Source: Cephalotus follicularis
Lineage: Eukaryota > Streptophyta > Magnoliopsida > Oxalidales > Cephalotaceae
DNA length: 64,000 bases
Assembly: GCA_001972305.1 (NCBI GenBank)
Contig: BDDD01001642.1
Coordinates: 62,001 to 126,000, forward strand
Direction: 5' to 3'
Positions within the stretch are counted from its first letter, which is position 1; every line of letters starts with the position of its first letter. Shown in pieces: positions 1 through 64,000 of this stretch. The notes beneath the pieces were generated by a model. That model was given only the letters and a program-made list of their open reading frames with translations, was not told the DNA's origin and searched no databases. The translations under genes were made by a program, and so were the position numbers.

Positions 1-811
1 GATCCTAGTGTTACTTTTTTTGTAATCAGGTCGTCTCAAGAGGCTCATGTTACTGTTTCGATCATTTGAATTTCAAAACATTGTAATAGCAATGATTGTT
101 CTAATTCCTTTTGTTTTGTGTGGTATTATTTTGAAGTGATTTGTGTCTAAAGTTATCGAAAAAGAAACAAAGAAGGGATTGCCTCAACCTATGTAAAATC
201 ATTGGATAAAAGTCATTATTTCAAGAAATACCGACACCGAACCAATGTCACCTCTGTAAAAAAGCATTAAGTCATCAACAAAAGCAAGCTTTATTTTCTT
301 ATAGTCAGATATTTGATCAGATAGGTTAGTACAACTGATATATGGTTCTTGCTCTGTGGGTGTTTTCATTAGCAAGCTTTCATTTCTCTATGGGTATTTT
401 GTAACTTTTGTATATTTTATTATAAATACACACACTTTGAACTTCTTCCCAAAAAAAAAAAGATAGATGATTCTTGCTCATACCGAAATTTTCTGCGACT
501 AAGTTATAAATCTCTAACACGATCGCAACTCCTAGTCATATTCTCAAGGCCACTTTTTGCAAAATTGTGTAGATTTGCCAACAACAGTAGGTCATCAACC
601 AGTTTTTTCATTATCTGCAAACGTGAAATTACTAGATAGTTTGAAATTTTCTCTGAGAACCAAATTTCGTCGTGCTGACGAACTTTGGGCATAGGGAAGG
701 GTGAGAATAATCTTTGTGAAAGTTCAACTTATCTCCAACTCAGGCTCCAAGGCATCAGCTTCGTTAACATTGTGATAATTCCATCTGATTTGTTGTCTCG
801 TTTGGCTCTCA
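1..811. other. intergenic DNA, no gene recognised
   Basis: AT-rich sequence downstream of the minus-strand hinge-protein gene. Short open stretches exist, the longest being a 62-codon minus-strand frame at 504-692. None shows a domain, splice context or similarity I recognise. Confidence 0.5.
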
Positions 812-819
812 TTTATCAT

Positions 820-1315
820 TAGGGATGGCAATGCGGAGGTTGAGTACCAATACCATAGTCCTCGTCCCCGTCCCCCGTTTTTTTTTCCCCCCCATACATG
901 TGCAAATATTGTTAAAGATCATCATCCCCGTCTCCGCGAAAACTTATTAATTCCTGTATCCTATCCATACCCTTCCTATACATAGAGAAATTTTTCTCTT
1001 CTCACATTACAATATTCAATAATTTAAAACAAACATAATGTTTTAAACAAATCGTGGGTAACAAACATAATGTTTTAAACATGATTATGTAATAAAGATA
1101 AAATTTAAAAATATTTTAAAAACTTAATAACGAGTATAGAGAGATTCAGAAAGAATAGCATGACAAGCTATGTTCGTACCCTCCCGATCCCCGTTGTCGG
1201 GTACCTAAAATCTCTCCGTCCCCATCCCCGTCGCCGTCCCTTGCGGCTAATCCCCTCCCCGTACGGGTTTGGTAAGGTCGAATACCTTTTTTTACAAATA
1301 TACTTGTCATCTCTA
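820..1315. mobile_element. hAT-type non-autonomous DNA transposon (MITE), copy 1
   Basis: The left end reads TAGGGATGGCAA (820-831). The right end reads TTGTCATCTCTA (1304-1315), which matches the inverted left end at 10 of 12 positions. The flanks TTTATCAT (812-819) and TTTATCCT (1316-1323) form an 8-bp target duplication with one mismatch, the size expected for hAT transposases. The interior is C-rich on this strand, with runs like CCCCGTCCCC and GTACGGGTTTGG, and has no transposase frame. It is a non-autonomous relative of the copy at 43419-44126. Class by ends and TSD is fairly secure; the family name is not. Confidence 0.75.
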
Positions 1316-1323
1316 TTTATCCT

Positions 1324-1745
1324 ATGTAGCCACATATTCTGATTTGGTTCAATAACCATATTATTCTGAAATATAAATTTCGGATATAGGAAGATATGCC
1401 AGAAAAAAAAAAGGCTTAATTGTCATTGGGAATCAGTTATCTTTCATGTTTAAAAGGCGGGAACAGTGACCAGATAGAGCTAAATCTGATTTTAAATTTT
1501 TTATTGCAAGGTTAAAGGATATGCCAAATGATTTGAGATGTACATTGCTTAAGAGTGAATATTTTTAGCAACATCAGATACCAATAGATTGAACATCAAG
1601 TGTAGAGGGACATACATGACGTGAAAAAAAATCATTTTAGTATGTTAATTGGTAGTGATTTTTTTTATTTCTTCATCTTCGGATTTCTCTCTAATTATCT
1701 AGGGTAAATACTGGAGGTGAATCAGAATTACATAAGATTTTTCTC
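1324..1745. other. intergenic DNA downstream of the hinge-protein gene
   Basis: AT-rich, with poly-A and poly-T tracts. I see no coding or repeat structure here. The 3' UTR of the minus-strand gene probably ends near 1750. Confidence 0.4.
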
Positions 1746-1771
1746 TGCATCGAATTCCTCTAACAACCCAT

Positions 1772-1777
1772 TTTATT
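1772..1777 (-). terminator. poly(A) signal of the hinge-protein gene
   Basis: AATAAA on the minus strand, about 170 nt downstream of the stop codon at 1946-1948. This distance suits a plant 3' UTR of roughly 190 nt. Position and motif are seen; use as a cleavage signal is inferred. Confidence 0.5.
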
Positions 1778-1945
1778 CAAAGATAGTTTAGTTTCAAGTC
1801 CATAAAGAAAATCAGTTAAAAGTAAAGGACAAAAAACCATATATAATATGTATTCTGGGGCTGACAATGAGCCTCACAATTTGGCTAAAATTTTCTCATG
1901 CAAAGAGAGAACAGAAACAAAGGAGGTACACTATAAACCTCCCAC

Positions 1946-1978
1946 TTACTTCAGTTTAGTAAACAGTTTTGGAGAAAC
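1946..1978 (-). CDS. QCR6: QCR6 exon 4 (last coding exon)
   Basis: Minus strand reads [10 protein letters not shown] followed by TAA, the family C-terminus (APKLFAKLK type). The acceptor AG is plus-strand CT at 1979-1980. It follows an 83-bp intron (1979-2061), a normal plant size, which contrasts with the giant upstream intron. Confidence 0.88.
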   Translation of the reverse strand, partial: VSPKLFTKLK

Positions 1979-4900
1979 CTGCATTCCCAAATGACAAATT
2001 TCAGGTCATCAGTAAAGTCTAGATGCCAAATCATTAAAAAAATCATGTAAAGACAACTTACACATTTATCAACACAAGACAAGTAGTCAAAATACTGTCC
2101 AGTACAGTGCTTGTGCCCACTGCCATCCACTTCAATCCTCTTAACACATGCCTGTATTGAGGAGAATAGAATCGAACTTCAATGGAAAAAGAGGTTATAT
2201 CCTTGCTAAAAACAAATTCTATTGGTCGTAAATTTGTAATCTGGCATTTCAATGCCGCAGTCACCACTTAAAGATACGGTTTCAAAATCTGACAAATGCA
2301 CAAATATTCCAAATATGTATTGGAGCCTACAATAATCAACATCCATAAAATATGTCATCAGCTCATCAAATGATATTGTAAATTAAGCACCCAAAACTCG
2401 AGTAAAGCAATTAATTGTTATATGCCCCGCTAAAAGAAAAGGAATCAAGAAACTAATAGTATCTACTACATGTTTTTATATCACAATTTATAATAACCAA
2501 TGGTAATCAAAAGAATAGTATAGTTGAATCTTAAGTACATACTGATTCCAAATCAGTTGTATTCGAAATTATCCTGCCCTGGTTACATACCTTCATATGT
2601 AACATTATGTGACCTTTCCCTTAATTATGTCTATTTACTTCATCAATATCACTGTTCAAATTAAAAAAAAAAATTTGAAATCCGTCTCCCATCTTGTCAT
2701 CTTATAAACCGTCTCCCATCCTCTGTATTGAATGGAGTTGTTCCTTATACTCTTCTTCATCCTGGTCAGCCTCTCTAGTTAGTTCGTCCCCGAGTATTTG
2801 GGTGTGTTTGCTTGGTTCATTCCTTGGACCCTGGTATTGATAAGCTGCCCCCTCATGCAGAAAAGTGTGTTTGTTGGTCACTCTCGAACTCAAAAATGAT
2901 ATGTTTGTTACAGTCCGCGTCAACGTTGGGTGTCTGTGTCTGCTGATGAGACATTTTTTTAGGACAACCTATTACACTACAGAGTCTCAGCCAGAACCTT
3001 CAACAATGCATCTTTTTCTTCCTCCCGCTGTTTCTCAGCCAGGACAAAAGCCTCTGTAGGTGTACTCACGTAGACTTCGGTCAATTCCAGAGTCAATTGA
3101 TACTCCACAACAATACGACCCACCACCACTGACTATTGTCTCCGATTCATCTGCTCCTGAGTCACCAATTGATCACCGTACATGTTCCCATAAAAGTACC
3201 TAATATCCTCTTTCAGACTTTGTTTCTTATAATAATCTGTCTCCCGATTTGTTTGCCTTTGTGTCGTCCCTTTCTTGTATGTCTGTGCCTAATAGTGTGC
3301 AGGAAGCTCTAACTCATCCTGGATGGACCTGTGCTATGGAATGTGAAATGGCTGCGTTACATACCAACAAAACCTGGGATCTTGCCCTTTACCATCTAGC
3401 AAGCAGTTAGTTGGGTGTTGTTGGGTCTTTATGGCCAAGCATCATCCTGATGGCATAGTGGAACGATTAAAGGCCGGTCTTGTTGCTAAAAGATATACTC
3501 AGACATATGGTGTTGATTATGATGAAACTTTCTCTTAGTTGGCTAAAATTCCCTATGTTCTTATTCTTATATCGTTGGCTGCTCGGTTCCATCGGCCTTT
3601 ACACCAGTTGGATGTGAAAAATGCCTTCCTACGTGGTGATCTTTATGATGAGGTTTACGTGGAGCAACCCCCCGGGTTTGTTGCTCAGGATGAGATGGTT
3701 TGCAAATTGCGAAGGCTCTATATAGTTTGAAGCAATCTCTTCGTGCTTGGTTTGGAAGATTTAGTGATGCTATGGTTAACTTTGGTATGGGTCAATGTAG
3801 TGTGGATCACTTAGTATGTAGTATGTCATCTTCTGCTGGGTGTATTCTTCTACTAGTTTATGTAGATGATATTATTGTTACTGGAAGTGATGTTAGCGTG
3901 TGTTTAGTACTAAAGATCTGGGTCGGTTACGTTATTTTCTGGGCATTGAGGTTGCATATTCTAGTGTTGGTATTGCTCTTCTCAAAAAAAGTATTCTCTT
4001 GACATCTTAGGGGATGTAGGGCTCGTGATTGTAATACTAGGGAACTCCTATGGATCCTTTTGTGAAACTTGATAATGAGCAAAGTGATCTTCTACATGAT
4101 CCTGAGAAATATCGACAATTAGTTGGCAAATTGAATTATCTTACCATTACTCGTCCAAATGTTTCTTTTACTGTTTGTGTGGCAAGTCAGTTTATGAGTA
4201 TTCCTCGTACTCATTGGCAGGCAATTCTTCAAATTATAAAATACTTGAAAGGAGCTCCTGGTCAAGGCCTTACACTTCGAGATCCAGGGCATCTTAATAT
4301 ATTTGGATATTCTTATCCAGACTCTTTGGAGTTGTAGGCCACTCGAATGTTGATTGGGCAGGGAGTCCTATTTATCGTCGTTCTACTTCAGGTTATTGTA
4401 TTTTTCTTTGAGGAAATCTTGTATCATGAAAGAGCAAGAAACAGTGCATAGTTAGTGTTGAGGTTGAATATCGGGCTATGACTAATATAACATGAGAAGT
4501 GCAATGGGTACGAATGTTATTGGCTGAGATTGGATTGCCCATGAAAGGGTCGTCTACCCTCCATTGTGATAATCAATCAGCTATGCACATTGCCAACAAT
4601 CCTATCTTTCATGAGCGAACAAAGCATGTTGAAGTAGATTGTCATTTTGTTCGTGAGAAAGTAAAGTGTGGAGATGTTCAACTAATTCAAACAAGATTTA
4701 AAGAACAGTTAACTGATATGTTTACAAAACCTCTTCGGCATGGTCTTATTTCATATATTTGCAATAAGTTAGGCCTTTTCGATATGTATGCCCCAACTTG
4801 AGGTAGAGTGTTATTGTTATTTGTATTTATCTTTTATTATTTAGTTGCAAGTTTAGGCCAGATATAGGAGATAAGCCCATATTTATTGAGGGTCCTAACA

Positions 4901-7900
4901 AGTACCTATATATAGCGATGATATCCTAATAATAAAATTAAGCAATTCATTATCAGTTACACCCACAACTCTCTCAACAGGACCACTCTCGTGGTGGTCA
5001 GGGTTAGCCTCCAGAGCCTCTGCACGAACCCCCAACAGTCCCAAGCTAGTGACCAAATGTTCTTGGTTGTCCTGAATGGTTCTGAGTTGCTCACCAAGCT
5101 CTATTAATAAATTGTCACACTCGGTTTCAGTCATGGGATGACCCTTATGAGATGCTCCACTATGAGTAGACAATATGAGTCCGAAATGAATCTTATTTGA
5201 AATGCTATACAATAAAATGAATGAATGTGCTAAAGATATTCCGAAAGACCAATTCAAACAACGAATTAATAAAATGCACAAATGAGAAAATGCAAACACT
5301 TTAAATTGAGGGTATTAGGGAATGGTTCAAAGCGCTCCTAGAAAGAAATTCTACCTGTAGAAATCTTCCAAAGAGTATCCAACAAAAAAAAAAGGCTCAA
5401 TGATTATAATTGGAAATCCCTATATATTTTTAGAGTGTTTTTTTTAAGCTGGGTCAAAATTCAAGTAAGTTAGAGTACGCTGATCTGGTGAGTAGAGTAA
5501 CAACTGAAACATTGATGACAACGTAGATGAAAAACTGACAAAAAGTCGCAGCTACGCCGAACAAAGTACGACGGCACGTGTAGTGTAACGACCCGAACTC
5601 ATTTGTATTATTTACTGTATGCTCGTTACCACGTGTACCTACTTGTATTTGTGGATTTGAGTATTTTATACTAATCCTATTTATATTTGATGAGCATGCG
5701 TATTATTATTTTATTCTGGTCTGTTACGTTTGAACTTCGGTATATCAGGCCGCTATTGTTGTAGCCATTTAAACTTACCATGGCTGGCCCCCACCTTACA
5801 TCATTGTGCAAATCATATTCTATCCTCTCAATATTTCAACTTCTCCCCGTAGCCACATGTTCAGATTTCTCGTCTCCTTACCCCTACTCAACTAACCAAC
5901 ACATGCACCAACTCTTACACTTAGCACACAACAGACACAAATATCTCCTAAAATCCTATAACTCACCCGTACACCACACCCTTAACTTCCCTTATCATTA
6001 TGTCTCCCACTTGCATACTAATGCCCTCATATTACAAAACAACTCATATATATATATGTCGTGCCTACCCAACCATAAAAGAGGGGGTTTGAAGCTTCAA
6101 TCTGCTACTATAACACAACAATTACACATCATCTACATCCTTGAAGATTGGAACTAGTGGGGACCCTTGCACTTGATTCCAATCTCACTTTACTGCTGTT
6201 TTGGTCACAAAAAGCTTCTAAGTGTTACGTTGAATTTCTCTACCTAAAATGCTACTGATTATGCACTATTTTACTTGTATAATTGATTGGTATGGAATGG
6301 ACTGACTTGATGTTGTTTGGTTGAAAATGCTAGTTTTAGGTTTTGTATGCTTAATGACCTAAAATTGGAACTCGGATTAAACAATGGATTCAATGGATGA
6401 AAACATGTTTATTGAACCCTAATAAACATATATGAACTACTAAAATCGGTGGAAAATGACTTGGTATGAATTTGGATTGGAAATGGCCTAACTGCATAAA
6501 CTGGTACAACTACTGCCAGTTTAAGCGTTGCCGCTTGTCCTATAAACGTCACCGCTTAGAGATGTTTATGCTAGGAAATATGACGAACACGATCAAAACG
6601 CCAGCGCTTTGATTCTAAGCGCTGACAGTTTGATATTGAGCGTTGATGCTTAATACCTTCGCCTCTTAACGTGGCTTCGTCTGGGGGCAAAGCGCTGCCG
6701 ACAATGCTAAGCGTGGATATGGGCACTGACCTATAAGCGTCGCCGCTTAGTCTAATGGTCGCCGCTTGGAGCGCCTCTCACAGGACTGAACTTAAGGCCC
6801 AAAGCGTTGCCGCTTTCAATGAAAGCGTCGCTGCTTAAGGTATTGTTTTTGCTACCTAAACTGATTTCAATCCTTTTCAAAACAACTGCTTGACCGGATC
6901 AATTCTTGAGATTACTCGAGCCTTTTCAACTGTTTTCTCTCTGGTTAGGAGCTCACGCTGATCTTTCTGCAGATCATTCGATTGTGTACCACTTTCGTTT
7001 GACACGATGGGCTAACCGATCCGTCCGACCACTAGATGGCTTGTCTAGTTGATCTGACCGCAGTATTATCATCAAACGAATCGTGGTGTTGAACGACGAA
7101 ATAGTCGTGTTGAGGATTGAGTGACTGATTGAGACCATGGATACATCAGTGATTCCCTAGTCGGGGTCGCGTGCTATTCACGCCGATTAGGTATCCGTTA
7201 CTTAGTGGTTAATGATATTGTCACCGACTGTTATTGACTTTGATTGTTTGACTAACTACAACATAGGTCCTTAGCGATTTCTAATTGGGCCAGCCATAAG
7301 AGGACTTTATGTCTATCTGTTCCCCCTGATAGATCTTCGTCGCCTATTGACTTAATACTGTGAACATGTACTTGACTTGTATCGACTTGATTTGATTGTT
7401 CCTATTAGAGCAACCTCGCGACTCTAGTCGGGATGCGAGATGACCGTTTTTACCGTCTACTCTCCCTGATTGGATCGTCACCAGCCTTCAGCTGTATTAC
7501 TTGACTTGATTCCCTCCGGTGGTACCTATCACTGTGAACACACTTGATGGTACCTACCGTCGCGTGCACGATGACTCCTGATCATTTGAAGAGGACCTAG
7601 TGGCACTTATCCCCACGTATGCACACCCGTGGTACCTATGTGTTCAGCTGGTACCTATCACTAAGTAGGCTCTTAGCTAGTACCTACCACTAAGTAGGCC
7701 TAGTAAGTTTAATCTATTGATTTGATTCTACTGGGCCGGTCTAGCCGTCAACTCTTCAGTACTACCCTCCGGAGGTTAGATTCCCATTCTACTTGACTTA
7801 ACATGACATGACTTGTACAGATATGAGGTTACACGCTCTATGGGATTCACTTGATTTGATTGGATTTGATCGAAGTGTTTTCACACTCTGCTATGGATTA

Positions 7901-10900
7901 CTATTGATTGACTGCTAGATTAATGATAGGACTTATATTAGATCCTACTCCTATACACCGGTATGGGACGTTTGTATACAACTGGTAGATCACAGCAGTC
8001 ATTCATGCATTCTTATATGCCATGCATTATTACTGTACACTTGATGCTTGTTAATGTTCACTCGCACATTTATATCACACTACATACATGTATATAGCAT
8101 AATCTGCGCATAGGGATATATATATTTGGCCCTATGGCTGACCCCTCCTTCAAGATGGGAATCTACGTGTTTTCAGGTGACGCTGAAGGGACCAATTCTC
8201 AAGGAGACTGCTAGTTCCTACTCTTCCGCTCATAGACTTGAAGACCGTAAGAACCGGACCTTATGCTATTTTCTTATGCTTTGTTTTGCTGCATGTATCA
8301 TGATGTGTTGATTTGGACTAAGTGATGTACTTATTTGGGATTGTAATATTTAAGGAGTTCTTGTATTACATTAAGTACATTACTCATGCATGTAATAAAA
8401 GTTTTAATTTATCTTCCTTTTTAATATGGTACCTAAGCCCGAATACTGTATATGATTTGTACGTGACGCTACCGGGCCTCCGGGCACTGGACGTCACATT
8501 TGGTATCAAAGACAATGTCAGCCTGCTATGTTAAGTATTAAACTGTAGTGATAGATGCTTTTAAACGTTTTTTGCTATGACTCTAACATTTTCCCGTAAT
8601 AAGGTAGATTATGGACGACAGAGCAAAACGTGGCAGCTCTGTTCATGAGAACGTGATCCCAGAGTATGATCCTAATGATCCACCTCGGGGAGCTGACCCC
8701 GAAGTTTGGAGGCAAGTATGTGCCACCATGGCACAGATGAGGAACTTGATGGGTCACAAAGCAGAGACAGCTGAGCGAAGCCTGCGGAGAGACAGTTAGC
8801 TGAACCGGTTTCTGAAATTATAGCCACCAGCCTTTCTGGGACTACCAGATCCTATTGTAAGAGAGTATTGGCTACTCCAGATAGAGAAAATCGTCCAAGT
8901 CTTGGATTGCGATGATGAGCAGAAGTTGATCCTATCTGCTTATATGTTGCAAGGAGAAGCCGAACACTGGTGGGCAATGGTTGATACGGAGTGGACTAGG
9001 AATGGTACAGTTCGCTCATGGACCACAATTTCAGGCTGAATTCAATGCTCATTACTTCCCTCAAGATCAAAAAGATAGGAGAGAGATTGAGTTCGCTAAT
9101 ATGGTACAGGGGACCATGTACGTTATAGAATATGAGTCCAGATTCATACAATTGTCCCATTCTGCTCCGTACTTAGTGGAAGGGCAAGGACGGCGAGCGA
9201 AGAAGTTTATTCGCGGATTGAGGATCGACTTGCGGAGATAGTTGGCCACTTTCAATTTAACTTCTATCACGGATATTGCTACTCAGAGTAGACAACTTGA
9301 GGAGCTTGCCGAGGAGAGCCGGCAAATGAAGAGAAACAAAGCTAACACTCAACCAGCACCACCTTCTTGGTAGGGTAGCGGCAGTGGTACCGATAGTGAC
9401 AAATCGCAGAAGACAGATAGCAGTGATTCTCCGGGTTCACAGAGTAGCAATCCTTCCAGTGGTAGGAACCAGTCACGGACCTCAAGGAGGCGTAGCCAAT
9501 CACGGAGTCTCGTCAAGGCAACAGGTCTAGGGGATCTGGTCAGGGCAACCCCTACCGATACTCTAATACAGGCAATCAGGGTTCCCCATCTTTGTGTATG
9601 CATTGCAACAAGTCTAACCACTCCTCAGATAATTGCAGATGGTTCTTGGGCCTTCGTACAGTTTGTGGAGCCAATGATCATTTCACTATAGACTGTACTC
9701 GAAGTAATTTTCGTAGAAGAACAACACAAACTCCACAGCCCCAGGCATCTCAGGGAAAGACTTATCAGGGACAACATGGAGTGCACCGTCAACTTCTCAT
9801 GGGGCTTCTTAGTCCAAAGGGAAGCAGGTTGCAAGTTCTAACCCGACCGTGCAGGCCAGAGTCTTCTCCATGGATTCAGGTACTATTGTTGGTTCTACTA
9901 CAGTGACTGGAGGTATTCTCTAACTTTTTCAACTTTCGACGCAGGTCGTTATTGATCCGGGCTCATCCCATTCATTCACTGCAGCACAAATTGTCCTTAA
10001 CTTGGGTCTGAGACCTGACTATTTACCTTTCCTCATGGAGGTTAGTACACCTATCGGTGAGGCTTCTACCGCCGATTGAGTGTGTCGAGACTATTTACTG
10101 GAGATTGACGGTCGTCGCTTGCAAGCCAACCTAATTGTTCTCCCCAAGCAGTGTAAGCCCCAGATTTTTATATGTACGGACTGGTATGCATTATTGTTTG
10201 TACTTATATGGTATTGTACAATATTGTATTGATGAATAGTATGGATTGTATATGATATAAACTATTTTTCACTTCTATGTCTGTTTATGGGTAGTGGAGG
10301 TTCAGTAGAACCTGATCGTAGCTTGTATGATTTTCGCTTAAAGGGAACCTATTTCTATATATAGGCGGTTCAGTTCTTTCTATTCTCATTCCCATTTCTC
10401 ATTCCATTCTAGAGAGAGAGTGAGTTAGAGAGAGAAAGTGGGCGGAATCAAGCAAACAAGGTGTCTTTGGGATCGTGGCAGTGTATAGAACCTGAAGAGA
10501 TAAGCAGAACGAAGATTTAAACAACATATTCTCCGTTCTTAGCCAAATTTAAGGTAGGTTCTACAAAAGCTTTGATCTCAACATCGTGATGATTTTGTTT
10601 GATATTATGGTTATGGATAGTTGTATACATGCTATATGGATGAACCAGGGTATTTGTTATGGTTAAAAAGGATCAATATGGGAATCAGGGAGAGAATTTA
10701 GAGTTTTAGGTTTATAGGCCTAATCTCTTCTCTCTCTAGATTTACGGATTACGGGTATGGATCTGAAGAATTAAAGTTGTTTTTAACTTACTATCGACCT
10801 TAGGGGCATATAGCTGCCTTTGGATCAATTTAAAAGGATTGAAATGGTTTTAAAATGAATTTTACAGTGGATTTGACGAGCTGCTTGCTGCTGTCAAACC

Positions 10901-13900
10901 GTCGACGCTTTGGCTAAGGCGTTGGCGCTTTGATCGCGTAAACTGTCGACTCTTCCATGTAAAGAGTCGACGCTTAAGGACGAAACCGTCGACGCTTAAT
11001 GCATTGCCAAACGATTGGCGCTTAGTGCGCGTCGACGCTTAAGGCAAAATCCTTAACCGTCGACGCTTTGGACGATGCAGTCGGCGATTAGCGCCCTGTT
11101 TTAACTAAACTGCACTGTTTTCAACTGTTTTTCAATCCCAAAAGATTTTCTCCTCAATTGAATTCTATAGGAAGCCTCCCTTAGGCCTTGTAACCTATGA
11201 AAATCCTCCTTGAACACCTTTGATTTCCAAATCAACTTTCGAAGTGAAATTTTAAAGAGAATTAAACAAAAGGGTTTTATACAAATGGTTTTAAAAAATA
11301 TTTAGGATAGCTCAATTAGGACATCTGGATACGGATATCCTAGTTGGACTTCCTCTCCATTGTTTTCAAACTCCGATAGGGACCAAGAAAATGGCTATGG
11401 AAAATGGTCATGGAAATATGGTTAGGGGAAAAGGTTTCAAATGGTTTTGACGGATGGATCCTATGTGATCCTTTATGGTTAGGACACTATCCTTTAAATG
11501 GAAATACGGTTATGGGCTACGGGTATGGTTCTGCTATGATTGATGGATTGTTATGGTTGAGACCTTACGGGATAACCCATTCATAATCTTCATTTCTGTC
11601 ATGAAGAATTATGGATGTAGGCCACATATTATATGGATATGGATTCCTCCCTTTTTGAGTGACCTACAGGCATCACCGCATTGTGGAGTGACATGGTATG
11701 GCATGGATATGGTATAGATCGCACAAATCTCTTTATGGGCTAGTACCTTCGGGACTAGTATAGGCTGGTATCTTCGGGACAAGCATTATGGTATGGATCA
11801 TGTGGCCGGTGTTATCCTATGCCCCACACGGCTATGGCACGGAGAGTGAATAGATGGTAGGGAGTACTATCTCGGACCAGAGTGGCAGAGAAGTACTTGA
11901 CCCTATGAATTGATTGTCCCCATGGATGGTTATCTATGGCCTTTGATGTGTTTAGGGCTAGTCAAGTATACCACCGCTTAGGGACGGTTGGTATACTAAA
12001 GCTGTCCACAATTGGCATTCATGCATATAACATGTCATGCATATATATCTGTTGCATGCATAGCATATAGTGTAGCCTACACAGCCATGGGTTGCTAACC
12101 CATTCTCGTAATGGGTCTGGTTCAGGATCAGGTACAGGTGGTGCACCGCAGTGAAGCAGCTCAAGACGGATCGGGCTTTACAGACAGATCTTGGTCAGCG
12201 GTTTAAATTTTGTTATCTACCTTGCGTATAAGATTGGATGTATACGAGACATTTGTATTTCAGCTTTTGACCTACTGGCTCATGGCAGCGCTTAAGATAT
12301 GTATGTTGATGTTATGGATATGGTTGGGCTTCTCTTTGAATAATGATGATTATCTTCCGTATGCATATGGTACTTAAAGTTTGAAATTTATAGCACCCTT
12401 TTGGAGTATGATATGTATTGATTGATTGAATAGATGGAATATCACGGTCGGACCTTGGGGGTTTCCCCGCAGTTCGGGGCGTGACAGTTTGGTATCAGAT
12501 CCACGCTATGTTGGCAACGCCAGGATAGGATCCTTGGCTATGGGAATTAAGTGATATGGATAAGATTGTTGTTATTGGAATTGAGTGATATTGATAAGTT
12601 GTTGGCTGCTATATCTATTTTGGAATAATGGTTATGAATTGGATAGCTGACTTTTGTCTCTTATACAAGGTAAATATGGAAGGTCGAAGAGGAGCTAAAT
12701 GAAAAGCTAAGGCAGGGCCGTCGACTAGATTTACCCGAGCCAGTGGAGATGTTGAAGAACAGCAAGAACAGAATGTGAACCAAGAAACAAATTTTGACGC
12801 TCCTGGCCAAAGGGAACCCAGAGGTTTTATGAGAAAGATGTATAACATGATGAATAGAATGAATGAGTATATGCAGCGGCAAGCGGCTACAGTTGAACAG
12901 CCCCCGGCGGTAAGGCCGGTTAGGAGTGCAGTAGAGGCACCAAAGCAAACCCCAGCAGTAAGACCAGCTAGGCGTGCCGAAACAACAAGTAGATCAATTG
13001 ATTTGCCTACACCCAAGGAGGATCCCTTAGTCAAGTTTTTGAGGTTAAATCCTCCAGCTTTTACAGGGGGCCTGATGCTGTTATTGCTGAGAGATGGCTA
13101 ATGCAAATGGAGAACATCTTCCGAGCATGAGATGTTCAGACTCTGAGAAAGTGGTCTTCGCCACTTATATGCTACAGGGCGAAGCAGAACATGGTTGCTA
13201 CCTCATGGGAGGAAAATGGGATACCAAATTCATGGGACATGTTCAGAACAGAGTTCAATGAGAAGTATTATCCTGAGGCTGAGGTTGATAAGAGGGAGGC
13301 TGAATTTCTTGCCTTAACTCAAGGCAGTATGACGGTAGCACAATATGAAGCCAAATTTGTTGAATTGTCAAGGATAGCCCCGCATATGATTGGTACGGAA
13401 ACCAGAAAGGCTAAGAAGTTTCTTGGTGGCCTCAGACCAGATATTAGACAGAGGCTAGTACCGCTCAGGCTGAGATCTTTCGTGGAGTTGGTTAGCAGAG
13501 CCAGAGATATTGAGGCGGTAGCAGAAGAGCAGCGTAATTTACGGATTCAGACTGATCGCAACAAACCTGCTTCTTCAGGATGGCAGTCAGGGAGGAGTTC
13601 TGGGAGCAGTAACAAGTCCCAGAGATCTGGGAACAGCAGTCCAGGTCAGAGTGTCGGCAGTCCGCCCGGTTTTTCCAGTCAGATAGGTCAGTCCAGAGGG
13701 TCACAGCATAGGGGTAGAGGCCATAGCTCCCGGCAGAGGCTTAGAGGACAGGATTCTCAGCAGATGAGTCACGGGGTACAAGGAGACCGCTCTAGACTTT
13801 CCAGTGGTGGAAGTCAGGCTCCCTTTGATCCGTGCGCGCATTGTGGACGCACGAACCACACATCGGATGATTGTTGGTGAAGAGCTGGTAAATGTATGAG

Positions 13901-16900
13901 TTGTGGGGCTACAGATCACATAGCCAGAGAGTGTCCTTTTGGCCAATTTGCTTCAGAGTCAGCCTGGGTAGAGTTCAGGCCGATCTCAAGGAGGTTCTCA
14001 GCAGAACCAGAGTTTTGGTTATCAGCAAGGCAGTGGTTCTAGACAGCAGTATCAGGGCCGTCCTAGTACCAGTTCGCCTTCTGTGGCAGGGAGAGATCGC
14101 GGCAAAAAGCCTATGAGGTCGACACCTACCGTGCAAGGTAGGGTATATGGTATGGATCAAAGTGTTGCAGGAGGATCTACATCAGTGATTGGAGGTACTA
14201 TTTGTATCTCTCAGCATATGGCACGGATTCTCATAGATCCGGGCTCATCTCATTCATACATTGCATCGCATTTTATATGCCATGTTAATGTCGAGCCAGA
14301 GCCTCTGCCTTTTGTGATGGAGGTTAGTACCCCAGTGAGGGAGTCTGTTATTTCAAAATGGGTATGCAGGTCTTGTGTTTTAGAGATCGCCGGCCGTGTT
14401 TTGCTAGCTTATCTTATAGTGTTGCCGATGGGTGAGCTGGATGTGATTCTTGGGATGGATTGGTTAGCGGCACATTATGCCCATGTAGACTGTAACGGGA
14501 AGGTCGTGACCTTCAGTATGCCAGGACAGCCTCAATTCCAGTTTATTGGAACCTTAGAGCACCGACCAGTCGAGATAATATCGGCCCTTCATGCTGATAA
14601 GCTTATGAGACGAGGTTGCAGTGGTTTCATGGCGCATGTGACGGATAGCAGGAAATGGGTGCCGAGGTTAGAGGATGTTTCGGTTGTTTCTGAGTATCCG
14701 GATGTGTTTCCGGATGAGTTGACATCTTTACCGCCAGAGAGGGATATGGAGTTTGTGATTGATTTGCTTCCAGGGACGGCGCCGATATCGAGAGCTCCTT
14801 ATCGTATGGCCCCTCCTGAGTTGAAAGTCCAGTTGCAGGAGTTACTCGATAGAGGTTTTATCAGATCGAGTGTTTCCCCTTGGGGAGCACCTGTCTTGTT
14901 TGTGAAGAAAAAGGATGGATCCCTCTGAATGTGTATCCATTATCGGCAACTCAACAGGGTTAATGTTAAGAATAAGTACCCGTTGTCGCATATCGATGAG
15001 TTTTTTGATCAATTGGGAGGTGCTTCGGATTTGAGATCAGGATATCATCAGCTCAGGGTTAGAGCCGAAGACATTCCAAAGACAGCTTTCAGGTCAAGAT
15101 ATGGACATTATGAGTTTGTGGTGATGCCGTTTGGGGTAACCAATGCCCCTGCCGCATTCATGAGTTTGATGAACAGGGTGTTCAGCCCATATCTCGACCA
15201 GTTCATAGTAGTCTTCCTTGATGATATTTTGGTGTATTCCAAGGCTATGGAGGAGCATGGTGAACATTTACACTTGGTATTGCAGACTCTGAGAGATCAT
15301 CGGTTGTATGCCAAGTTCAGCAAATGTGAGTTTTGGTTATCGGAGGTAGCTTTTATGGGTCATGTCATTTACAGTGCTGATTTGTCAGTGGATCCAACAA
15401 ACATAGAAGCAATGAGGGACCGGAAACGACCAACAAATGTGTCTAAAATCCGTAGTTTCTTAAGCTTAGCGGGTTATTACTGTCGCTTTGTCGAAGGATT
15501 CTCACGGATTGCTACATCATTGACCAGATTGACACAGAAGAAGACAGCGTTTGTTTGGGATGACAGCTATGAGCAAAGCTTTCAGGAGTTGAAGCATCGC
15601 TTGATTTCCACTCCGATCATGGCCTTGCCAGAGGGTAATGAAGGTTTCATGGTATACAGTGACGCGTCAGGGAATGGTTTGGACTGTGTTTTGATGAAGA
15701 ATGGAAAGGTAATTGCTTATGCCTCAAGGAAGTTAAAGCCTCATGAGGAGAATTACCCCACACATGATCTGGAGCTAGCAGCGATAATCCTTGCGCTACG
15801 CGAGTGGAGACATTATTTGTATGGCACAAAGTTTGATGTGTTCATAGATCACAAGAGCTTGAAGCATCTTTTCTCCCAGAAAGACCTGAATATGAGACAG
15901 AGAAGGTGGATATAGCTACTCAATTATTACACCTGCGAGATACAGTACCATCTAGGTAAGGCTAATGTGCTGGCTGGCGCTTTGAGTAGCCAATTAGCTT
16001 ACTTGACGGTTTCCCAGATTCAGGCACGACCACGCTTGATGAACAGGATCAGAGAGGCTCAAGGGATGGATGGAGGTTAGCTTAAGGCTGCATTAGATGG
16101 TCAAGGGGGTTTGAAGTTCGAATTCTCGGTTCATGGTGATGGTTTATTAGATTCCAGGGCAGGGTTTGTGTTCTTGACAGTAAGGAACTGAAGGATGAGT
16201 TGTTGTCTCACGCACATCGCTCCAGTGAGTCTCCTTGGGCAAAAGCTCATGCAAGAAACGACAGAGAAGGCCAAGGTTTTCAGGGAAAGGCTTCTAACGA
16301 CTCAGAGTCAACAAAAGAGTTATGCTGATCATCGTCGACAGGATCTAGAGTTCTCGGCGGTTCCTTAAAGTCCCTCCGACAAAGGAATTATGAGGTTCGG
16401 CAAGAAAGTGAAGTTAACTCCACGGTTTATTGGACCTTTTGAGATCCTTGAGAGGGTAGGTGCAGTCGCCTACAGGCTTGTCATACCTCCCAGCCTATCA
16501 GATGTGCACAGTGTGTTTCATGTGTCAATGCTGAGGAAATATCATCCAGATCCTTCACATGTATTGCAGTATAAGCCTTTGAATCTAAGGACGGTTATGA
16601 GTTTCGAGGAGACACCTGTTCAGATACTTAACCGCCGAGTCAAGCAGCTAAGGAACACGGAGATTGCTTTGGTTAAGGTTTTATGATAGTATCACGGGCT
16701 CGAGGAAGCTACATGGTAGCGTGAGGATGAAATGAAAGCTTTGTATCCCCATTTGTTTTGATCCTAGGGAATCTCGAGACAAGATTTCTTTAAGGAGGGG
16801 AGGATGTAAGCCGCAAATGTTTATATGTACGAAATGGTATGCATTATTGTTTGTACTTATATGGTATTGTACAATATTGTATTGATGGATGGTATGGATT

Positions 16901-19900
16901 GTATATGACATACTATTTTTCACTTCTATGTCTGTTTATGGGTAGTGGAGGTTTAGTAAAACCTGATCGTAGCTTTTATGATTTTCGCCTAAAGGGAGCC
17001 TATTGCTACATATAGGCAGTTTAGTTCTTTCTATGCTCATTCTCATTTCTCATTCCATTCTAGAGAGTGAGTGAGTTCGAAAGAGAAAGTGGACGGAATC
17101 AAGCAAACAAGGTGTCTTTGGGATCGTGACAGTGTATAGAACCTGAAGGGAGAAGCAGAACGAATATTTAAACAGCATATTCTCCGTTCTCAGCAAAATT
17201 TAAGGTAGGTTCTACATATGCTTTGATCTTCGCATCGTAATGATTTTGTATGATATTATGGTCATGCATAGCTGTATACGTGCTAGATGGATGGACTAGG
17301 GTATTTGTTATTGTTAAAACGGATCAATATGGGAATCAGGGGGAGAATTTGGAGTTTTAGGTTTATAGGCCTAATCTCTTCTCACTACATTTACGGATTA
17401 CGGGTACAGATCTGAAGGATAAAGTTGTTTTTAACTTGCTATCGACCTTAGGGGCATATAGCTGCCTTTGGATTGAATTTAAACGGATTGAAATGGTTAT
17501 AAAATGGATTTTCTAGTGGATTTGACGAACTGTCTGCTGCTGTCAAATCGTCGACGCTTTGGCTAAGGTGTTGGCGCTTTGATCGCGCAAACCGTCGACT
17601 ATTCCATGTAAAGAGTAGAAGTTTAAGGGCGAAACCGTCGACGCTTTCGTTAAAGCGTCGACGCTTAATGCGTTGCCAAACAGTTGGCGCTTAGTGCACG
17701 CGTCGACGCTTAAGGCAAAAACGCCTTAACTGTCAACGCCTAGTACGAAAGCGTCGACGCTTAGGTGCTAATTGTCGACGCTTTGGACAAAGCAGTCAAC
17801 GCTTAGCGCCCTGTTTCAACTAAACTGCACTGTTTTCAACTGTTTTTCAATCCCAAATGGTTTTCTCTTCAATTGGATTCCATAGGAAGCATCCCTAATG
17901 TCTCGTAGCCTATGGAAATCCTCCTTGAACATCTTTGATTTCCAAATCAACTTTTAAAGTGAAATTTTAAAAAGAATCAAGCAAAAGGGTTTATCCTAGT
18001 TGGACTTCCTCTCCATTGTTTTCAAACTCCGATAGGACCAAGAAAATGGTTATGGAAAATGGTCATGGAAATATTGTTAGGGAAAATGGTTTCAAATGGT
18101 TTTAACGGAAGAATCCTATGCGATCCTTTATGGTTAGGTCCCCATCCTTTAAATGAAAATATGGTTATGGGCTACGGGTATGGTACGACTATGATTGATG
18201 GATTGTTATGGTTGAGACTTTACGGGATAACCCATTCATAATCTTCATTTCCGTCATGAAGAATTATGGATGTAGGCCACATATTATATAGATATGGATT
18301 CCTCCCTTTTTGGGTGACCTACAGGCATCACCACATTGCAGAGTGACATGGTATGGCATGGATATGGTATAGATCTCATAGATCTCTTTATGGGCTAGTA
18401 CCTTCGAGACTACTATGGGCTGGTACCTTCGGGACTAGCATTATGGTATGGATTATGTGGCCGGTGTTATCCTATGCCCCACACGGCTATGGAACGGAGA
18501 GTGTATAGACGATGGGAAGTACTATCTCGGGCCGGAGTGGCAGAGAAGTACTTGACCCTATGGATTGATTGTCTCCATGGATGGTTATGGATTGCTTTTA
18601 TGGAGTGTCTGCAGTCCTATGGCCTTTGATGTATTTAGGGCTAGCCAAGTATACCATCGCTTAGGGATGGTTGGTATACTGAAGTTGTCCACAATTGGCA
18701 TTCATGCATATAACATGTCATGCATATATATTTGTCGCATGCATAGCATATAGTGTAGCCTACACAGCCATGGGTTGCTAACCCATTCTCGTAATGGGTC
18801 AGATTCATGATCAGGTACAGGTGGTGCACCGCAGTGAAGCAGCTCGAGACGGATCGGGCTTTCCAGACAGATCTTTGTCAACGGTTTAAATTTTGTTATC
18901 TACCTTGTGTATAAGATTGGATGTATAAGAGATATTTGTATTTCAGCTTTTGACCTGCCGGCTTGTGGCAGCGCTTAAGATATGTATGTTGATGTTATAG
19001 ATATGGTTGGGCTTGTCTTTGAATATTGATGATTATCTTCCGCATGCATATGGTATTTAAAGTTTTAAATTTATAGCACCATTTTGGAGTATGAGATGTA
19101 TGGATCAATTGAATGGATGGACTATCGCGTGTCGGAACTTGGGGGTTTCCCCGCGGTTCGGGGCGTGACATGCAAGACCTTGATGTGATTATTGGGATGG
19201 ATTGGCTATCTGCATACTATGCTCAGGTCGATTGTTACCGGAAGATAGTGACCTTTTGTTTACCTGGTCAGTTACCTTTCTACTAGTTGTTTCAGCACTT
19301 CATGCAGACAGACTACTGAGACAAGGTTATCAGGGGTACATTGCACATGATATAGACTCAGACCAATGGCAACCTAGTTTGGAGGATATCCCAGTGGTGT
19401 GCGAGTTTGGAAATGATTTTCCTCAGGACTTGACGTCACTACCACCTGACAGGGAGACGGAGTTTGATATCGACATTCTACCAGGAACAACTTCGAATTC
19501 CAGAGCATCTTACCGGATGGCACCGTTTGAGTTGAGATTGTTGAAAATACAATTACAGGACCTTCTTGACAAGGGCTTTATCAGACCAAGTGTATCACAT
19601 TGGGGAGCACCAGTCCTAATCGTCAAGATGAATGTTGGATCCTTGCGGATGTGCATCGATTATAGGCAACTTAACAGGGTTACAGTGAAGAACAAATGCC
19701 CTTTATCCCACATTGATGAACTGTTTGACCAACTGCGGGGTGCTACAGTGTTTTCTGAACTCGATTTGAGATCGAGTTATCACCAGCTGCGAGTCAGACA
19801 ATCGAATATTCCGAAAATTGCTTTCAGGTCCAAATACAGTCATTATGAGTTTCTAGTTATGCATTTCGGATGTAATTAATGCACCTGCCGCTTTCATGGA

Positions 19901-22900
19901 TTTGATGAACAAAGTGTTCACTCCTTATTTGGATCAGTTCACAATAGTCTTCATTGATAACATCCTGGTCTATTCTAAGACCGAGGAATAGCATGCCCAG
20001 CATTTTTATACAGTATTGCAAACTTTGAGAGATCGTCGCATGTATGCTAAGTTTGATATGTGTGAATTCTGGCTACAGAAGGTTGCTTTTATTGGACATA
20101 TCATATCTAGCCGTGGGTTATCAGTTGAAACCGGATTTCACCCGGACTACAGATGGTATGTTGAGATACCAAGGCAAAGTTTGTGTTCCAGCCGACAACG
20201 AGTCAATGGAAGAGCTTCTATCTCAAGCACACAGATCTCATTTCTCCATTCATCTTGGGAGTACGAAGATGTATCAAGGCCTTAAACTTGGCTATTGGTG
20301 GAACGGCATGAAACGGGAGATTGCCGCATTCATTGCGAGGTGCCTAACTTGTCAGCAGGTTAAGGCAGACCACAAGAGGACAGCGGATTTGCTTCAGCCC
20401 TTGCGTATTCCCGAGTGGAAGTGGAAACATATTTGTAAGTCCCGAATTATAGGTGTCTGTATTTGTTGTATTTATACGATATCGTATGGTATTGTATTTA
20501 TGGATGGTATGGAATGTATATGGTATTATGGTATTTTAACTTTTATGGTTGTTTATGGGTTGTGTGGGTTCAATTGACCCTAGGGAGTGTTTTCGGGTTT
20601 TTCACCAAATGAGTATATATAGGTTAACCCTTTCTCTTCTTCTCATTCTTCTTCTTCTCCTCCTTTTTCTGGAGAGAGAGTGAGTTAGAGAGAGAGAGAA
20701 AGGGCAGAAGGAAGGATTTGTTGGATTTGTGGCGGAGTTTGGAACTTGAAGGAAGGACCAAAGCAAGGATTCAAGCAACCAATCCTGTCCATTCTTCGTT
20801 TTCAATCAGTTTAGGTAGGTTCTATATATATGCTTTGAATTCTCAAATTGTATTGATTGGCATGCTTAAATGGTTATGGACTAATATATATATATTAGAT
20901 GGATGAGTTAGGGTGATTGTTATGGTTAATTACGGGTTAGAATGGAAATCAGAGAGAGATTTGAGAGTTTTGGGTATTTGACCATAATCTCATTTTCCTC
21001 TTTATTATGGGTTTATGGGTATGGTTTTACGTGTTTTAAAGCTTTTTTTAAGCTGTAATCGATCATTGGGGCTTATAGCTTTATTTGGATCAAGCTTTAA
21101 ACGATTTAAATAGAGATTGAATCAATTTTGAACTGTCAAACGTCAATGTTGCTGCGTTCAAACCGTCGACGCTTTTACTCAAACTGTCGACGCTTTTAGA
21201 TGAATACTTAAACCGTAGACGCTTTGAAATGTAAGCTTTAACCGTTGAACCTTTCGTCTAAACTATCGACGCTTTCAAGTGTAATCTGCCGTAACTAAGT
21301 TTTCCACGCAATACGTTGACGTGCTTCCCTAAACGTCGATGTATTAGCCTTGTTTCACCCACAACACTATGTTTTCAACTTCTTTTCAACTCCAAACCCT
21401 TTCATTTCCAAATGGTTTCCATAGGAGGCTTTCCTAAGGCTGTGTAACCTATGTAAACAACTTTTTAAAAACAAGTGATCATTGATCAATCTTCAAAATG
21501 AATTTCAATGAGGTTTTCAATAAATGGCTAGGTTCGTTCAATTATGATGATTTGGACGCGAATCTCCTAGTTGAACCTCATCTCCATTGTTTTTATGGAC
21601 TTCGATTGGGAACCAAGAAAATGGTTATTGAAATGGTTTTGACGGATGGATCCCGCGTGATCCTTTATAGTTATGTCCCTATCTTTTAAATAGTTAAATG
21701 GTTGTGGATCATGGGCTTGATATTGTTTGAGACTTGACGAGATAACCCATTAATAATCTTCATTTTCGTCATGAAGGTTATGGGTGCTAGAACCACATCG
21801 TATGAAAGTCAGATGGACCTACGGGAACACCGCATTATGGATGGACTCAGAAGGACATAATACTAGATGGACCTATGGGAACACAGTATTGAATGGACTA
21901 ACGAGAAAAAAATAATGGACTAGAACCTATGGGGACTAGCATTATGGTATGGTTGATTTGGTCAGTGTTATCTCGGCTCCACACGGTTATGACACGGAGA
22001 GTGTATAGACGGTGGAGGGACAATCTCGGGCCGGAGAAGCAGAGTGGTACTTAGACCTTATGGATTGTTTGTACCCATGGATGGTTATGGTTTGACTTAT
22101 GGAGTGTCTGTAGACCTAGGGCTTATGGATGGTAACTTCTATGGTTAGGACTCGTTAAGTATGCTACCGGTTACGGGCGGTTGACGTACTAACTTTGTCC
22201 ACAATTGGCATTCATGCATTTGACATGTCATGCATATATCTGTATATGCCTTTTCACTTTATTGCATATAGTATTACCTACATAGCCGTGTAGGCTGACC
22301 CATTCTCGAAATGGGCACACCTTTTAGGGTCGAGTGCTGAGGATACCTCGAAGTGATTTTGGGCTGAACTTCAAAGCAGGACTTTTAATTGCAGTTCAGT
22401 GTTTTTTTTATCTACCTTGTATAAGACTTGTCGTATTTCAGCTATATCGACCTGCCGGCTTGTGACAGTGCTACAAACATCTTTTGAATGTTATGTATAA
22501 CCTTTGGATTTATTTATGCTAGTATCTAAATGGTTTTCTTCCATTATATGGTTGATTATTAAAGTTTTAAATTATAGAGTAATTTTGGATATTATGCTAT
22601 ATAAAGATGGACTGAATGGACGGTTTTGTCAAGTGTCAAGCTGTGGGGTTCTTCCATGGTTCGAGGCGTGACAGTATTGAGTGATATCAGAGCCTACTTT
22701 AAGTTGGCTATGCCAGGATAGGATCCTTGGCTATTGGAATTAAGAGTTCTTGTTAAGATAGTTTATTGTTTCAATTATTTTGGAATTGTGGTTTAGATAA
22801 GTGGACATCAAACATTTTCTCTTATAAAAGGTAGATAAGGAATGTCGTCGTGGAGGAACTCCTAGAAGAGCCAAAGGTAGGCTGCCAGGTAGGTGCACCA

Positions 22901-25900
22901 GGGCTGGTAGGGGTGTTGAGGAGCCGGAAGGAAATAATGTGGCACCAGAAATGGAGTTTGTTGCACCCGCTCAAGAAGAGCCAGTTGATCACCTAAGGGA
23001 GATGTATGCCACTATGGCCAAAATGAATGAAATCTTATAGCGCCAAGTAACTGCATCAGATCAAGCTGCAGCAGAGAGAGCAGCTGAACGTGCAGAAGCA
23101 GCAGAGAGACCAGCTGGTCGTACCGCACGCAGGGAGGATCCTTTAACTAGGTTCTTGAAGCTAAATCCTCCAACTTTTATGGGAGATTCTGATGTTATTG
23201 CCTCTGAGAGATGGTTGATGCAAATGGACAAAATCTTCAGGTTCTTGGAGTGTTCAGACCTACAGAAGATTGTTTTTGCTACTTACATGTTCCAGGGTGA
23301 AGCTGAGCATTGGGGAAGGATGGTAGATTCTTCTTGGAAGAAATCGGGGGTAGAGAAGTCTTGGGAATTATGTCACAGAGTTCAATGAGAAGTATTTTTC
23401 CGAAACTGAGGTTGACAAAAAAGAGGCCAAATTCCTCGGTTTAGTGCAAGGCAGCATGATTGTGCCCCAGTATGAGCCAAGTTTATTGAATTGGCAAGGA
23501 TTGCCCCTCACAGAGTCAACACAGAGGCAAGGAAAGCCAAGAAGTTTCTTGGTGGGCTTAGACCAGACATCAGACAGAAGTTAGTGCCCATTCGGTTGAG
23601 GTCTTTCTTTGAGTTGGCTGGCAGAGCAGAGAGCTTGAGTATGTGTCTGAAGAACTGCGTAACTTGAGGATTCAGGCTAGTAGCAGTAGACCTACTTCTT
23701 CATATTGGCAGTCAGAAGGAGTTCCGAGAGCAGTAACAAATCCAAGAGATAAGGGAACAGCAACCCAAGTCAGAATGGTTCACCTCAGAGTGTCGGCAGT
23801 CCACCCAGTTCTTCAGGACAGAGGGGGCAGTTTAGAGGTTCACAGCAGAGGGGTAGAGGCCAGGTTTCTTTGCAGGGGATCCAAGGGACGACATCTTCAC
23901 AGGGAGGTCGCCGATGTCGTCCTAGACTTTCCAATGGTAGTTGTCAGGTTTCTTTTGATTTGAACGTGCATTATCAACGCACTAACCATGCATCTGATGA
24001 TTGTTGGTGGAAGACCGGTAAGTGCATGGGTTGTGGAGCTTCGGATCATATGGCTAAGGAGTGTCCTCATGGCAGGTTTGGTACAAGGAATTAGCAAGGT
24101 CGGAGTATGGGTTGATCTCAGGGAGGTTCTCAGCATAACCAAAGTATTGGTTATCAGCAAGGCCGTGGTTTTGGACAGAAGTATCGGGGCCGTCCTAGTA
24201 CCAGTTCACCTTCTGTAGTAGGGGGAGATCGCGGTAAACAGCCTATGGTATCAACACCTACAGTGCAGGGTCAAGTTTATGCTATGGACCAGAGAGCTGT
24301 AACGTATCCGCTTCAGCTATAGGAGGTACTATTTGTATCTGTCAGCATATAGCGCGGACTCTCATAGATCAGGGTTCATCTCACTCATACATTGCATTGC
24401 ATTTTCTATGTTATGTGGATGTGGAACCCGAATCCTTACCTTTTGTTATGGAGGTTAGCACCCCAGTAGGAGAACCTGTTTATTCCGATTAGATGTGTAA
24501 GTCGCATGCCATAGAAATCGCTGACCGTGTCTTGACATAGTGTTGCCGATGGATGAGTTGGATGTCATCTTAGGCATGGATTGGTTAGCGGCACTCTATT
24601 CTCAAGTGGATAGTCACGGGAAGGTCGTGACCTTCAAAATGCCAGGACAGTCTCAGTTTCAGTTTATTGGGACCTTAGAGCACCAGCCTGTTCGAATGAT
24701 ATCAGCCATTCATGCAGACAGGTTTATGAGACAGGTTGCAGTGGTTACCTGGCACATGTGACAGACAATAGGAGATGGGTACCGAGGTTGGAGGACGTCC
24801 CAGTTGTTTGTGAGTATCCGGATGTGTTTCCGGAGAAGTTGACATCCTTACCTCCAGAGAGGGATTCAGAGTTTGCTATTGATCTCTTACTAGGGACAGC
24901 ACCGATATTGAGAGCTCCTTATCGTATGACACCCCCGGAGTTGAAAGAGCTGAAACTTCAGTTGCAGGAGTTGCTCGATAGAGATTTTATCAGACCGATA
25001 GTTTCCCCCTGGAAGCACCCGTCTTGTTTGTCAAGAAAAAAGATGGATCCATTCGGATGTGTATCGATTATCGGTAGCTCAACAGGGTTACTGTTAAGAA
25101 CAAATACCCACTACCGCATATTAATGGATTGTTTGACCAGTTGAGAGGTTCTTCAGTGTTCTCCAAGTTGGATTGGAGATCAAGATATCATCAACTCAGA
25201 GTTAGAGCGGAAGATATTCCAAAGACAACCTTCAGGTCACGGTATGGACACTACGAGTTCGTCGTAATGCCGTTTGGGGTGACCAATGCCCCTACTGCAT
25301 TCATGAGCCTGATGAACATGGTGCTTAATCCATATCTTGACCAGTTCATCGTAGTCTTTATCAATGATATCTTGGTGTATTCCAAGACTATGGAAGAGCT
25401 TGGGAAACATTTGCACTTGGCATTGCAAGTTTTGAGAGATCACCAGTTGTATGCCAAGTTCAACAAATGTGAGTTTTAGTTGCCAGATGTGGCTTTTCTT
25501 GGTCACGTTATCTCCAGTGCCGGTTTAGCAGTGGACCCAGCAAAGATAGAAGTAGTGAGGGGATTGGAGACGGCGGACAAATGTGACAAAAGCCCGTAGT
25601 TTCTTGGGCTTAGCGGGGTACTACCGCCGCTTTGTCGAGGGGTTTTCACGGATAGCTACACCTTTAACCAGATTGACGCAGAAAAAACTAGTATTTGTTT
25701 GGGATGACAGTTGTGAACGGAGTTTTCAGGAGTTAAAACACCGTCTGATTTCTGCGCCCATCTTGGCTTTGCCCGAAGGCGGTGAGGACTTCGTCGTGTA
25801 CAGTGATGTGTCAGGGGACGGTTTGGGTTGTGTTGTAATGCAGTATGGGAAGGTGATCGCCTATGCTTCAAGGAAGCTAAAGCTTCATGAGGAAAGTTAT

Positions 25901-28900
25901 CCAACTCATGATCTAGAGTTAGCAGCGATCGTCTTTGCAGTACGCAAATGGAGGCATTACTTGTATGATACCAAGTTTGATGTTTACACGAACCAAAAAA
26001 GTTTAAAGCCCTTTTCTCCCAAAAAGACCTAAATGTGAAACAAAGGAGGTGGATGGAGTTACTTAATGACTACAACTGTGAGATACAGTATCATCATCCA
26101 GGCAAAGCTAATGTGGTTGTAGACGCCTTAAGTCGCCAATTAGCTTGCTTGACAGTTGCTTAGATCCAGGCACGACCGTGGTTGTTGGATAGAATTAGAA
26201 AGGCTCAGGATATGGATAAAGACTTGCACAAGGTTGCATCAGATGGTCAAGGGGGTTGAAACCCGAGTTCTCACTTCATGGTGATGGATTGTTGAGGTTT
26301 CAGGACAGAGTTTGTGTTCCTAGAAGTAAGGAGCTAAAGGATGAGCTTTTGTCGCAAGCTCATCGCTCCAGTTTCTCAATACATCCAGGAAGTATCAAGA
26401 TGTATCGAGACCTGAAGCTCAGCTATTGGTGGAATGACATGAAGAGGGAAATAGCAGAGTATTTTTCTTCCTGCTTAATATGTCAGCAAGTTAAGGCAGA
26501 ACACCAGAGACCGGGTGGATTGCTTCTGTCGTTGCCAGTAGCACAGTCAAAGTGGGAGCACATCACGATGGACTTCGTGGCAAGGTTACCAAAGACGAGG
26601 AGTAACCCTGATGCCATATGGGTTATCGTTGATCGCTTTACAAAGTCTGCACACTCTCTAATAATCAAGATGACTTACCCACTTGAACGGTTGGCATCCT
26701 TGTTATGTTGAGGAGATTGTTAGGCTTCACGGAGTACCAATCAGTATTGTGTCCGACAGGGACCCACGGTTTTCACGGTTCTGGAAGAAATTGCAAGCAA
26801 CTTTTGGTACTCAGTTAAACGTCAGTACAGCTTTCCATCCCCCAACAGATGGTCAGTCTGAGCGGACAATCCAGACTCTTGATCGCATGCTCCAAGCATG
26901 TGTGATGGATTGGGGTGGCAGTTGAGACAAGTATCTGCCTTTAATGGAATTCTCATACAACAACAGTTACCATTCTAGCTTTAGATGGCACCATTTGAGG
27001 CTCTTTATGGTCGAAAGTGTAGAACCTCAGTATGTTGGTTTGAGATAAGTGAGCAATGTCTTTTAGGGCCAAAGCATGTGCAAGAGACAACAGAAAAGGC
27101 TAAGGTTATCAGGGAAAGACTTCTAACAACCTAGAGTCGACAAAAGAGTCATGCAGACCATCGAAGGCGAGACTTAGAGTTTTCAGTGGGAGATCATGTG
27201 TTCCTCAAGGTTTCACCAACCAAAGGAGTTATGAGGTTTGGCAAGAAAGAAAAGCTAGCCCCACAGTATATAGGACCTTTTAAGATCTTTGAAAGAGTAG
27301 GTGCAATTGCCTACTGCTGAGGTTGGCAATTAATTCAAAGGATCAGTACCATGACCTTAACGCTCGGGGGTTCGGGGGTTTCGCTCACCGGTGAGCGGAC
27401 AGGGGTCCCGCTGCCTGGATAGCGGGTGGGGGTTCGGGGGCAGCGCCCCCGAAAGGTAGCAAAAATTGGCTAATTGTTTTGGACCGAAAATTCTATTTTC
27501 TTTAGTCCTGTTTGTGGTTTGGGCTTGACCCATGAATAGCCACATGTTAAGAAACTATTAGGGTTTCTTCGTCTATATATATTCTCTTGTATTGTGAGAG
27601 CATGTAACAAGAGAGAAGTGAGGAGACTATTGATCAATATAGTGAAACTCCTATTGCTGGACGTAGCCCCAGATTGGGTGAACCAGGATAAATCTTGTGT
27701 TCTATCTATTTAATATTTTCTTCGCTTCCTTTATATAATTGCTTGTTCGACAGGTATCTATATTTATCGTTCACCTACAGACTTGCCTTCCCGCCAGACT
27801 TGTCAGAGGTGCACAATGTCTTCTACGGATCGATGCTAAGAAAGTATCATCCAGATCTTTCGCACGTATTACAGTTTGAGCCATTGGAGTTGAGGGCAGA
27901 TATGAGTTTTGAGGAGACACCTATTCAGATCCTAGATTTCCAAGTCAAGCAATTAAGGAACAAGAGCATCACATTGGTTAAAGTGTTCTAGCAATATCAC
28001 GGGCTTGAGGAAGCGACTTGGGAGCGTGAGGAAGACGTGAGAGTGTTATACCCTCACTTGTTTTGACCTTAGGGAATCTCAGAACGAGATTTCTCTAAGG
28101 AGGGGAGGGTGTAAGTCCCGACTTATAGGTGTCCGTATTTTTTGTATTTACACGGTATTGTATTTATGGATGGTATGGAATGTATATGTTATTATAGTAT
28201 TCTCACTTTTATGGTTGTTTATAGGTTGTGAGGGTTCAATTGATCCTAGGGAGTGTTTTCGGGTTTTTCACCAAAAGAGTCTATATATAAGTTAACCCTT
28301 TCTCTTCTTCTCATTCTTCTTCTTCTTCTCCTCCTTTTTCTAGAGAGAGAGCGTGTTAGAGAGAAAGGGCAGAAACGAACAAGGAAAGATTCGTTGGATT
28401 AGTGGCGGAGTTTGGAACTTGAAGGAACGACCAAAGCAAGCATTCGAGCAACCAATCCCGTCCGTTCTTCGTTTTCAATTAGTTTAGGTAGGTTCTATAT
28501 ATATGCTTTGAATTCTCATATTGCATTGATTAGCATGCTTAAATGGTTATGGACTGATATATATATATATATATATGGATGAGTTAGGGTGATTGTTATG
28601 GTTAATTACGGGTCAGAATGAAAATCATAGAGAGATTTGAGAGTTCTGGGTATTTGACCCTAATCTCCTTTATCTCTTCATTATGGGTTTATAGATATGG
28701 TTTTCAGTGTTTTAAAGCTGTTTTTAAGTTGTAATCGATCATTGGGAATTATAGGTTCATTTGGATCAAGTTTTAAACGATTTAAATGGAGTTTGAATCG
28801 ATTTTGAGCTATCAAACATCGATGTTGCAACGTTTAAACCGTCAACGCTTTTACTCAAACTGTCGACGCATTTAGATGAACTCTTAAACCGTCGACGCTT

Positions 28901-31900
28901 TGCTTAAACTGTCGACGCTTTGAAATGCAAGCTTTAACCATCGACGCTTTCAAGTGTAATCTAACGTAACTAAGTTTTTCAAGCAATACGTTGATGTGCT
29001 TCCCTAAACGTCGATGTATTAGCCTTTTTTCACACACAACACTATGTTTTCAACTTCTTTCTAACTCCAAACCCTTTCATTTCCAAATAGTTTCCATAAG
29101 AGGCTTTCCTAAGGCTGTTTAACCTATGTAAACCACTTTTTAAAAACAAGTGATCATTGATCAATCTTCAAAATGAATTTCAATGAGGTTTTCAATAAAT
29201 GGCTAGGTTCATTCAATTATGATGATTTGGATGCGTATCTCCTAGTTGAACCTCATCTCCATCATTTTTATGTACTTCAATGGGCACCAAGAAAATAGTT
29301 ATGGAAATGGTTTTGACGGATGGATCCCACGTGATCCTTTATGGTTAGGTCCCTATCTTTTAAATGGTTATATGGTTATGGATTATGGACTTGATATTGT
29401 TTGAGACTTGATGAGATAACCTATTCATAATCTTCATTTCGGTCATGAAGGTTATGGGAGCTAGAACCACATCGTATAAAAGTTGGATGGACCTATGGGA
29501 ACACCGCATTATGGATGGACTTGGAAGGACATAGTACTAGATGGATCTATGGGAACACAGTATTGAATGGACTAACGAGAACAAAACCAGAACCTATGGG
29601 GACTAGCATTATGATATGGTTGATATGGTCAGTGTTATCTCGACTCCACACGTTTATGACACGAAAAGTGCATAGGCGGTGGAGGTACTATCTCGGGCCG
29701 GAGAGGCAGAGTGGTACTTAAACCTTATGCATTGTTTGTACCCATGGATGGTTATTGTTGGACTTATGGAGTGTATGTAGACCTAGGGCTTATGGATGGT
29801 AACTTTTATGGTTAGGACTCATTAAGTATGCTACCGGTAGGGACGGTTGACGTACTAATGTTGTCCACAATTGGCATTCATGCATTTCACATGTCATGCA
29901 TATATCTGTATATACCTATTCACTTCCTTGCATTTAGTATTACCAACATAGCCGCGTAGGCTGACCCATTCTCGAAATGGGCACACCTTTTGGAGTCGAG
30001 TGTTGAGGATACCTCAAAGTGATTTTGGGCTGGACTTCAGAGCAGGACTTTCAGTTGCAGTTCAGTTTCTTTTATCTACCTTGTATAAGACTTGTTGTAT
30101 TTCAGTTGTATCGACCTGCCGGCTTGTGGCAGTGCTACAGACATGTGTTGAATGTTGTGTATAACCTTTGGATTTATATATGCAAGTATCTGAATGCTTT
30201 TCTTCCGCTATATGGTTGATTATTAAAGTTTTAAATTATAACGTAATTTTGGATATTATGCTATATAAAGATGGACCGAATGGACGGTTTTGTCACGTGT
30301 CGAGCTGTGGGGTTCTCCCATGATTCGGGGCGTGACAATATCACCATGGATTTTATCTCCAAATTGCCATTAACACGTAACAAGCACAATGCTATATGGG
30401 TTATGGTCAAGCGACTCGCAAAGTCGGCCCACTTCATACCTATTCGGATGACTTATTCCTTGGATATATTGTCTCGATTGTATGTTTCTGACCTCATGGA
30501 GCACCAGTCAACATAGTCTCGGACATAGGTAGTCGTTTTACTTCTACCTTCTGGAACAAGTTGCAAGCAGCTATGGGTACACAGTTGAGTTTTAGCACTG
30601 TTTTCACCCGCAGACAGATGGATTATCCGAGAGAACCATACAGACATTAGAAGACATGCTTCGGACATGTGCTATAGACTTCAGAGGCTGTTGGGACAAT
30701 GATTTACCCCTCATTGACTTCTCTTATAATAACAGCTATCATGAGAGTATTCAGATGGCTCCGTACGAAGCACTGTATGGTAGAAAGTGTCGATCACCAA
30801 TTTGTTGGGATTAGGTAGGCGAAAGAAGCCTTTTGGGATCGGAAATGATTCAGATCACTTCGGAGAATGTGAGGCTTATTCGTGACCGATTACTGGTAGC
30901 ACGAGATCAACAAAAAAAAGTAAGCAGATATTCATCGCAGAGCTTTGGAATTTGAAGTTGCTGATCATGTGTTCTTGAAGGTGTCGCCAACTAAGGGTGT
31001 CATGAGATTTGGGAAAAAAATGGAAGCTTTCTCCCCGTTTTATTGGACCTTTCGAGATCTTGGAGCGCATTGGCCGTTTTGCTTACAGACTTGCCTTATC
31101 TCTAGCATTGTCGAGTGTTCATAATGTGGTTCACGTTTCTCAGTTGAGGAAGTATCAACGGGATCCTTCGCACATCATCGAGTACAGGCAGATTCAGATT
31201 AAGCAAGACCTATCTTATGCAAAGATGCCGATTCAAATCATCAACAGAGAGGATAGAGTTCTAAGGAACAAGACCATTCCACTGGTCAAAATTCTTAGGG
31301 AACATCATGGTACGGAGGAGTGCACATGGGAGCGTGAGAATGATATGAGAGAGAGATATCCTTTCCTGTTTTCATTGTGAATCTGTGGACCATATTCTTA
31401 AAAGGAGAGGAGAATGTAACGACCCAAACTTATTTGTATTATTTATTGTAGGCTCAGTACCACGTGTACCTACTTGTATTTGTGGATTTGAATATTTTAT
31501 ACACATCCTATTTATATTTGATGTGCATGCGTATTATTATTTTATTCGGGTCTGTTACGTTTGAACTTCGGTATATCGGGCCACTATTGTTGTAGCCATT
31601 TAGACTACCATGGTCGGCCCCCACCTTACATCATTGTGCAAATCATAACCTATCCTCTTGATAAACTTCTCCCCGTAACCACATGTTGAGATTTCTTGTC
31701 TCCTTACCCCTACTCAACTAACCAGCACATGCACTAACATGTACTGACTCTTACACCTAGCATACAACAGACACATATATTCTATAATCCTATGGCTCAC
31801 CCGTATACCACACCCTTAACTTCCCTTATCCTTGTGTCTCCCACTTGCATACTAATGCCCTCCTATTATAACACTACTCATATATATATATATATATCTT

Positions 31901-34900
31901 ACCACTACTGAACAAAAGAAAATAAGACACCACTTCTCTCAATTCTTCTCTCACTGTCATGCCTAACCAACCACAAAATAGGGAGTTTGAAGCTTCAATC
32001 TGCTACTACAACACGGCCATTATACACCATCTACATCCTTGAAGCTTGGAACTAGTAGGGACCCTTGGACTTGAGTCCAATCTCACTTTACTACTGTTTT
32101 GGTCACCACAAACTTCTAAGTGTTAGGTAGAGTTTCTCTACCTAAACTGCTATTGATTATACACTATGTATATTACTTGTATAATTGATTGGTATGGACT
32201 GACTTGATGTTGTTTCGTTGAGAATGCTAGTTTTAGGTTTTATGTGCTTAATGACCTAGAATTGGAACTACGGTTAAACAATGGATTCAATTGATGAAAA
32301 CATGTCTATTGAACTCTAATAAACTTATATGAACTACTAAAATTGGTGGAAAACGACTTGGCATGAATTTGGATTGGAAATGGGCTAACTGCACCAACTG
32401 GTATAACTACTTTCAGTTTAAGCGTTGCCGCTTGTCCCATAAGCGTCGCCGCTTAGAGCTGTTTATACTCGGAAATCTGACGAACAACATCAAAGCGCCA
32501 GCACTTTGATTCTAAGAGCTGACAGTTTGATATTGAGCACTGACACTTAATACCAACTGTCGCCACTTAACATGGCTTCGTCTGGGTGGAAAGCGCTGAC
32601 AACAGTGCTAAGCGTGGATACAGGGCACTGACCTATAAGCGTCGCTGCTTAGTCTAACTATCGCCGCTTAGAGCACCTCTCACATAACTGAACTTGAGGC
32701 CCAAAGCGCGGCCGCTTTCAATGGAAGCGTCGCCGCTTAAGGCACTATTTTTACTACTAAAACTGATTTCAATCCTTTTCAAAACAACTGCTTGACCGGA
32801 TCAATTCTTGAGATCACTCGAGCATTTTCAACGATTTTCTCTCTGGTTAGGTCACGTTGATCTTTCTGCAGATCATTCGATTGTGTACCACTTCCGTTTG
32901 ACACGATGGGCTAATTGATCCGTTTGACGACTAGATTGCTTGTTTAGTTGATCTGACCACAGTATTATCATCAACCGACAAGTTGGTTGAACGGCGGAAT
33001 AGCCGTGTTGAGGATAGAGTGATTGATTGAGACCATGGGTACACCAGTGATTCCCTAGTTGGGTTTGCATGCTATCCACGCCAATTAGGTATTCGTTGCC
33101 TAGTGGTTAATGATTTTTTTTTTTTTTTTTTTTTGGAACTGATTTAGTATTATAAACATAAAAGAAAGTTACAAAAACTAGCATGTTGCATACATAAAGC
33201 CGAGCATGCTACTGCCCCTTGGTAACCTAGCAAGGAAAACTTTAAAACTTAAGTCTAGAGTAGAGGAAAGCTCTAACAAAGAGGTTTGTAGACAGAATCC
33301 TCAACTTCCAGAATTCATATAACAACAAGCGGACCTTAGGACTTCTATCCTAAAGGAATATCCCAGTTCTCACATAGGCTGTGATGCCACTCGCACCTCT
33401 GTAGCTTACGGCCCAACCATAGCTTCAAAGACACATCATGTTTTATCCTGTTGATAATCTCTTTGGCAGGCATAAACTCGTTCTTGAAACATCTTCTGTT
33501 TCTTTCCAGCCAGATATGATATACAGAGGCTGCAAAAGCAAGTTTCCGTACCAGCGATGGGAACTTTTTACCTTTAGCATGATCCAACATCCATTGTACT
33601 TCATCACTCCATTGAGATATCGGCCTTAGGATATTGCACATGGATAGAGCAGCCCCCCAGATATTTTGAGAGAAGGGACAGTGGAAGAACAGGTGTTCCA
33701 AGGATTCAGCCTCACCACAGTTGAAAACGCAAGATGCCGAGTTGATCACTCCCCAATATAACAATTTGTCCCTGGTTCTATGAGCTCTCCTCATTGTCAA
33801 CCACAGGCAAAACGCATGCTTTGGAATCCTGACCGGGTGCCAAACCAAGCTGTGCCAACCAACCTCTGCCGACCTGGCCCGGATGCTCTGCCAGGCGAGT
33901 TTAGTAGAGAAGGAGTAGCCTAACTCACCCCAGAAAATGCTATCCGAGGTATGGGAGATGGGAATATCCTGAACTGAAATCTGAATATCCACAAGGTCCG
34001 TAGAGTTTGCCGGCCAGTCCCACCTTCCCTCCCTAATCACATCCCTGACGAGCGCGAGCCTACCCAAATGTGAGTCATGGATAACCCTATTCCCATATAG
34101 TGTATGCACTGATTCCCCATGCATCCAAGGGTCAAACCAAAGAGAGAACTTATCACCCCTCCCACATTTATATATAAGATGCTCCTTGGCTACAGGCCGA
34201 AGGAGGAGGATTTGTCTCCAAGACCAAGAATGCAGGCCAGTAGTCGGCAAGCTCCAGAAATTGGACTGTTTTATGAGATAAACCTGGCACCATCTAACCC
34301 ATAGAGATTGGTTTATCACTATATCCCAGATCTGTTTGAGCAATAAGGCTCTATTCCACGTCATAAGATCCTTAATACCAAGCCCCCCTTCCGCCGTAGG
34401 CTTACTCACCTCAATCCACTTAACCTTGCCCCGGCCTTGCCCACCCCAAAGGAACTTTCTAAGGATACGATCACACTCCTTGGCAATTGACGATGGAAGG
34501 AGGAATACACTGCACCAGTAAACTTGCATGCTGACTAGAGTGGCCTTTACAAGCTGAAGGCGACCAGCAAAGGATAGCGATGTGCTGATCCAGCTACTCG
34601 CTCTAGCCGTGAGGCGTTCAACCAAAGGAGCACAATCAGTTTTTGAAAGTCTCTTTGTTATCAATGGCAGCCCTAGGTAAGTCACAGGGAGAGTGCCTTC
34701 CCTAAACTGGACCCTCTGTAGAATTATAGCCTTTGTTCTAGCATTAGTATTGCAAAAGAAGATCATACTCTTGTGAGTGCTCACCGTTAGTCCTGACACT
34801 TTTTTAAAGCTTTCCAACCATTCCATAAGACAAGCCACTGACTCGAGATTGGCTGCCGAGAAAAGGAGGAGGTCATCAGCGTAACAGAGATGTGTGATGC

Positions 34901-37900
34901 TCAACTCTTGGCATTTGGGGTGGTATTTGAACCTACTCCCACTGACAGGGTGTAGGAGCTGGGAAAGAAAATCCATACCTAAGACAAAGAGATAAGGAGA
35001 GAGGGGGTCTCCTTGTCTTAACCCCCGTTTTCCCGAGAAAAAACCGTGTAAGGATCCATTTATCACCACCGAAAACATCGGATTAGTAAGACATTGTCGG
35101 ATCCAAGTAACAAAATTCCTTGGACAACCAACCTTCATCAACATAGACAGGACAAAGTTCCAATCCATGGTATCATAGGCTTTGTGTATATCTACTTTGA
35201 TAGCACATCTAGCAGCACCTCTGTTGGAATGGTAGCCTTTGAGAATCTCTTGTGCTAAAAGGACATTATCCTTTATATTCCTGCCCTTAATAAAAGCTGA
35301 CTGAGATGGATTAATGAGATCTTGGAGGACATACTTCAGTCTATTTGCTAAGATTTTTGCAATGGTCTTGTAGAGAAAATTACAGCAAGAGATTGGTCGG
35401 AATTCTCCCATTGTCTCCGGAGTTTTCACTATAGGAATAAGAGCTAGAATGGTAGCATTAATACACTGTGGCATATAACCAGTTGCAAAGAAGTCTATAA
35501 TTGCATCAATGCAATATTCTCCCACCAGGCTCCAAGCTGCCCTGTAAAAAAACCCGTTATAACCATCCGAACCAGGGGCTTTGTTAGGGTTTAGAGACCA
35601 CATGGCGTCTTTCACTTCCTGTCTAAAAATAGGACTACCCAGGGTCCTCACTTGCTCCCCTGTGATCCGCTTATCATACTTAGATAGGTTGTAGGAGCCT
35701 GCTTCCTGATTCAAAGACCCAAAGATATTTGTGAAGTAATTTACAGCCACTTGGGCAATACCCACTTCGCTCTCCACCCAAACCCCATCGTCACCTTTAA
35801 TTCTCACAAGGTGATTCTTCGACTGTCTTACCTTGACCATTTTGTGGAAGTAAGCTGTGTTAGAGTCCCCTTCTTTCAGCCATTGGATTCTCGATTTTTG
35901 TTTGTAGAAAGCTTCCTCCATTCTTGCTGCCTGCCCGACCTCTGTCCTTAGCTCTTTTTCTTTGGCTACCACACTTGGATCAGTGACCCCACTCTTCAAG
36001 GCATGCTGAACCGAGTGAAGACAAGATCTTAGATCCTTAACTTTTGAATCCGGTCTTGTGCCAAGCCCCCGCAATAGCCCTTTAAGGCTTTTGAGTTTTT
36101 TGTGGATAACTTCCAGAGGGGAACCAGAGAAAGGCATATCCCAGACCTGCTTGACTATCGCCAGAAACCTGCAATCTTCGGTCCAGAAATTTAGGAACTT
36201 AAAGGGTCTCCCTCTGTAAGGCTGTCTATCTCTCATTTGAATAGAAATCGGAGAATGATCCGATATCCCAGGAGGGTAATACATGGCGTATGCATCCCCT
36301 GCCATATTAAACCACCACCAGTTGCCCAAAGCTCTGTCAAGCTTCTTTGATATGGCTTCCGAACCCCCTCTCATATTGCTCCAGGTGAAGTGGAACCCCA
36401 CACCCCTCAAATCCTCCAACTCAGCTTTAGTAATAGCATTGTTAAACTCGTGCATTGCCTTTGTCACCCTTCCACTAGCACTGTGTTCACCGCCATATCT
36501 AGTGACGTTAAAGTCACCTAGCACTGCCCAAGGATTATTTCTAAACCGATCAGCACAATGGTTTAGATCGTCCCAGAGAGATAATCTAGCCTTTCTGTCA
36601 CACATCCCATATACATAAGAAACAAAAAAGTTTCTATTATTAGCAAGAGTCACCTGTCCATGTATAGCCTGCTCGTTTACATAGACGGGGTCAAAATGCA
36701 AAAGGGAAGAGTCCCACATCACAACTATTCTTCCCGACATAGATACACTGCAATTGGAAACAAAACACCATCTCTTATTGATACTTCTAGCCACAAATTC
36801 CAGGTTATGTATTCTTACCCTAGACTCCAAAATGCCAAGCAAGGAAATGCTATTGGAGCTAATGAAAGCCCTAATCTCATTTTGCTTTGAGGGGTCATTC
36901 AAGCCCCTCACATTCCAAGCAGCAAAACTATTCATTTGGATGAGCGGGATACCCCTAGGCCCTCCCGGCCTTTCTTCTTTTTCTTCTTGTGCCCACTTGG
37001 GCCTCCAGGCAGTATGATTCTAGGATATTCACCTAACCTTCCCTCACTGTCTTCAGTACCTTCCACTCCACCAGGAGCGTCACCAACTGCTTCAAATGTA
37101 TTATGGGCCAAGATACCCGGTGGTTTCTTAACAGGAGTTATAGGAGCCTGCTTCATAACTTCCTTCCCCGGACCTAGTTCTTCCCCTAAAGGATGCTCTT
37201 CCAGCCAGTTGTGTTCTTGAGCCTGATCTTGATTGCTCCCTTTTCTCTTTACCGTAATCCATCCTTCAGCATCATCCGGCTTTCTCTGTGCCAATACCAC
37301 CGGTTTAGGCATCCATTCCCTCCTCGCTGCTTTTGGACAGGTCTTATTTGAATGATCAAAAACTTTGCATAGAGTGCATGAGGCAGGCCGTCAAGGATAC
37401 TCAACTCCTATATTTGTCGTGGTTCCATCCTCAAGCTCGAGAACTATATTGTCGGGGAAGGTGCTAGTAGCTTCCATATCGATACAAACACGTGCAAAAG
37501 ATAATGCATGTCTATTAGTGGTGTTTGCATCCATGTGTAGAGGTTTTCCAAGAACACTTGCAATAAAACTTCAACCTAGCTTTGTCCAGTACTGTACTGG
37601 GATTTTAGTTAGCTTTACCCATATAGGTATCGTCTTACAATCCTCCAAAGCCATTACCATGTCTTTGCTCCATTTTCTCACTGCCAAATGGTAGCCCCAA
37701 ACATCCCACGGACCATTTTCCAGGACCCAATCCCTGGCCTGTCCATTGGCAAATTTCACCAAGAATACCCCATTGCCATGAATAGAGAAATGACCCACCT
37801 GACTCCATTTCCTTTCAAGGACGCTTTTCACACTGTTCCCAGGAAGTCTTTTCCCCACAAGGAAAGCCACAATTGAATTCTCCCACTCCTCAGCCCCTTT

Positions 37901-40900
37901 AACAGCCACTTCCGGGGGGGGTTTCGCCCGTAGAACGCCATCCACAAGAATAGGTTGGAAGAACTCCAAAGATGAGTCCGGATTTTTGGTAGGAGCAAAA
38001 AGGTTTTTCCAAGGCTGAGTCGATGATGGCTGGCTAGGTGATGAAACTGTTTCACTGTGCCCCACAGTCTCTTTACCTTTCCCCGGTACGGCTATATCTG
38101 GTACAGACTTCCCGGTCTGAATGGCATCACTATTTTTGCCAGGGACTCCCGTGACCGGCGCTGCTATTTCAACATTTTCTGGAGCCATACTCGAGACATC
38201 CTCTGCATCTATGGCCGCCGCACATACATGGGCTACAAACCCATCTGTCCAGGACGAGTTAGTCCTTTCGTTCTCACCAGATGAGCCGGACACTTGAGTT
38301 CTATCCACCAGCAGAGCTTGCGTCTCCGGAACCATGGACACTTGGGATATTTCCCCTTCTTCGACGACAGGGGGTGGAGAGGTAGGGTTTCTTTCACAGG
38401 CAGGCGGATCGCATGAGTTCGTGGCTCCAGCGACTTTAGGGCTTTCACCAACTGGATCGACACTTAGAGGCGCCATCAACGGAGAAGGAAGATCCGGTAT
38501 ACGGAGGGAGCTACGTAGTGCTCGGGCGGGTTTCATGAAGACCCACCAAGACAAGGGAGAGCAGAAGGCTAGAGGAGGATAGAGAGAAAAAAAAGGGGGA
38601 AGACGAAGGAGAAAGAAAGGAAGGCTAGGCGAGAGCAGAGAGACGGAGAGGAAGGCAAGGGAGCGGGAAAGTTAGAGAGAAGGGAGAGTTTCTCTGACTA
38701 ACCCATAGTGTTCCAATCCTCCTATATGAATTGGAGATCAGAAATTTAAGGCACAAAGAAATAGTGAGTGAGTAGTGGTTAATGATATTGTCACCAACTA
38801 TTATTGACTTTGATTGTTTGTCTAACTACAACATAGGTGCTTAGCAATTTCTCATCGGGCCGGCCATAAGTGGACTTTATGCCTACCTGTTCCCCCTGAT
38901 AGATCTCCGCCGCTTATTGACTTGTACTGTGGACATGTACTTGAGTTGTATCAACTTTATTTGATTGTTCCTATTAGAGCTACCTAGCGACTCTAGTTGG
39001 GATGCGAGATGACCGTTTTTACAGTCTACTCTCCCTAATTGGATCGTCATCAGCCTTCGGCTGTATTACTTGACTTGATTCCCTCTGGTGGTACCTACCA
39101 CTGTGAGCACACTTGATGGTACCTACCGTTGCATGCACGATGACTCCTGACCATTTGAAAATGCAGCTGGTGGCACTCGTCCCCACGTATGCACACGGTT
39201 GGTACCTATCACTGTGTTATGTGTTCAGATGGTACCTACCACTGAGTAGGCTCTTAGCTGGTACCTACCACTGAGTAGGCTCTTAGCTGGTACCTACCAC
39301 TGAGTAGGCTCTTAGCTGGTACCTACCACTGAGTAGGCTCTTAACTGGTACCTACCACCTAGTAGGTTTAATCTATTGATTTAAATCTACTGGGCCGGTC
39401 TAGCTGTCCACTCTTCAGAACTACTCTCCAGGGGTTAGATTGTCATTCTACTTGACTTGACTAGACTTGTACAGATATGAGGTCACACGCTTTATGGGAT
39501 TCACTTGACTTGATTGGTTTTGATCAGAGTGTTTTCACACTCTGCTATGGATTACTATTGATTGTCTGCTAGATGATTGATATGACTTATATTAGATCCC
39601 ACTCCTATACACTGGTATGCGACGGTTGTATACGACTGGTAGATCACAACTGGCATTCATGCATTCTTATATTTCATGCATTATTATTGTACACTTGATA
39701 CTTGGTAATGTTCACTCGCACATTTATATCACACCTCATACGTGTATATAGCATAATCTGCGCATGGGAATATATCTATTTGGCCCTATGACTAACCCCT
39801 CCTTCGGAATGGGGATCTACGTGTTTTCAGGTGACGCTGCAGGAACCAGTTCTCAAGGAGACTACTAGTTCCTACTCTTCCGCTCATAGACTTGAAGACC
39901 ATAAGGACCGAACCTTATGCTATTTTCTTATGCTTTGTTTTGCTGCATGTATCGTGATGTGTTGATTTGGACCAAGTGATGTACTTATTTGGGATTGTAA
40001 TATTTAAGGAGTTCTTCTGTTACATTAAGTACATTACTCAAGCTTGTAATAAAAGTTTTAATTTATCCTGCTTTTTAATATGGTACCTAGGCCCGACTAC
40101 TGTATATTATTTGTACGTGACGCGACGCGATCAGACCTCCAGGCGCGGGACGTCACATGTACTATAGCGGTGCCAGATGGCGTCAAACAGAGGCGAGATT
40201 CCCAAGTTTTCTAGATCTGGCGCCGACGATTCAAATGGTATGGCATGTGCCTCGATATGACGCCTGGAGCAGCATAGATATGAGATCTCTAGTCGTGACT
40301 TTAGTTGCGTTTTTGGCGGCTCGACGGCAAGGACAACGAGACTGTTGTGAACGAGGGTCAATCAACTTTGAGGAAGTCATCCAGTGGTGGTCAAGCTCCT
40401 GATGGTGGACGAAAATTGTACGATGATGGTTCAAGGGTATGGTGCGGCTGACAGTGCGATTCTAGGTGAAGGTCAGACAATGCTTAGAACCTCATCCGGT
40501 GGTGATCTCAGCTCCTGACAACGATTGGATAGTAAATGGAGAGATATGAGGATCCAAAGGGATGAAGACCTGTGTTGTTTGTGTTGTATTTTTCTTTTCT
40601 TTTTTGACTCTTTTGTTTGTTTTTTTAATCTAATCTGCCCATATCTCCCACAAACTAAGAAATTTGTGGAGAAACCAGGGCTCTGATACCAAATATGATG
40701 CCAAACAATAGGGTTTGTCAAAATTCGATAGTATCAGTTTGCAATTGTGTTCCCCTTAACACACATAAATAGGAAAACACAGGGGTAAAAAGGGAAACTG
40801 CAACATGATCCAAATAAACCTACTAATACACGAAAATAAATAAAAATGGCAATCCTATGGTTGACGACGACCACCATGAGTCCTAATGGTAGCCCCATCT

Positions 40901-41387
40901 TTAGGAGTCTAACCTAGCTTATTTATCTCTTTAATTTTATTTTCTTGCTCTCTCTATACTACCAAAAAGATCTGATTTCTTTTCTGTTTTACACATTCGG
41001 TTCGGCCCTTAACATTAAAACAAAACCCTAATTAGTATACTAAAATCCCACAATAAAATTCTCTGCCACATAAATCCCACCATGTAAACACTAGCAGCCA
41101 GCATATTAAATCTGCCCCTAGCTGTCCAGCATCAGTAAGTTGCACTATAGTGGTATAAGGATTCTTGAAATTCAATGGTTTTTTTAGCTATTGAACATTA
41201 TCTAAAAAATCTCAATGCCCAGAGATGGGAGAGGATATCTAGAATGGAATGACATATAAAAGCCATGAACTTGAAACATGATGTTATGGAAAGCTGCTTC
41301 ACCTGGTATTCCCTTAAAGGCTTCACACATTTAGGCTGGCAAGAGTCCTCAAGATACTGTTTTTGGTCAACGAGCTCCTCGTCTGAC
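1946..41387 (-). CDS. QCR6: complex III hinge protein (QCR6/UCRH), spliced, with a ~39-kb intron
   Basis: This subunit is the small acidic hinge protein of the cytochrome bc1 complex in the mitochondrial inner membrane, facing the intermembrane space and helping cytochrome c1 interact with cytochrome c. Coding is join(complement(41303-41387), complement(2062-2151), complement(1946-1978)). Exon 2 gives [16 protein letters not shown]...REYQ, exon 3 gives ACVKRIE...[12 protein letters not shown]...CVDKC, exon 4 gives [10 protein letters not shown] and stop. With an initiator Met the product is about 69 residues, the usual plant length. Six cysteines of the family are present. Splice sites are intact: CAG|GTGAAG, polypyrimidine-ACAG|GC, TGT|GTAAGT, TGCAG|GTT. 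Codon phase is preserved at both visible junctions and there is no frameshift or stop. Oddities: the intron at 2152-41302 is 39,151 bp, and the usual Trp in YFDYW is Leu. The initiator-codon exon is not resolved. Family identity is very secure; function of this copy is likely but unproven. Confidence 0.88.
2062..2151 (-). CDS. QCR6: QCR6 exon 3
   Basis: Exactly 90 bp, 30 codons, beginning ACVKRIE and ending CVDKC. It holds four of the six cysteines and the [12 protein letters not shown] signature. The acceptor is a pyrimidine tract ending ACAG (2152-2155) and the donor is GTAAGT, a perfect plant consensus. Both borders fall between codons. Trp is replaced by Leu after YFDY (TTG instead of TGG). 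Confidence 0.9.
2152..2689. other. 3' end of the giant QCR6 intron, host-like sequence
   Basis: AT-rich sequence between the exon 3 acceptor and the first recognisable transposon. The minus-strand reading shows a normal polypyrimidine stretch just before exon 3. A 12-bp CCGTCTCCCATC is repeated at about 2681 and 2708, next to the truncation point of the copia fragment, which could be a junction repair trace. Confidence 0.5.
2709..4801 (+). pseudogene. copia pol remnant: integrase C-term, RT, RNase H
   Basis: Integrase tail around 2709-2990 (PSSVLNG ... RVFGC ... [12 protein letters not shown] type). RT begins near 3300 with QEALTHPGW and continues with [12 protein letters not shown] and [11 protein letters not shown]-type residues at 3607-3680. 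The RT active site LVYVDDIIV is intact at 3855-3881. RNase H shows [13 protein letters not shown] (4564-4602), [16 protein letters not shown], and the terminal LTDMFTKPL motif near 4710. Several stops (one at 3536-3538) and frame changes separate these blocks, so no polyprotein can be made. Confidence 0.88.
4809..4979 (+). repeat. copia 3' LTR, ~171 bp
   Basis: Starts TGTTATTG directly after a purine-rich AGGTAGAG tract and ends CTCAACA. It holds a TATA-like TATATATAG (about 4910) and an AATAAAA poly(A) motif (about 4932). Length and content fit a compact copia LTR. The right end is inferred from the CA dinucleotide only. Confidence 0.65.
4980..5583 (-). other. unassigned intron segment with a short minus-strand frame
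   Basis: From the ATG at 5134 the minus strand reads [20 protein letters not shown] and continues in a gag-like, coiled-coil-like style up to exactly the copia LTR border, where it is cut. This could be the start of gag of an older minus-strand LTR element whose 5' LTR would be 40696-41135, split by element A. The rest up to 5583 is leader-like and non-coding. I do not recognise the peptide; the link is a guess supported by orientation and position. Confidence 0.25.
5584..8498 (+). repeat. element A 5' LTR (2915 bp)
   Basis: Matches the 3' LTR that starts at 31415 along its whole length. Notable parts: a dinucleotide ATATAT block near 6045; a cluster of short GCGTYGCCGCTTA-type words at 6520-6840; two copies of a 29-bp TGGTACCTATCACTAAGTAGG-type unit near 7650-7705, which is amplified in the 3' LTR. 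The site TAGTGGTTAATGAT at 7203-7216 is the uninterrupted counterpart of the LINE E target. The 125-codon frame at 5780-6157 lies inside the LTR and is not credible as a gene. Confidence 0.88.
8501..8512 (+). promoter_or_regulatory. element A primer-binding site
   Basis: TGGTATCAAAGA, two bases after the LTR end. It differs by one base from the TGGTATCAGAGC complement of the initiator tRNA-Met 3' end that most plant LTR elements use. Confidence 0.75.
8611..9906 (+). pseudogene. element A gag, broken
   Basis: ATG at 8611 begins [20 protein letters not shown]; a TAG stops this frame at 8797-8799. Capsid sequence resumes with a [18 protein letters not shown]-type block (about 8930-8985), then shifts frame to [18 protein letters not shown] and [13 protein letters not shown] (8981-9241). 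Zinc knuckle C-X2-C-X4-H-X4-C follows at 9593-9634; a second one is damaged (first Cys gone). At least two frame changes and several stops. The role was the virus-like particle shell and RNA packaging. Confidence 0.82.
9940..10152 (+). pseudogene. element A protease, 5' half, cut by element B
   Basis: Reads [10 protein letters not shown], the aspartic protease active-site segment of this gypsy group (D-P-G-S form), then [12 protein letters not shown] and a stop, ending at LIVLPKQ. The next codons, [12 protein letters not shown], lie beyond element B at 19172 onward. The two halves are in the same phase across the target duplication. Confidence 0.82.
10153..12486 (+). repeat. element B 5' LTR (2334 bp)
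   Basis: TATATATA at 10356-10363, then a pyrimidine-rich and GA-rich start region. A potential 5' splice site AAGGTAGGTTCT lies near 10551. At 10870-11090 there is a dense array of GTCGACGCTT words. The 3' end carries the TTCGGGGCGTGACA terminus shared with C. Frames within it (for example 11404-11586) are not genes. Confidence 0.88.
12490..12502 (+). promoter_or_regulatory. element B primer-binding site
   Basis: TGGTATCAGATCC three bases after the LTR end. One mismatch from the usual tRNA-Met PBS TGGTATCAGAGCC. Confidence 0.8.
12676..13965 (+). pseudogene. element B gag, broken
   Basis: ATG at 12676 begins MEGRRGAK, then TGA at 12700-12702, then an open stretch to the [16 protein letters not shown] block (about 13020-13065). 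A frame change near 13100-13190 leads to the capsid part with [18 protein letters not shown] and [17 protein letters not shown] (13191-13880). The SG-rich linker is followed by knuckle [14 protein letters not shown]; a TGA in place of a Trp or Arg codon ends the frame at 13878-13880, and a second knuckle [14 protein letters not shown] follows in another frame. Confidence 0.85.
14083..15960 (+). pseudogene. element B protease-RT-RNase H, one stop
   Basis: Long well-preserved block. Protease: [16 protein letters not shown] near 14228, then [38 protein letters not shown], then TGA at 14926-14928 where an Arg codon (CGA) is expected, then [27 protein letters not shown] and the active site FLDDILVYS (15214-15240). 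RNase [14 protein letters not shown] and THDLELAAI. Frame is continuous apart from that TGA up to 15915, where TAG replaces TGG. A short region after YHQL start ([10 protein letters not shown]) looks shortened. Best-preserved gypsy pol in the giant intron. Confidence 0.88.
15961..16686 (+). pseudogene. element B integrase remnant with core deleted
   Basis: The N-terminal zinc region stops at [10 protein letters not shown]-type sequence (about 16230) and continues at once with sequence equivalent to element C 27051 onward ([15 protein letters not shown]). The C-terminal module is intact at 16390-16686: [20 protein letters not shown] to VKVL. By alignment with C about 680 bp, including the whole D,D-35-E catalytic core, is missing, with microhomology AGT at the junction. 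B could not integrate itself without help. Confidence 0.82.
16805..19170 (+). repeat. element B 3' LTR (2366 bp)
   Basis: Preceded by the polypurine tract TTTAAGGAGGGGAGGA (16789-16804). Same features as the 5' LTR: TATA-like block near 17009, GTAGGTTCT donor near 17205, GTCGACGCTT array at 17540-17800, GGGGCGTGACA end. Visibly diverged from its partner by scattered substitutions and small indels, so B is not recent. Confidence 0.88.
19171..20130 (+). pseudogene. element A protease 3' end and RT
   Basis: Resumes [20 protein letters not shown] after element B. RT from about 19430: [51 protein letters not shown] frame change after 19860 precedes [14 protein letters not shown]. The active site is FIDNILVYS, so the second catalytic Asp is Asn. 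RT ends at [14 protein letters not shown], where RNase H is missing: the next codons already belong to integrase. Confidence 0.85.
20131..20433 (+). pseudogene. element A integrase zinc domain, cut by element C
   Basis: Sequence jumps from the RT end into [16 protein letters not shown], then the HHCC module [16 protein letters not shown] ... [14 protein letters not shown] and EWKWKHI. The RNase H domain and tether (about 1 kb in relatives) are deleted at about 20132. The coding continues after element C with [10 protein letters not shown]; the target duplication is ATATT / ATATC. Confidence 0.85.
20434..22673 (+). repeat. element C 5' LTR (2240 bp)
   Basis: TATATATA-containing GAGTATATATAGG at 20611-20623, then TC-rich and GA-rich tracts. 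Potential donor TTAGGTAGGTTCTATA near 20812. Array of CGTCGACGCTT words at 21160-21280. End TTCGAGGCGTGACA. Confidence 0.88.
22682..22694 (+). promoter_or_regulatory. element C primer-binding site, displaced
   Basis: TGATATCAGAGCC, one base from the standard PBS. It lies 9 bases after the LTR end instead of 2-3, so a short insertion separates it from the LTR. Confidence 0.6.
22836..24094 (+). pseudogene. element C gag, broken
   Basis: Aligned with B, the initiator codon is AAG instead of ATG (about 22836-22838). The reading continues [15 protein letters not shown], a basic N-terminus, then [13 protein letters not shown] and TAG at 23038-23040. The block [20 protein letters not shown] leads to the capsid (23155-23388), followed by frame changes; [14 protein letters not shown]-type sequence is near 23550. 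Zinc knuckle [14 protein letters not shown] is intact at 24027-24068; the other has lost its Cys pattern ([14 protein letters not shown]). Confidence 0.82.
24240..25500 (+). pseudogene. element C protease and RT, broken
   Basis: Protease reads [13 protein letters not shown] (DPGS changed to DQGS), then a stop and frame change near 24490-24540 before [40 protein letters not shown], frame change at 25010-25130, [36 protein letters not shown] and FINDILVYS (first catalytic Asp is Asn). A TAG replaces TGG after NKCEF at 25477-25479. Confidence 0.82.
25583..26160 (+). pseudogene. element C RNase H and tether
   Basis: [20 protein letters not shown], then RNase H with [19 protein letters not shown] and [20 protein letters not shown]. 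The normal SDAS is SDVS. A one-base change near 26015 alters the frame; the tether [21 protein letters not shown] follows. Confidence 0.82.
26256..27991 (+). pseudogene. element C integrase, interrupted by solo LTR D
   Basis: HHCC module [20 protein letters not shown] ... [13 protein letters not shown] (26360-26510). Catalytic core has all three acidic residues: first Asp in [11 protein letters not shown] (26625), second in [10 protein letters not shown] (26750), Glu in DGQSERTIQ (26862), but stops and shifts separate them (for example at 26709 and 26923). The C-terminal module [20 protein letters not shown] is cut after IAY by D (27315-27773) and continues [15 protein letters not shown] to VKVF at 27991. 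Confidence 0.85.
27315..27773 (+). mobile_element. element D: solo LTR of a copia element, nested in C
   Basis: 459 bp beginning TGCTGAGG and ending CGTTCA, bounded by a perfect 5-bp duplication CCTAC (27310-27314 and 27774-27778). Inside: TATATATATTCTC TATA region near 27576, GTGGACGTAG-like R region (CTGGACGTAGCCCCAGATTG near 27657) and AACCAGGATAAATCTTGTG, a pattern common in copia LTRs. GC-rich GGGGTTCGGGGG words at 27362-27460. No internal region remains, so it formed by LTR-LTR recombination. Third nesting level (D in C in A in the QCR6 intron). Confidence 0.85.
28110..30337 (+). repeat. element C 3' LTR (2228 bp)
   Basis: Preceded by the polypurine tract TAAGGAGGGGAGGG (28096-28109). 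Same layout as the 5' LTR, including TATATATA near 28272, GTAGGTTCTATATATA near 28487 and the CGTCGACGCTT array at 28835-28950. An AT dinucleotide stretch at 28556-28577 is longer than in the 5' LTR. Confidence 0.88.
30343..31380 (+). pseudogene. element A integrase core and C-terminus
   Basis: Continues from 20433: [20 protein letters not shown], then [10 protein letters not shown] where family members have VDRL, so the first catalytic Asp is lost. SDIGSRF keeps the second Asp and DGLSERTIQ keeps the Glu. Stops at 30514 and 30813 and shifts occur. The C-terminal module from 31009 is open: [35 protein letters not shown], ending [10 protein letters not shown] at 31380. I see no clear chromodomain after it. 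Confidence 0.85.
31398..31414 (+). promoter_or_regulatory. element A polypurine tract
   Basis: Purine-rich run TTAAAAGGAGAGGAGAA directly before the TGTAACGACC start of the 3' LTR; primes plus-strand DNA synthesis in LTR elements. Confidence 0.75.
33115..33344 (-). other. LINE 3' UTR and poly(A) tail
   Basis: Short 210-nt untranslated region after the ORF2 stop, ending in an uninterrupted A run (on the minus strand). The unbroken tail suggests limited age. Confidence 0.85.
33345..36935 (-). CDS. LINE ORF2: endonuclease-reverse transcriptase, 1196 aa, intact
   Basis: Nicks target DNA and reverse-transcribes the LINE RNA at the nick. Start is ATG at 36935 ([13 protein letters not shown]). Residues 1-235: APE-type endonuclease with WNVRGLN, GILESRV, VLGDFN and SDHSPI. 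Residues about 490-760: RT with [42 protein letters not shown] (first catalytic Asp), [13 protein letters not shown] and CYADDLLLF (catalytic YADD). Near residue 1010-1100: zf-RVT-like module [14 protein letters not shown] ... [18 protein letters not shown]. No RNase H is evident. The ATG overlaps the ORF1 stop as ATGA. No stop or frameshift in 3.6 kb, exceptional in this window. Confidence 0.95.
36932..38536 (-). pseudogene. LINE ORF1 (DUF4283 + zinc knuckle), two in-frame stops
   Basis: RNA-binding protein of plant L1 elements. ATG at 38536 ([14 protein letters not shown]); an upstream TTG-initiated reading is not needed. A low-complexity Pro/Ser/Glu-rich N-terminal half is followed by a DUF4283-like domain ([16 protein letters not shown] ... 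[20 protein letters not shown]) at about 37860-37640. TGA at 37571-37573 follows VQYWTKLG and a second TGA follows VEYP near 37395, where Trp is expected. Then [14 protein letters not shown], a C-X2-C-X4-H-X4-C knuckle, and a basic Lys-rich tail to the stop at 36932-36934. No frameshift: the frame is continuous apart from two UGA codons. Confidence 0.88.
38537..38772 (-). promoter_or_regulatory. LINE 5' UTR
   Basis: About 235 nt, strongly pyrimidine-rich on the element's strand, from the upstream TSD to the ORF1 ATG. L1-type LINEs carry an internal promoter here; no specific motif is recognised. Confidence 0.6.
39230..39345 (+). repeat. 29-bp tandem repeat inside element A 3' LTR
   Basis: Four near-perfect units starting at 39230, 39259, 39288 and 39317 plus a partial one at 39346. 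Each contains the KpnI-like word GGTACC, as TGGTACCTACCACTGAGTAG then GCTCTTAGC. The 5' LTR has only about two units (near 7650-7705). The LTRs were identical at insertion, so the difference arose afterwards by slippage or unequal exchange. Confidence 0.88.
40158..40695 (-). other. leader of an older minus-strand LTR element (inferred)
   Basis: Directly after the minus-strand LTR, the sequence TTGGTATCAGAGCC (plus 40678-40691) is a perfect tRNA-Met-type primer-binding site. Downstream on the minus strand the DNA is leader-like with no long frame and is cut by element A at 40157. GC content is higher than the surrounding intron. May continue at 5583 going down. Confidence 0.5.
40696..41135 (-). 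repeat. 5' LTR of an older minus-strand retrotransposon
   Basis: 440 bp with terminal inverted words TGATGC ... GCATCA, followed (minus strand) after a TAT spacer by the PBS TTGGTATCAGAGCC. It contains CAAACTGATACTATCGAA and a CCTATTTATGTGTG block near its 3' side, as in many copia LTRs. No partner LTR is found in the window, so the class is undecided. It ends 167 bp from QCR6 exon 2. Confidence 0.6.
41303..41387 (-). CDS. QCR6: QCR6 exon 2
   Basis: Minus strand encodes [20 protein letters not shown] followed by VKPLREYQ, the N-terminal half of the hinge protein. Donor CAG|GTGAAG at 41302-41301. The acceptor may be ATTAG|G (exon from 41387, Met split AT|G) or GTCAG|AC (exon from 41382). A polypyrimidine-containing stretch precedes both. 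Confidence 0.88.
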
Positions 41388-43210
41388 CTAATTTTAAAAG
41401 TGATGCACGCATAATTAGGAGATAGATTAGCTTGAAATGAAAGAAAAAGCATTCAATAACAGAAACTCATATAACTTTAATATTGATTAAAAAAATTTAA
41501 TCACATTTGGTTACCCATGTGTGTGCGAGTGTGTAAAAGATAATAACGAGCAAGTAGGGAATTTATAAAATAATGAATCACACCAATACCAGATTCTACA
41601 TAAACATTTTAAGCAGTACTAGAGGCCTACAAATAAACAATAGTCCCCCAATAGGTGGATTACACGATGGTGTTAACTCTAACCTCCCATAATCCTCCCA
41701 TTCTTGGGTGATGGCTGAATTAAAACCCCTTGTATCCACACCAAAAGATTTTAACAGCTAACTAGCTGGAACCTTTTATGAGATATGATTTGAGTAATAG
41801 TTAAGAAGTGTAATCACATGATTAACTAATTTCTATTTCTTCTTTTGGCCAATGAGAAGAACTAACACATACACACTCATAAACACAAGGGGAATGGAGA
41901 GAGATAGGCATATATAACTTCTACAAAACACACCAATTATAAAAGCTAACTTAATTCCTTATTAATAAAGCAAATATGAAATCTTTCATGAAGAGGAAGG
42001 GGATATATTCAATACTGAAATCATTCACAGATTTGGTGGAACGGAAGCACCAAGAAAATAATAGTTATTCCACAATTTATATTCCTTATCTACAATAGCA
42101 CTTCATTCTTTGGGAATAAATGCTTTGACCACAACTTATATTATGCCTCTCACATGCACACACTATACATAACACGAGTTAATAAAAAGTACAAATAGGA
42201 AGGAGTGTTAATCAACTATGCATCCCATGCACATGAAAATGAAAACAATTATGACTCTGCCTAAGTTAATAACCACAATTTTAATTTAACATAGAACGGT
42301 AGTATGATCATAATTACTATTTTATGTTAATCACTAGTTTATGGATAAATGGGATTTTTTTTTATGATACACTTGTCTATGATCTTGTCGTATGAACCTG
42401 GGATAAACATTGTAAAAGTTGCAACTTCTAAATCTACCAACAAAACACCACAACCTACCCAAAACCATGGTCCTTCAGTATGATCTTAATTAGATTGTTA
42501 CGAATCCCACATTGGAAATGAAAGTCAATGGATGTGGATATATAAGAACCTCTTGAACTAGCTTTTGGGATTGGTTCTTCCAAATGTATGATAATAGAAA
42601 CGATTATTACGCAAAATCATTATATTACCACAGTCAAATAAATAAATAACTGTAATTGATTAATATAAAAATGCTGACCAAAATGGCCACCATACTCACA
42701 TGGAGACAAAAGTGCTGTAATAACTAACTCAATGCGAAAAGGTACCTTCCTGCACACACCATACAATGATTCAACATAAGATTAACAACTGAAACAAATA
42801 TTAAAATTTCATATTTATTGTTTTTTTTATCATACTGATATTTATAACATATAGATATTAACCTTTCAGATTTTTTTTAAGGATTTTCGTATTTATTGTT
42901 TTTTTTATCTTACTGATATTTATAACATATAGATATTAACCTTTCATATTTTTTTTAAGGATTTTCGTAATGATGATTTCAAATATCAATTTCTGATACT
43001 AGGTTTCCTTGTTAAGATTTTATAAGATCCGATCAAAATGAAACATTCATTATCAGTTTTTCTTGATTAAAAAAACATATAGATAATTTTAACATATATT
43101 AAAACACAAAAGAAGATGAGCTACAAAACTAGAACACACAGATCCTTAATTTGAGTTATATAAAATCAGAAGATTGAGTGAATTAATAGAATGAGAATAA
43201 AGAACGGTAC
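41388..43210. other. presumed first intron / 5' region of QCR6, start codon not located
   Basis: AT-rich, no transposon recognised. The initiator exon should lie here or in the exon ending at 43211. One candidate on the minus strand is ATGG|GTAACC (ATG near 41518), which spliced to GTCAG|ACGAGG would give MDEELVDQ; no acceptor is visible just upstream of it. Another option is AT|GT at several sites. I could not decide. Confidence 0.3.
42813..42968. repeat. 78-bp direct tandem duplication
   Basis: Unit 42813-42890 is repeated at 42891-42968 with very few differences (for example ATCATACTG versus ATCTTACTG and CAGATTT versus CATATTT). It is AT-rich, in the 5' region of QCR6. Confidence 0.85.
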
Positions 43211-43290
43211 CTTGAGCGGCGACTTTAAATTTTTTTTAGTTCTTTTTCAAAAGCCTAGCGAATTGTAGACTGAGAGCAGATACGGTTACG
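43211..43290 (-). other. candidate non-coding first exon of QCR6
   Basis: The minus strand has a splice donor CTCAAG|GTACCG (GT at 43210-43209) about 90-140 nt downstream of the Site II motifs, and no ATG before it. This fits a 5' UTR exon followed by a ~1.8-kb intron. The transcription start is a guess. Confidence 0.35.
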
Positions 43291-43297
43291 ATTACGA

Positions 43298-43347
43298 TGG
43301 GCTTTTACAGCTTATAACTAGTCACGCTCATTCTGTCATAGGGCCCA
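43298..43347 (-). promoter_or_regulatory. QCR6 promoter with paired Site II motifs
   Basis: Two Site II elements (TGGGCC/T): TGGGCC on the minus strand at 43347-43342 and TGGGCT on the plus strand at 43298-43303, 38 bp apart. Site II pairs are known from plant nuclear genes for mitochondrial respiratory components and are bound by TCP-type factors. Presence is seen; function is inferred from context. Confidence 0.55.
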
Positions 43348-43418
43348 CCCCATTCATATACCTAACCTTCTGTCTATGTGTTCTTTTCTTCACAAATATC
43401 GGTAAAGACAACAACGAT

Positions 43419-44126
43419 TAGGGATGGCAATTCCTTCCAAATCGTGGATTTTTGAACCGATATCATCTCTATGTGGTGGTTTTTTTTTTTTTGAAAAAAC
43501 GGATTTAGGATGGTATCGGGTTTTATTTCTATTACCCGTTGTGGTTACGGGGCGGGTACAGGTATAGGTATAGGTATGTATAAATCTGCCTCATACCCGT
43601 TTTGATATATTTGTTAAAATACCCTTATTATACTTAAATATCACAAAAATACGTATACTTATATACTTCTCGTTACACACTAGATTTTCATGATGAATGG
43701 CTTGTGAACTTTTAACTTTTGGGATTTTCTGTTGATAATGATACAAAAAAGGGTAAGGATTAGAAGTTGAACCAGTTAAATGCTCATAAAGTTTGCCTTT
43801 CTCTTGCAATTTCAGATGCTCTGTCCTCAACTAACATATATTCTATCTAATATGTGTATGTACAGTGATTGTGCAAAAGCATTAAGGCTTAAGTCAAATA
43901 AGTGCCCCATGTGCCATCAATTCATCTAGGAACTTATTGAGATTAAGATAACCAGCGGTTCGGGTCGGGTCAGGTACGGTTTAGTATCCACACTTGTGGG
44001 ACGGTTATGAATATCAATATTTATATCCGATGCGGGTATGATGCGGGTACGATATACTTAACGCATGAGCAGGGCAGGTACGATTAACCAAAAAAACGCA
44101 CCATAACCACCCCATTGCCATCCCTA
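43419..44126. mobile_element. hAT-type MITE, copy 2, upstream of QCR6
   Basis: Perfect 12-bp terminal inverted repeats: TAGGGATGGCAA (43419-43430) and TTGCCATCCCTA (44115-44126). The flanks ACAACGAT and ACTAGGAG agree at 5 of 8 positions, so the duplication has decayed or is uncertain. Interior has repeated GGTATAGGTATAGG and CGGGTACGG words and no transposase. Related in ends and base style to 820-1315. It lies about 70 bp upstream of the Site II motifs. Confidence 0.78.
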
Positions 44127-44134
44127 ACTAGGAG

Positions 44135-44539
44135 ATGGCTCAAGTAATTGCAAATGTCAAATCGACAAATTGTTGATACACACGATAACTGTCACAGAAG
44201 TATATCACAAGGACTTAGCAACATGCTTACAACTATATAACATTAAAACAGGATGAGGTAGAACCAGCCATAAACTAAAACAGTCATAGAACTTAAATAT
44301 AAAATTAATGAGACAATACAACCCACAAACAGAAGGTGGCAGTGCCGACCATCAAAATGGGCACTGTGCCTAATAATTTTATATCTTCACATTATGTTGT
44401 TGGAGTGAACACCATGTCAGATACCTTAAGATATAAATTTGTTTACTGACAGTATAGATCGTTGATTTAGCACATATAATGAGACATTAATATGCCATTA
44501 ATGAAGAAAAATTATAAAAGCTTGCATACTCTACAAAGA
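44135..44539. other. intergenic DNA, nothing recognised
   Basis: AT-rich sequence between the MITE and the pararetrovirus remnant. No gene, LTR or repeat structure seen. Confidence 0.4.
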
Positions 44540-44559
44540 ACTTTGAAGAAGAAATTTAG

Positions 44560-44796
44560 GAAGCACACATTTTATTGATAAGAGATATATTACAAATGCA
44601 AGTTTTTAATGCCTTACCATTCATCTCACCCCATTTATATAGGATATTCTTATACTAAAGGACAAAGAAAATGAGTTGTCATACTCACACCTAATATTTG
44701 TTATCAAGTACACACCATACCTAATATTTGGATACAAAGTCTTGATCACATCACTTTCTCACCTAAAACAAAGTCCATATCATACCTAATGTTTAC
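44560..44796 (-). promoter_or_regulatory. pararetrovirus intergenic promoter and poly(A) region
   Basis: On the minus strand: three copies of an AAACATTAGGTATG / CAAATATTAGGTATGG / CAAATATTAGGTGTG word (44781-44795, 44715-44730, 44686-44700), then TATA box TATATAAAT (44641-44633), then AATAAA (44576-44571) about 60 nt on. This order is that of a caulimovirid large intergenic region. Activity is unknown. Confidence 0.5.
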
Positions 44797-44899
44797 TAGC
44801 AAAATGCACACCATTATGTAATACATTGTCATTCTTCCGTAATGACATTTATTTATACAAAAGACAAAGTTGTCATCAACCAAGCATGTCATTATTGTG

Positions 44900-46850
44900 G
44901 GTCATTTATACTAGTCAATTCCCATTTGATTTTTCACGTTGTAGGCTTCCTCTTCTGTCATATTTTGCCAGTATTGTTTTTCAGATATCTGTTCATCCGT
45001 GAGGCCTACATATGGATCTTGACTGTTTGGTAGGGGAAGCTTGGGTGAAGTAGATGAATATGGTAAAGACGGTTGTGGCAAAGAATCCATCCAAATCTCA
45101 TAATCTTGAAGATAATTTCGATAGATAGAGGAAAATTTTCCTAAAAATGAGTGGCCTGAAAAGAAGGCCAAAATTCTTTTGGGATTTTACCATTTTTCTC
45201 ACAGAGACATCTTTGAATTTCTCGGTATTCCTGTTGCTCTTCCTTCTTGTGGAGGTGTTGAACATCAGCAAGGGAATAAGGAAAAAATTTATAATCTTCT
45301 GTTTTTGCAACTAAAAGGAGATTTTGATCGTGGTCTCGAAAAACGCTTATGGAGAAAAACAGTGTTGTATATAGGCCAGAGTTGGAGCTAGCTAGAATTT
45401 TTCTTGCTCTTGTTTTCGTTGATGTAATTTGGCAACTAGTGAAATGAGTTTTTCACCATTGAAGAGGATGAAACCATTCTAGGAAAGACTTCATATAAGC
45501 GAGAGAATGATCTTCATCTATTTGGATTATGGTGCATGGGGGAAAAAAGATTCCCTTAGAGGCAAATATTTCATCAACATTGTATATTAGACTTGTGACA
45601 GACATTTCGATAGCGATAGTGTAGACACTGAGTAGATACCAGAGAAAACAGAGACTAGGTTTAGAAAGATGAAACCCTAATGGGAGAGTGTATCCCAATG
45701 AAAGGGTAATCAGGGTGAATTCCTGAAATTTTAGTTGGTCCCATGAAATGTGAACTATATTTTCTGATACAAATGCTTTGATATTTGAACACGAGCTCAT
45801 TTTTTCTGGTTTGGATAGTGTTTGAGGCTATGAGCTCTTGGATTTCAGGTGGAATTCCATCATGAAAATTATTGGCAAAGCAGTGAGCGGTTTGAAAATA
45901 GGAGGTCGGGTTAGCATATCAGAAATGATGTTATGTTTACCTTTTATATGTTTAACCTAAAAAGTAAATTGAGCAAACCATTCTGCCTATCTGAGAAGCT
46001 GAGGATGTGGAATAATTTTTTGTTTGAATTGGATCATGCAAGAAAAAACTGACATGTCCATTTCAACAAGGAAATGATGACCAATGAGGTGAAATTGGAA
46101 TTTTTTCTATCCCCTTTTTTATTGCAAGGATTTCTTTAAAAGTAGAATGATAATGTTGCTCAGCTTTTTTAAAATGTCCACTTTTATATCCGCATATTTG
46201 TCTTTTTCCTTCTTTTTCTTCAATCAATATTGCTTACCAAAAATCAGCATTCACGACGGTTTGTAGAATGCGGGTTCCATCACGTGGGATTTACAGAGGT
46301 GACAAATCTTTTGCTTTTGTTTTGATATCTTTGACGGCCTTTTGTCTGGACATATGTCTATGTAAAAGAATTCCTTTTCAACATTTGCTTTAAAGGCTTG
46401 ATAACATGTGTCAAATGTGGAATAAAATCTATTACATAATTAACAACTCCAAACTGCTGAACTTGTTTTTGAGTGAGATTCTCGTCTGGAAAATTTTTTA
46501 ATTGACTGGAAATGTGTGGCTGGAGCGAATATTGACCATTGTGAATATGCATTCCAAGGAAATCGATTATCTTTACTCCCAAAATTATTTTCTTTTCAAA
46601 AAGCATTATTGAAGAATAATGGAATGCAACTGTTGGAGCAATTGGAGATAGGAATCCATGTCTTTACTGAACAACAAGATATCATCAACGTAAATCAAGA
46701 TATTTGGTAAAATGAGAGTAAAAATCTTGATCATGGCTTTTTGAAAAATGGATGGAGCTGTTTTTAAGCCAGAAGGCATAACTGTCCACTGATAATGGTG
46801 ATCAGGGATGCAAAATACAGTTTTGGGACGGTTATCTGGATAAATGCCTA
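44900..46850 (-). pseudogene. pararetrovirus RT-RNase H-C-terminal region, broken
   Basis: RT: the block from 46850 has the aromatic-rich FCIPDHHYQW stretch, a MPSGLKTAPS motif and the catalytic YVDD at about 46681-46692 inside ILIYVDDILLFS. The RT thumb follows at 46606-46358 (IDFLGMHIHNGQYS ... QQFG.VNYV.DFIPH). RNase H lies at about 46300-45900 with stops (ILIEEKEGKRQICGYKSGHF, HYHSTFKEIL). Frames at 45800-45453 and 45171-44911 are polyprotein tail; the last holds DPYVGLTDEQISEKQYWQ. No intact protein remains. Confidence 0.72.
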
Positions 46851-47267
46851 TGTGACACCCCACTTAAGAGTGGGCAAGAGGAAAGGGCTATCCATGAGAT
46901 AAAATCACCATGAGGAAATGGCTATCCATGAGATGGAGCCGCCTTTGTGACAGGAATGAACCGGATCTATCAAAAAGGGGAAAAGTATGACTGTGCTATA
47001 TAAGAAATGATCCTTGAACCTAATTACATGAGACGCCTTTTGATGGATTGGCTAAGGAGTTAGTGGAAACTCCAAGGTTAAGCGTGCTACGCTCATGGCA
47101 AAACCAGGATGGGTGACCTCTTGGGAAGTCTGACCAATCCATCAATTATGACAAAACCGTGATGGCCCACTTGGAAACCCAGATGTATGGGCGCTGTATG
47201 TTTTGCGTGGGACAAAAGCGGACAATTTCTCATGTGGTTAAGGATCGACTCGTTAAAATTAACACCC
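46851..47267. mobile_element. repeat with an embedded 5S rRNA-like segment (TRIM/Cassandra-like or 5S-SINE)
   Basis: Begins TGTGACACCCCACTTAAGAG and interrupts the pararetrovirus RT. It contains GAGACGCCTTTTGATGG, a GCGGACAATTTCTCATG word and a 5S-like segment. It abuts an inverted gypsy LTR fragment at 47268, so its true right end is not visible. Cassandra TRIM LTRs carry 5S sequence; I cannot distinguish this from a 5S-derived SINE here. Confidence 0.55.
47066..47130 (+). ncRNA. 5S rRNA-derived segment (not a functional 5S gene)
   Basis: GAAACTCCAAGGTTAAGCGT and CCAGGATGGGTGACCTCTTG followed by GGAAGTC match the 3' half of plant 5S rRNA, covering the A-box and C-box of the internal pol III promoter. 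The middle (GCTACGCTCATGGCAAAACC) is diverged. The 5' half of 5S is absent, so this is a captured promoter piece, not a 5S gene. Confidence 0.75.
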
Positions 47268-47897
47268 TGTCATGCCCTGAACCCCAAGGAAGCCCCAAGG
47301 CTCGACACGTGACAGGTCCATCCATACCATTCATGAAAATACCATAAATTTAAAACTGTAAACATCATATGCATGCGGAAGATAATATCAAATCCATGTA
47401 GAAAAGCCCATCCATAAACACATCATGCTATAAACACATCTTACGTGCTGCCACAAGCCGGCAGGTCTATAGCTGAATAATACTTGTCTCTTATACATGT
47501 CTAACCCATAAATACAAGGTAGAGATGGGGAACTATGCTGCAAGAAAAATCCCACGCGGTCATCCATCCCGTCTATCACCTCGGAGCTTCACCTAAACCT
47601 AAGCCTGACCCATAACGAGAATGGATCAGCGGCCACTGGTCGAGTAGGTAATACAATATGTTATGCAATGGTATGCAACAAATATAATGATGTGACATGT
47701 AATGCAACAGCATAATAATATGTTATGCGTGTAATAGTATAACCCTGTATGCATGGCATGTCATATGCATGAATGTCAAGCATGGACTGCTCCAGTAGAC
47801 CAACCGTCCCTAAACAATGGTATACTTCGCTAGTCCTAATATCACATCAAAGGCCATAGGCCTGCGGACACTCCATAAAACCATCCATAACCATACT
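47268..47897 (-). repeat. inverted fragment of a B/C-type gypsy LTR
   Basis: Plus strand starts TGTCATGCCCTGAACCCC, the reverse complement of the GGGGCGTGACA end of LTRs B and C, and continues through CTCGACACGTGACA, the CTGCCACAAGCCGGCAGG block and GGCCATAGGCCTGCGGACAC. Similarity to the last ~600 bp of LTR B/C stops at about 47897. A third, minus-strand member of this family is thus present. Confidence 0.75.
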
Positions 47898-48972
47898 ATT
47901 AGCCCCTTCAGCTTGGGCGAGACACGGCTAGCACGGGTTTGGTGTCCTACACCTATGTTAGGCCAAAATAGTAGCATGGGGAGGCATGTTACACAAAAGA
48001 AGGGACAATTGGGGCATTTTCAGTATGGGTGGTTCAGGCATGGCGCGGCAAGCGCGCGCGCCATGTGCATCAGGCGGGACAGTGTGCGGCAGGGGCGCAC
48101 ATCATGTGGAGCATTGTGCGAGCATGACGCACATCATGCGAGACAGGTCTGAACATTGTGCAAGGCATAGCGCACATGGTTTGAGCAATGTGCGGGGCGT
48201 AGCGCGCATGATCCAAGCATTTGCGCACATTATGCAGGAGTGGGTGTATAACAGGCAGAGTGGACCGAGCATGGTGTGAAGTGTGGTGCACAAATAGGAA
48301 GATGGGCGCAAGATGCGGGACATGATACACAGCATGCGGGGGCAGTGCGCATCATGCAGGGAGCTGGGCGAGAGATGCGCACGCATCATCCAGGCGTGGT
48401 GCGCATCATGCGGAGCTTAGCGCCAAGCAGTGCACATTGTGCGGCAGGCTAGCGCAACACTCTGGAAGGCTAGCGCAACACTCGGGGGCCATGTGGCATG
48501 AAGGCTAAAACATGGGGGCGTGGCTCCTACAAATCAGAAGGTGCTTGTGGACCACTGACAGCTTTGTTTAATGTGTTGTAAGGCCTGATTAGTGCCATCT
48601 GTACAGTTAGCAATTGTGGGTGCATATTGTAAGGCACTTAGTGCCAAGTGACCTAGCAGTTAAGGGTTTTTAACTACAAATAATGTAGGTGTGTGCACTA
48701 TATATAGACCTGGCAGCAGTTGTGCTAAGGCTACGTGAGAATTCTCAAAGCAAGAGTGAGTGCTTGTATATCCTTGTATACTTTCAGTGATGTATAAATA
48801 AAGGTTGGAGTGTTTTCCGTAAAGTGTGTGCAAGTGTTCTTTAGCTTAAACAGTGAGTGTGTGGGTGCATTTAGCCTCCATCTACTTAGGGCGCTGCATA
48901 GAGTGGTTGAGACTAAGTTGGAGCTTAGTGCCATTATGGCAAAAATTTGAGTGCGAATTTACACCCGTGACA
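47898..48972 (+). repeat. element H 5' LTR (left end uncertain)
   Basis: Ends CACCCGTGACA at 48972, followed by the PBS. A TATA motif CTATATATAG (48699-48708) and AATAAA (48796-48801) are in LTR order. A likely TG start is TGTTAGGCC near 47956. The 48030-48440 part is a GC-rich patch of degenerate GCGCACATCATGCG words. Minus-strand frames at 48070-48389 are a by-product of this patch. Confidence 0.6.
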
Positions 48973-48973
48973 G

Positions 48974-48987
48974 TTGGTATCAGAGAC
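48974..48987 (+). promoter_or_regulatory. element H primer-binding site
   Basis: TTGGTATCAGAGAC right after the LTR; tRNA-Met type with one or two mismatches at its end. Confidence 0.7.
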
Positions 48988-49019
48988 AAGGGTTGCGGTG
49001 CATGACCTGATCGGAGAGC

Positions 49020-49975
49020 ATGGATGCTATTCGAGAAAGATTGCGGAGACTCGAAGTTTGAGTTGGTGAAACACAGATTGAGGACACAGCAGACAATCTT
49101 ACTGTCCGTTTGGAGGACTTGGTTGCTAGAGTGACAGTCATCCAAAATTCTTATAACGAATTATTGGGCAAGACGGAGGAAAGGTTAAAGCAAGTGGTGC
49201 TTGACATGATCTCATTCACGGATGACTTGAGGAAGTGCATTGAAGTGAACCAGGAGGATATTACCCTATTGAAGAGGGCCATGCATGGCGGATCCTCTAG
49301 AGTGGAGGGTCCTTCAAACAAGTTCAGGGTTCCTGAACCTAAACAATTCAGCGGCATGCGTGATGCTAAAGAGTTGAAGAACTTCTTGTGGGATATGGAG
49401 TCATATTTCCAGGCCATACTAGTACCCGAGGAGGAAAAAGTTTCCATTACCAGCATGTATCTAGCTGGGGATGCAAAACTATGGTGGAGGACAAGGGTAC
49501 AGGATGATGCTAGTTCCGGAAGACCCAGGATTGAGACTTGGCTAGTCCTGGTTAAAGAGTTGAAGGATCAATTCCTTCTGAACAATACTTCATGCTTGGC
49601 ACGGGAATCACTCAAAAAGCTCAAGCTGACGGGCTCTGTTAGAGACTACGTGAAGGAGTTCAGTTCTTTATTGCTAGACATAAAAGGCATGTCTGAAGTG
49701 GACAAGATATTCAATTTCCTTTCTGGTATGCACCCTTGGGCGCAGACGGAGCTACGTAGGCAAAATGTTCAAGACCTACCCTCGGCCATGGCGGCAGTAG
49801 ACGCCTTCGTCGATTTCAGGATGATGAAGTTGAATGAAGGGCCATCTAGCAGACGAGCTCTGTTGACCTTAGATTTGACCTAGGTAGACGACAGGTTTCC
49901 TCGGCTGGAAGCCAGACCATCTCAGTCATTGCCCGAGCATGTCCCTTGTCCTAGGGAAGTAGTAGACAGACCACT
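49020..49975 (+). pseudogene. element H gag (Ty3/gypsy), nonsense-bearing
   Basis: ATG at 49020 (MDAIRERLRRLEV), TGA at 49059-49061, then a long open stretch from 49062 to TAG at 49881-49883. The capsid region reads FRVPEPKQFSGMRDAKELKN, MESYFQAI, SITSMYLAGDAKLWWRTRVQ, RESLKKLKLTGSVRDYVKEF and WAQTELRRQNVQDLPSAMAA. After the TAG the frame continues VDDRFPRLEARPSQSLP to about 49975 and is then lost in a different sequence. No H pol is found, so H is truncated, apparently where element F begins. Confidence 0.8.
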
Positions 49976-50553
49976 AGGCTAGTCGGCAGTCCTCGGACGT
50001 GAAGTTTGCCTGGTACCTTTGGCATGTCCCAGGTCATTTGGTGTGTCCTCGGACTTGAGTGAGTCCTTGGACTTATGGCGTGCTCTTGGATCTTGGTGCG
50101 TCTTTGGGCGTTGGTGTGTCCCAAGACATTTTGGTGTCCTCGGGCGTTTTGGTTCCTTAGGTATCTGCGGACGCCTAGTTCGTGTTGAGGCGCAAGTGCT
50201 TGGGAGTTTTTTGTCGAGGTGAAGAGTTGTAGCGTTTGGCTCATCAGGCTTTTAGTAGACCTTGGTGCTTGGGTGAGCACATGCGGGGCGCACGTGGGTT
50301 CCTTAGGCTTAAGTGAAACGGGGCATTTTGGGTTCCCAGTAGTTCTTCTGAGTCCTCAGCCCTTTCTTTGGACACTGCGTTGTATCGCGTGTCCTCTACC
50401 CTAGCGTTCTGGTCGGGCTTTAGTGTCTTTGACGCCTGGAGCCTTTTGCTCGGTGCTTTTGTTGGACAATTTTGGTTTGGAGGGTTGTTGGCAAGTGTGC
50501 CATCCCCAGCAGAGCTCGTGTCCCGGGGTGTTTTGGGAACGGGTCCTGTAAGC
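49976..50553 (+). repeat. probable 5' LTR/leader of element F
   Basis: Non-coding G+T-rich sequence with scattered words GTCCTCGGAC, GTCCTTGGAC, GTCCTCGGGC. It precedes a PBS-like site TTCGTATCAGAG (50554-50565). No partner LTR is visible inside the window, so limits are a guess. Confidence 0.4.
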
Positions 50554-50737
50554 TTCGTATCAGAGAGACCGGTTTGGTGTTGTGTAAGCAGTGGGATGAA
50601 GGCCAGGCTTAGTAGTAGTTTTGTTGTTACGAGAATCCTATGAATAGTGTTTCATTGGTTTTCTTGGGATGTGCATTGCATGCATCTCATGTAGAATCTT
50701 TAGCTTAAGTAATCCCCCCTAACGTTGCATGTGAAGG

Positions 50738-53700
50738 ATGGTAGTGCCCCGTGGTCAACCAAGTAGACGTGGTCATGTTGGAAGTCGTGGTCGGGGAAGA
50801 GGTAGAGTGGCCTCTCCACCACGCATGGAGCCTGAAATTCATGCCGAACTAGGAGTGGAAGGATAGGAAGCTCAGCCAGCGGTGGTAGCTGATGCTCCGG
50901 CAGCGCAGTCTACTGTGTATGTTCCTCCTCCAACTGGTGTGGATAGTCAGATGGATATGATGCAAACGTTTTTTACGATGGCTCAAGCTTTGGGAGTCGC
51001 TAGGCCTCAGGCCTTACCGGTTGAACGTATGCAGCATTTAGGCGCTACGACCTTTGAAGGAACGACCGACCCGACAGATGCAGAGCCATGGTTGAGCCGA
51101 GTGGAAGAGATTTTTGAACAGATTGGGCTCATGGATGATTCACGCGTCCGTCTTGCTTCTTTCTTAATGCAGAGGAATGTTCGTCGTTGGTGGGATGCTC
51201 TCAAGGCGAGGCATGCCGACGTAGCAGTGATCTCTTGCGATATCTTTTGACGGGAGTTCCGGCAGTATTTCTATCCTCTGACTTATGTGCAGGAGAAGAG
51301 GAGGGAGTTCCTCCAGTTACGTCAAGGCAACTTGTCTGTGGCGGAGTATGAGTACCGTTTCATGGAGTTATCTCATCTTGCTTCCGCACTTGTTGCAGAC
51401 CAGAAAGAAAGATGTCAAAAGTTTATGGAAGGTTTGAGACCTGAGGTGAGACATTCAGCTGCTCTCATCACGTGGACGGTTTTTGGTGACTTGGTGGTGG
51501 CCGCCAAGCTTGTTGAACAGAGTCTTGCAGACCAGAGGGCTAGGCAAGACAGAGGACAGAAGCGTGTTGCTTCTCATACCGAGCAAGGTGAGAGTGCTTC
51601 TAGGAGTCATGAGAGGCGGAGGAATAGATCCTATGGAAAGTCTGATAACTGAGGATATGGTTTGCAGACCAGGCCGGATGATCAGGGAATCTTTTTCCCG
51701 CAGCCTACGTTCTCTCCAGTAGCCAGTGGTGCGTTGTAGAGCGCAGTGGCCTCTTCGCAGCCACCGAGATGTCAACGGTGCGGACAGTTCCATTTTGGGA
51801 ATTGCAAGTTTGATTCCCAAGCATGCTTTTTGTGTCTTCAACCTAGATATTTCGTGAGAAATTGTCCTCAAGCTCAACAGTTGTCAGAAGTGCCTGGACC
51901 AGTTGCTCATGCTAGGCAACCGGCAGGCAGAGGATCGGGAGAACCATGTCAGCAGTCGGCAGGGCCGAGGACAGGATCAACAGCTTCATAAGCAGGTACC
52001 TTCACAGAGGGTAGCAGCAAGCCGACAGGTAGATCTGCCGCAACCGCAAGAGTTTATGCTATGAGCAGGGATGATGCCCTTGCAGCTCCATACGTGACTA
52101 TAGGTATGGTTGTTATCCTTGGCAGAGATGCCATAGCTCTTTTTGATACCGGAGCTACTTTGTCTTTTGTTGCTCATGCATTTTGCATTCATACGGAAAA
52201 GGAGTTGAGTCCTTTGGAAGAGGAGATTGTGGTTTCAGTTCCAACAGGATAGACCTATCGGGTAGGTCGGGTGCTTAAGGCCTGTGATGTTTTGGTTGGT
52301 GAGCAAAGCTTCCCAGCAGACCTTATTCCTTTCCCCATCAAAGATTTTGATGCCATCCTGGGTATGGATTGGCTTACAGCTCATAAGGCATTGGTGGATT
52401 GTTCTCGAAGAGTTGTTTCTTTCCAGATGTCCGAAGGATCTATTATGGAGTTGACATGTGAACAACGTTCGTTACCGAGCATGATGATCTCGGCTATGGA
52501 TGCAAGGAAGATCTTGCATAGCGGACAAGGTTTCTTGGCTCACGTTGTAGACACGAGAGTGTTAGAGCAAGAGGTGGAAGGTATTCCAGTGGTCCACGAC
52601 TTCTTGGACTTTTTTCCAAAAGAGTTACCAAGGTTGCCGCCTGTCAGAGCAATGAGTTTTGCTATTGAGTTGGTTCCTGGTGCTTCGCTAGTGTCCCTTG
52701 CTCCGTATCGGATGGCACTAGTGGAGCTAAAGGAGTTGAAGGTACAGTTAGAGAAAGGGTTTGTCAGACCCAGTAGTTCACCTTGTGGTGCTCCGGTGTT
52801 GTTTGTAAAGAAGAAGGACGGTGCTTTACGGGTGTGCATCGACTACAGGCAGCTCAACAAGGTCACGGTGAGAAACAAGTATCCGTTACCTCGGATTGAT
52901 GACTTGTTCGACCAGTTGAAGGACGCCAGTGTGTTTTCGAAGATTGATCTTCGCTCGGGTTATCACCAGCTGAGGATAAGGGAACAAGATATTCCCAAGA
53001 CGGCCTTTAGATCCCGTTATGGCCACTTTGAGATTTCAGTCACATCGTTTGGTCTGACCAACCCTCCGGCAGCTTTCATGGAGTTGATGAACCGAGTGTT
53101 CCAACCTTATCTTGACACCTTTGTGGTGGTGTTCATTGATGACGTTATGGTGTATTCTCAGGATGTGACCGAGCATGGCGAACACTTGAGGGTTGTGCTG
53201 CAGACGTTGAGAGACCATAGGTTGTATGCTAAGCTCAGTAAGTGCGAGTTTTGGTTGGACAAGGTAGTCTTTTTGGGCCATGTGAACTCAGGCTAGGGAA
53301 TAGAAGTTGACCAGAGGAAGGTGGAATCTGTTGTAGCTTGGGAACGACTGAGGAACGTGTCCGAGGTCTGGAGTTTTCTTGGTTTGGCTGGCTACTATAG
53401 GAGGTTCATCAAAGGCTTTTCCTCGATAGCCGCTCCTCTGTCAAGTTTGATAAAGAAGACGGTGAAGTTTGTTTGGTCGGACGTTTGTGAGGAGAGTTTC
53501 CTAGAGTTGAAGTAGAGGTTGACATCGGCTCCAGTGTTAGTTCTTCCTTCCCCAGGTGTTGGTTTTGTGGTTTTCAGTGACGCTTCCAAGCAAGGGCTAG
53601 GTTGCGTACTGATGCAAGAAGGCAAGGTGATAACTTATGCTTCTCGGCAGTTGAAGGTCAATGAGCATAACTATCCTACTCATGATCTAGAGTTGGCAGC

Positions 53701-54935
53701 AGTGGTCTTTGCGTTGAAGATTTGGTGCCATTACCTTTATGGAGAGGTCTATCAGATCTTTACTGATCACCAGAGTTTAAAGTATCTGTTTTCCCAGCAG
53801 CATCTTAACATGAGGTAGAGAAGATAGATTGAGTTGATCAAGGATTATGATTGCACCATTGAGTATCACCCAGGCAAGGCTAATGTGGTAGCCCATGCGT
53901 TGAGAATGAAGTCTTCTCTTCCCCTGGGGCATGTTCAGACGATCTACTTTCCATTGTTGGAGCAGTTTAGATCCTTGGGTGTAAAGTTGTCCGCCGAGGA
54001 TAATGGTATAGTGGTAGCTTCTCTTCGGATAAGGTCAGTTTTGGTGGACCAAATCCGTGAGGCTCAAGAGAAAGATTGGAGGTTGGTTAATTTCATGAAG
54101 CAAGTCCAAGAAGGAGCTCGGAATGACTTCCACATCCGAGAGGATGGTGCTATAATGTTTGGCCCAAGGATATGTGTGCCGCATGTGGTAGAGCTTAAGA
54201 AGGATATTTTGGACGAAGCGCATTGTTCTACTTGGTCAATGCATCCTAGGAGTACCAATATGTTTCGTGACCTTAAGCTTCTCTATTGGTGGCGTGGAAT
54301 GAAGAGGGAAATTGCCAGGTTCGTGGCAAGATGCCTAACTTGCCAGCAGGTGAAAGCAGAGAGGCAGAAACTGTCAGGTCTTCTTCAGTCTCTTCCTATC
54401 CCAGAATGGAAGTGAGATCATATATCTATGGACTTTGTTTCAAGTTTTCCTCTGACACGGAGAAAACACGATGCCATATGGGTTATAGTGGATCGGCTGA
54501 CCAAGTCGGCTCACTTTTTGCCGGTACGGTTGGTGTACAGCTTGGAAAGGTTGGCTTTGTTGTACGTGGACGAGATCGCAGGTTGCATGGAGTCCCCAGT
54601 AGTATTGTTTGAGACAGATATCCGAGCTTCACATCAAGGTTTTGGCAGAGCTTGCAAGCAGCGCTGGGTACAGAGTTACGACTCAATATAGTGTATCATC
54701 CTCAGACAGATGGGCAGTCCGAGTGCATGATCCAAATTCTTGAAGATATGTTGAGAGCCTGTGTGATGGATTTCATGGAGAGTTGGGATTCTCGGCCGAC
54801 CTTGATCGAATTCGCCTACAACAATAGCTACCAGACCAGTCTTGGTATGGCACCTTATGAGGCACACATGGCTAATGGACCCATGGTTAATGGACTTTTG
54901 GCTTTTGGTCTTTGGCATCCTGAGTATGCCATTTA
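50738..54935 (+). pseudogene. element F gag-pol (Ty3/gypsy), single frame with 11 nonsense codons
   Basis: ATG at 50738 (MVVPRGQPSRRGHVGSRGRG). Gag: FEGTTDPTDAEPWLSRVEEI, RRWWDALKARH, RREFLQLRQGNLSVAEYEYR; zinc knuckles CQRCGQFHFGNC and CFLCLQPRYFVRNC (about 51772-51870). Protease ALFDTGATLSFVA (52135). RT 52640-53290: [20 protein letters not shown], active site FIDDVMVYS. RNase [14 protein letters not shown] (53566). Integrase HHCC region 54215-54365 (Trp/Met at one His side), core VIVDRLTKSAHF (54485), DGQSECMIQ (54710). Frame 0 is kept from 50738 to about 54570 through TAG/TGA/TAA codons only; one shift follows. The frame ends at the LTR of element G (54869), so the integrase C-terminus is missing. 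Confidence 0.88.
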
Positions 54936-55838
54936 GCGCGCCTGGTACGCGCAAAACAGGGGAGACGCACGCGTTGCATGCGCCAACACTTGGAAGGTGC
55001 TTCAGGCCTGAGAAGACGATGCCGCTGGTGTCGGTGGCTGGGGAAAGAGGCGGCCTTCCATCCACAGTAAGCCTCTCTCTCTTCTCTCTTTTTGTTTTAG
55101 CCGAGACGCATTTTTGCGTCTTCCCACTGCCGGCGTCTCTTCCGCCGTTGACAGTCACCGTAGGTGGAGCCAAGCTTTGGCTCTACCCACCTTGACCCTA
55201 GTTTAGGCTTTTCCCGGCGTTTTCCGGTGCGTTTGTGGCCGGATTCGTTTTTGTTGAGTCGACTCTGCCGAGTTGACTCACTGTGTGTCGTGACTTGGCG
55301 TTTCAGCCCGAGTCACGATGAGTCTTGGCCACCAGTGGGTTTATTGGGGTGTTGACGTCCACATATGTCGTCGCTGGTCAATGACGCGTTGATCGAGTCG
55401 CACTGAGTCCAAACTCAGTGAGTCACCGCTGCTGTTCTTCGTGTTCCAGGGTGCTTCTCTGCGCGTCTCCGCCAGAAATGGGTCGAGCGGATTTTTTGGA
55501 GTCCGTTGGTGTCTTGGTTGACTTTTTCGTGGACTGGCCAGAAACCGGCAGTTGCTTCGGTAAGGGTGTAGCGGCAAAGTGATGGAGCCGCCAACGTTGG
55601 TATGGTTCCTAATCTTTTATATTTATTGTTTACCGAATTGGTTTCGGTTAAGTGGATGTATGCTTGATTGTTTCATTTTGTTCGATTGAATATTAAACGG
55701 AGATCCTAGGCGCAAAGATTATGGTAGTAAGATGTAAGTGTGACCTTGACTTGCAGTATTGGTATTTTTGAAAAATTAAAATTATACACACTTGTATCCT
55801 AGACCCAAAATCGACCGGTTGCCTCTCGGGTTCCAACA
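54869..55838 (+). repeat. element G 5' LTR (970 bp)
   Basis: Matches 62397-63378 with roughly one difference per ten bases by eye. The first part differs: GACCCATGGTTAATG is inserted in this copy. Contains the GAGTCGACTCTGCCGAGT block and ends GGGTTCCAACA. Frames inside it (such as 54842-55195) are not genes. Confidence 0.87.
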
Positions 55839-55840
55839 AG

Positions 55841-55854
55841 TGGTATCAAAGCGA
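55841..55854 (+). promoter_or_regulatory. element G primer-binding site
   Basis: TGGTATCAAAGCGA two bases after the LTR end; tRNA-Met-type as usual for plant copia elements. Confidence 0.75.
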
Positions 55855-57306
55855 TCCGTTTTAATATCAATTGGACTTTAATTTTAGTTTTTGGTGACTA
55901 TTTTGGAATGATTAAAGTAGCTGATATTCTAATTTAATTCCCTTCCCATTGTTGTTTTATAAAATCAAGTTTTTCTTAAATCGGTGAAACTAGATTTTAA
56001 ATATTTTAGTGGGAGTTTTATTGGAATATCGGCAATCTTTGGATTATTTCGATTGGTCATCAGAAATTGAAATTGCTTGTGTTTATTTATTTCTATTGTG
56101 AATATAGATTTAAATGTCTTATGCATGATGGTAGGCAATGGGATTGAACCTAGCTTTTGGTTTCTTTTGTGGATGGTTTAAATTTGCTTTATTATCATGT
56201 ACTTTATTTGGTATGTAATATGGTTGCCTGTGTGCACCATTTTTCCTTTTTTGTGTCATTCTCTCTCTCCCTTGATTTGTATTCTATTCTTTAATTTTTT
56301 AAATGTATTTGTTAAAATTTCATATTTGTAAATAAAAGAAGAGAAGAATTGCAAAGGAGTTTGAAGAGGAAGATCAAGGAAAATGCAAGACTAAGTGAAG
56401 GCTATATATGCATGGTGCATTTTGTAATAAAGTAGTTTTGAATAGTTCACCTGGGAGACCGAGTGATCACATACGCTCATGTGATCGCTCATAGATTTAA
56501 TCCCTAGCCAGGCCATTTTTATTTCTATGTGGATCATAGGATGCATGAGATGGATGTTTGCTTTTTGCAAACAATCCAAACACGTCAAGCATAATAAGCC
56601 GTTCCAAATGGATTGGAAGATTAAAATTAATCTAATAACGACTTTGGTAATTTAAATAAGATGAGACCTCAAATTCTTCCAATTGTGAAATAATAAGTCC
56701 ATAAGCGGTGGGACATAAGGGTGTCCTGTCGTTGGCCTTCCATGCCTTTGTTTACTAGTATGGATATATTGGGGATAGCGCTGCCAAAGCAGAGGTCCCC
56801 CGTATGACCATTTCTACTGAATATCAGTACTGGGGTAGTACTGGAAAGAAGTAGCCATGTTTCGGTACCTATGGCACGCAAACGGGTGGGTATCAAAACG
56901 GGTTTATTTCTTTGAGGGTAGTGGGTCTGACTTATACCGAGTTCATACTATTGGTAGCGCCAAAGCGTTGGATTGTATGGGTCGTGAGGCCGAACTTATA
57001 TCGAATCTTGCATTTCAAGGGAGATGCCCTAATGCAAATTGATGCTAAATGCCTACCTATTTGGTATTATGGTTTGTCTAGCCATAGCGGAGACCATGAT
57101 ATTGCGAGATAGATTCCGATCCCCACTAGGAAGCGGGTGCTTCCCAAATTCCACATATGGGGGTGTGGGATACGATTAGAATAGTGGGAGGAGCCATAAT
57201 TACTAAAGACCAAGAATTATGGTAATAACATGAAATTGAATAATCTGCTAAATTACTCTCTTGTTTATTCTAATAGGTTGTTAGATAACATATTCTATAT
57301 ACTCAA
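55855..57306 (+). other. element G leader
   Basis: About 1.45 kb between PBS and the first gag-like codons. AT-rich first half, then a region with short TAGCGCCAAAGCG-like words. No coding sequence recognised. Confidence 0.4.
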
Positions 57307-58200
57307 ATGGCAGACAACACCGTTATTTGGCATGTTTTACTTTTTCTTAAGCAACATAATCCACGTTCTTTGAATGGTTGTGCAAAGTTACTCACGAGCA
57401 TGAAAGTTGTTCATGTTATGACTGAGATACCGCCCCCACCCCCACATTAGAGATCAATGCATCTGACCATCACAAGGCCAGGGCGGGCGGCTAAGTGATG
57501 GGACAACGATCATAGACCTCAATACATGGCAAGTGTTGCCTTGATGCCAAACTGGCAAACGCTATGTATTTCTTCACAAACCTTATGTGCCGTGTTGATA
57601 CAACTTGAGGCGTTGTTTGGCACACAGTCGAGCACTGATAAGGTAGTTTTGGACCAGTCTAGATCAAAACAATTTGTGATACCTATTCATTCTTCTAGAA
57701 CAACCTCAAGGAGAGGTGGATCAAGAGGATCCAGTTCCCAGGGCAAGGAGCACATAAGGAAGAAAGAAAAGGAACTACTTCACGTGGTTTAGGGATGCCA
57801 TTCATTAGAGGATTAAAAAGCTTATTAAGGAGATATCTTGCTTCTATGTGGGAAGTCAGGATACTGGAAGAGAAATTGCGAACAATTTCTTGCTTCCATT
57901 GCAGATGGTGCCTTGGGTAGGTACCGTCATATTATTCCACTTAGCTTACAATGTAAGTTCAATTTGGGTTGTGTACTCAGGTTGTGAGACTAACATTTGT
58001 AACTCTTTGCAGATGCTAAGAGGAGCTAGGCAGCTGGGAGCTGAGGATGCAATGGACCTATGTCATGAAGATTGGGGATCTACTTTTAAATGTTGTAGTA
58101 ATATTTTGATTTGTATATATAAAGCAATGTGGCTTTTGTATATAGACTTAACTCTTCTAAACATTGTTAAGAACTTTGGTTCTAAACTTTGATTAGCATA
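57307..58200 (+). pseudogene. element G gag and protease remnants
   Basis: ATG at 57307 (MADNTVIWHVLLF...), copia gag-like only in part (VVHVMTEIPPPP). A damaged zinc knuckle is recognisable at 57836-57880 as CFYVGSQDTGREIANN, where CFYCG..GHWKRNC is expected. A damaged protease reads SGCETNICNSLQMLRGARQL near 57975-58035; the catalytic Asp before the SG is gone. Stops in all frames. Confidence 0.6.
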
Positions 58201-58429
58201 TTCAATGTATATTTTATAAAGCTGAGAGCTTTTTGTTTATTACATGCGAATAGTGGCTATTATTTTATGGTTGTGTATCAGTTGGCACTGATTAACTAGA
58301 TAATGGGTTTTAAGTCATAAATACTAATCAAACAATAGCACCAGCTATTGAGCAAGGAATTAATAATAAAAGACTACGAGAGAAATATGATATAAATCCT
58401 TCACAAACTTTAGCATTGTTGATTAGGTC

Positions 58430-59150
58430 ATTCTAGCGAGGCTAGATAAACACGCTTGGTTAAGGATGGACTTTTGGACATCCAGGACGAGCAGTCCCTT
58501 CCAACGTCTACACCATGTTTCCTTGGTGTAATGACAAAATCTCTTTTCTTCAAGGATGGAGAGAATGTTGTGGACATATTGTAATATATCCACACTGACA
58601 TTTGTGGTATAATGTCAGACGATGCAGGTGAAGGTTTTCACAACTTCATTACCATTACCTGTGATTCGTCACAGTTTCGATAAGTGTTTCGGGTGAAGCA
58701 CAAATCTTAATCTTTTGAATGAGTTAAGAGATTTAGATATGAAGTAGAAATGCAAATGGGTAAACCCATTAGAGCATTACGCTCTGATCGGGAAAGCGAA
58801 TACCTGTCTGCTGAATTCTTGGGTTATCTGAGAGATAATGGAATTCTTTCTCAATGGATTCTTCTCGGAACGCCCCTCTAGTGATGATGTATCCAAACGG
58901 AGGGAATTGACATTCGTGAATATGTCAAATCCATTATGTCTTTTATTCATCTTCTTATCTCCTTCTGGGATTATGCGTTGCAGTGGCAGCGTACATCCTA
59001 ATTCGAATTCCTATGAAATCTGTCCCCTCCATATCTTTCAAGATATTAAATAGGAGGAAACCCAGCCTAAACCAAGAGGGTTAATGGTTGTCCAGCTTTT
59101 GTAAGAAAGCGAAAACCTTCTAAGCTGGAGGCGCGAGCGGATTGTTGCCG
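58430..59150 (+). pseudogene. element G integrase remnant
   Basis: Zinc region: LGHSSEARINTLVKDGLLDI then TPCFLGVMTKS (58430-58530). Core: IHTDICG-type sequence (58590-58625, shifted), SDRESEYLSAEFLGYL-type (58778-58830), the PQHNGVSERRN equivalent is changed to DDVSKRRE near 58890. Then LRVWGC-region remnants. Broken by stops and frame changes throughout. Confidence 0.65.
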
Positions 59151-59259
59151 ATTTTGTGGGATATCCTAAGAAGTGCTTAGGATTTCATTTCAACCATCCT
59201 CGCAAACAAATGATATTTGTTTTGCTGACTGCAAAATTCCAAGAGGGAATACTTGTTTA

Positions 59260-60990
59260 CAGGAAGCAGTGGGAGTAAGGTATAACTAAGCGAGTTATTA
59301 CCAGGTGAAAGCCCACAGGACGATGAGGAATTAGAGGTGGAACCCTCTAAAGACAAGATTTGGGAAGGGATCCCAACCTGAGAAGGGATCTCAGTAAGGC
59401 ACTCCTTGTGAAAGGAGATCATGCAAGATTTTAACAGCGCCTGAGAAATTTGGTTTTCTCATGAAAGGCACTGATAAACCTAAAGTCATCGTTGATGACG
59501 AGCCTGTCAGCTACAAAGGAAACAGTGAAGAGCACTGTTTTCTAGGCGTGGCTGGGAGTCATGAAATCCGAAATGGATGCCATATACGTCAACTGAGTAT
59601 GGAACTTGGTTAATGCTCCCATAGGCGGGTTGCCCAATGGTTGCTATATATCTTCAAGAGGAAGATAGACGTTAATGGAAAAGGTTCAAACCTTTAAATC
59701 AGAATGATTAAGTCCATTCGGATAATGCTTGTTATTGCCACTCGTTATGGATATAACAAATGGCATAAGGATGTCAAGATAACCTTGAAAAAGGACTATC
59801 TTGAAGAGGACATCTTAATGTCCCAAACCCGAGGGATTTACATCCAAGGAACATTAGCGCAGAGTGTGTGCAAGCTCCTAAGGTCTGTGTATGACCTTAA
59901 GCAAGCATCCGTAGCTGAAACATCTGTTTTTAATTTCATCAAAACAATGTTATGCCTTAAGTCTACCAAAAATAGGATATCCCATATATCACTTTCTTGG
60001 TACTGTGCATGGATAACATTTTACACATTGGTAATGTTGTAGGTATGTTATAGTACAATTAACTAAGAACTTCTCTAAAAGGATTTGTGAGAGACTTCCT
60101 ACGTTTTGAGAATGAAAATCTAAAGGGATAGATCAAGTAGTTTGTTTGGACTTTTCCAAAGGCAGTACATCAGCAGGGTGCTGATATAGTATGGATTTCT
60201 GAATTCCATGATTGGCTTACTGCCAATTAGCCAAGGGATTCATCTTTCCAAGAGGAAGTTGAAAGAGACTTCTGAGGAAAGTGTTGCATGAGTGGGCTAC
60301 CTTAAGCTTCGGCTATAGGTTTCATCATGCAATATCATACTTAGTACTAGGCCCGACGTCGTACAAGCCTAAGGGTATGGTTAGTCGATAATCGGTCCAA
60401 TCCCTGTGAGAGGCATTGGGAATTGTCAAAGAGATCTGAGAGTGACTCAGGATTTCTTTTTGACATATGGAGAAGATAGTGAATTGAATAAGAGTTATGT
60501 TAACTCTGGTTTCAACTGTGATCTAGAAGATCACAATATCGTATCAGGATATGTGATTGCCCTGAACGAAAGTGTTGTGTGAGTTGGAAGAGTCTACAAC
60601 AGTGGGATACTGTTACTCAGCCATAAATAAGAGTATGTTATAACCTATGATACCGAAAAGTTGCTGTTTGGTAGCGGAAGTTCATTGTGGAACTTCTTGT
60701 AGTTCCATCTATCGTTCATCCAGTTGTGTAGAGTGACGTGATAGAGGGCCTTTGCACAGGCTATGGAACCTAGTCTCATTACCGCTCTATACTTAAGCAA
60801 CGGTATCATTATTTTATATGATTTATGAGATCATATATAGAGGAATCATTATCCTAGAGAGATTTGCAGCGATAGCAAATTTTGGCAGACCCACTGACCA
60901 ATGCCATAAGCATTAGTAGTACTTGAGCGACAGTGAAAGTGCGATGGGCTTAGGCTAAAGGTCTTCATGGCTTAAGGGCCAAGTGGGAGA
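59260..60990 (+). pseudogene. element G RT and RNase H remnants
   Basis: GSSGSKV and DDEELEVEPS linker (59266-59345). MKSEMDAIYVN.VWNLVNAP is recognisable at 59562-59620, the start of copia RT. KVQTFKS (59680), LRSVYDLKQAS (59878-59910) and a LCMDNILHIGNVV-type segment near 60003-60037, where YVDD should be, show RT. RNase H traces run up to about 60890 (SDSESAMGLG near 60925). Then AAGTGGGAGATTGTTAGA. Very degraded. Confidence 0.6.
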
Positions 60991-62396
60991 TTGTTAGAGT
61001 AGGGGTGTCCCTGCATGCCACGAGGTGGCTCTGCATAAATATATATGTATGTATGAGATGCACTCCTTAACTGGAGATATCTCTTTAAGCCGTGGGGCGG
61101 CTGCATGTGTGTATATTACACTATCTATTTATACAATCTGAATTCCTTTTCATGTTTTATAGTGCATATTCAATCAACAATGGCAACCCGCTATATGTAT
61201 ATCCCAAACCATCTTAAATGGATTGGGTGATCACCATGTCATCCGAGTACACATATAGTGCCCTATCATTCAAGGGGTTGGATCTCATGCCTGAGAGGTT
61301 ATGAGAATGAGATCCTTACTCCCTTCTGACAGAACGTTCCAAGTCATAGGTTCACTTTCTTAGGGCAATTGTTGAACCGCAAAGACTTGCCATATTATGC
61401 TTGCTCCCGGGTTTTGTGGAGGATGGATCATCTTATTACCATTTGGAAAGTCATACCTATGTCAATAGGATTCCTATAGTCTCGGTAGTGTATAGTCTAT
61501 GGTGACTAGTAGACCATTCGTGGAGCTACGTTGTATCGTTAGACCTGAGCGGCTGGCATGCATTGTGTTGTAACTACTTGGCTTTGATTTTCGCCTTCCC
61601 CAGCACTAGCCACGTGCTGGCAAAAGGGTTGTCTTTGGGCTTTGTAGGAGCTTCATTGAGATGTATGGGAGAGTTCACAATAAGGGATCGTCACACTCGT
61701 ATGTAGGGTGATAGGCTCTATATTATTTATGTCTGTTGAGACTCATAAAACCCTGATCAGGTATAGGCAGACTGAAAGCAGGGTTTCCGGGGAGGTTTTC
61801 CGAAAGTCTCAATGCGTACGTAAATTTATAGTTATCGCAACTTTACCTAGGGGTGACATTATTCCGAACCCTAGGTTGCGGTCGGAGCCAAGTATGACGT
61901 AGGATACATGACACATATGCCGTTGACTGGATAAAGTACTGGTTTAACTGGATGTCAACTTATAGACGTAGTTGATTCTACGGATCCGAGGGGTGATGGG
62001 ATTCACACCGGGGCTGTTTTAATAGTCGGGGACTATTGGAATAGTCGTACTAGAACTCCTGGGATGTTCTGGGAAATTTATAGTCTTATCGGATTCAAAC
62101 CAGGCTTTCGAGTCAAACCAGGCTTTCGGGTCAAACCAGGCTTTCGGGTCCCACCTGATTATTGGAAAAGCGATGCATGCTACACACATGCTAGCTTGGC
62201 GGGAAATCTAGTTTTAACTAGTATATATTAATTTGGCATTAGTGGTTTATTTATTAATTTAAATTTATCATCGTATTATCAAATTGATATATTAAGAGAA
62301 ACCACAGTGGGAGTATGTCTAACATACCTTGTGCGGGGTGCACATAATCAAAACAAGAGAGAACTTTACTTTTAATAAAAGGAGAAAATGGACACA
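60991..62396 (+). other. element G 3' non-coding region with an internal LTR-start-like motif
   Basis: GTGGGAGATTGTTAGAGTAG at 60985-61004 looks like a classic copia polypurine tract plus LTR start, yet the real 3' LTR starts 1.4 kb later, after TAATAAAAGGAGAAAATGGACACA. The region between has no gene I recognise. Confidence 0.45.
62095..62148 (+). repeat. 18-bp tandem repeat, three units
   Basis: TCAAACCAGGCTTTCGGG repeated at 62095, 62113 and 62131; the first unit has one difference (CGAG for CGGG). Lies in the 3' non-coding part of element G. Confidence 0.9.
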
Positions 62397-63378
62397 TGGC
62401 TAATGGACTTTTGGCTTTTGGTCTTTGGAGTCCCGAGTACGCCATTTAGCGCACCTGGTACACGCAAAACAAGGGAGACGCATGCGTTGCGTGCGCCAGC
62501 GCCTGGACGGCTCTTCCGGCCGGAGAAGACGACGCCGCTAGTGTCGGTGGTCGGGGAAAGAGGCGGCCTTCCATCCACGGTAAGCCTCTCTCTCTTCTCT
62601 CCCCGTTTTTCTCTTGTCTCTTTTCATTTTAGCCGAGACGCATTTTTGTGTCTTCCCACTACCAGCATCTCTTCCACCGCCGACAGTCACGGTAGGTGGA
62701 GCCAAGTTTTAGCTCTACCCACATTGACCCTAGTTTAGGCTTTTCCTGGTGCGTTTGTGGCCGTATTCGTTTTGTTGAGTCGACTCTGCCGAGTAGACTC
62801 ATTGTGCGTCGTGACTTGGCGTTTCAGCCCGAGTCAAGGCGAGTCTTGGCCACCAGTGGGTTTATTGGGGTGTTGACGTCCACATATGTCGCAGCCGGTC
62901 AATGACTCATTGACCGAGTCGCACTGAGTCTGAACTCAGTGAGTCACCGCCACTGTTCGCCGTGTTCCAGGGCGCTTCTTAGTGCGTCTCTGCCAGAAAT
63001 GGGTCGAGCGGATTTTTTAGAGTCCGTTGGTGTCTTGGTTGACTTTTTCCTGGACTGGCCGGAAACCTGCAGTGGAGCCGGTAACCGGCCGTTGCTTCGG
63101 CAAGGGTGTAGTGGCAAAGTGATGGAGCCACCAACGTTGGTATGGTTCCTAATCTTTTATATTTATTGTTTACCGAATTGGTTTCGGTTAAGTGGATGTA
63201 TGCTTGAATGTTTCGTTTTGTTCGATTAAATATTAAACGGAGATCCTAGGCGCAAAGATTATGGTAGTAAGATTTAAGTGTGACCTTAACTTGTAGTCTT
63301 GGTGTTTTTGAAAAATTAAAATTATATACACTTGCATCCTTGACCCAAAATGGACCGGGACCCTCCCGGGTTCCAACA
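62397..63378 (+). repeat. element G 3' LTR (982 bp)
   Basis: Starts TGGCTAATGGACTTTTGG after a purine-rich AAAAGGAGAAAATGG tract and ends GGGTTCCAACA. Contains AAGAGGCGGCCTTCCATCC and the GAGTCGACTCTGCCGAGT block also found in the 5' copy. Confidence 0.87.
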
Positions 63379-64000
63379 GTATAGGCACATCAAGGAGCCG
63401 TTGTATCAGCGGTTGGTGCCAGAAGTGAGTAGTTGAGAGAAGTGTGTGTAAGTTCTCCGTGCTTTTCTTCTTTCCTTCTGAAGTTTCTTTTGGCAAAGAC
63501 GAGTTTTGCTTGAAGATCTTGGACCTTGAGTTCGTAGATGTGATCTCTTCTTTCTTCGTCTTCTTTCCTCTGTTAGTTTGGCAATGTGCGTGCCAAACCT
63601 CCCATTTTCGGTGGAGTCAAAGATGGTGACGATGATCGTGGTGCTCCATGGTGGAATGTTGAGTGATGTGGATCGTCAAGGGTGACGATCCTAGGAGTTG
63701 ATCATGCATGTAGGCTTCATGCATGTTTTCCTTCGTTTTTGTACAGACTGTGCTAAGTCTGTGCTTGTTGTTCTTTATCTTGTAGCTGAGGAGGTGAGCA
63801 TTGATCCTGAGCTGTAGGAGCTGTGCGGAGGTGTGGATGAGTGGTGAGTGGGACATTCTTTCTTTCTATCTTGAAACAGTTGAGAGTCCTAAGCTATTTT
63901 GTGTCCTCGGATATGTATATATGTATATATATATATTCCTTCCATGGTGTCTTTGTTTTGGGAGTTGTTCTTCCTTGTTATCTTGACATATTCTTGTTGA
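63379..64000. other. right flank of element G, unassigned
   Basis: Non-coding, with a GTGTCCTCGGATATG word reminiscent of the GTCCTCGGAC words at 49976-50150, and an AT dinucleotide run at 63917-63940. It might be the 3' part of element F or another LTR; the window ends before this can be judged. Confidence 0.3.

What the first reader, a model, noticed from the sequence alone, without database searches (positions are those of the whole stretch)
1946..43347. A 69-residue respiratory gene with a 39-kb transposon-filled intron
Seen: exon 2 of a QCR6/hinge-protein gene at 41303-41387 and exons 3-4 at 2151-1946, all on the minus strand, with consensus splice sites and perfect codon phase. Nothing else of the gene is duplicated in the window. 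The intron 2152-41302 is 39,151 bp and holds at least seven retroelement insertions. Known: plant introns are usually short, and long heterochromatic introns in Arabidopsis need the IBM2/EDM2/ASI1 machinery for full-length transcription (IBM1 and RPP7 cases). Inference: this constitutive housekeeping gene now depends on splicing across a heterochromatic block, or has become a low-output allele. I think this is the most interesting object in the window.
Basis: partly seen in the sequence, partly recalled or inferred. Interest (0 to 1): 0.9.

Follow-up and report, generated by a model that had tools for sequence, protein, structure and literature searches.

The report
Small respiratory gene with transposon-swollen intron
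A tiny plant gene for a respiratory-chain subunit is interrupted by a 39,151-base intron that is mostly one old retrotransposon with three others nested inside it; the gene looks intact, but very long transposon-filled introns are already known in plants, and this appears to be a second-copy gene rather than the plant's only one.

Summary
On the minus strand, exons 41387-41303, 2151-2062 and 1978-1946, with a start codon split AT|G before the donor at 42699, splice to a complete 69-residue QCR6/hinge protein (Pfam UCR_hinge 1.2e-21; best PDB match Arabidopsis QCR6-1). Intron 2 is 39,151 bp. I resolve six retroelement units, not seven: an inferred sense-strand LTR element (E2), split by Ty3/gypsy element D (5584-40157), which holds gypsy elements B and C and a LINE, plus a Copia fragment. 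About 0.8 kb of intron lies outside them. LTR divergences (D 0.106, C 0.099, B 0.086) fit the nesting. Transitions at CG and CHG are twice those at CHH, a footprint of past methylation, also seen in an element outside the gene. The protein groups, with moderate support, with a divergent rosid QCR6 paralogue; 6 of 15 species with that type also showed a canonical copy, so a backup copy is likely. Published work reports plant introns over 100 kb, and most methylated Arabidopsis introns do not need methylation for full-length transcripts. Expression, methylation and the second copy could not be tested. Verdict: a real, well-preserved example of a known kind.

The parts
43298..43347 (-). Promoter region with two site-II-like motifs (TGGGCC at 43347-43342; TGGGCT on the + strand at 43298-43303)
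   Evidence: Motif scan, (41 such hexamers in the whole window, both strands); site II elements in over 80% of complex I, III, IV and V genes per PMC3884152 (passages read). Function inferred.
42702..42749 (-). Likely 5'UTR part of exon 1, after a GTGCAG acceptor; a further upstream UTR exon is possible
   Evidence: Sequence; inferred, no transcript evidence
42700..42701 (-). First two bases (AT) of the start codon, before donor GTGAGT
41388..42699 (-). Intron 1, 1312 bp
41303..41387 (-). Exon 2: third base of start codon and residues 2-29
2152..41302 (-). Intron 2, 39,151 bp
40158..41060 (-). E2 right part: sense-oriented LTR (end near 40696; start about 41060 by eye), PBS-like TGGTATCAGAGCC 40691-40679, leader; one A-rich signal at 40943-40941
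   Evidence: no second LTR found; inferred
4850..5583 (-). E2 left part: gag-like reading frame (no Pfam match), other side of D
   Evidence: inferred, limits by eye
5584..40157 (+). D: Ty3/gypsy element, LTRs 5584-8498 and 31415-40157 (the latter split by the LINE); 5-bp TSD TGTAG/TGTAC (4 of 5)
   Evidence: gag and SH3_Tf2-1 domains; RT and Integrase_H2C2 in 19184-20574
10152..19170 (+). B: Ty3/gypsy element inside D's protease region, LTRs 10152-12486 and 16805-19170; TSD AGCAG/TGCAA (3 of 5)
20434..30337 (+). C: Ty3/gypsy element inside D's integrase region, LTRs 20434-22673 and 28110-30337; TSD ATATT/ATATC (4 of 5)
33118..38772 (-). LINE in D's 3' LTR, sense-oriented, poly(A) tail, target duplication of at least 14 bp; ORF2 33345-37016 open over 1,223 codons
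2679..4800 (+). E1: truncated Copia fragment (integrase end, RT; RNase H part by eye)
   Evidence: RVT_2 1.2e-12 and 2.6e-8; SH3_retrovirus 4.1e-6; the RNase H frame had no Pfam match
2062..2151 (-). Exon 3: residues 30-59
1979..2061 (-). Intron 3, 83 bp
1946..1978 (-). Exon 4: residues 60-69 and stop

Best explanation
This is an intact nuclear gene for the divergent ('a-type', my label) paralogue of complex III subunit QCR6 in a rosid plant. Its second intron, perhaps 0.8 kb originally, grew by stepwise retroelement insertion: a sense-oriented LTR element (E2) and a Copia fragment (E1), then one gypsy element D into E2, then gypsy elements B and C and a LINE into D. The gene most likely still works in the ordinary way: RNA polymerase II crosses about 41 kb and the spliceosome joins exon 2 to exon 3 across a methylated intron, with some transcripts lost to premature poly(A) sites, and the canonical QCR6 paralogue supplies the same subunit. 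Shown: gene anatomy, reading frame, splice borders, nesting of B, C and the LINE in D, methylation-decay footprint. Inferred: E2 and its splitting by D, transcription, splicing, present methylation, presence of the second copy.
For: Complete 69-aa frame with GT-AG borders, Pfam and PDB matches, conserved intron position. Nesting: LTR pairs and ends; the two flanks of B meet on B's own protease region, and the two flanks of C on C's own integrase region, each with exactly a 5-base overlap. K2P D 0.106, C 0.099, B 0.086, order as nesting demands. CG 104/917 and CHG 85/763 versus CHH 239/4239 transitions, Fisher 2.9e-9 and 8.4e-8. Promoter-side site-II-like motifs. Paralogue type: 45-row tree, window with the five Rosaceae a-type rows at 85/77. 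Residue rarity is not exceptional: 4 rare residues, and 33 of 120 homologues have 4 or more.
Against: No transcript evidence. The open frame says little: under neutrality since D's insertion it would survive with probability about 0.16-0.21 (0.12-0.35 over the whole range tried). No protein above 85% identity was among the best 120 listed of 222 hits, so no annotated or transcript-derived copy of this protein was seen. The window's branch is rather long (0.19), and S61 occurs in none of the 119 homologues with a residue there (in the larger set only in P0144, whose model seems to run on into an intron). The a-type assignment is moderate: the 17-row fork is 83/84, drawn open and holds some W53 rows, and a tree with the window outside the a-types is not rejected (p-AU 0.091).
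Confidence: 0.66

Rival explanations
1. Decaying paralogue: the intron growth reflects relaxed selection, the gene makes mostly truncated transcripts ending in the sense LTR or LINE, and the canonical QCR6 copy does the work.
For: A canonical copy is seen in 6 of 15 species with the a-type; frame intactness is compatible with neutrality (P 0.16-0.21); an A-rich signal about 360 bases into the intron in the inferred sense LTR; rice genes with heterochromatic introns are generally lower expressed, though the effect is small (r 0.046; PMC7145194, passages read).
Against: All coding exons, the six splice dinucleotides of the three introns, start and stop are intact; residue rarity is not exceptional; a-type copies are kept in 15 rosid species seen.
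Confidence: 0.24
2. Heterochromatin-gated gene: full-length QCR6 mRNA depends on IBM2/EDM2/ASI1-type factors masking the sense LTR poly(A) site.
For: Similar anatomy to RPP7/COPIA-R7, where a 5' LTR in an intron acts as proximal poly(A) site held down by EDM2 and H3K9me2 (PMC7529245, passages read); methylation footprint in the intron.
Against: For most of 109 Arabidopsis genes with mCHG introns, reduced methylation does not alter full-length transcripts (PMC11265718). The E2 LTR is inferred from its end, PBS-like site and leader only; its second LTR was not found. No chromatin data.
Confidence: 0.08
3. Assembly error or chance neighbourhood of two QCR6 halves from different loci.
For: Retroelement-rich stretch; both halves are short exons.
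Against: D lies on both sides of B and C with exact 5-base overlaps and its LTRs bracket all; no exact direct repeat of 100 bp or more occurs in the window (inverted repeats not counted); exon 2 (Q18) and exon 3 (E36, L53) carry residues common among a-type copies; no exon is present twice.
Confidence: 0.02

Closest known systems
TE-expanded introns of grapevine and Sapria himalayana
   Same: Grapevine introns enlarged mainly by repeats with LTR retrotransposons and LINEs (PMC3058033, passages); 23 Sapria genes with introns over 100 kb (PMC10246380, passages)
   Different: Here a 210-nt coding sequence (with stop) carries a 39-kb intron whose bulk traces to one primary insertion with nested ones; size is not a record
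RPP7 / COPIA-R7 (EDM2-controlled alternative polyadenylation) in Arabidopsis
   Same: LTR element in an intron soon after an early exon, with an A-rich signal in the inferred sense LTR
   Different: RPP7 is an immune receptor gene with shown proximal poly(A) use (PMC7529245, passages); here a respiratory subunit, no transcript data, and a nested block
IBM1 and PPD7 heterochromatic introns in Arabidopsis
   Same: Methylated intron within a gene (here methylation inferred from a decay footprint)
   Different: Dependence on methylation reported there (PMC11265718, passages), untested here
Canonical plant QCR6 (QCR6-1 of Arabidopsis complex III)
   Same: 69 aa, UCR_hinge, all six cysteines in place
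   Different: Window protein has L53 and R26 where canonical copies mostly have W53 and L26

Membership tests
QCR6 / UCR_hinge family | Pfam UCR_hinge above the curated cut-off | tested here: met
   77 bits against cut-off 27.2
QCR6 / UCR_hinge family | Full-length match to solved plant complex III subunit | tested here: met
   8bel_H and 7jrg_H, 69/69 residues
Divergent rosid QCR6 paralogue (a-type; label mine) | I26, E36, non-W53 and grouping in a tree | tested here: inconclusive
   E36 and L53 present, R26 instead of I26; 45-row tree 85/77 with five Rosaceae rows inside a fork of 83/84 that is drawn open; 35 hand-picked rows 96/98, p-AU 0.091 for excluding it
TE-expanded plant intron | Intron kept with canonical borders and made mostly of transposable elements | tested here: met
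   Borders; D with its nested elements spans 34,574 of 39,151 bp. That the intron is spliced was not testable.
Heterochromatic intron | CG/CHG methylation and H3K9me2 in the intron today | not testable with these tools
   Only an indirect footprint: CG 104/917, CHG 85/763, CHH 239/4239 transitions
IBM2/EDM2/ASI1-dependent gene | Loss of full-length transcript when the machinery is lost | not testable with these tools
   no transcript or mutant data
RPP7-like LTR-terminated transcript (ECL type) | Polyadenylation in an intronic sense LTR | not testable with these tools
   One A-rich signal at 40943-40941 in the inferred LTR (which scanned only 41302-40101)
Recursive (ratchet) splicing of a long intron | Juxtaposed acceptor-donor sites YAG|GTRAGN after a pyrimidine tract (motif recalled) | tested here: not met
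   0 sense sites in 39,151 bp; 0 in the antisense control

The most novel reading that the evidence does not exclude
A nuclear respiratory-chain subunit has come under heterochromatin-gated RNA processing: a sense LTR within 0.4 kb after exon 2 offers a proximal poly(A) site, and intronic methylation decides how much full-length QCR6-a is made, tying a complex III paralogue to transposon silencing.
Probability: 0.08. Interest if true: 0.65.

Novelty: new member of a known kind. Interest (0 to 1): 0.33.

Why it matters
It is a clean, datable case of how one retrotransposon insertion, then insertions into it, can lengthen an intron about 50-fold while leaving a housekeeping-type gene's frame and splice sites intact. 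If the transcripts were found to be gated by the intron's chromatin it would give a metabolic counterpart to IBM1 and RPP7. As it stands it illustrates tolerance of long introns, which is established.

Tried and rejected
Second QCR6 copy in the genome: the genome search 'own' was unanswered nine times, each the same request; my notebook entry already says nine although only eight had been made by then. Replaced by an indirect test with homologous proteins.

W53L, L26R and K18Q looked at first like decay; rejected, because non-W53 and (in Rosaceae) Q18 recur in a-type copies of other rosids and R26 occurs in 12 of 120 homologues.

Frame survival as proof of function: rejected, the simulation gave 0.16-0.21 at K 0.043-0.053 per lineage, and 0.12-0.35 over K 0.03-0.06, 4,000 runs each. 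Its settings (64% transitions, 85% of indels disabling, 5.5 indels per 100 substitutions, near the 4.7-6.7) are mine.

Ratchet splicing: no site. tRNA and Rfam (gathering threshold) scans: nothing. A paper search with QCR6, transposable element and intron found 0 papers; QCR6 with intron and plant gave 10, none on this by title (listing only).

Species: not settled. QCR6 leans to Rosaceae; the LINE's best hit is Cephalotus follicularis, 65% over 56% of the query, while the other 119 listed of 242 are at 43% or less except P0255 (61% over 35%, species not shown).

E1 and E2 as one inverted element: considered, not resolved.
Full report
What is there. On the minus strand the window holds a complete QCR6 (complex III hinge) gene. 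Exons 41387-41303, 2151-2062 and 1978-1946, together with the AT of a split start codon at 42701-42700, give 69 codons and a stop with GT-AG borders. The protein scores 77 bits for UCR_hinge against a cut-off of 27.2 and matches Arabidopsis QCR6-1 and Vigna QCR6 over all 69 residues. A tblastn over the window finds no second piece of the gene (the 10-residue last exon itself has only E 0.03, the next match E 1.4). Two site-II-like motifs lie at 43298-43347, of 41 in the window; such motifs are reported in over 80% of the genes for complexes I, III, IV and V of Arabidopsis and rice (PMC3884152, passages).

Intron 2. It runs from 41302 to 2152, 39,151 bp. Self-comparison, ends and domains resolve it. 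D (5584-40157, plus strand) is a Ty3/gypsy element with LTRs of about 2.9-3.1 kb (the second split by a LINE), an A/G-rich tract before the 3' LTR and a TSD matching at 4 of 5 bases. B (10152-19170) sits in D's protease region and C (20434-30337) in its integrase region, both plus strand. The LINE (33118-38772, minus strand) sits in D's 3' LTR with a poly(A) tail and a target duplication of at least 14 bp. D itself sits in what I read as E2, a minus-strand LTR element whose LTR and primer-site-like stretch lie at about 41060-40679 and whose gag-like frame lies at about 5583-4850; E2's other LTR was not found and its gag-like frame has no Pfam match, so E2, and its being one element split by D, are inferred. 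A plus-strand Copia fragment E1 fills 2679 to about 4800 (RVT_2 and SH3_retrovirus matches; its RNase H part is by eye). The rest, about 0.53 kb by exon 3 and 0.24 kb by exon 2, is other intron sequence.

Nesting test. The pol regions of B and C serve as yardsticks. On B's internal region the sequence left of B ends at position 1947 (aligned to 1941 and 6 bases on) and that right of B resumes so that bases 19171-19175 fall on 1943-1947: a 5-base overlap, as a target duplication requires. On C's protease region the left alignment stops 30 bases short and the two flanks overlap by about 10 bases, so C is not an exact yardstick there. For the insertion of C, the left flank ends at 3887 of C's internal region and the right flank begins at 3883, again a 5-base overlap. 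So D is one element split by B and C. TSD letters match at 4/5 for D, 3/5 for B and 4/5 for C; alone these are weak. For D in E2 no yardstick was at hand.

Ages. K2P is 0.106 for D (2,876 sites, 180 transitions, 103 transversions), 0.099 for C (2,218 sites), 0.086 for B (2,270 sites) and 0.096 for an element outside the gene. Errors were not computed; by my own estimate they are near 0.006-0.007, so D and C are not clearly different. With rates of 1.3e-8 or 7e-9 per site and year (recalled), D would be about 4 or 8 million years old.

Methylation footprint. Pooled over D, B and C, transitions at cytosines (both strands) are 104 of 917 in CG, 85 of 763 in CHG and 239 of 4,239 in CHH; Fisher p 2.9e-9 and 8.4e-8. 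The outside element shows 27/238, 16/158 and 17/558. This suggests that the intronic copies were methylated over their lifetime much as a copy outside the gene was. It is indirect and says nothing of present chromatin; CpG observed/expected did not set the intron apart from the flanks (0.43-0.73 inside, 0.42-0.67 outside).

Which QCR6. Among 157 homologues from two searches (best 120 listed of 222 and of 162), 20 have a residue other than W at 53, and 16 of these have I26 (15 species); the other four are two grasses and two Drosera rows. Six of the 15 species also show a W53/L26 copy in the set: Malus domestica, Malus baccata, Prunus dulcis, Fragaria vesca, Ricinus communis, Carica papaya; for the other nine, not seeing one means little. 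The window protein has E36 and L53 but R26. In a 45-row tree it joins the five Rosaceae rows of this type at 85/77, inside a 17-row fork of 83/84 that is drawn open and also holds W53 rows of Ziziphus, Populus and Cynara. With ten ambiguous, partial or outlying rows dropped (34 of 44 proteins kept) the window plus a-types reach 96/98, but leaving the window out of them is not rejected, p-AU 0.091. I chose the dropped rows, so the second figure is flattering.

Does it work? The frame and splice sites are intact, but neutrality since D's insertion would leave them so with probability 0.16-0.21 (0.12-0.35 over all settings of K tried). Residue rarity is unremarkable: 4 rare residues, and 33 of 120 homologues have 4 or more; S61 occurs in none of 119 homologues there. 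No homologue listed exceeds 85% identity. In yeast, absence of Qcr6p did not affect complex assembly, though cytochrome c1 maturation was slowed and the reference list names a temperature-sensitive growth defect (PMC9502982, passages). So the gene need not be indispensable.

Long TE-filled introns are known: grapevine (PMC3058033, passages) and Sapria, with 23 genes having introns over 100 kb (PMC10246380, passages). In Arabidopsis most methylated long introns do not need methylation for full-length transcripts (PMC11265718, passages). In favour: intronic heterochromatin goes with lower expression in rice, with a small effect (PMC7145194, passages), and large-intron grapevine genes had fewer ESTs (PMC3058033); the inferred sense LTR after exon 2 resembles the RPP7/COPIA-R7 arrangement (PMC7529245, passages), with an A-rich signal at 40943-40941, though such hexamers are common by chance and no control was run.

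Verdict. Real and well resolved, a new member of a known kind. The missing facts are the second copy in this genome, junction reads and methylation; the genome search was unanswered nine times.

Noticed in passing
49062-64000: Upstream of the gene lies another apparently nested pair of plus-strand elements: a gypsy element (gag 49062, RT 52253, integrase 53828) that seems broken near 54874 by an LTR element with LTRs 54874-55838 and 62387-63378 (K2P 0.096).
   Followed up: partly
47268-47894: Minus-strand fragments similar to the LTRs of B and C (70-86% identity), probably a decayed LTR.
   Followed up: no
42807-42969: Two copies of an 85-bp repeat, 96% identical and overlapping by 7 bp at a spacing of 78, in the likely 5'UTR intron of the gene.
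   Followed up: no
33345-37016: LINE ORF2 open over 1,223 codons; best hit is a Cephalotus follicularis protein (65% over 56%), nearly all other listed hits 43% or less, a hint to the plant's lineage that does not agree with the QCR6 tree.
   Followed up: partly
homologues P0002, P0009, P0011, P0014, P0022, P0053, P0107, P0133 and others: Rosids carry a divergent QCR6 paralogue in which the usual tryptophan 53 is I, L, M or F; two grass rows show L53 and two Drosera rows Y53, apparently independently.
   Followed up: partly
800-1300 and 43500-44150: Two flanking stretches rich in repeated GGGGACGGGGA- and ACCCG-like motifs (by eye), possibly small DNA transposons.
   Followed up: no
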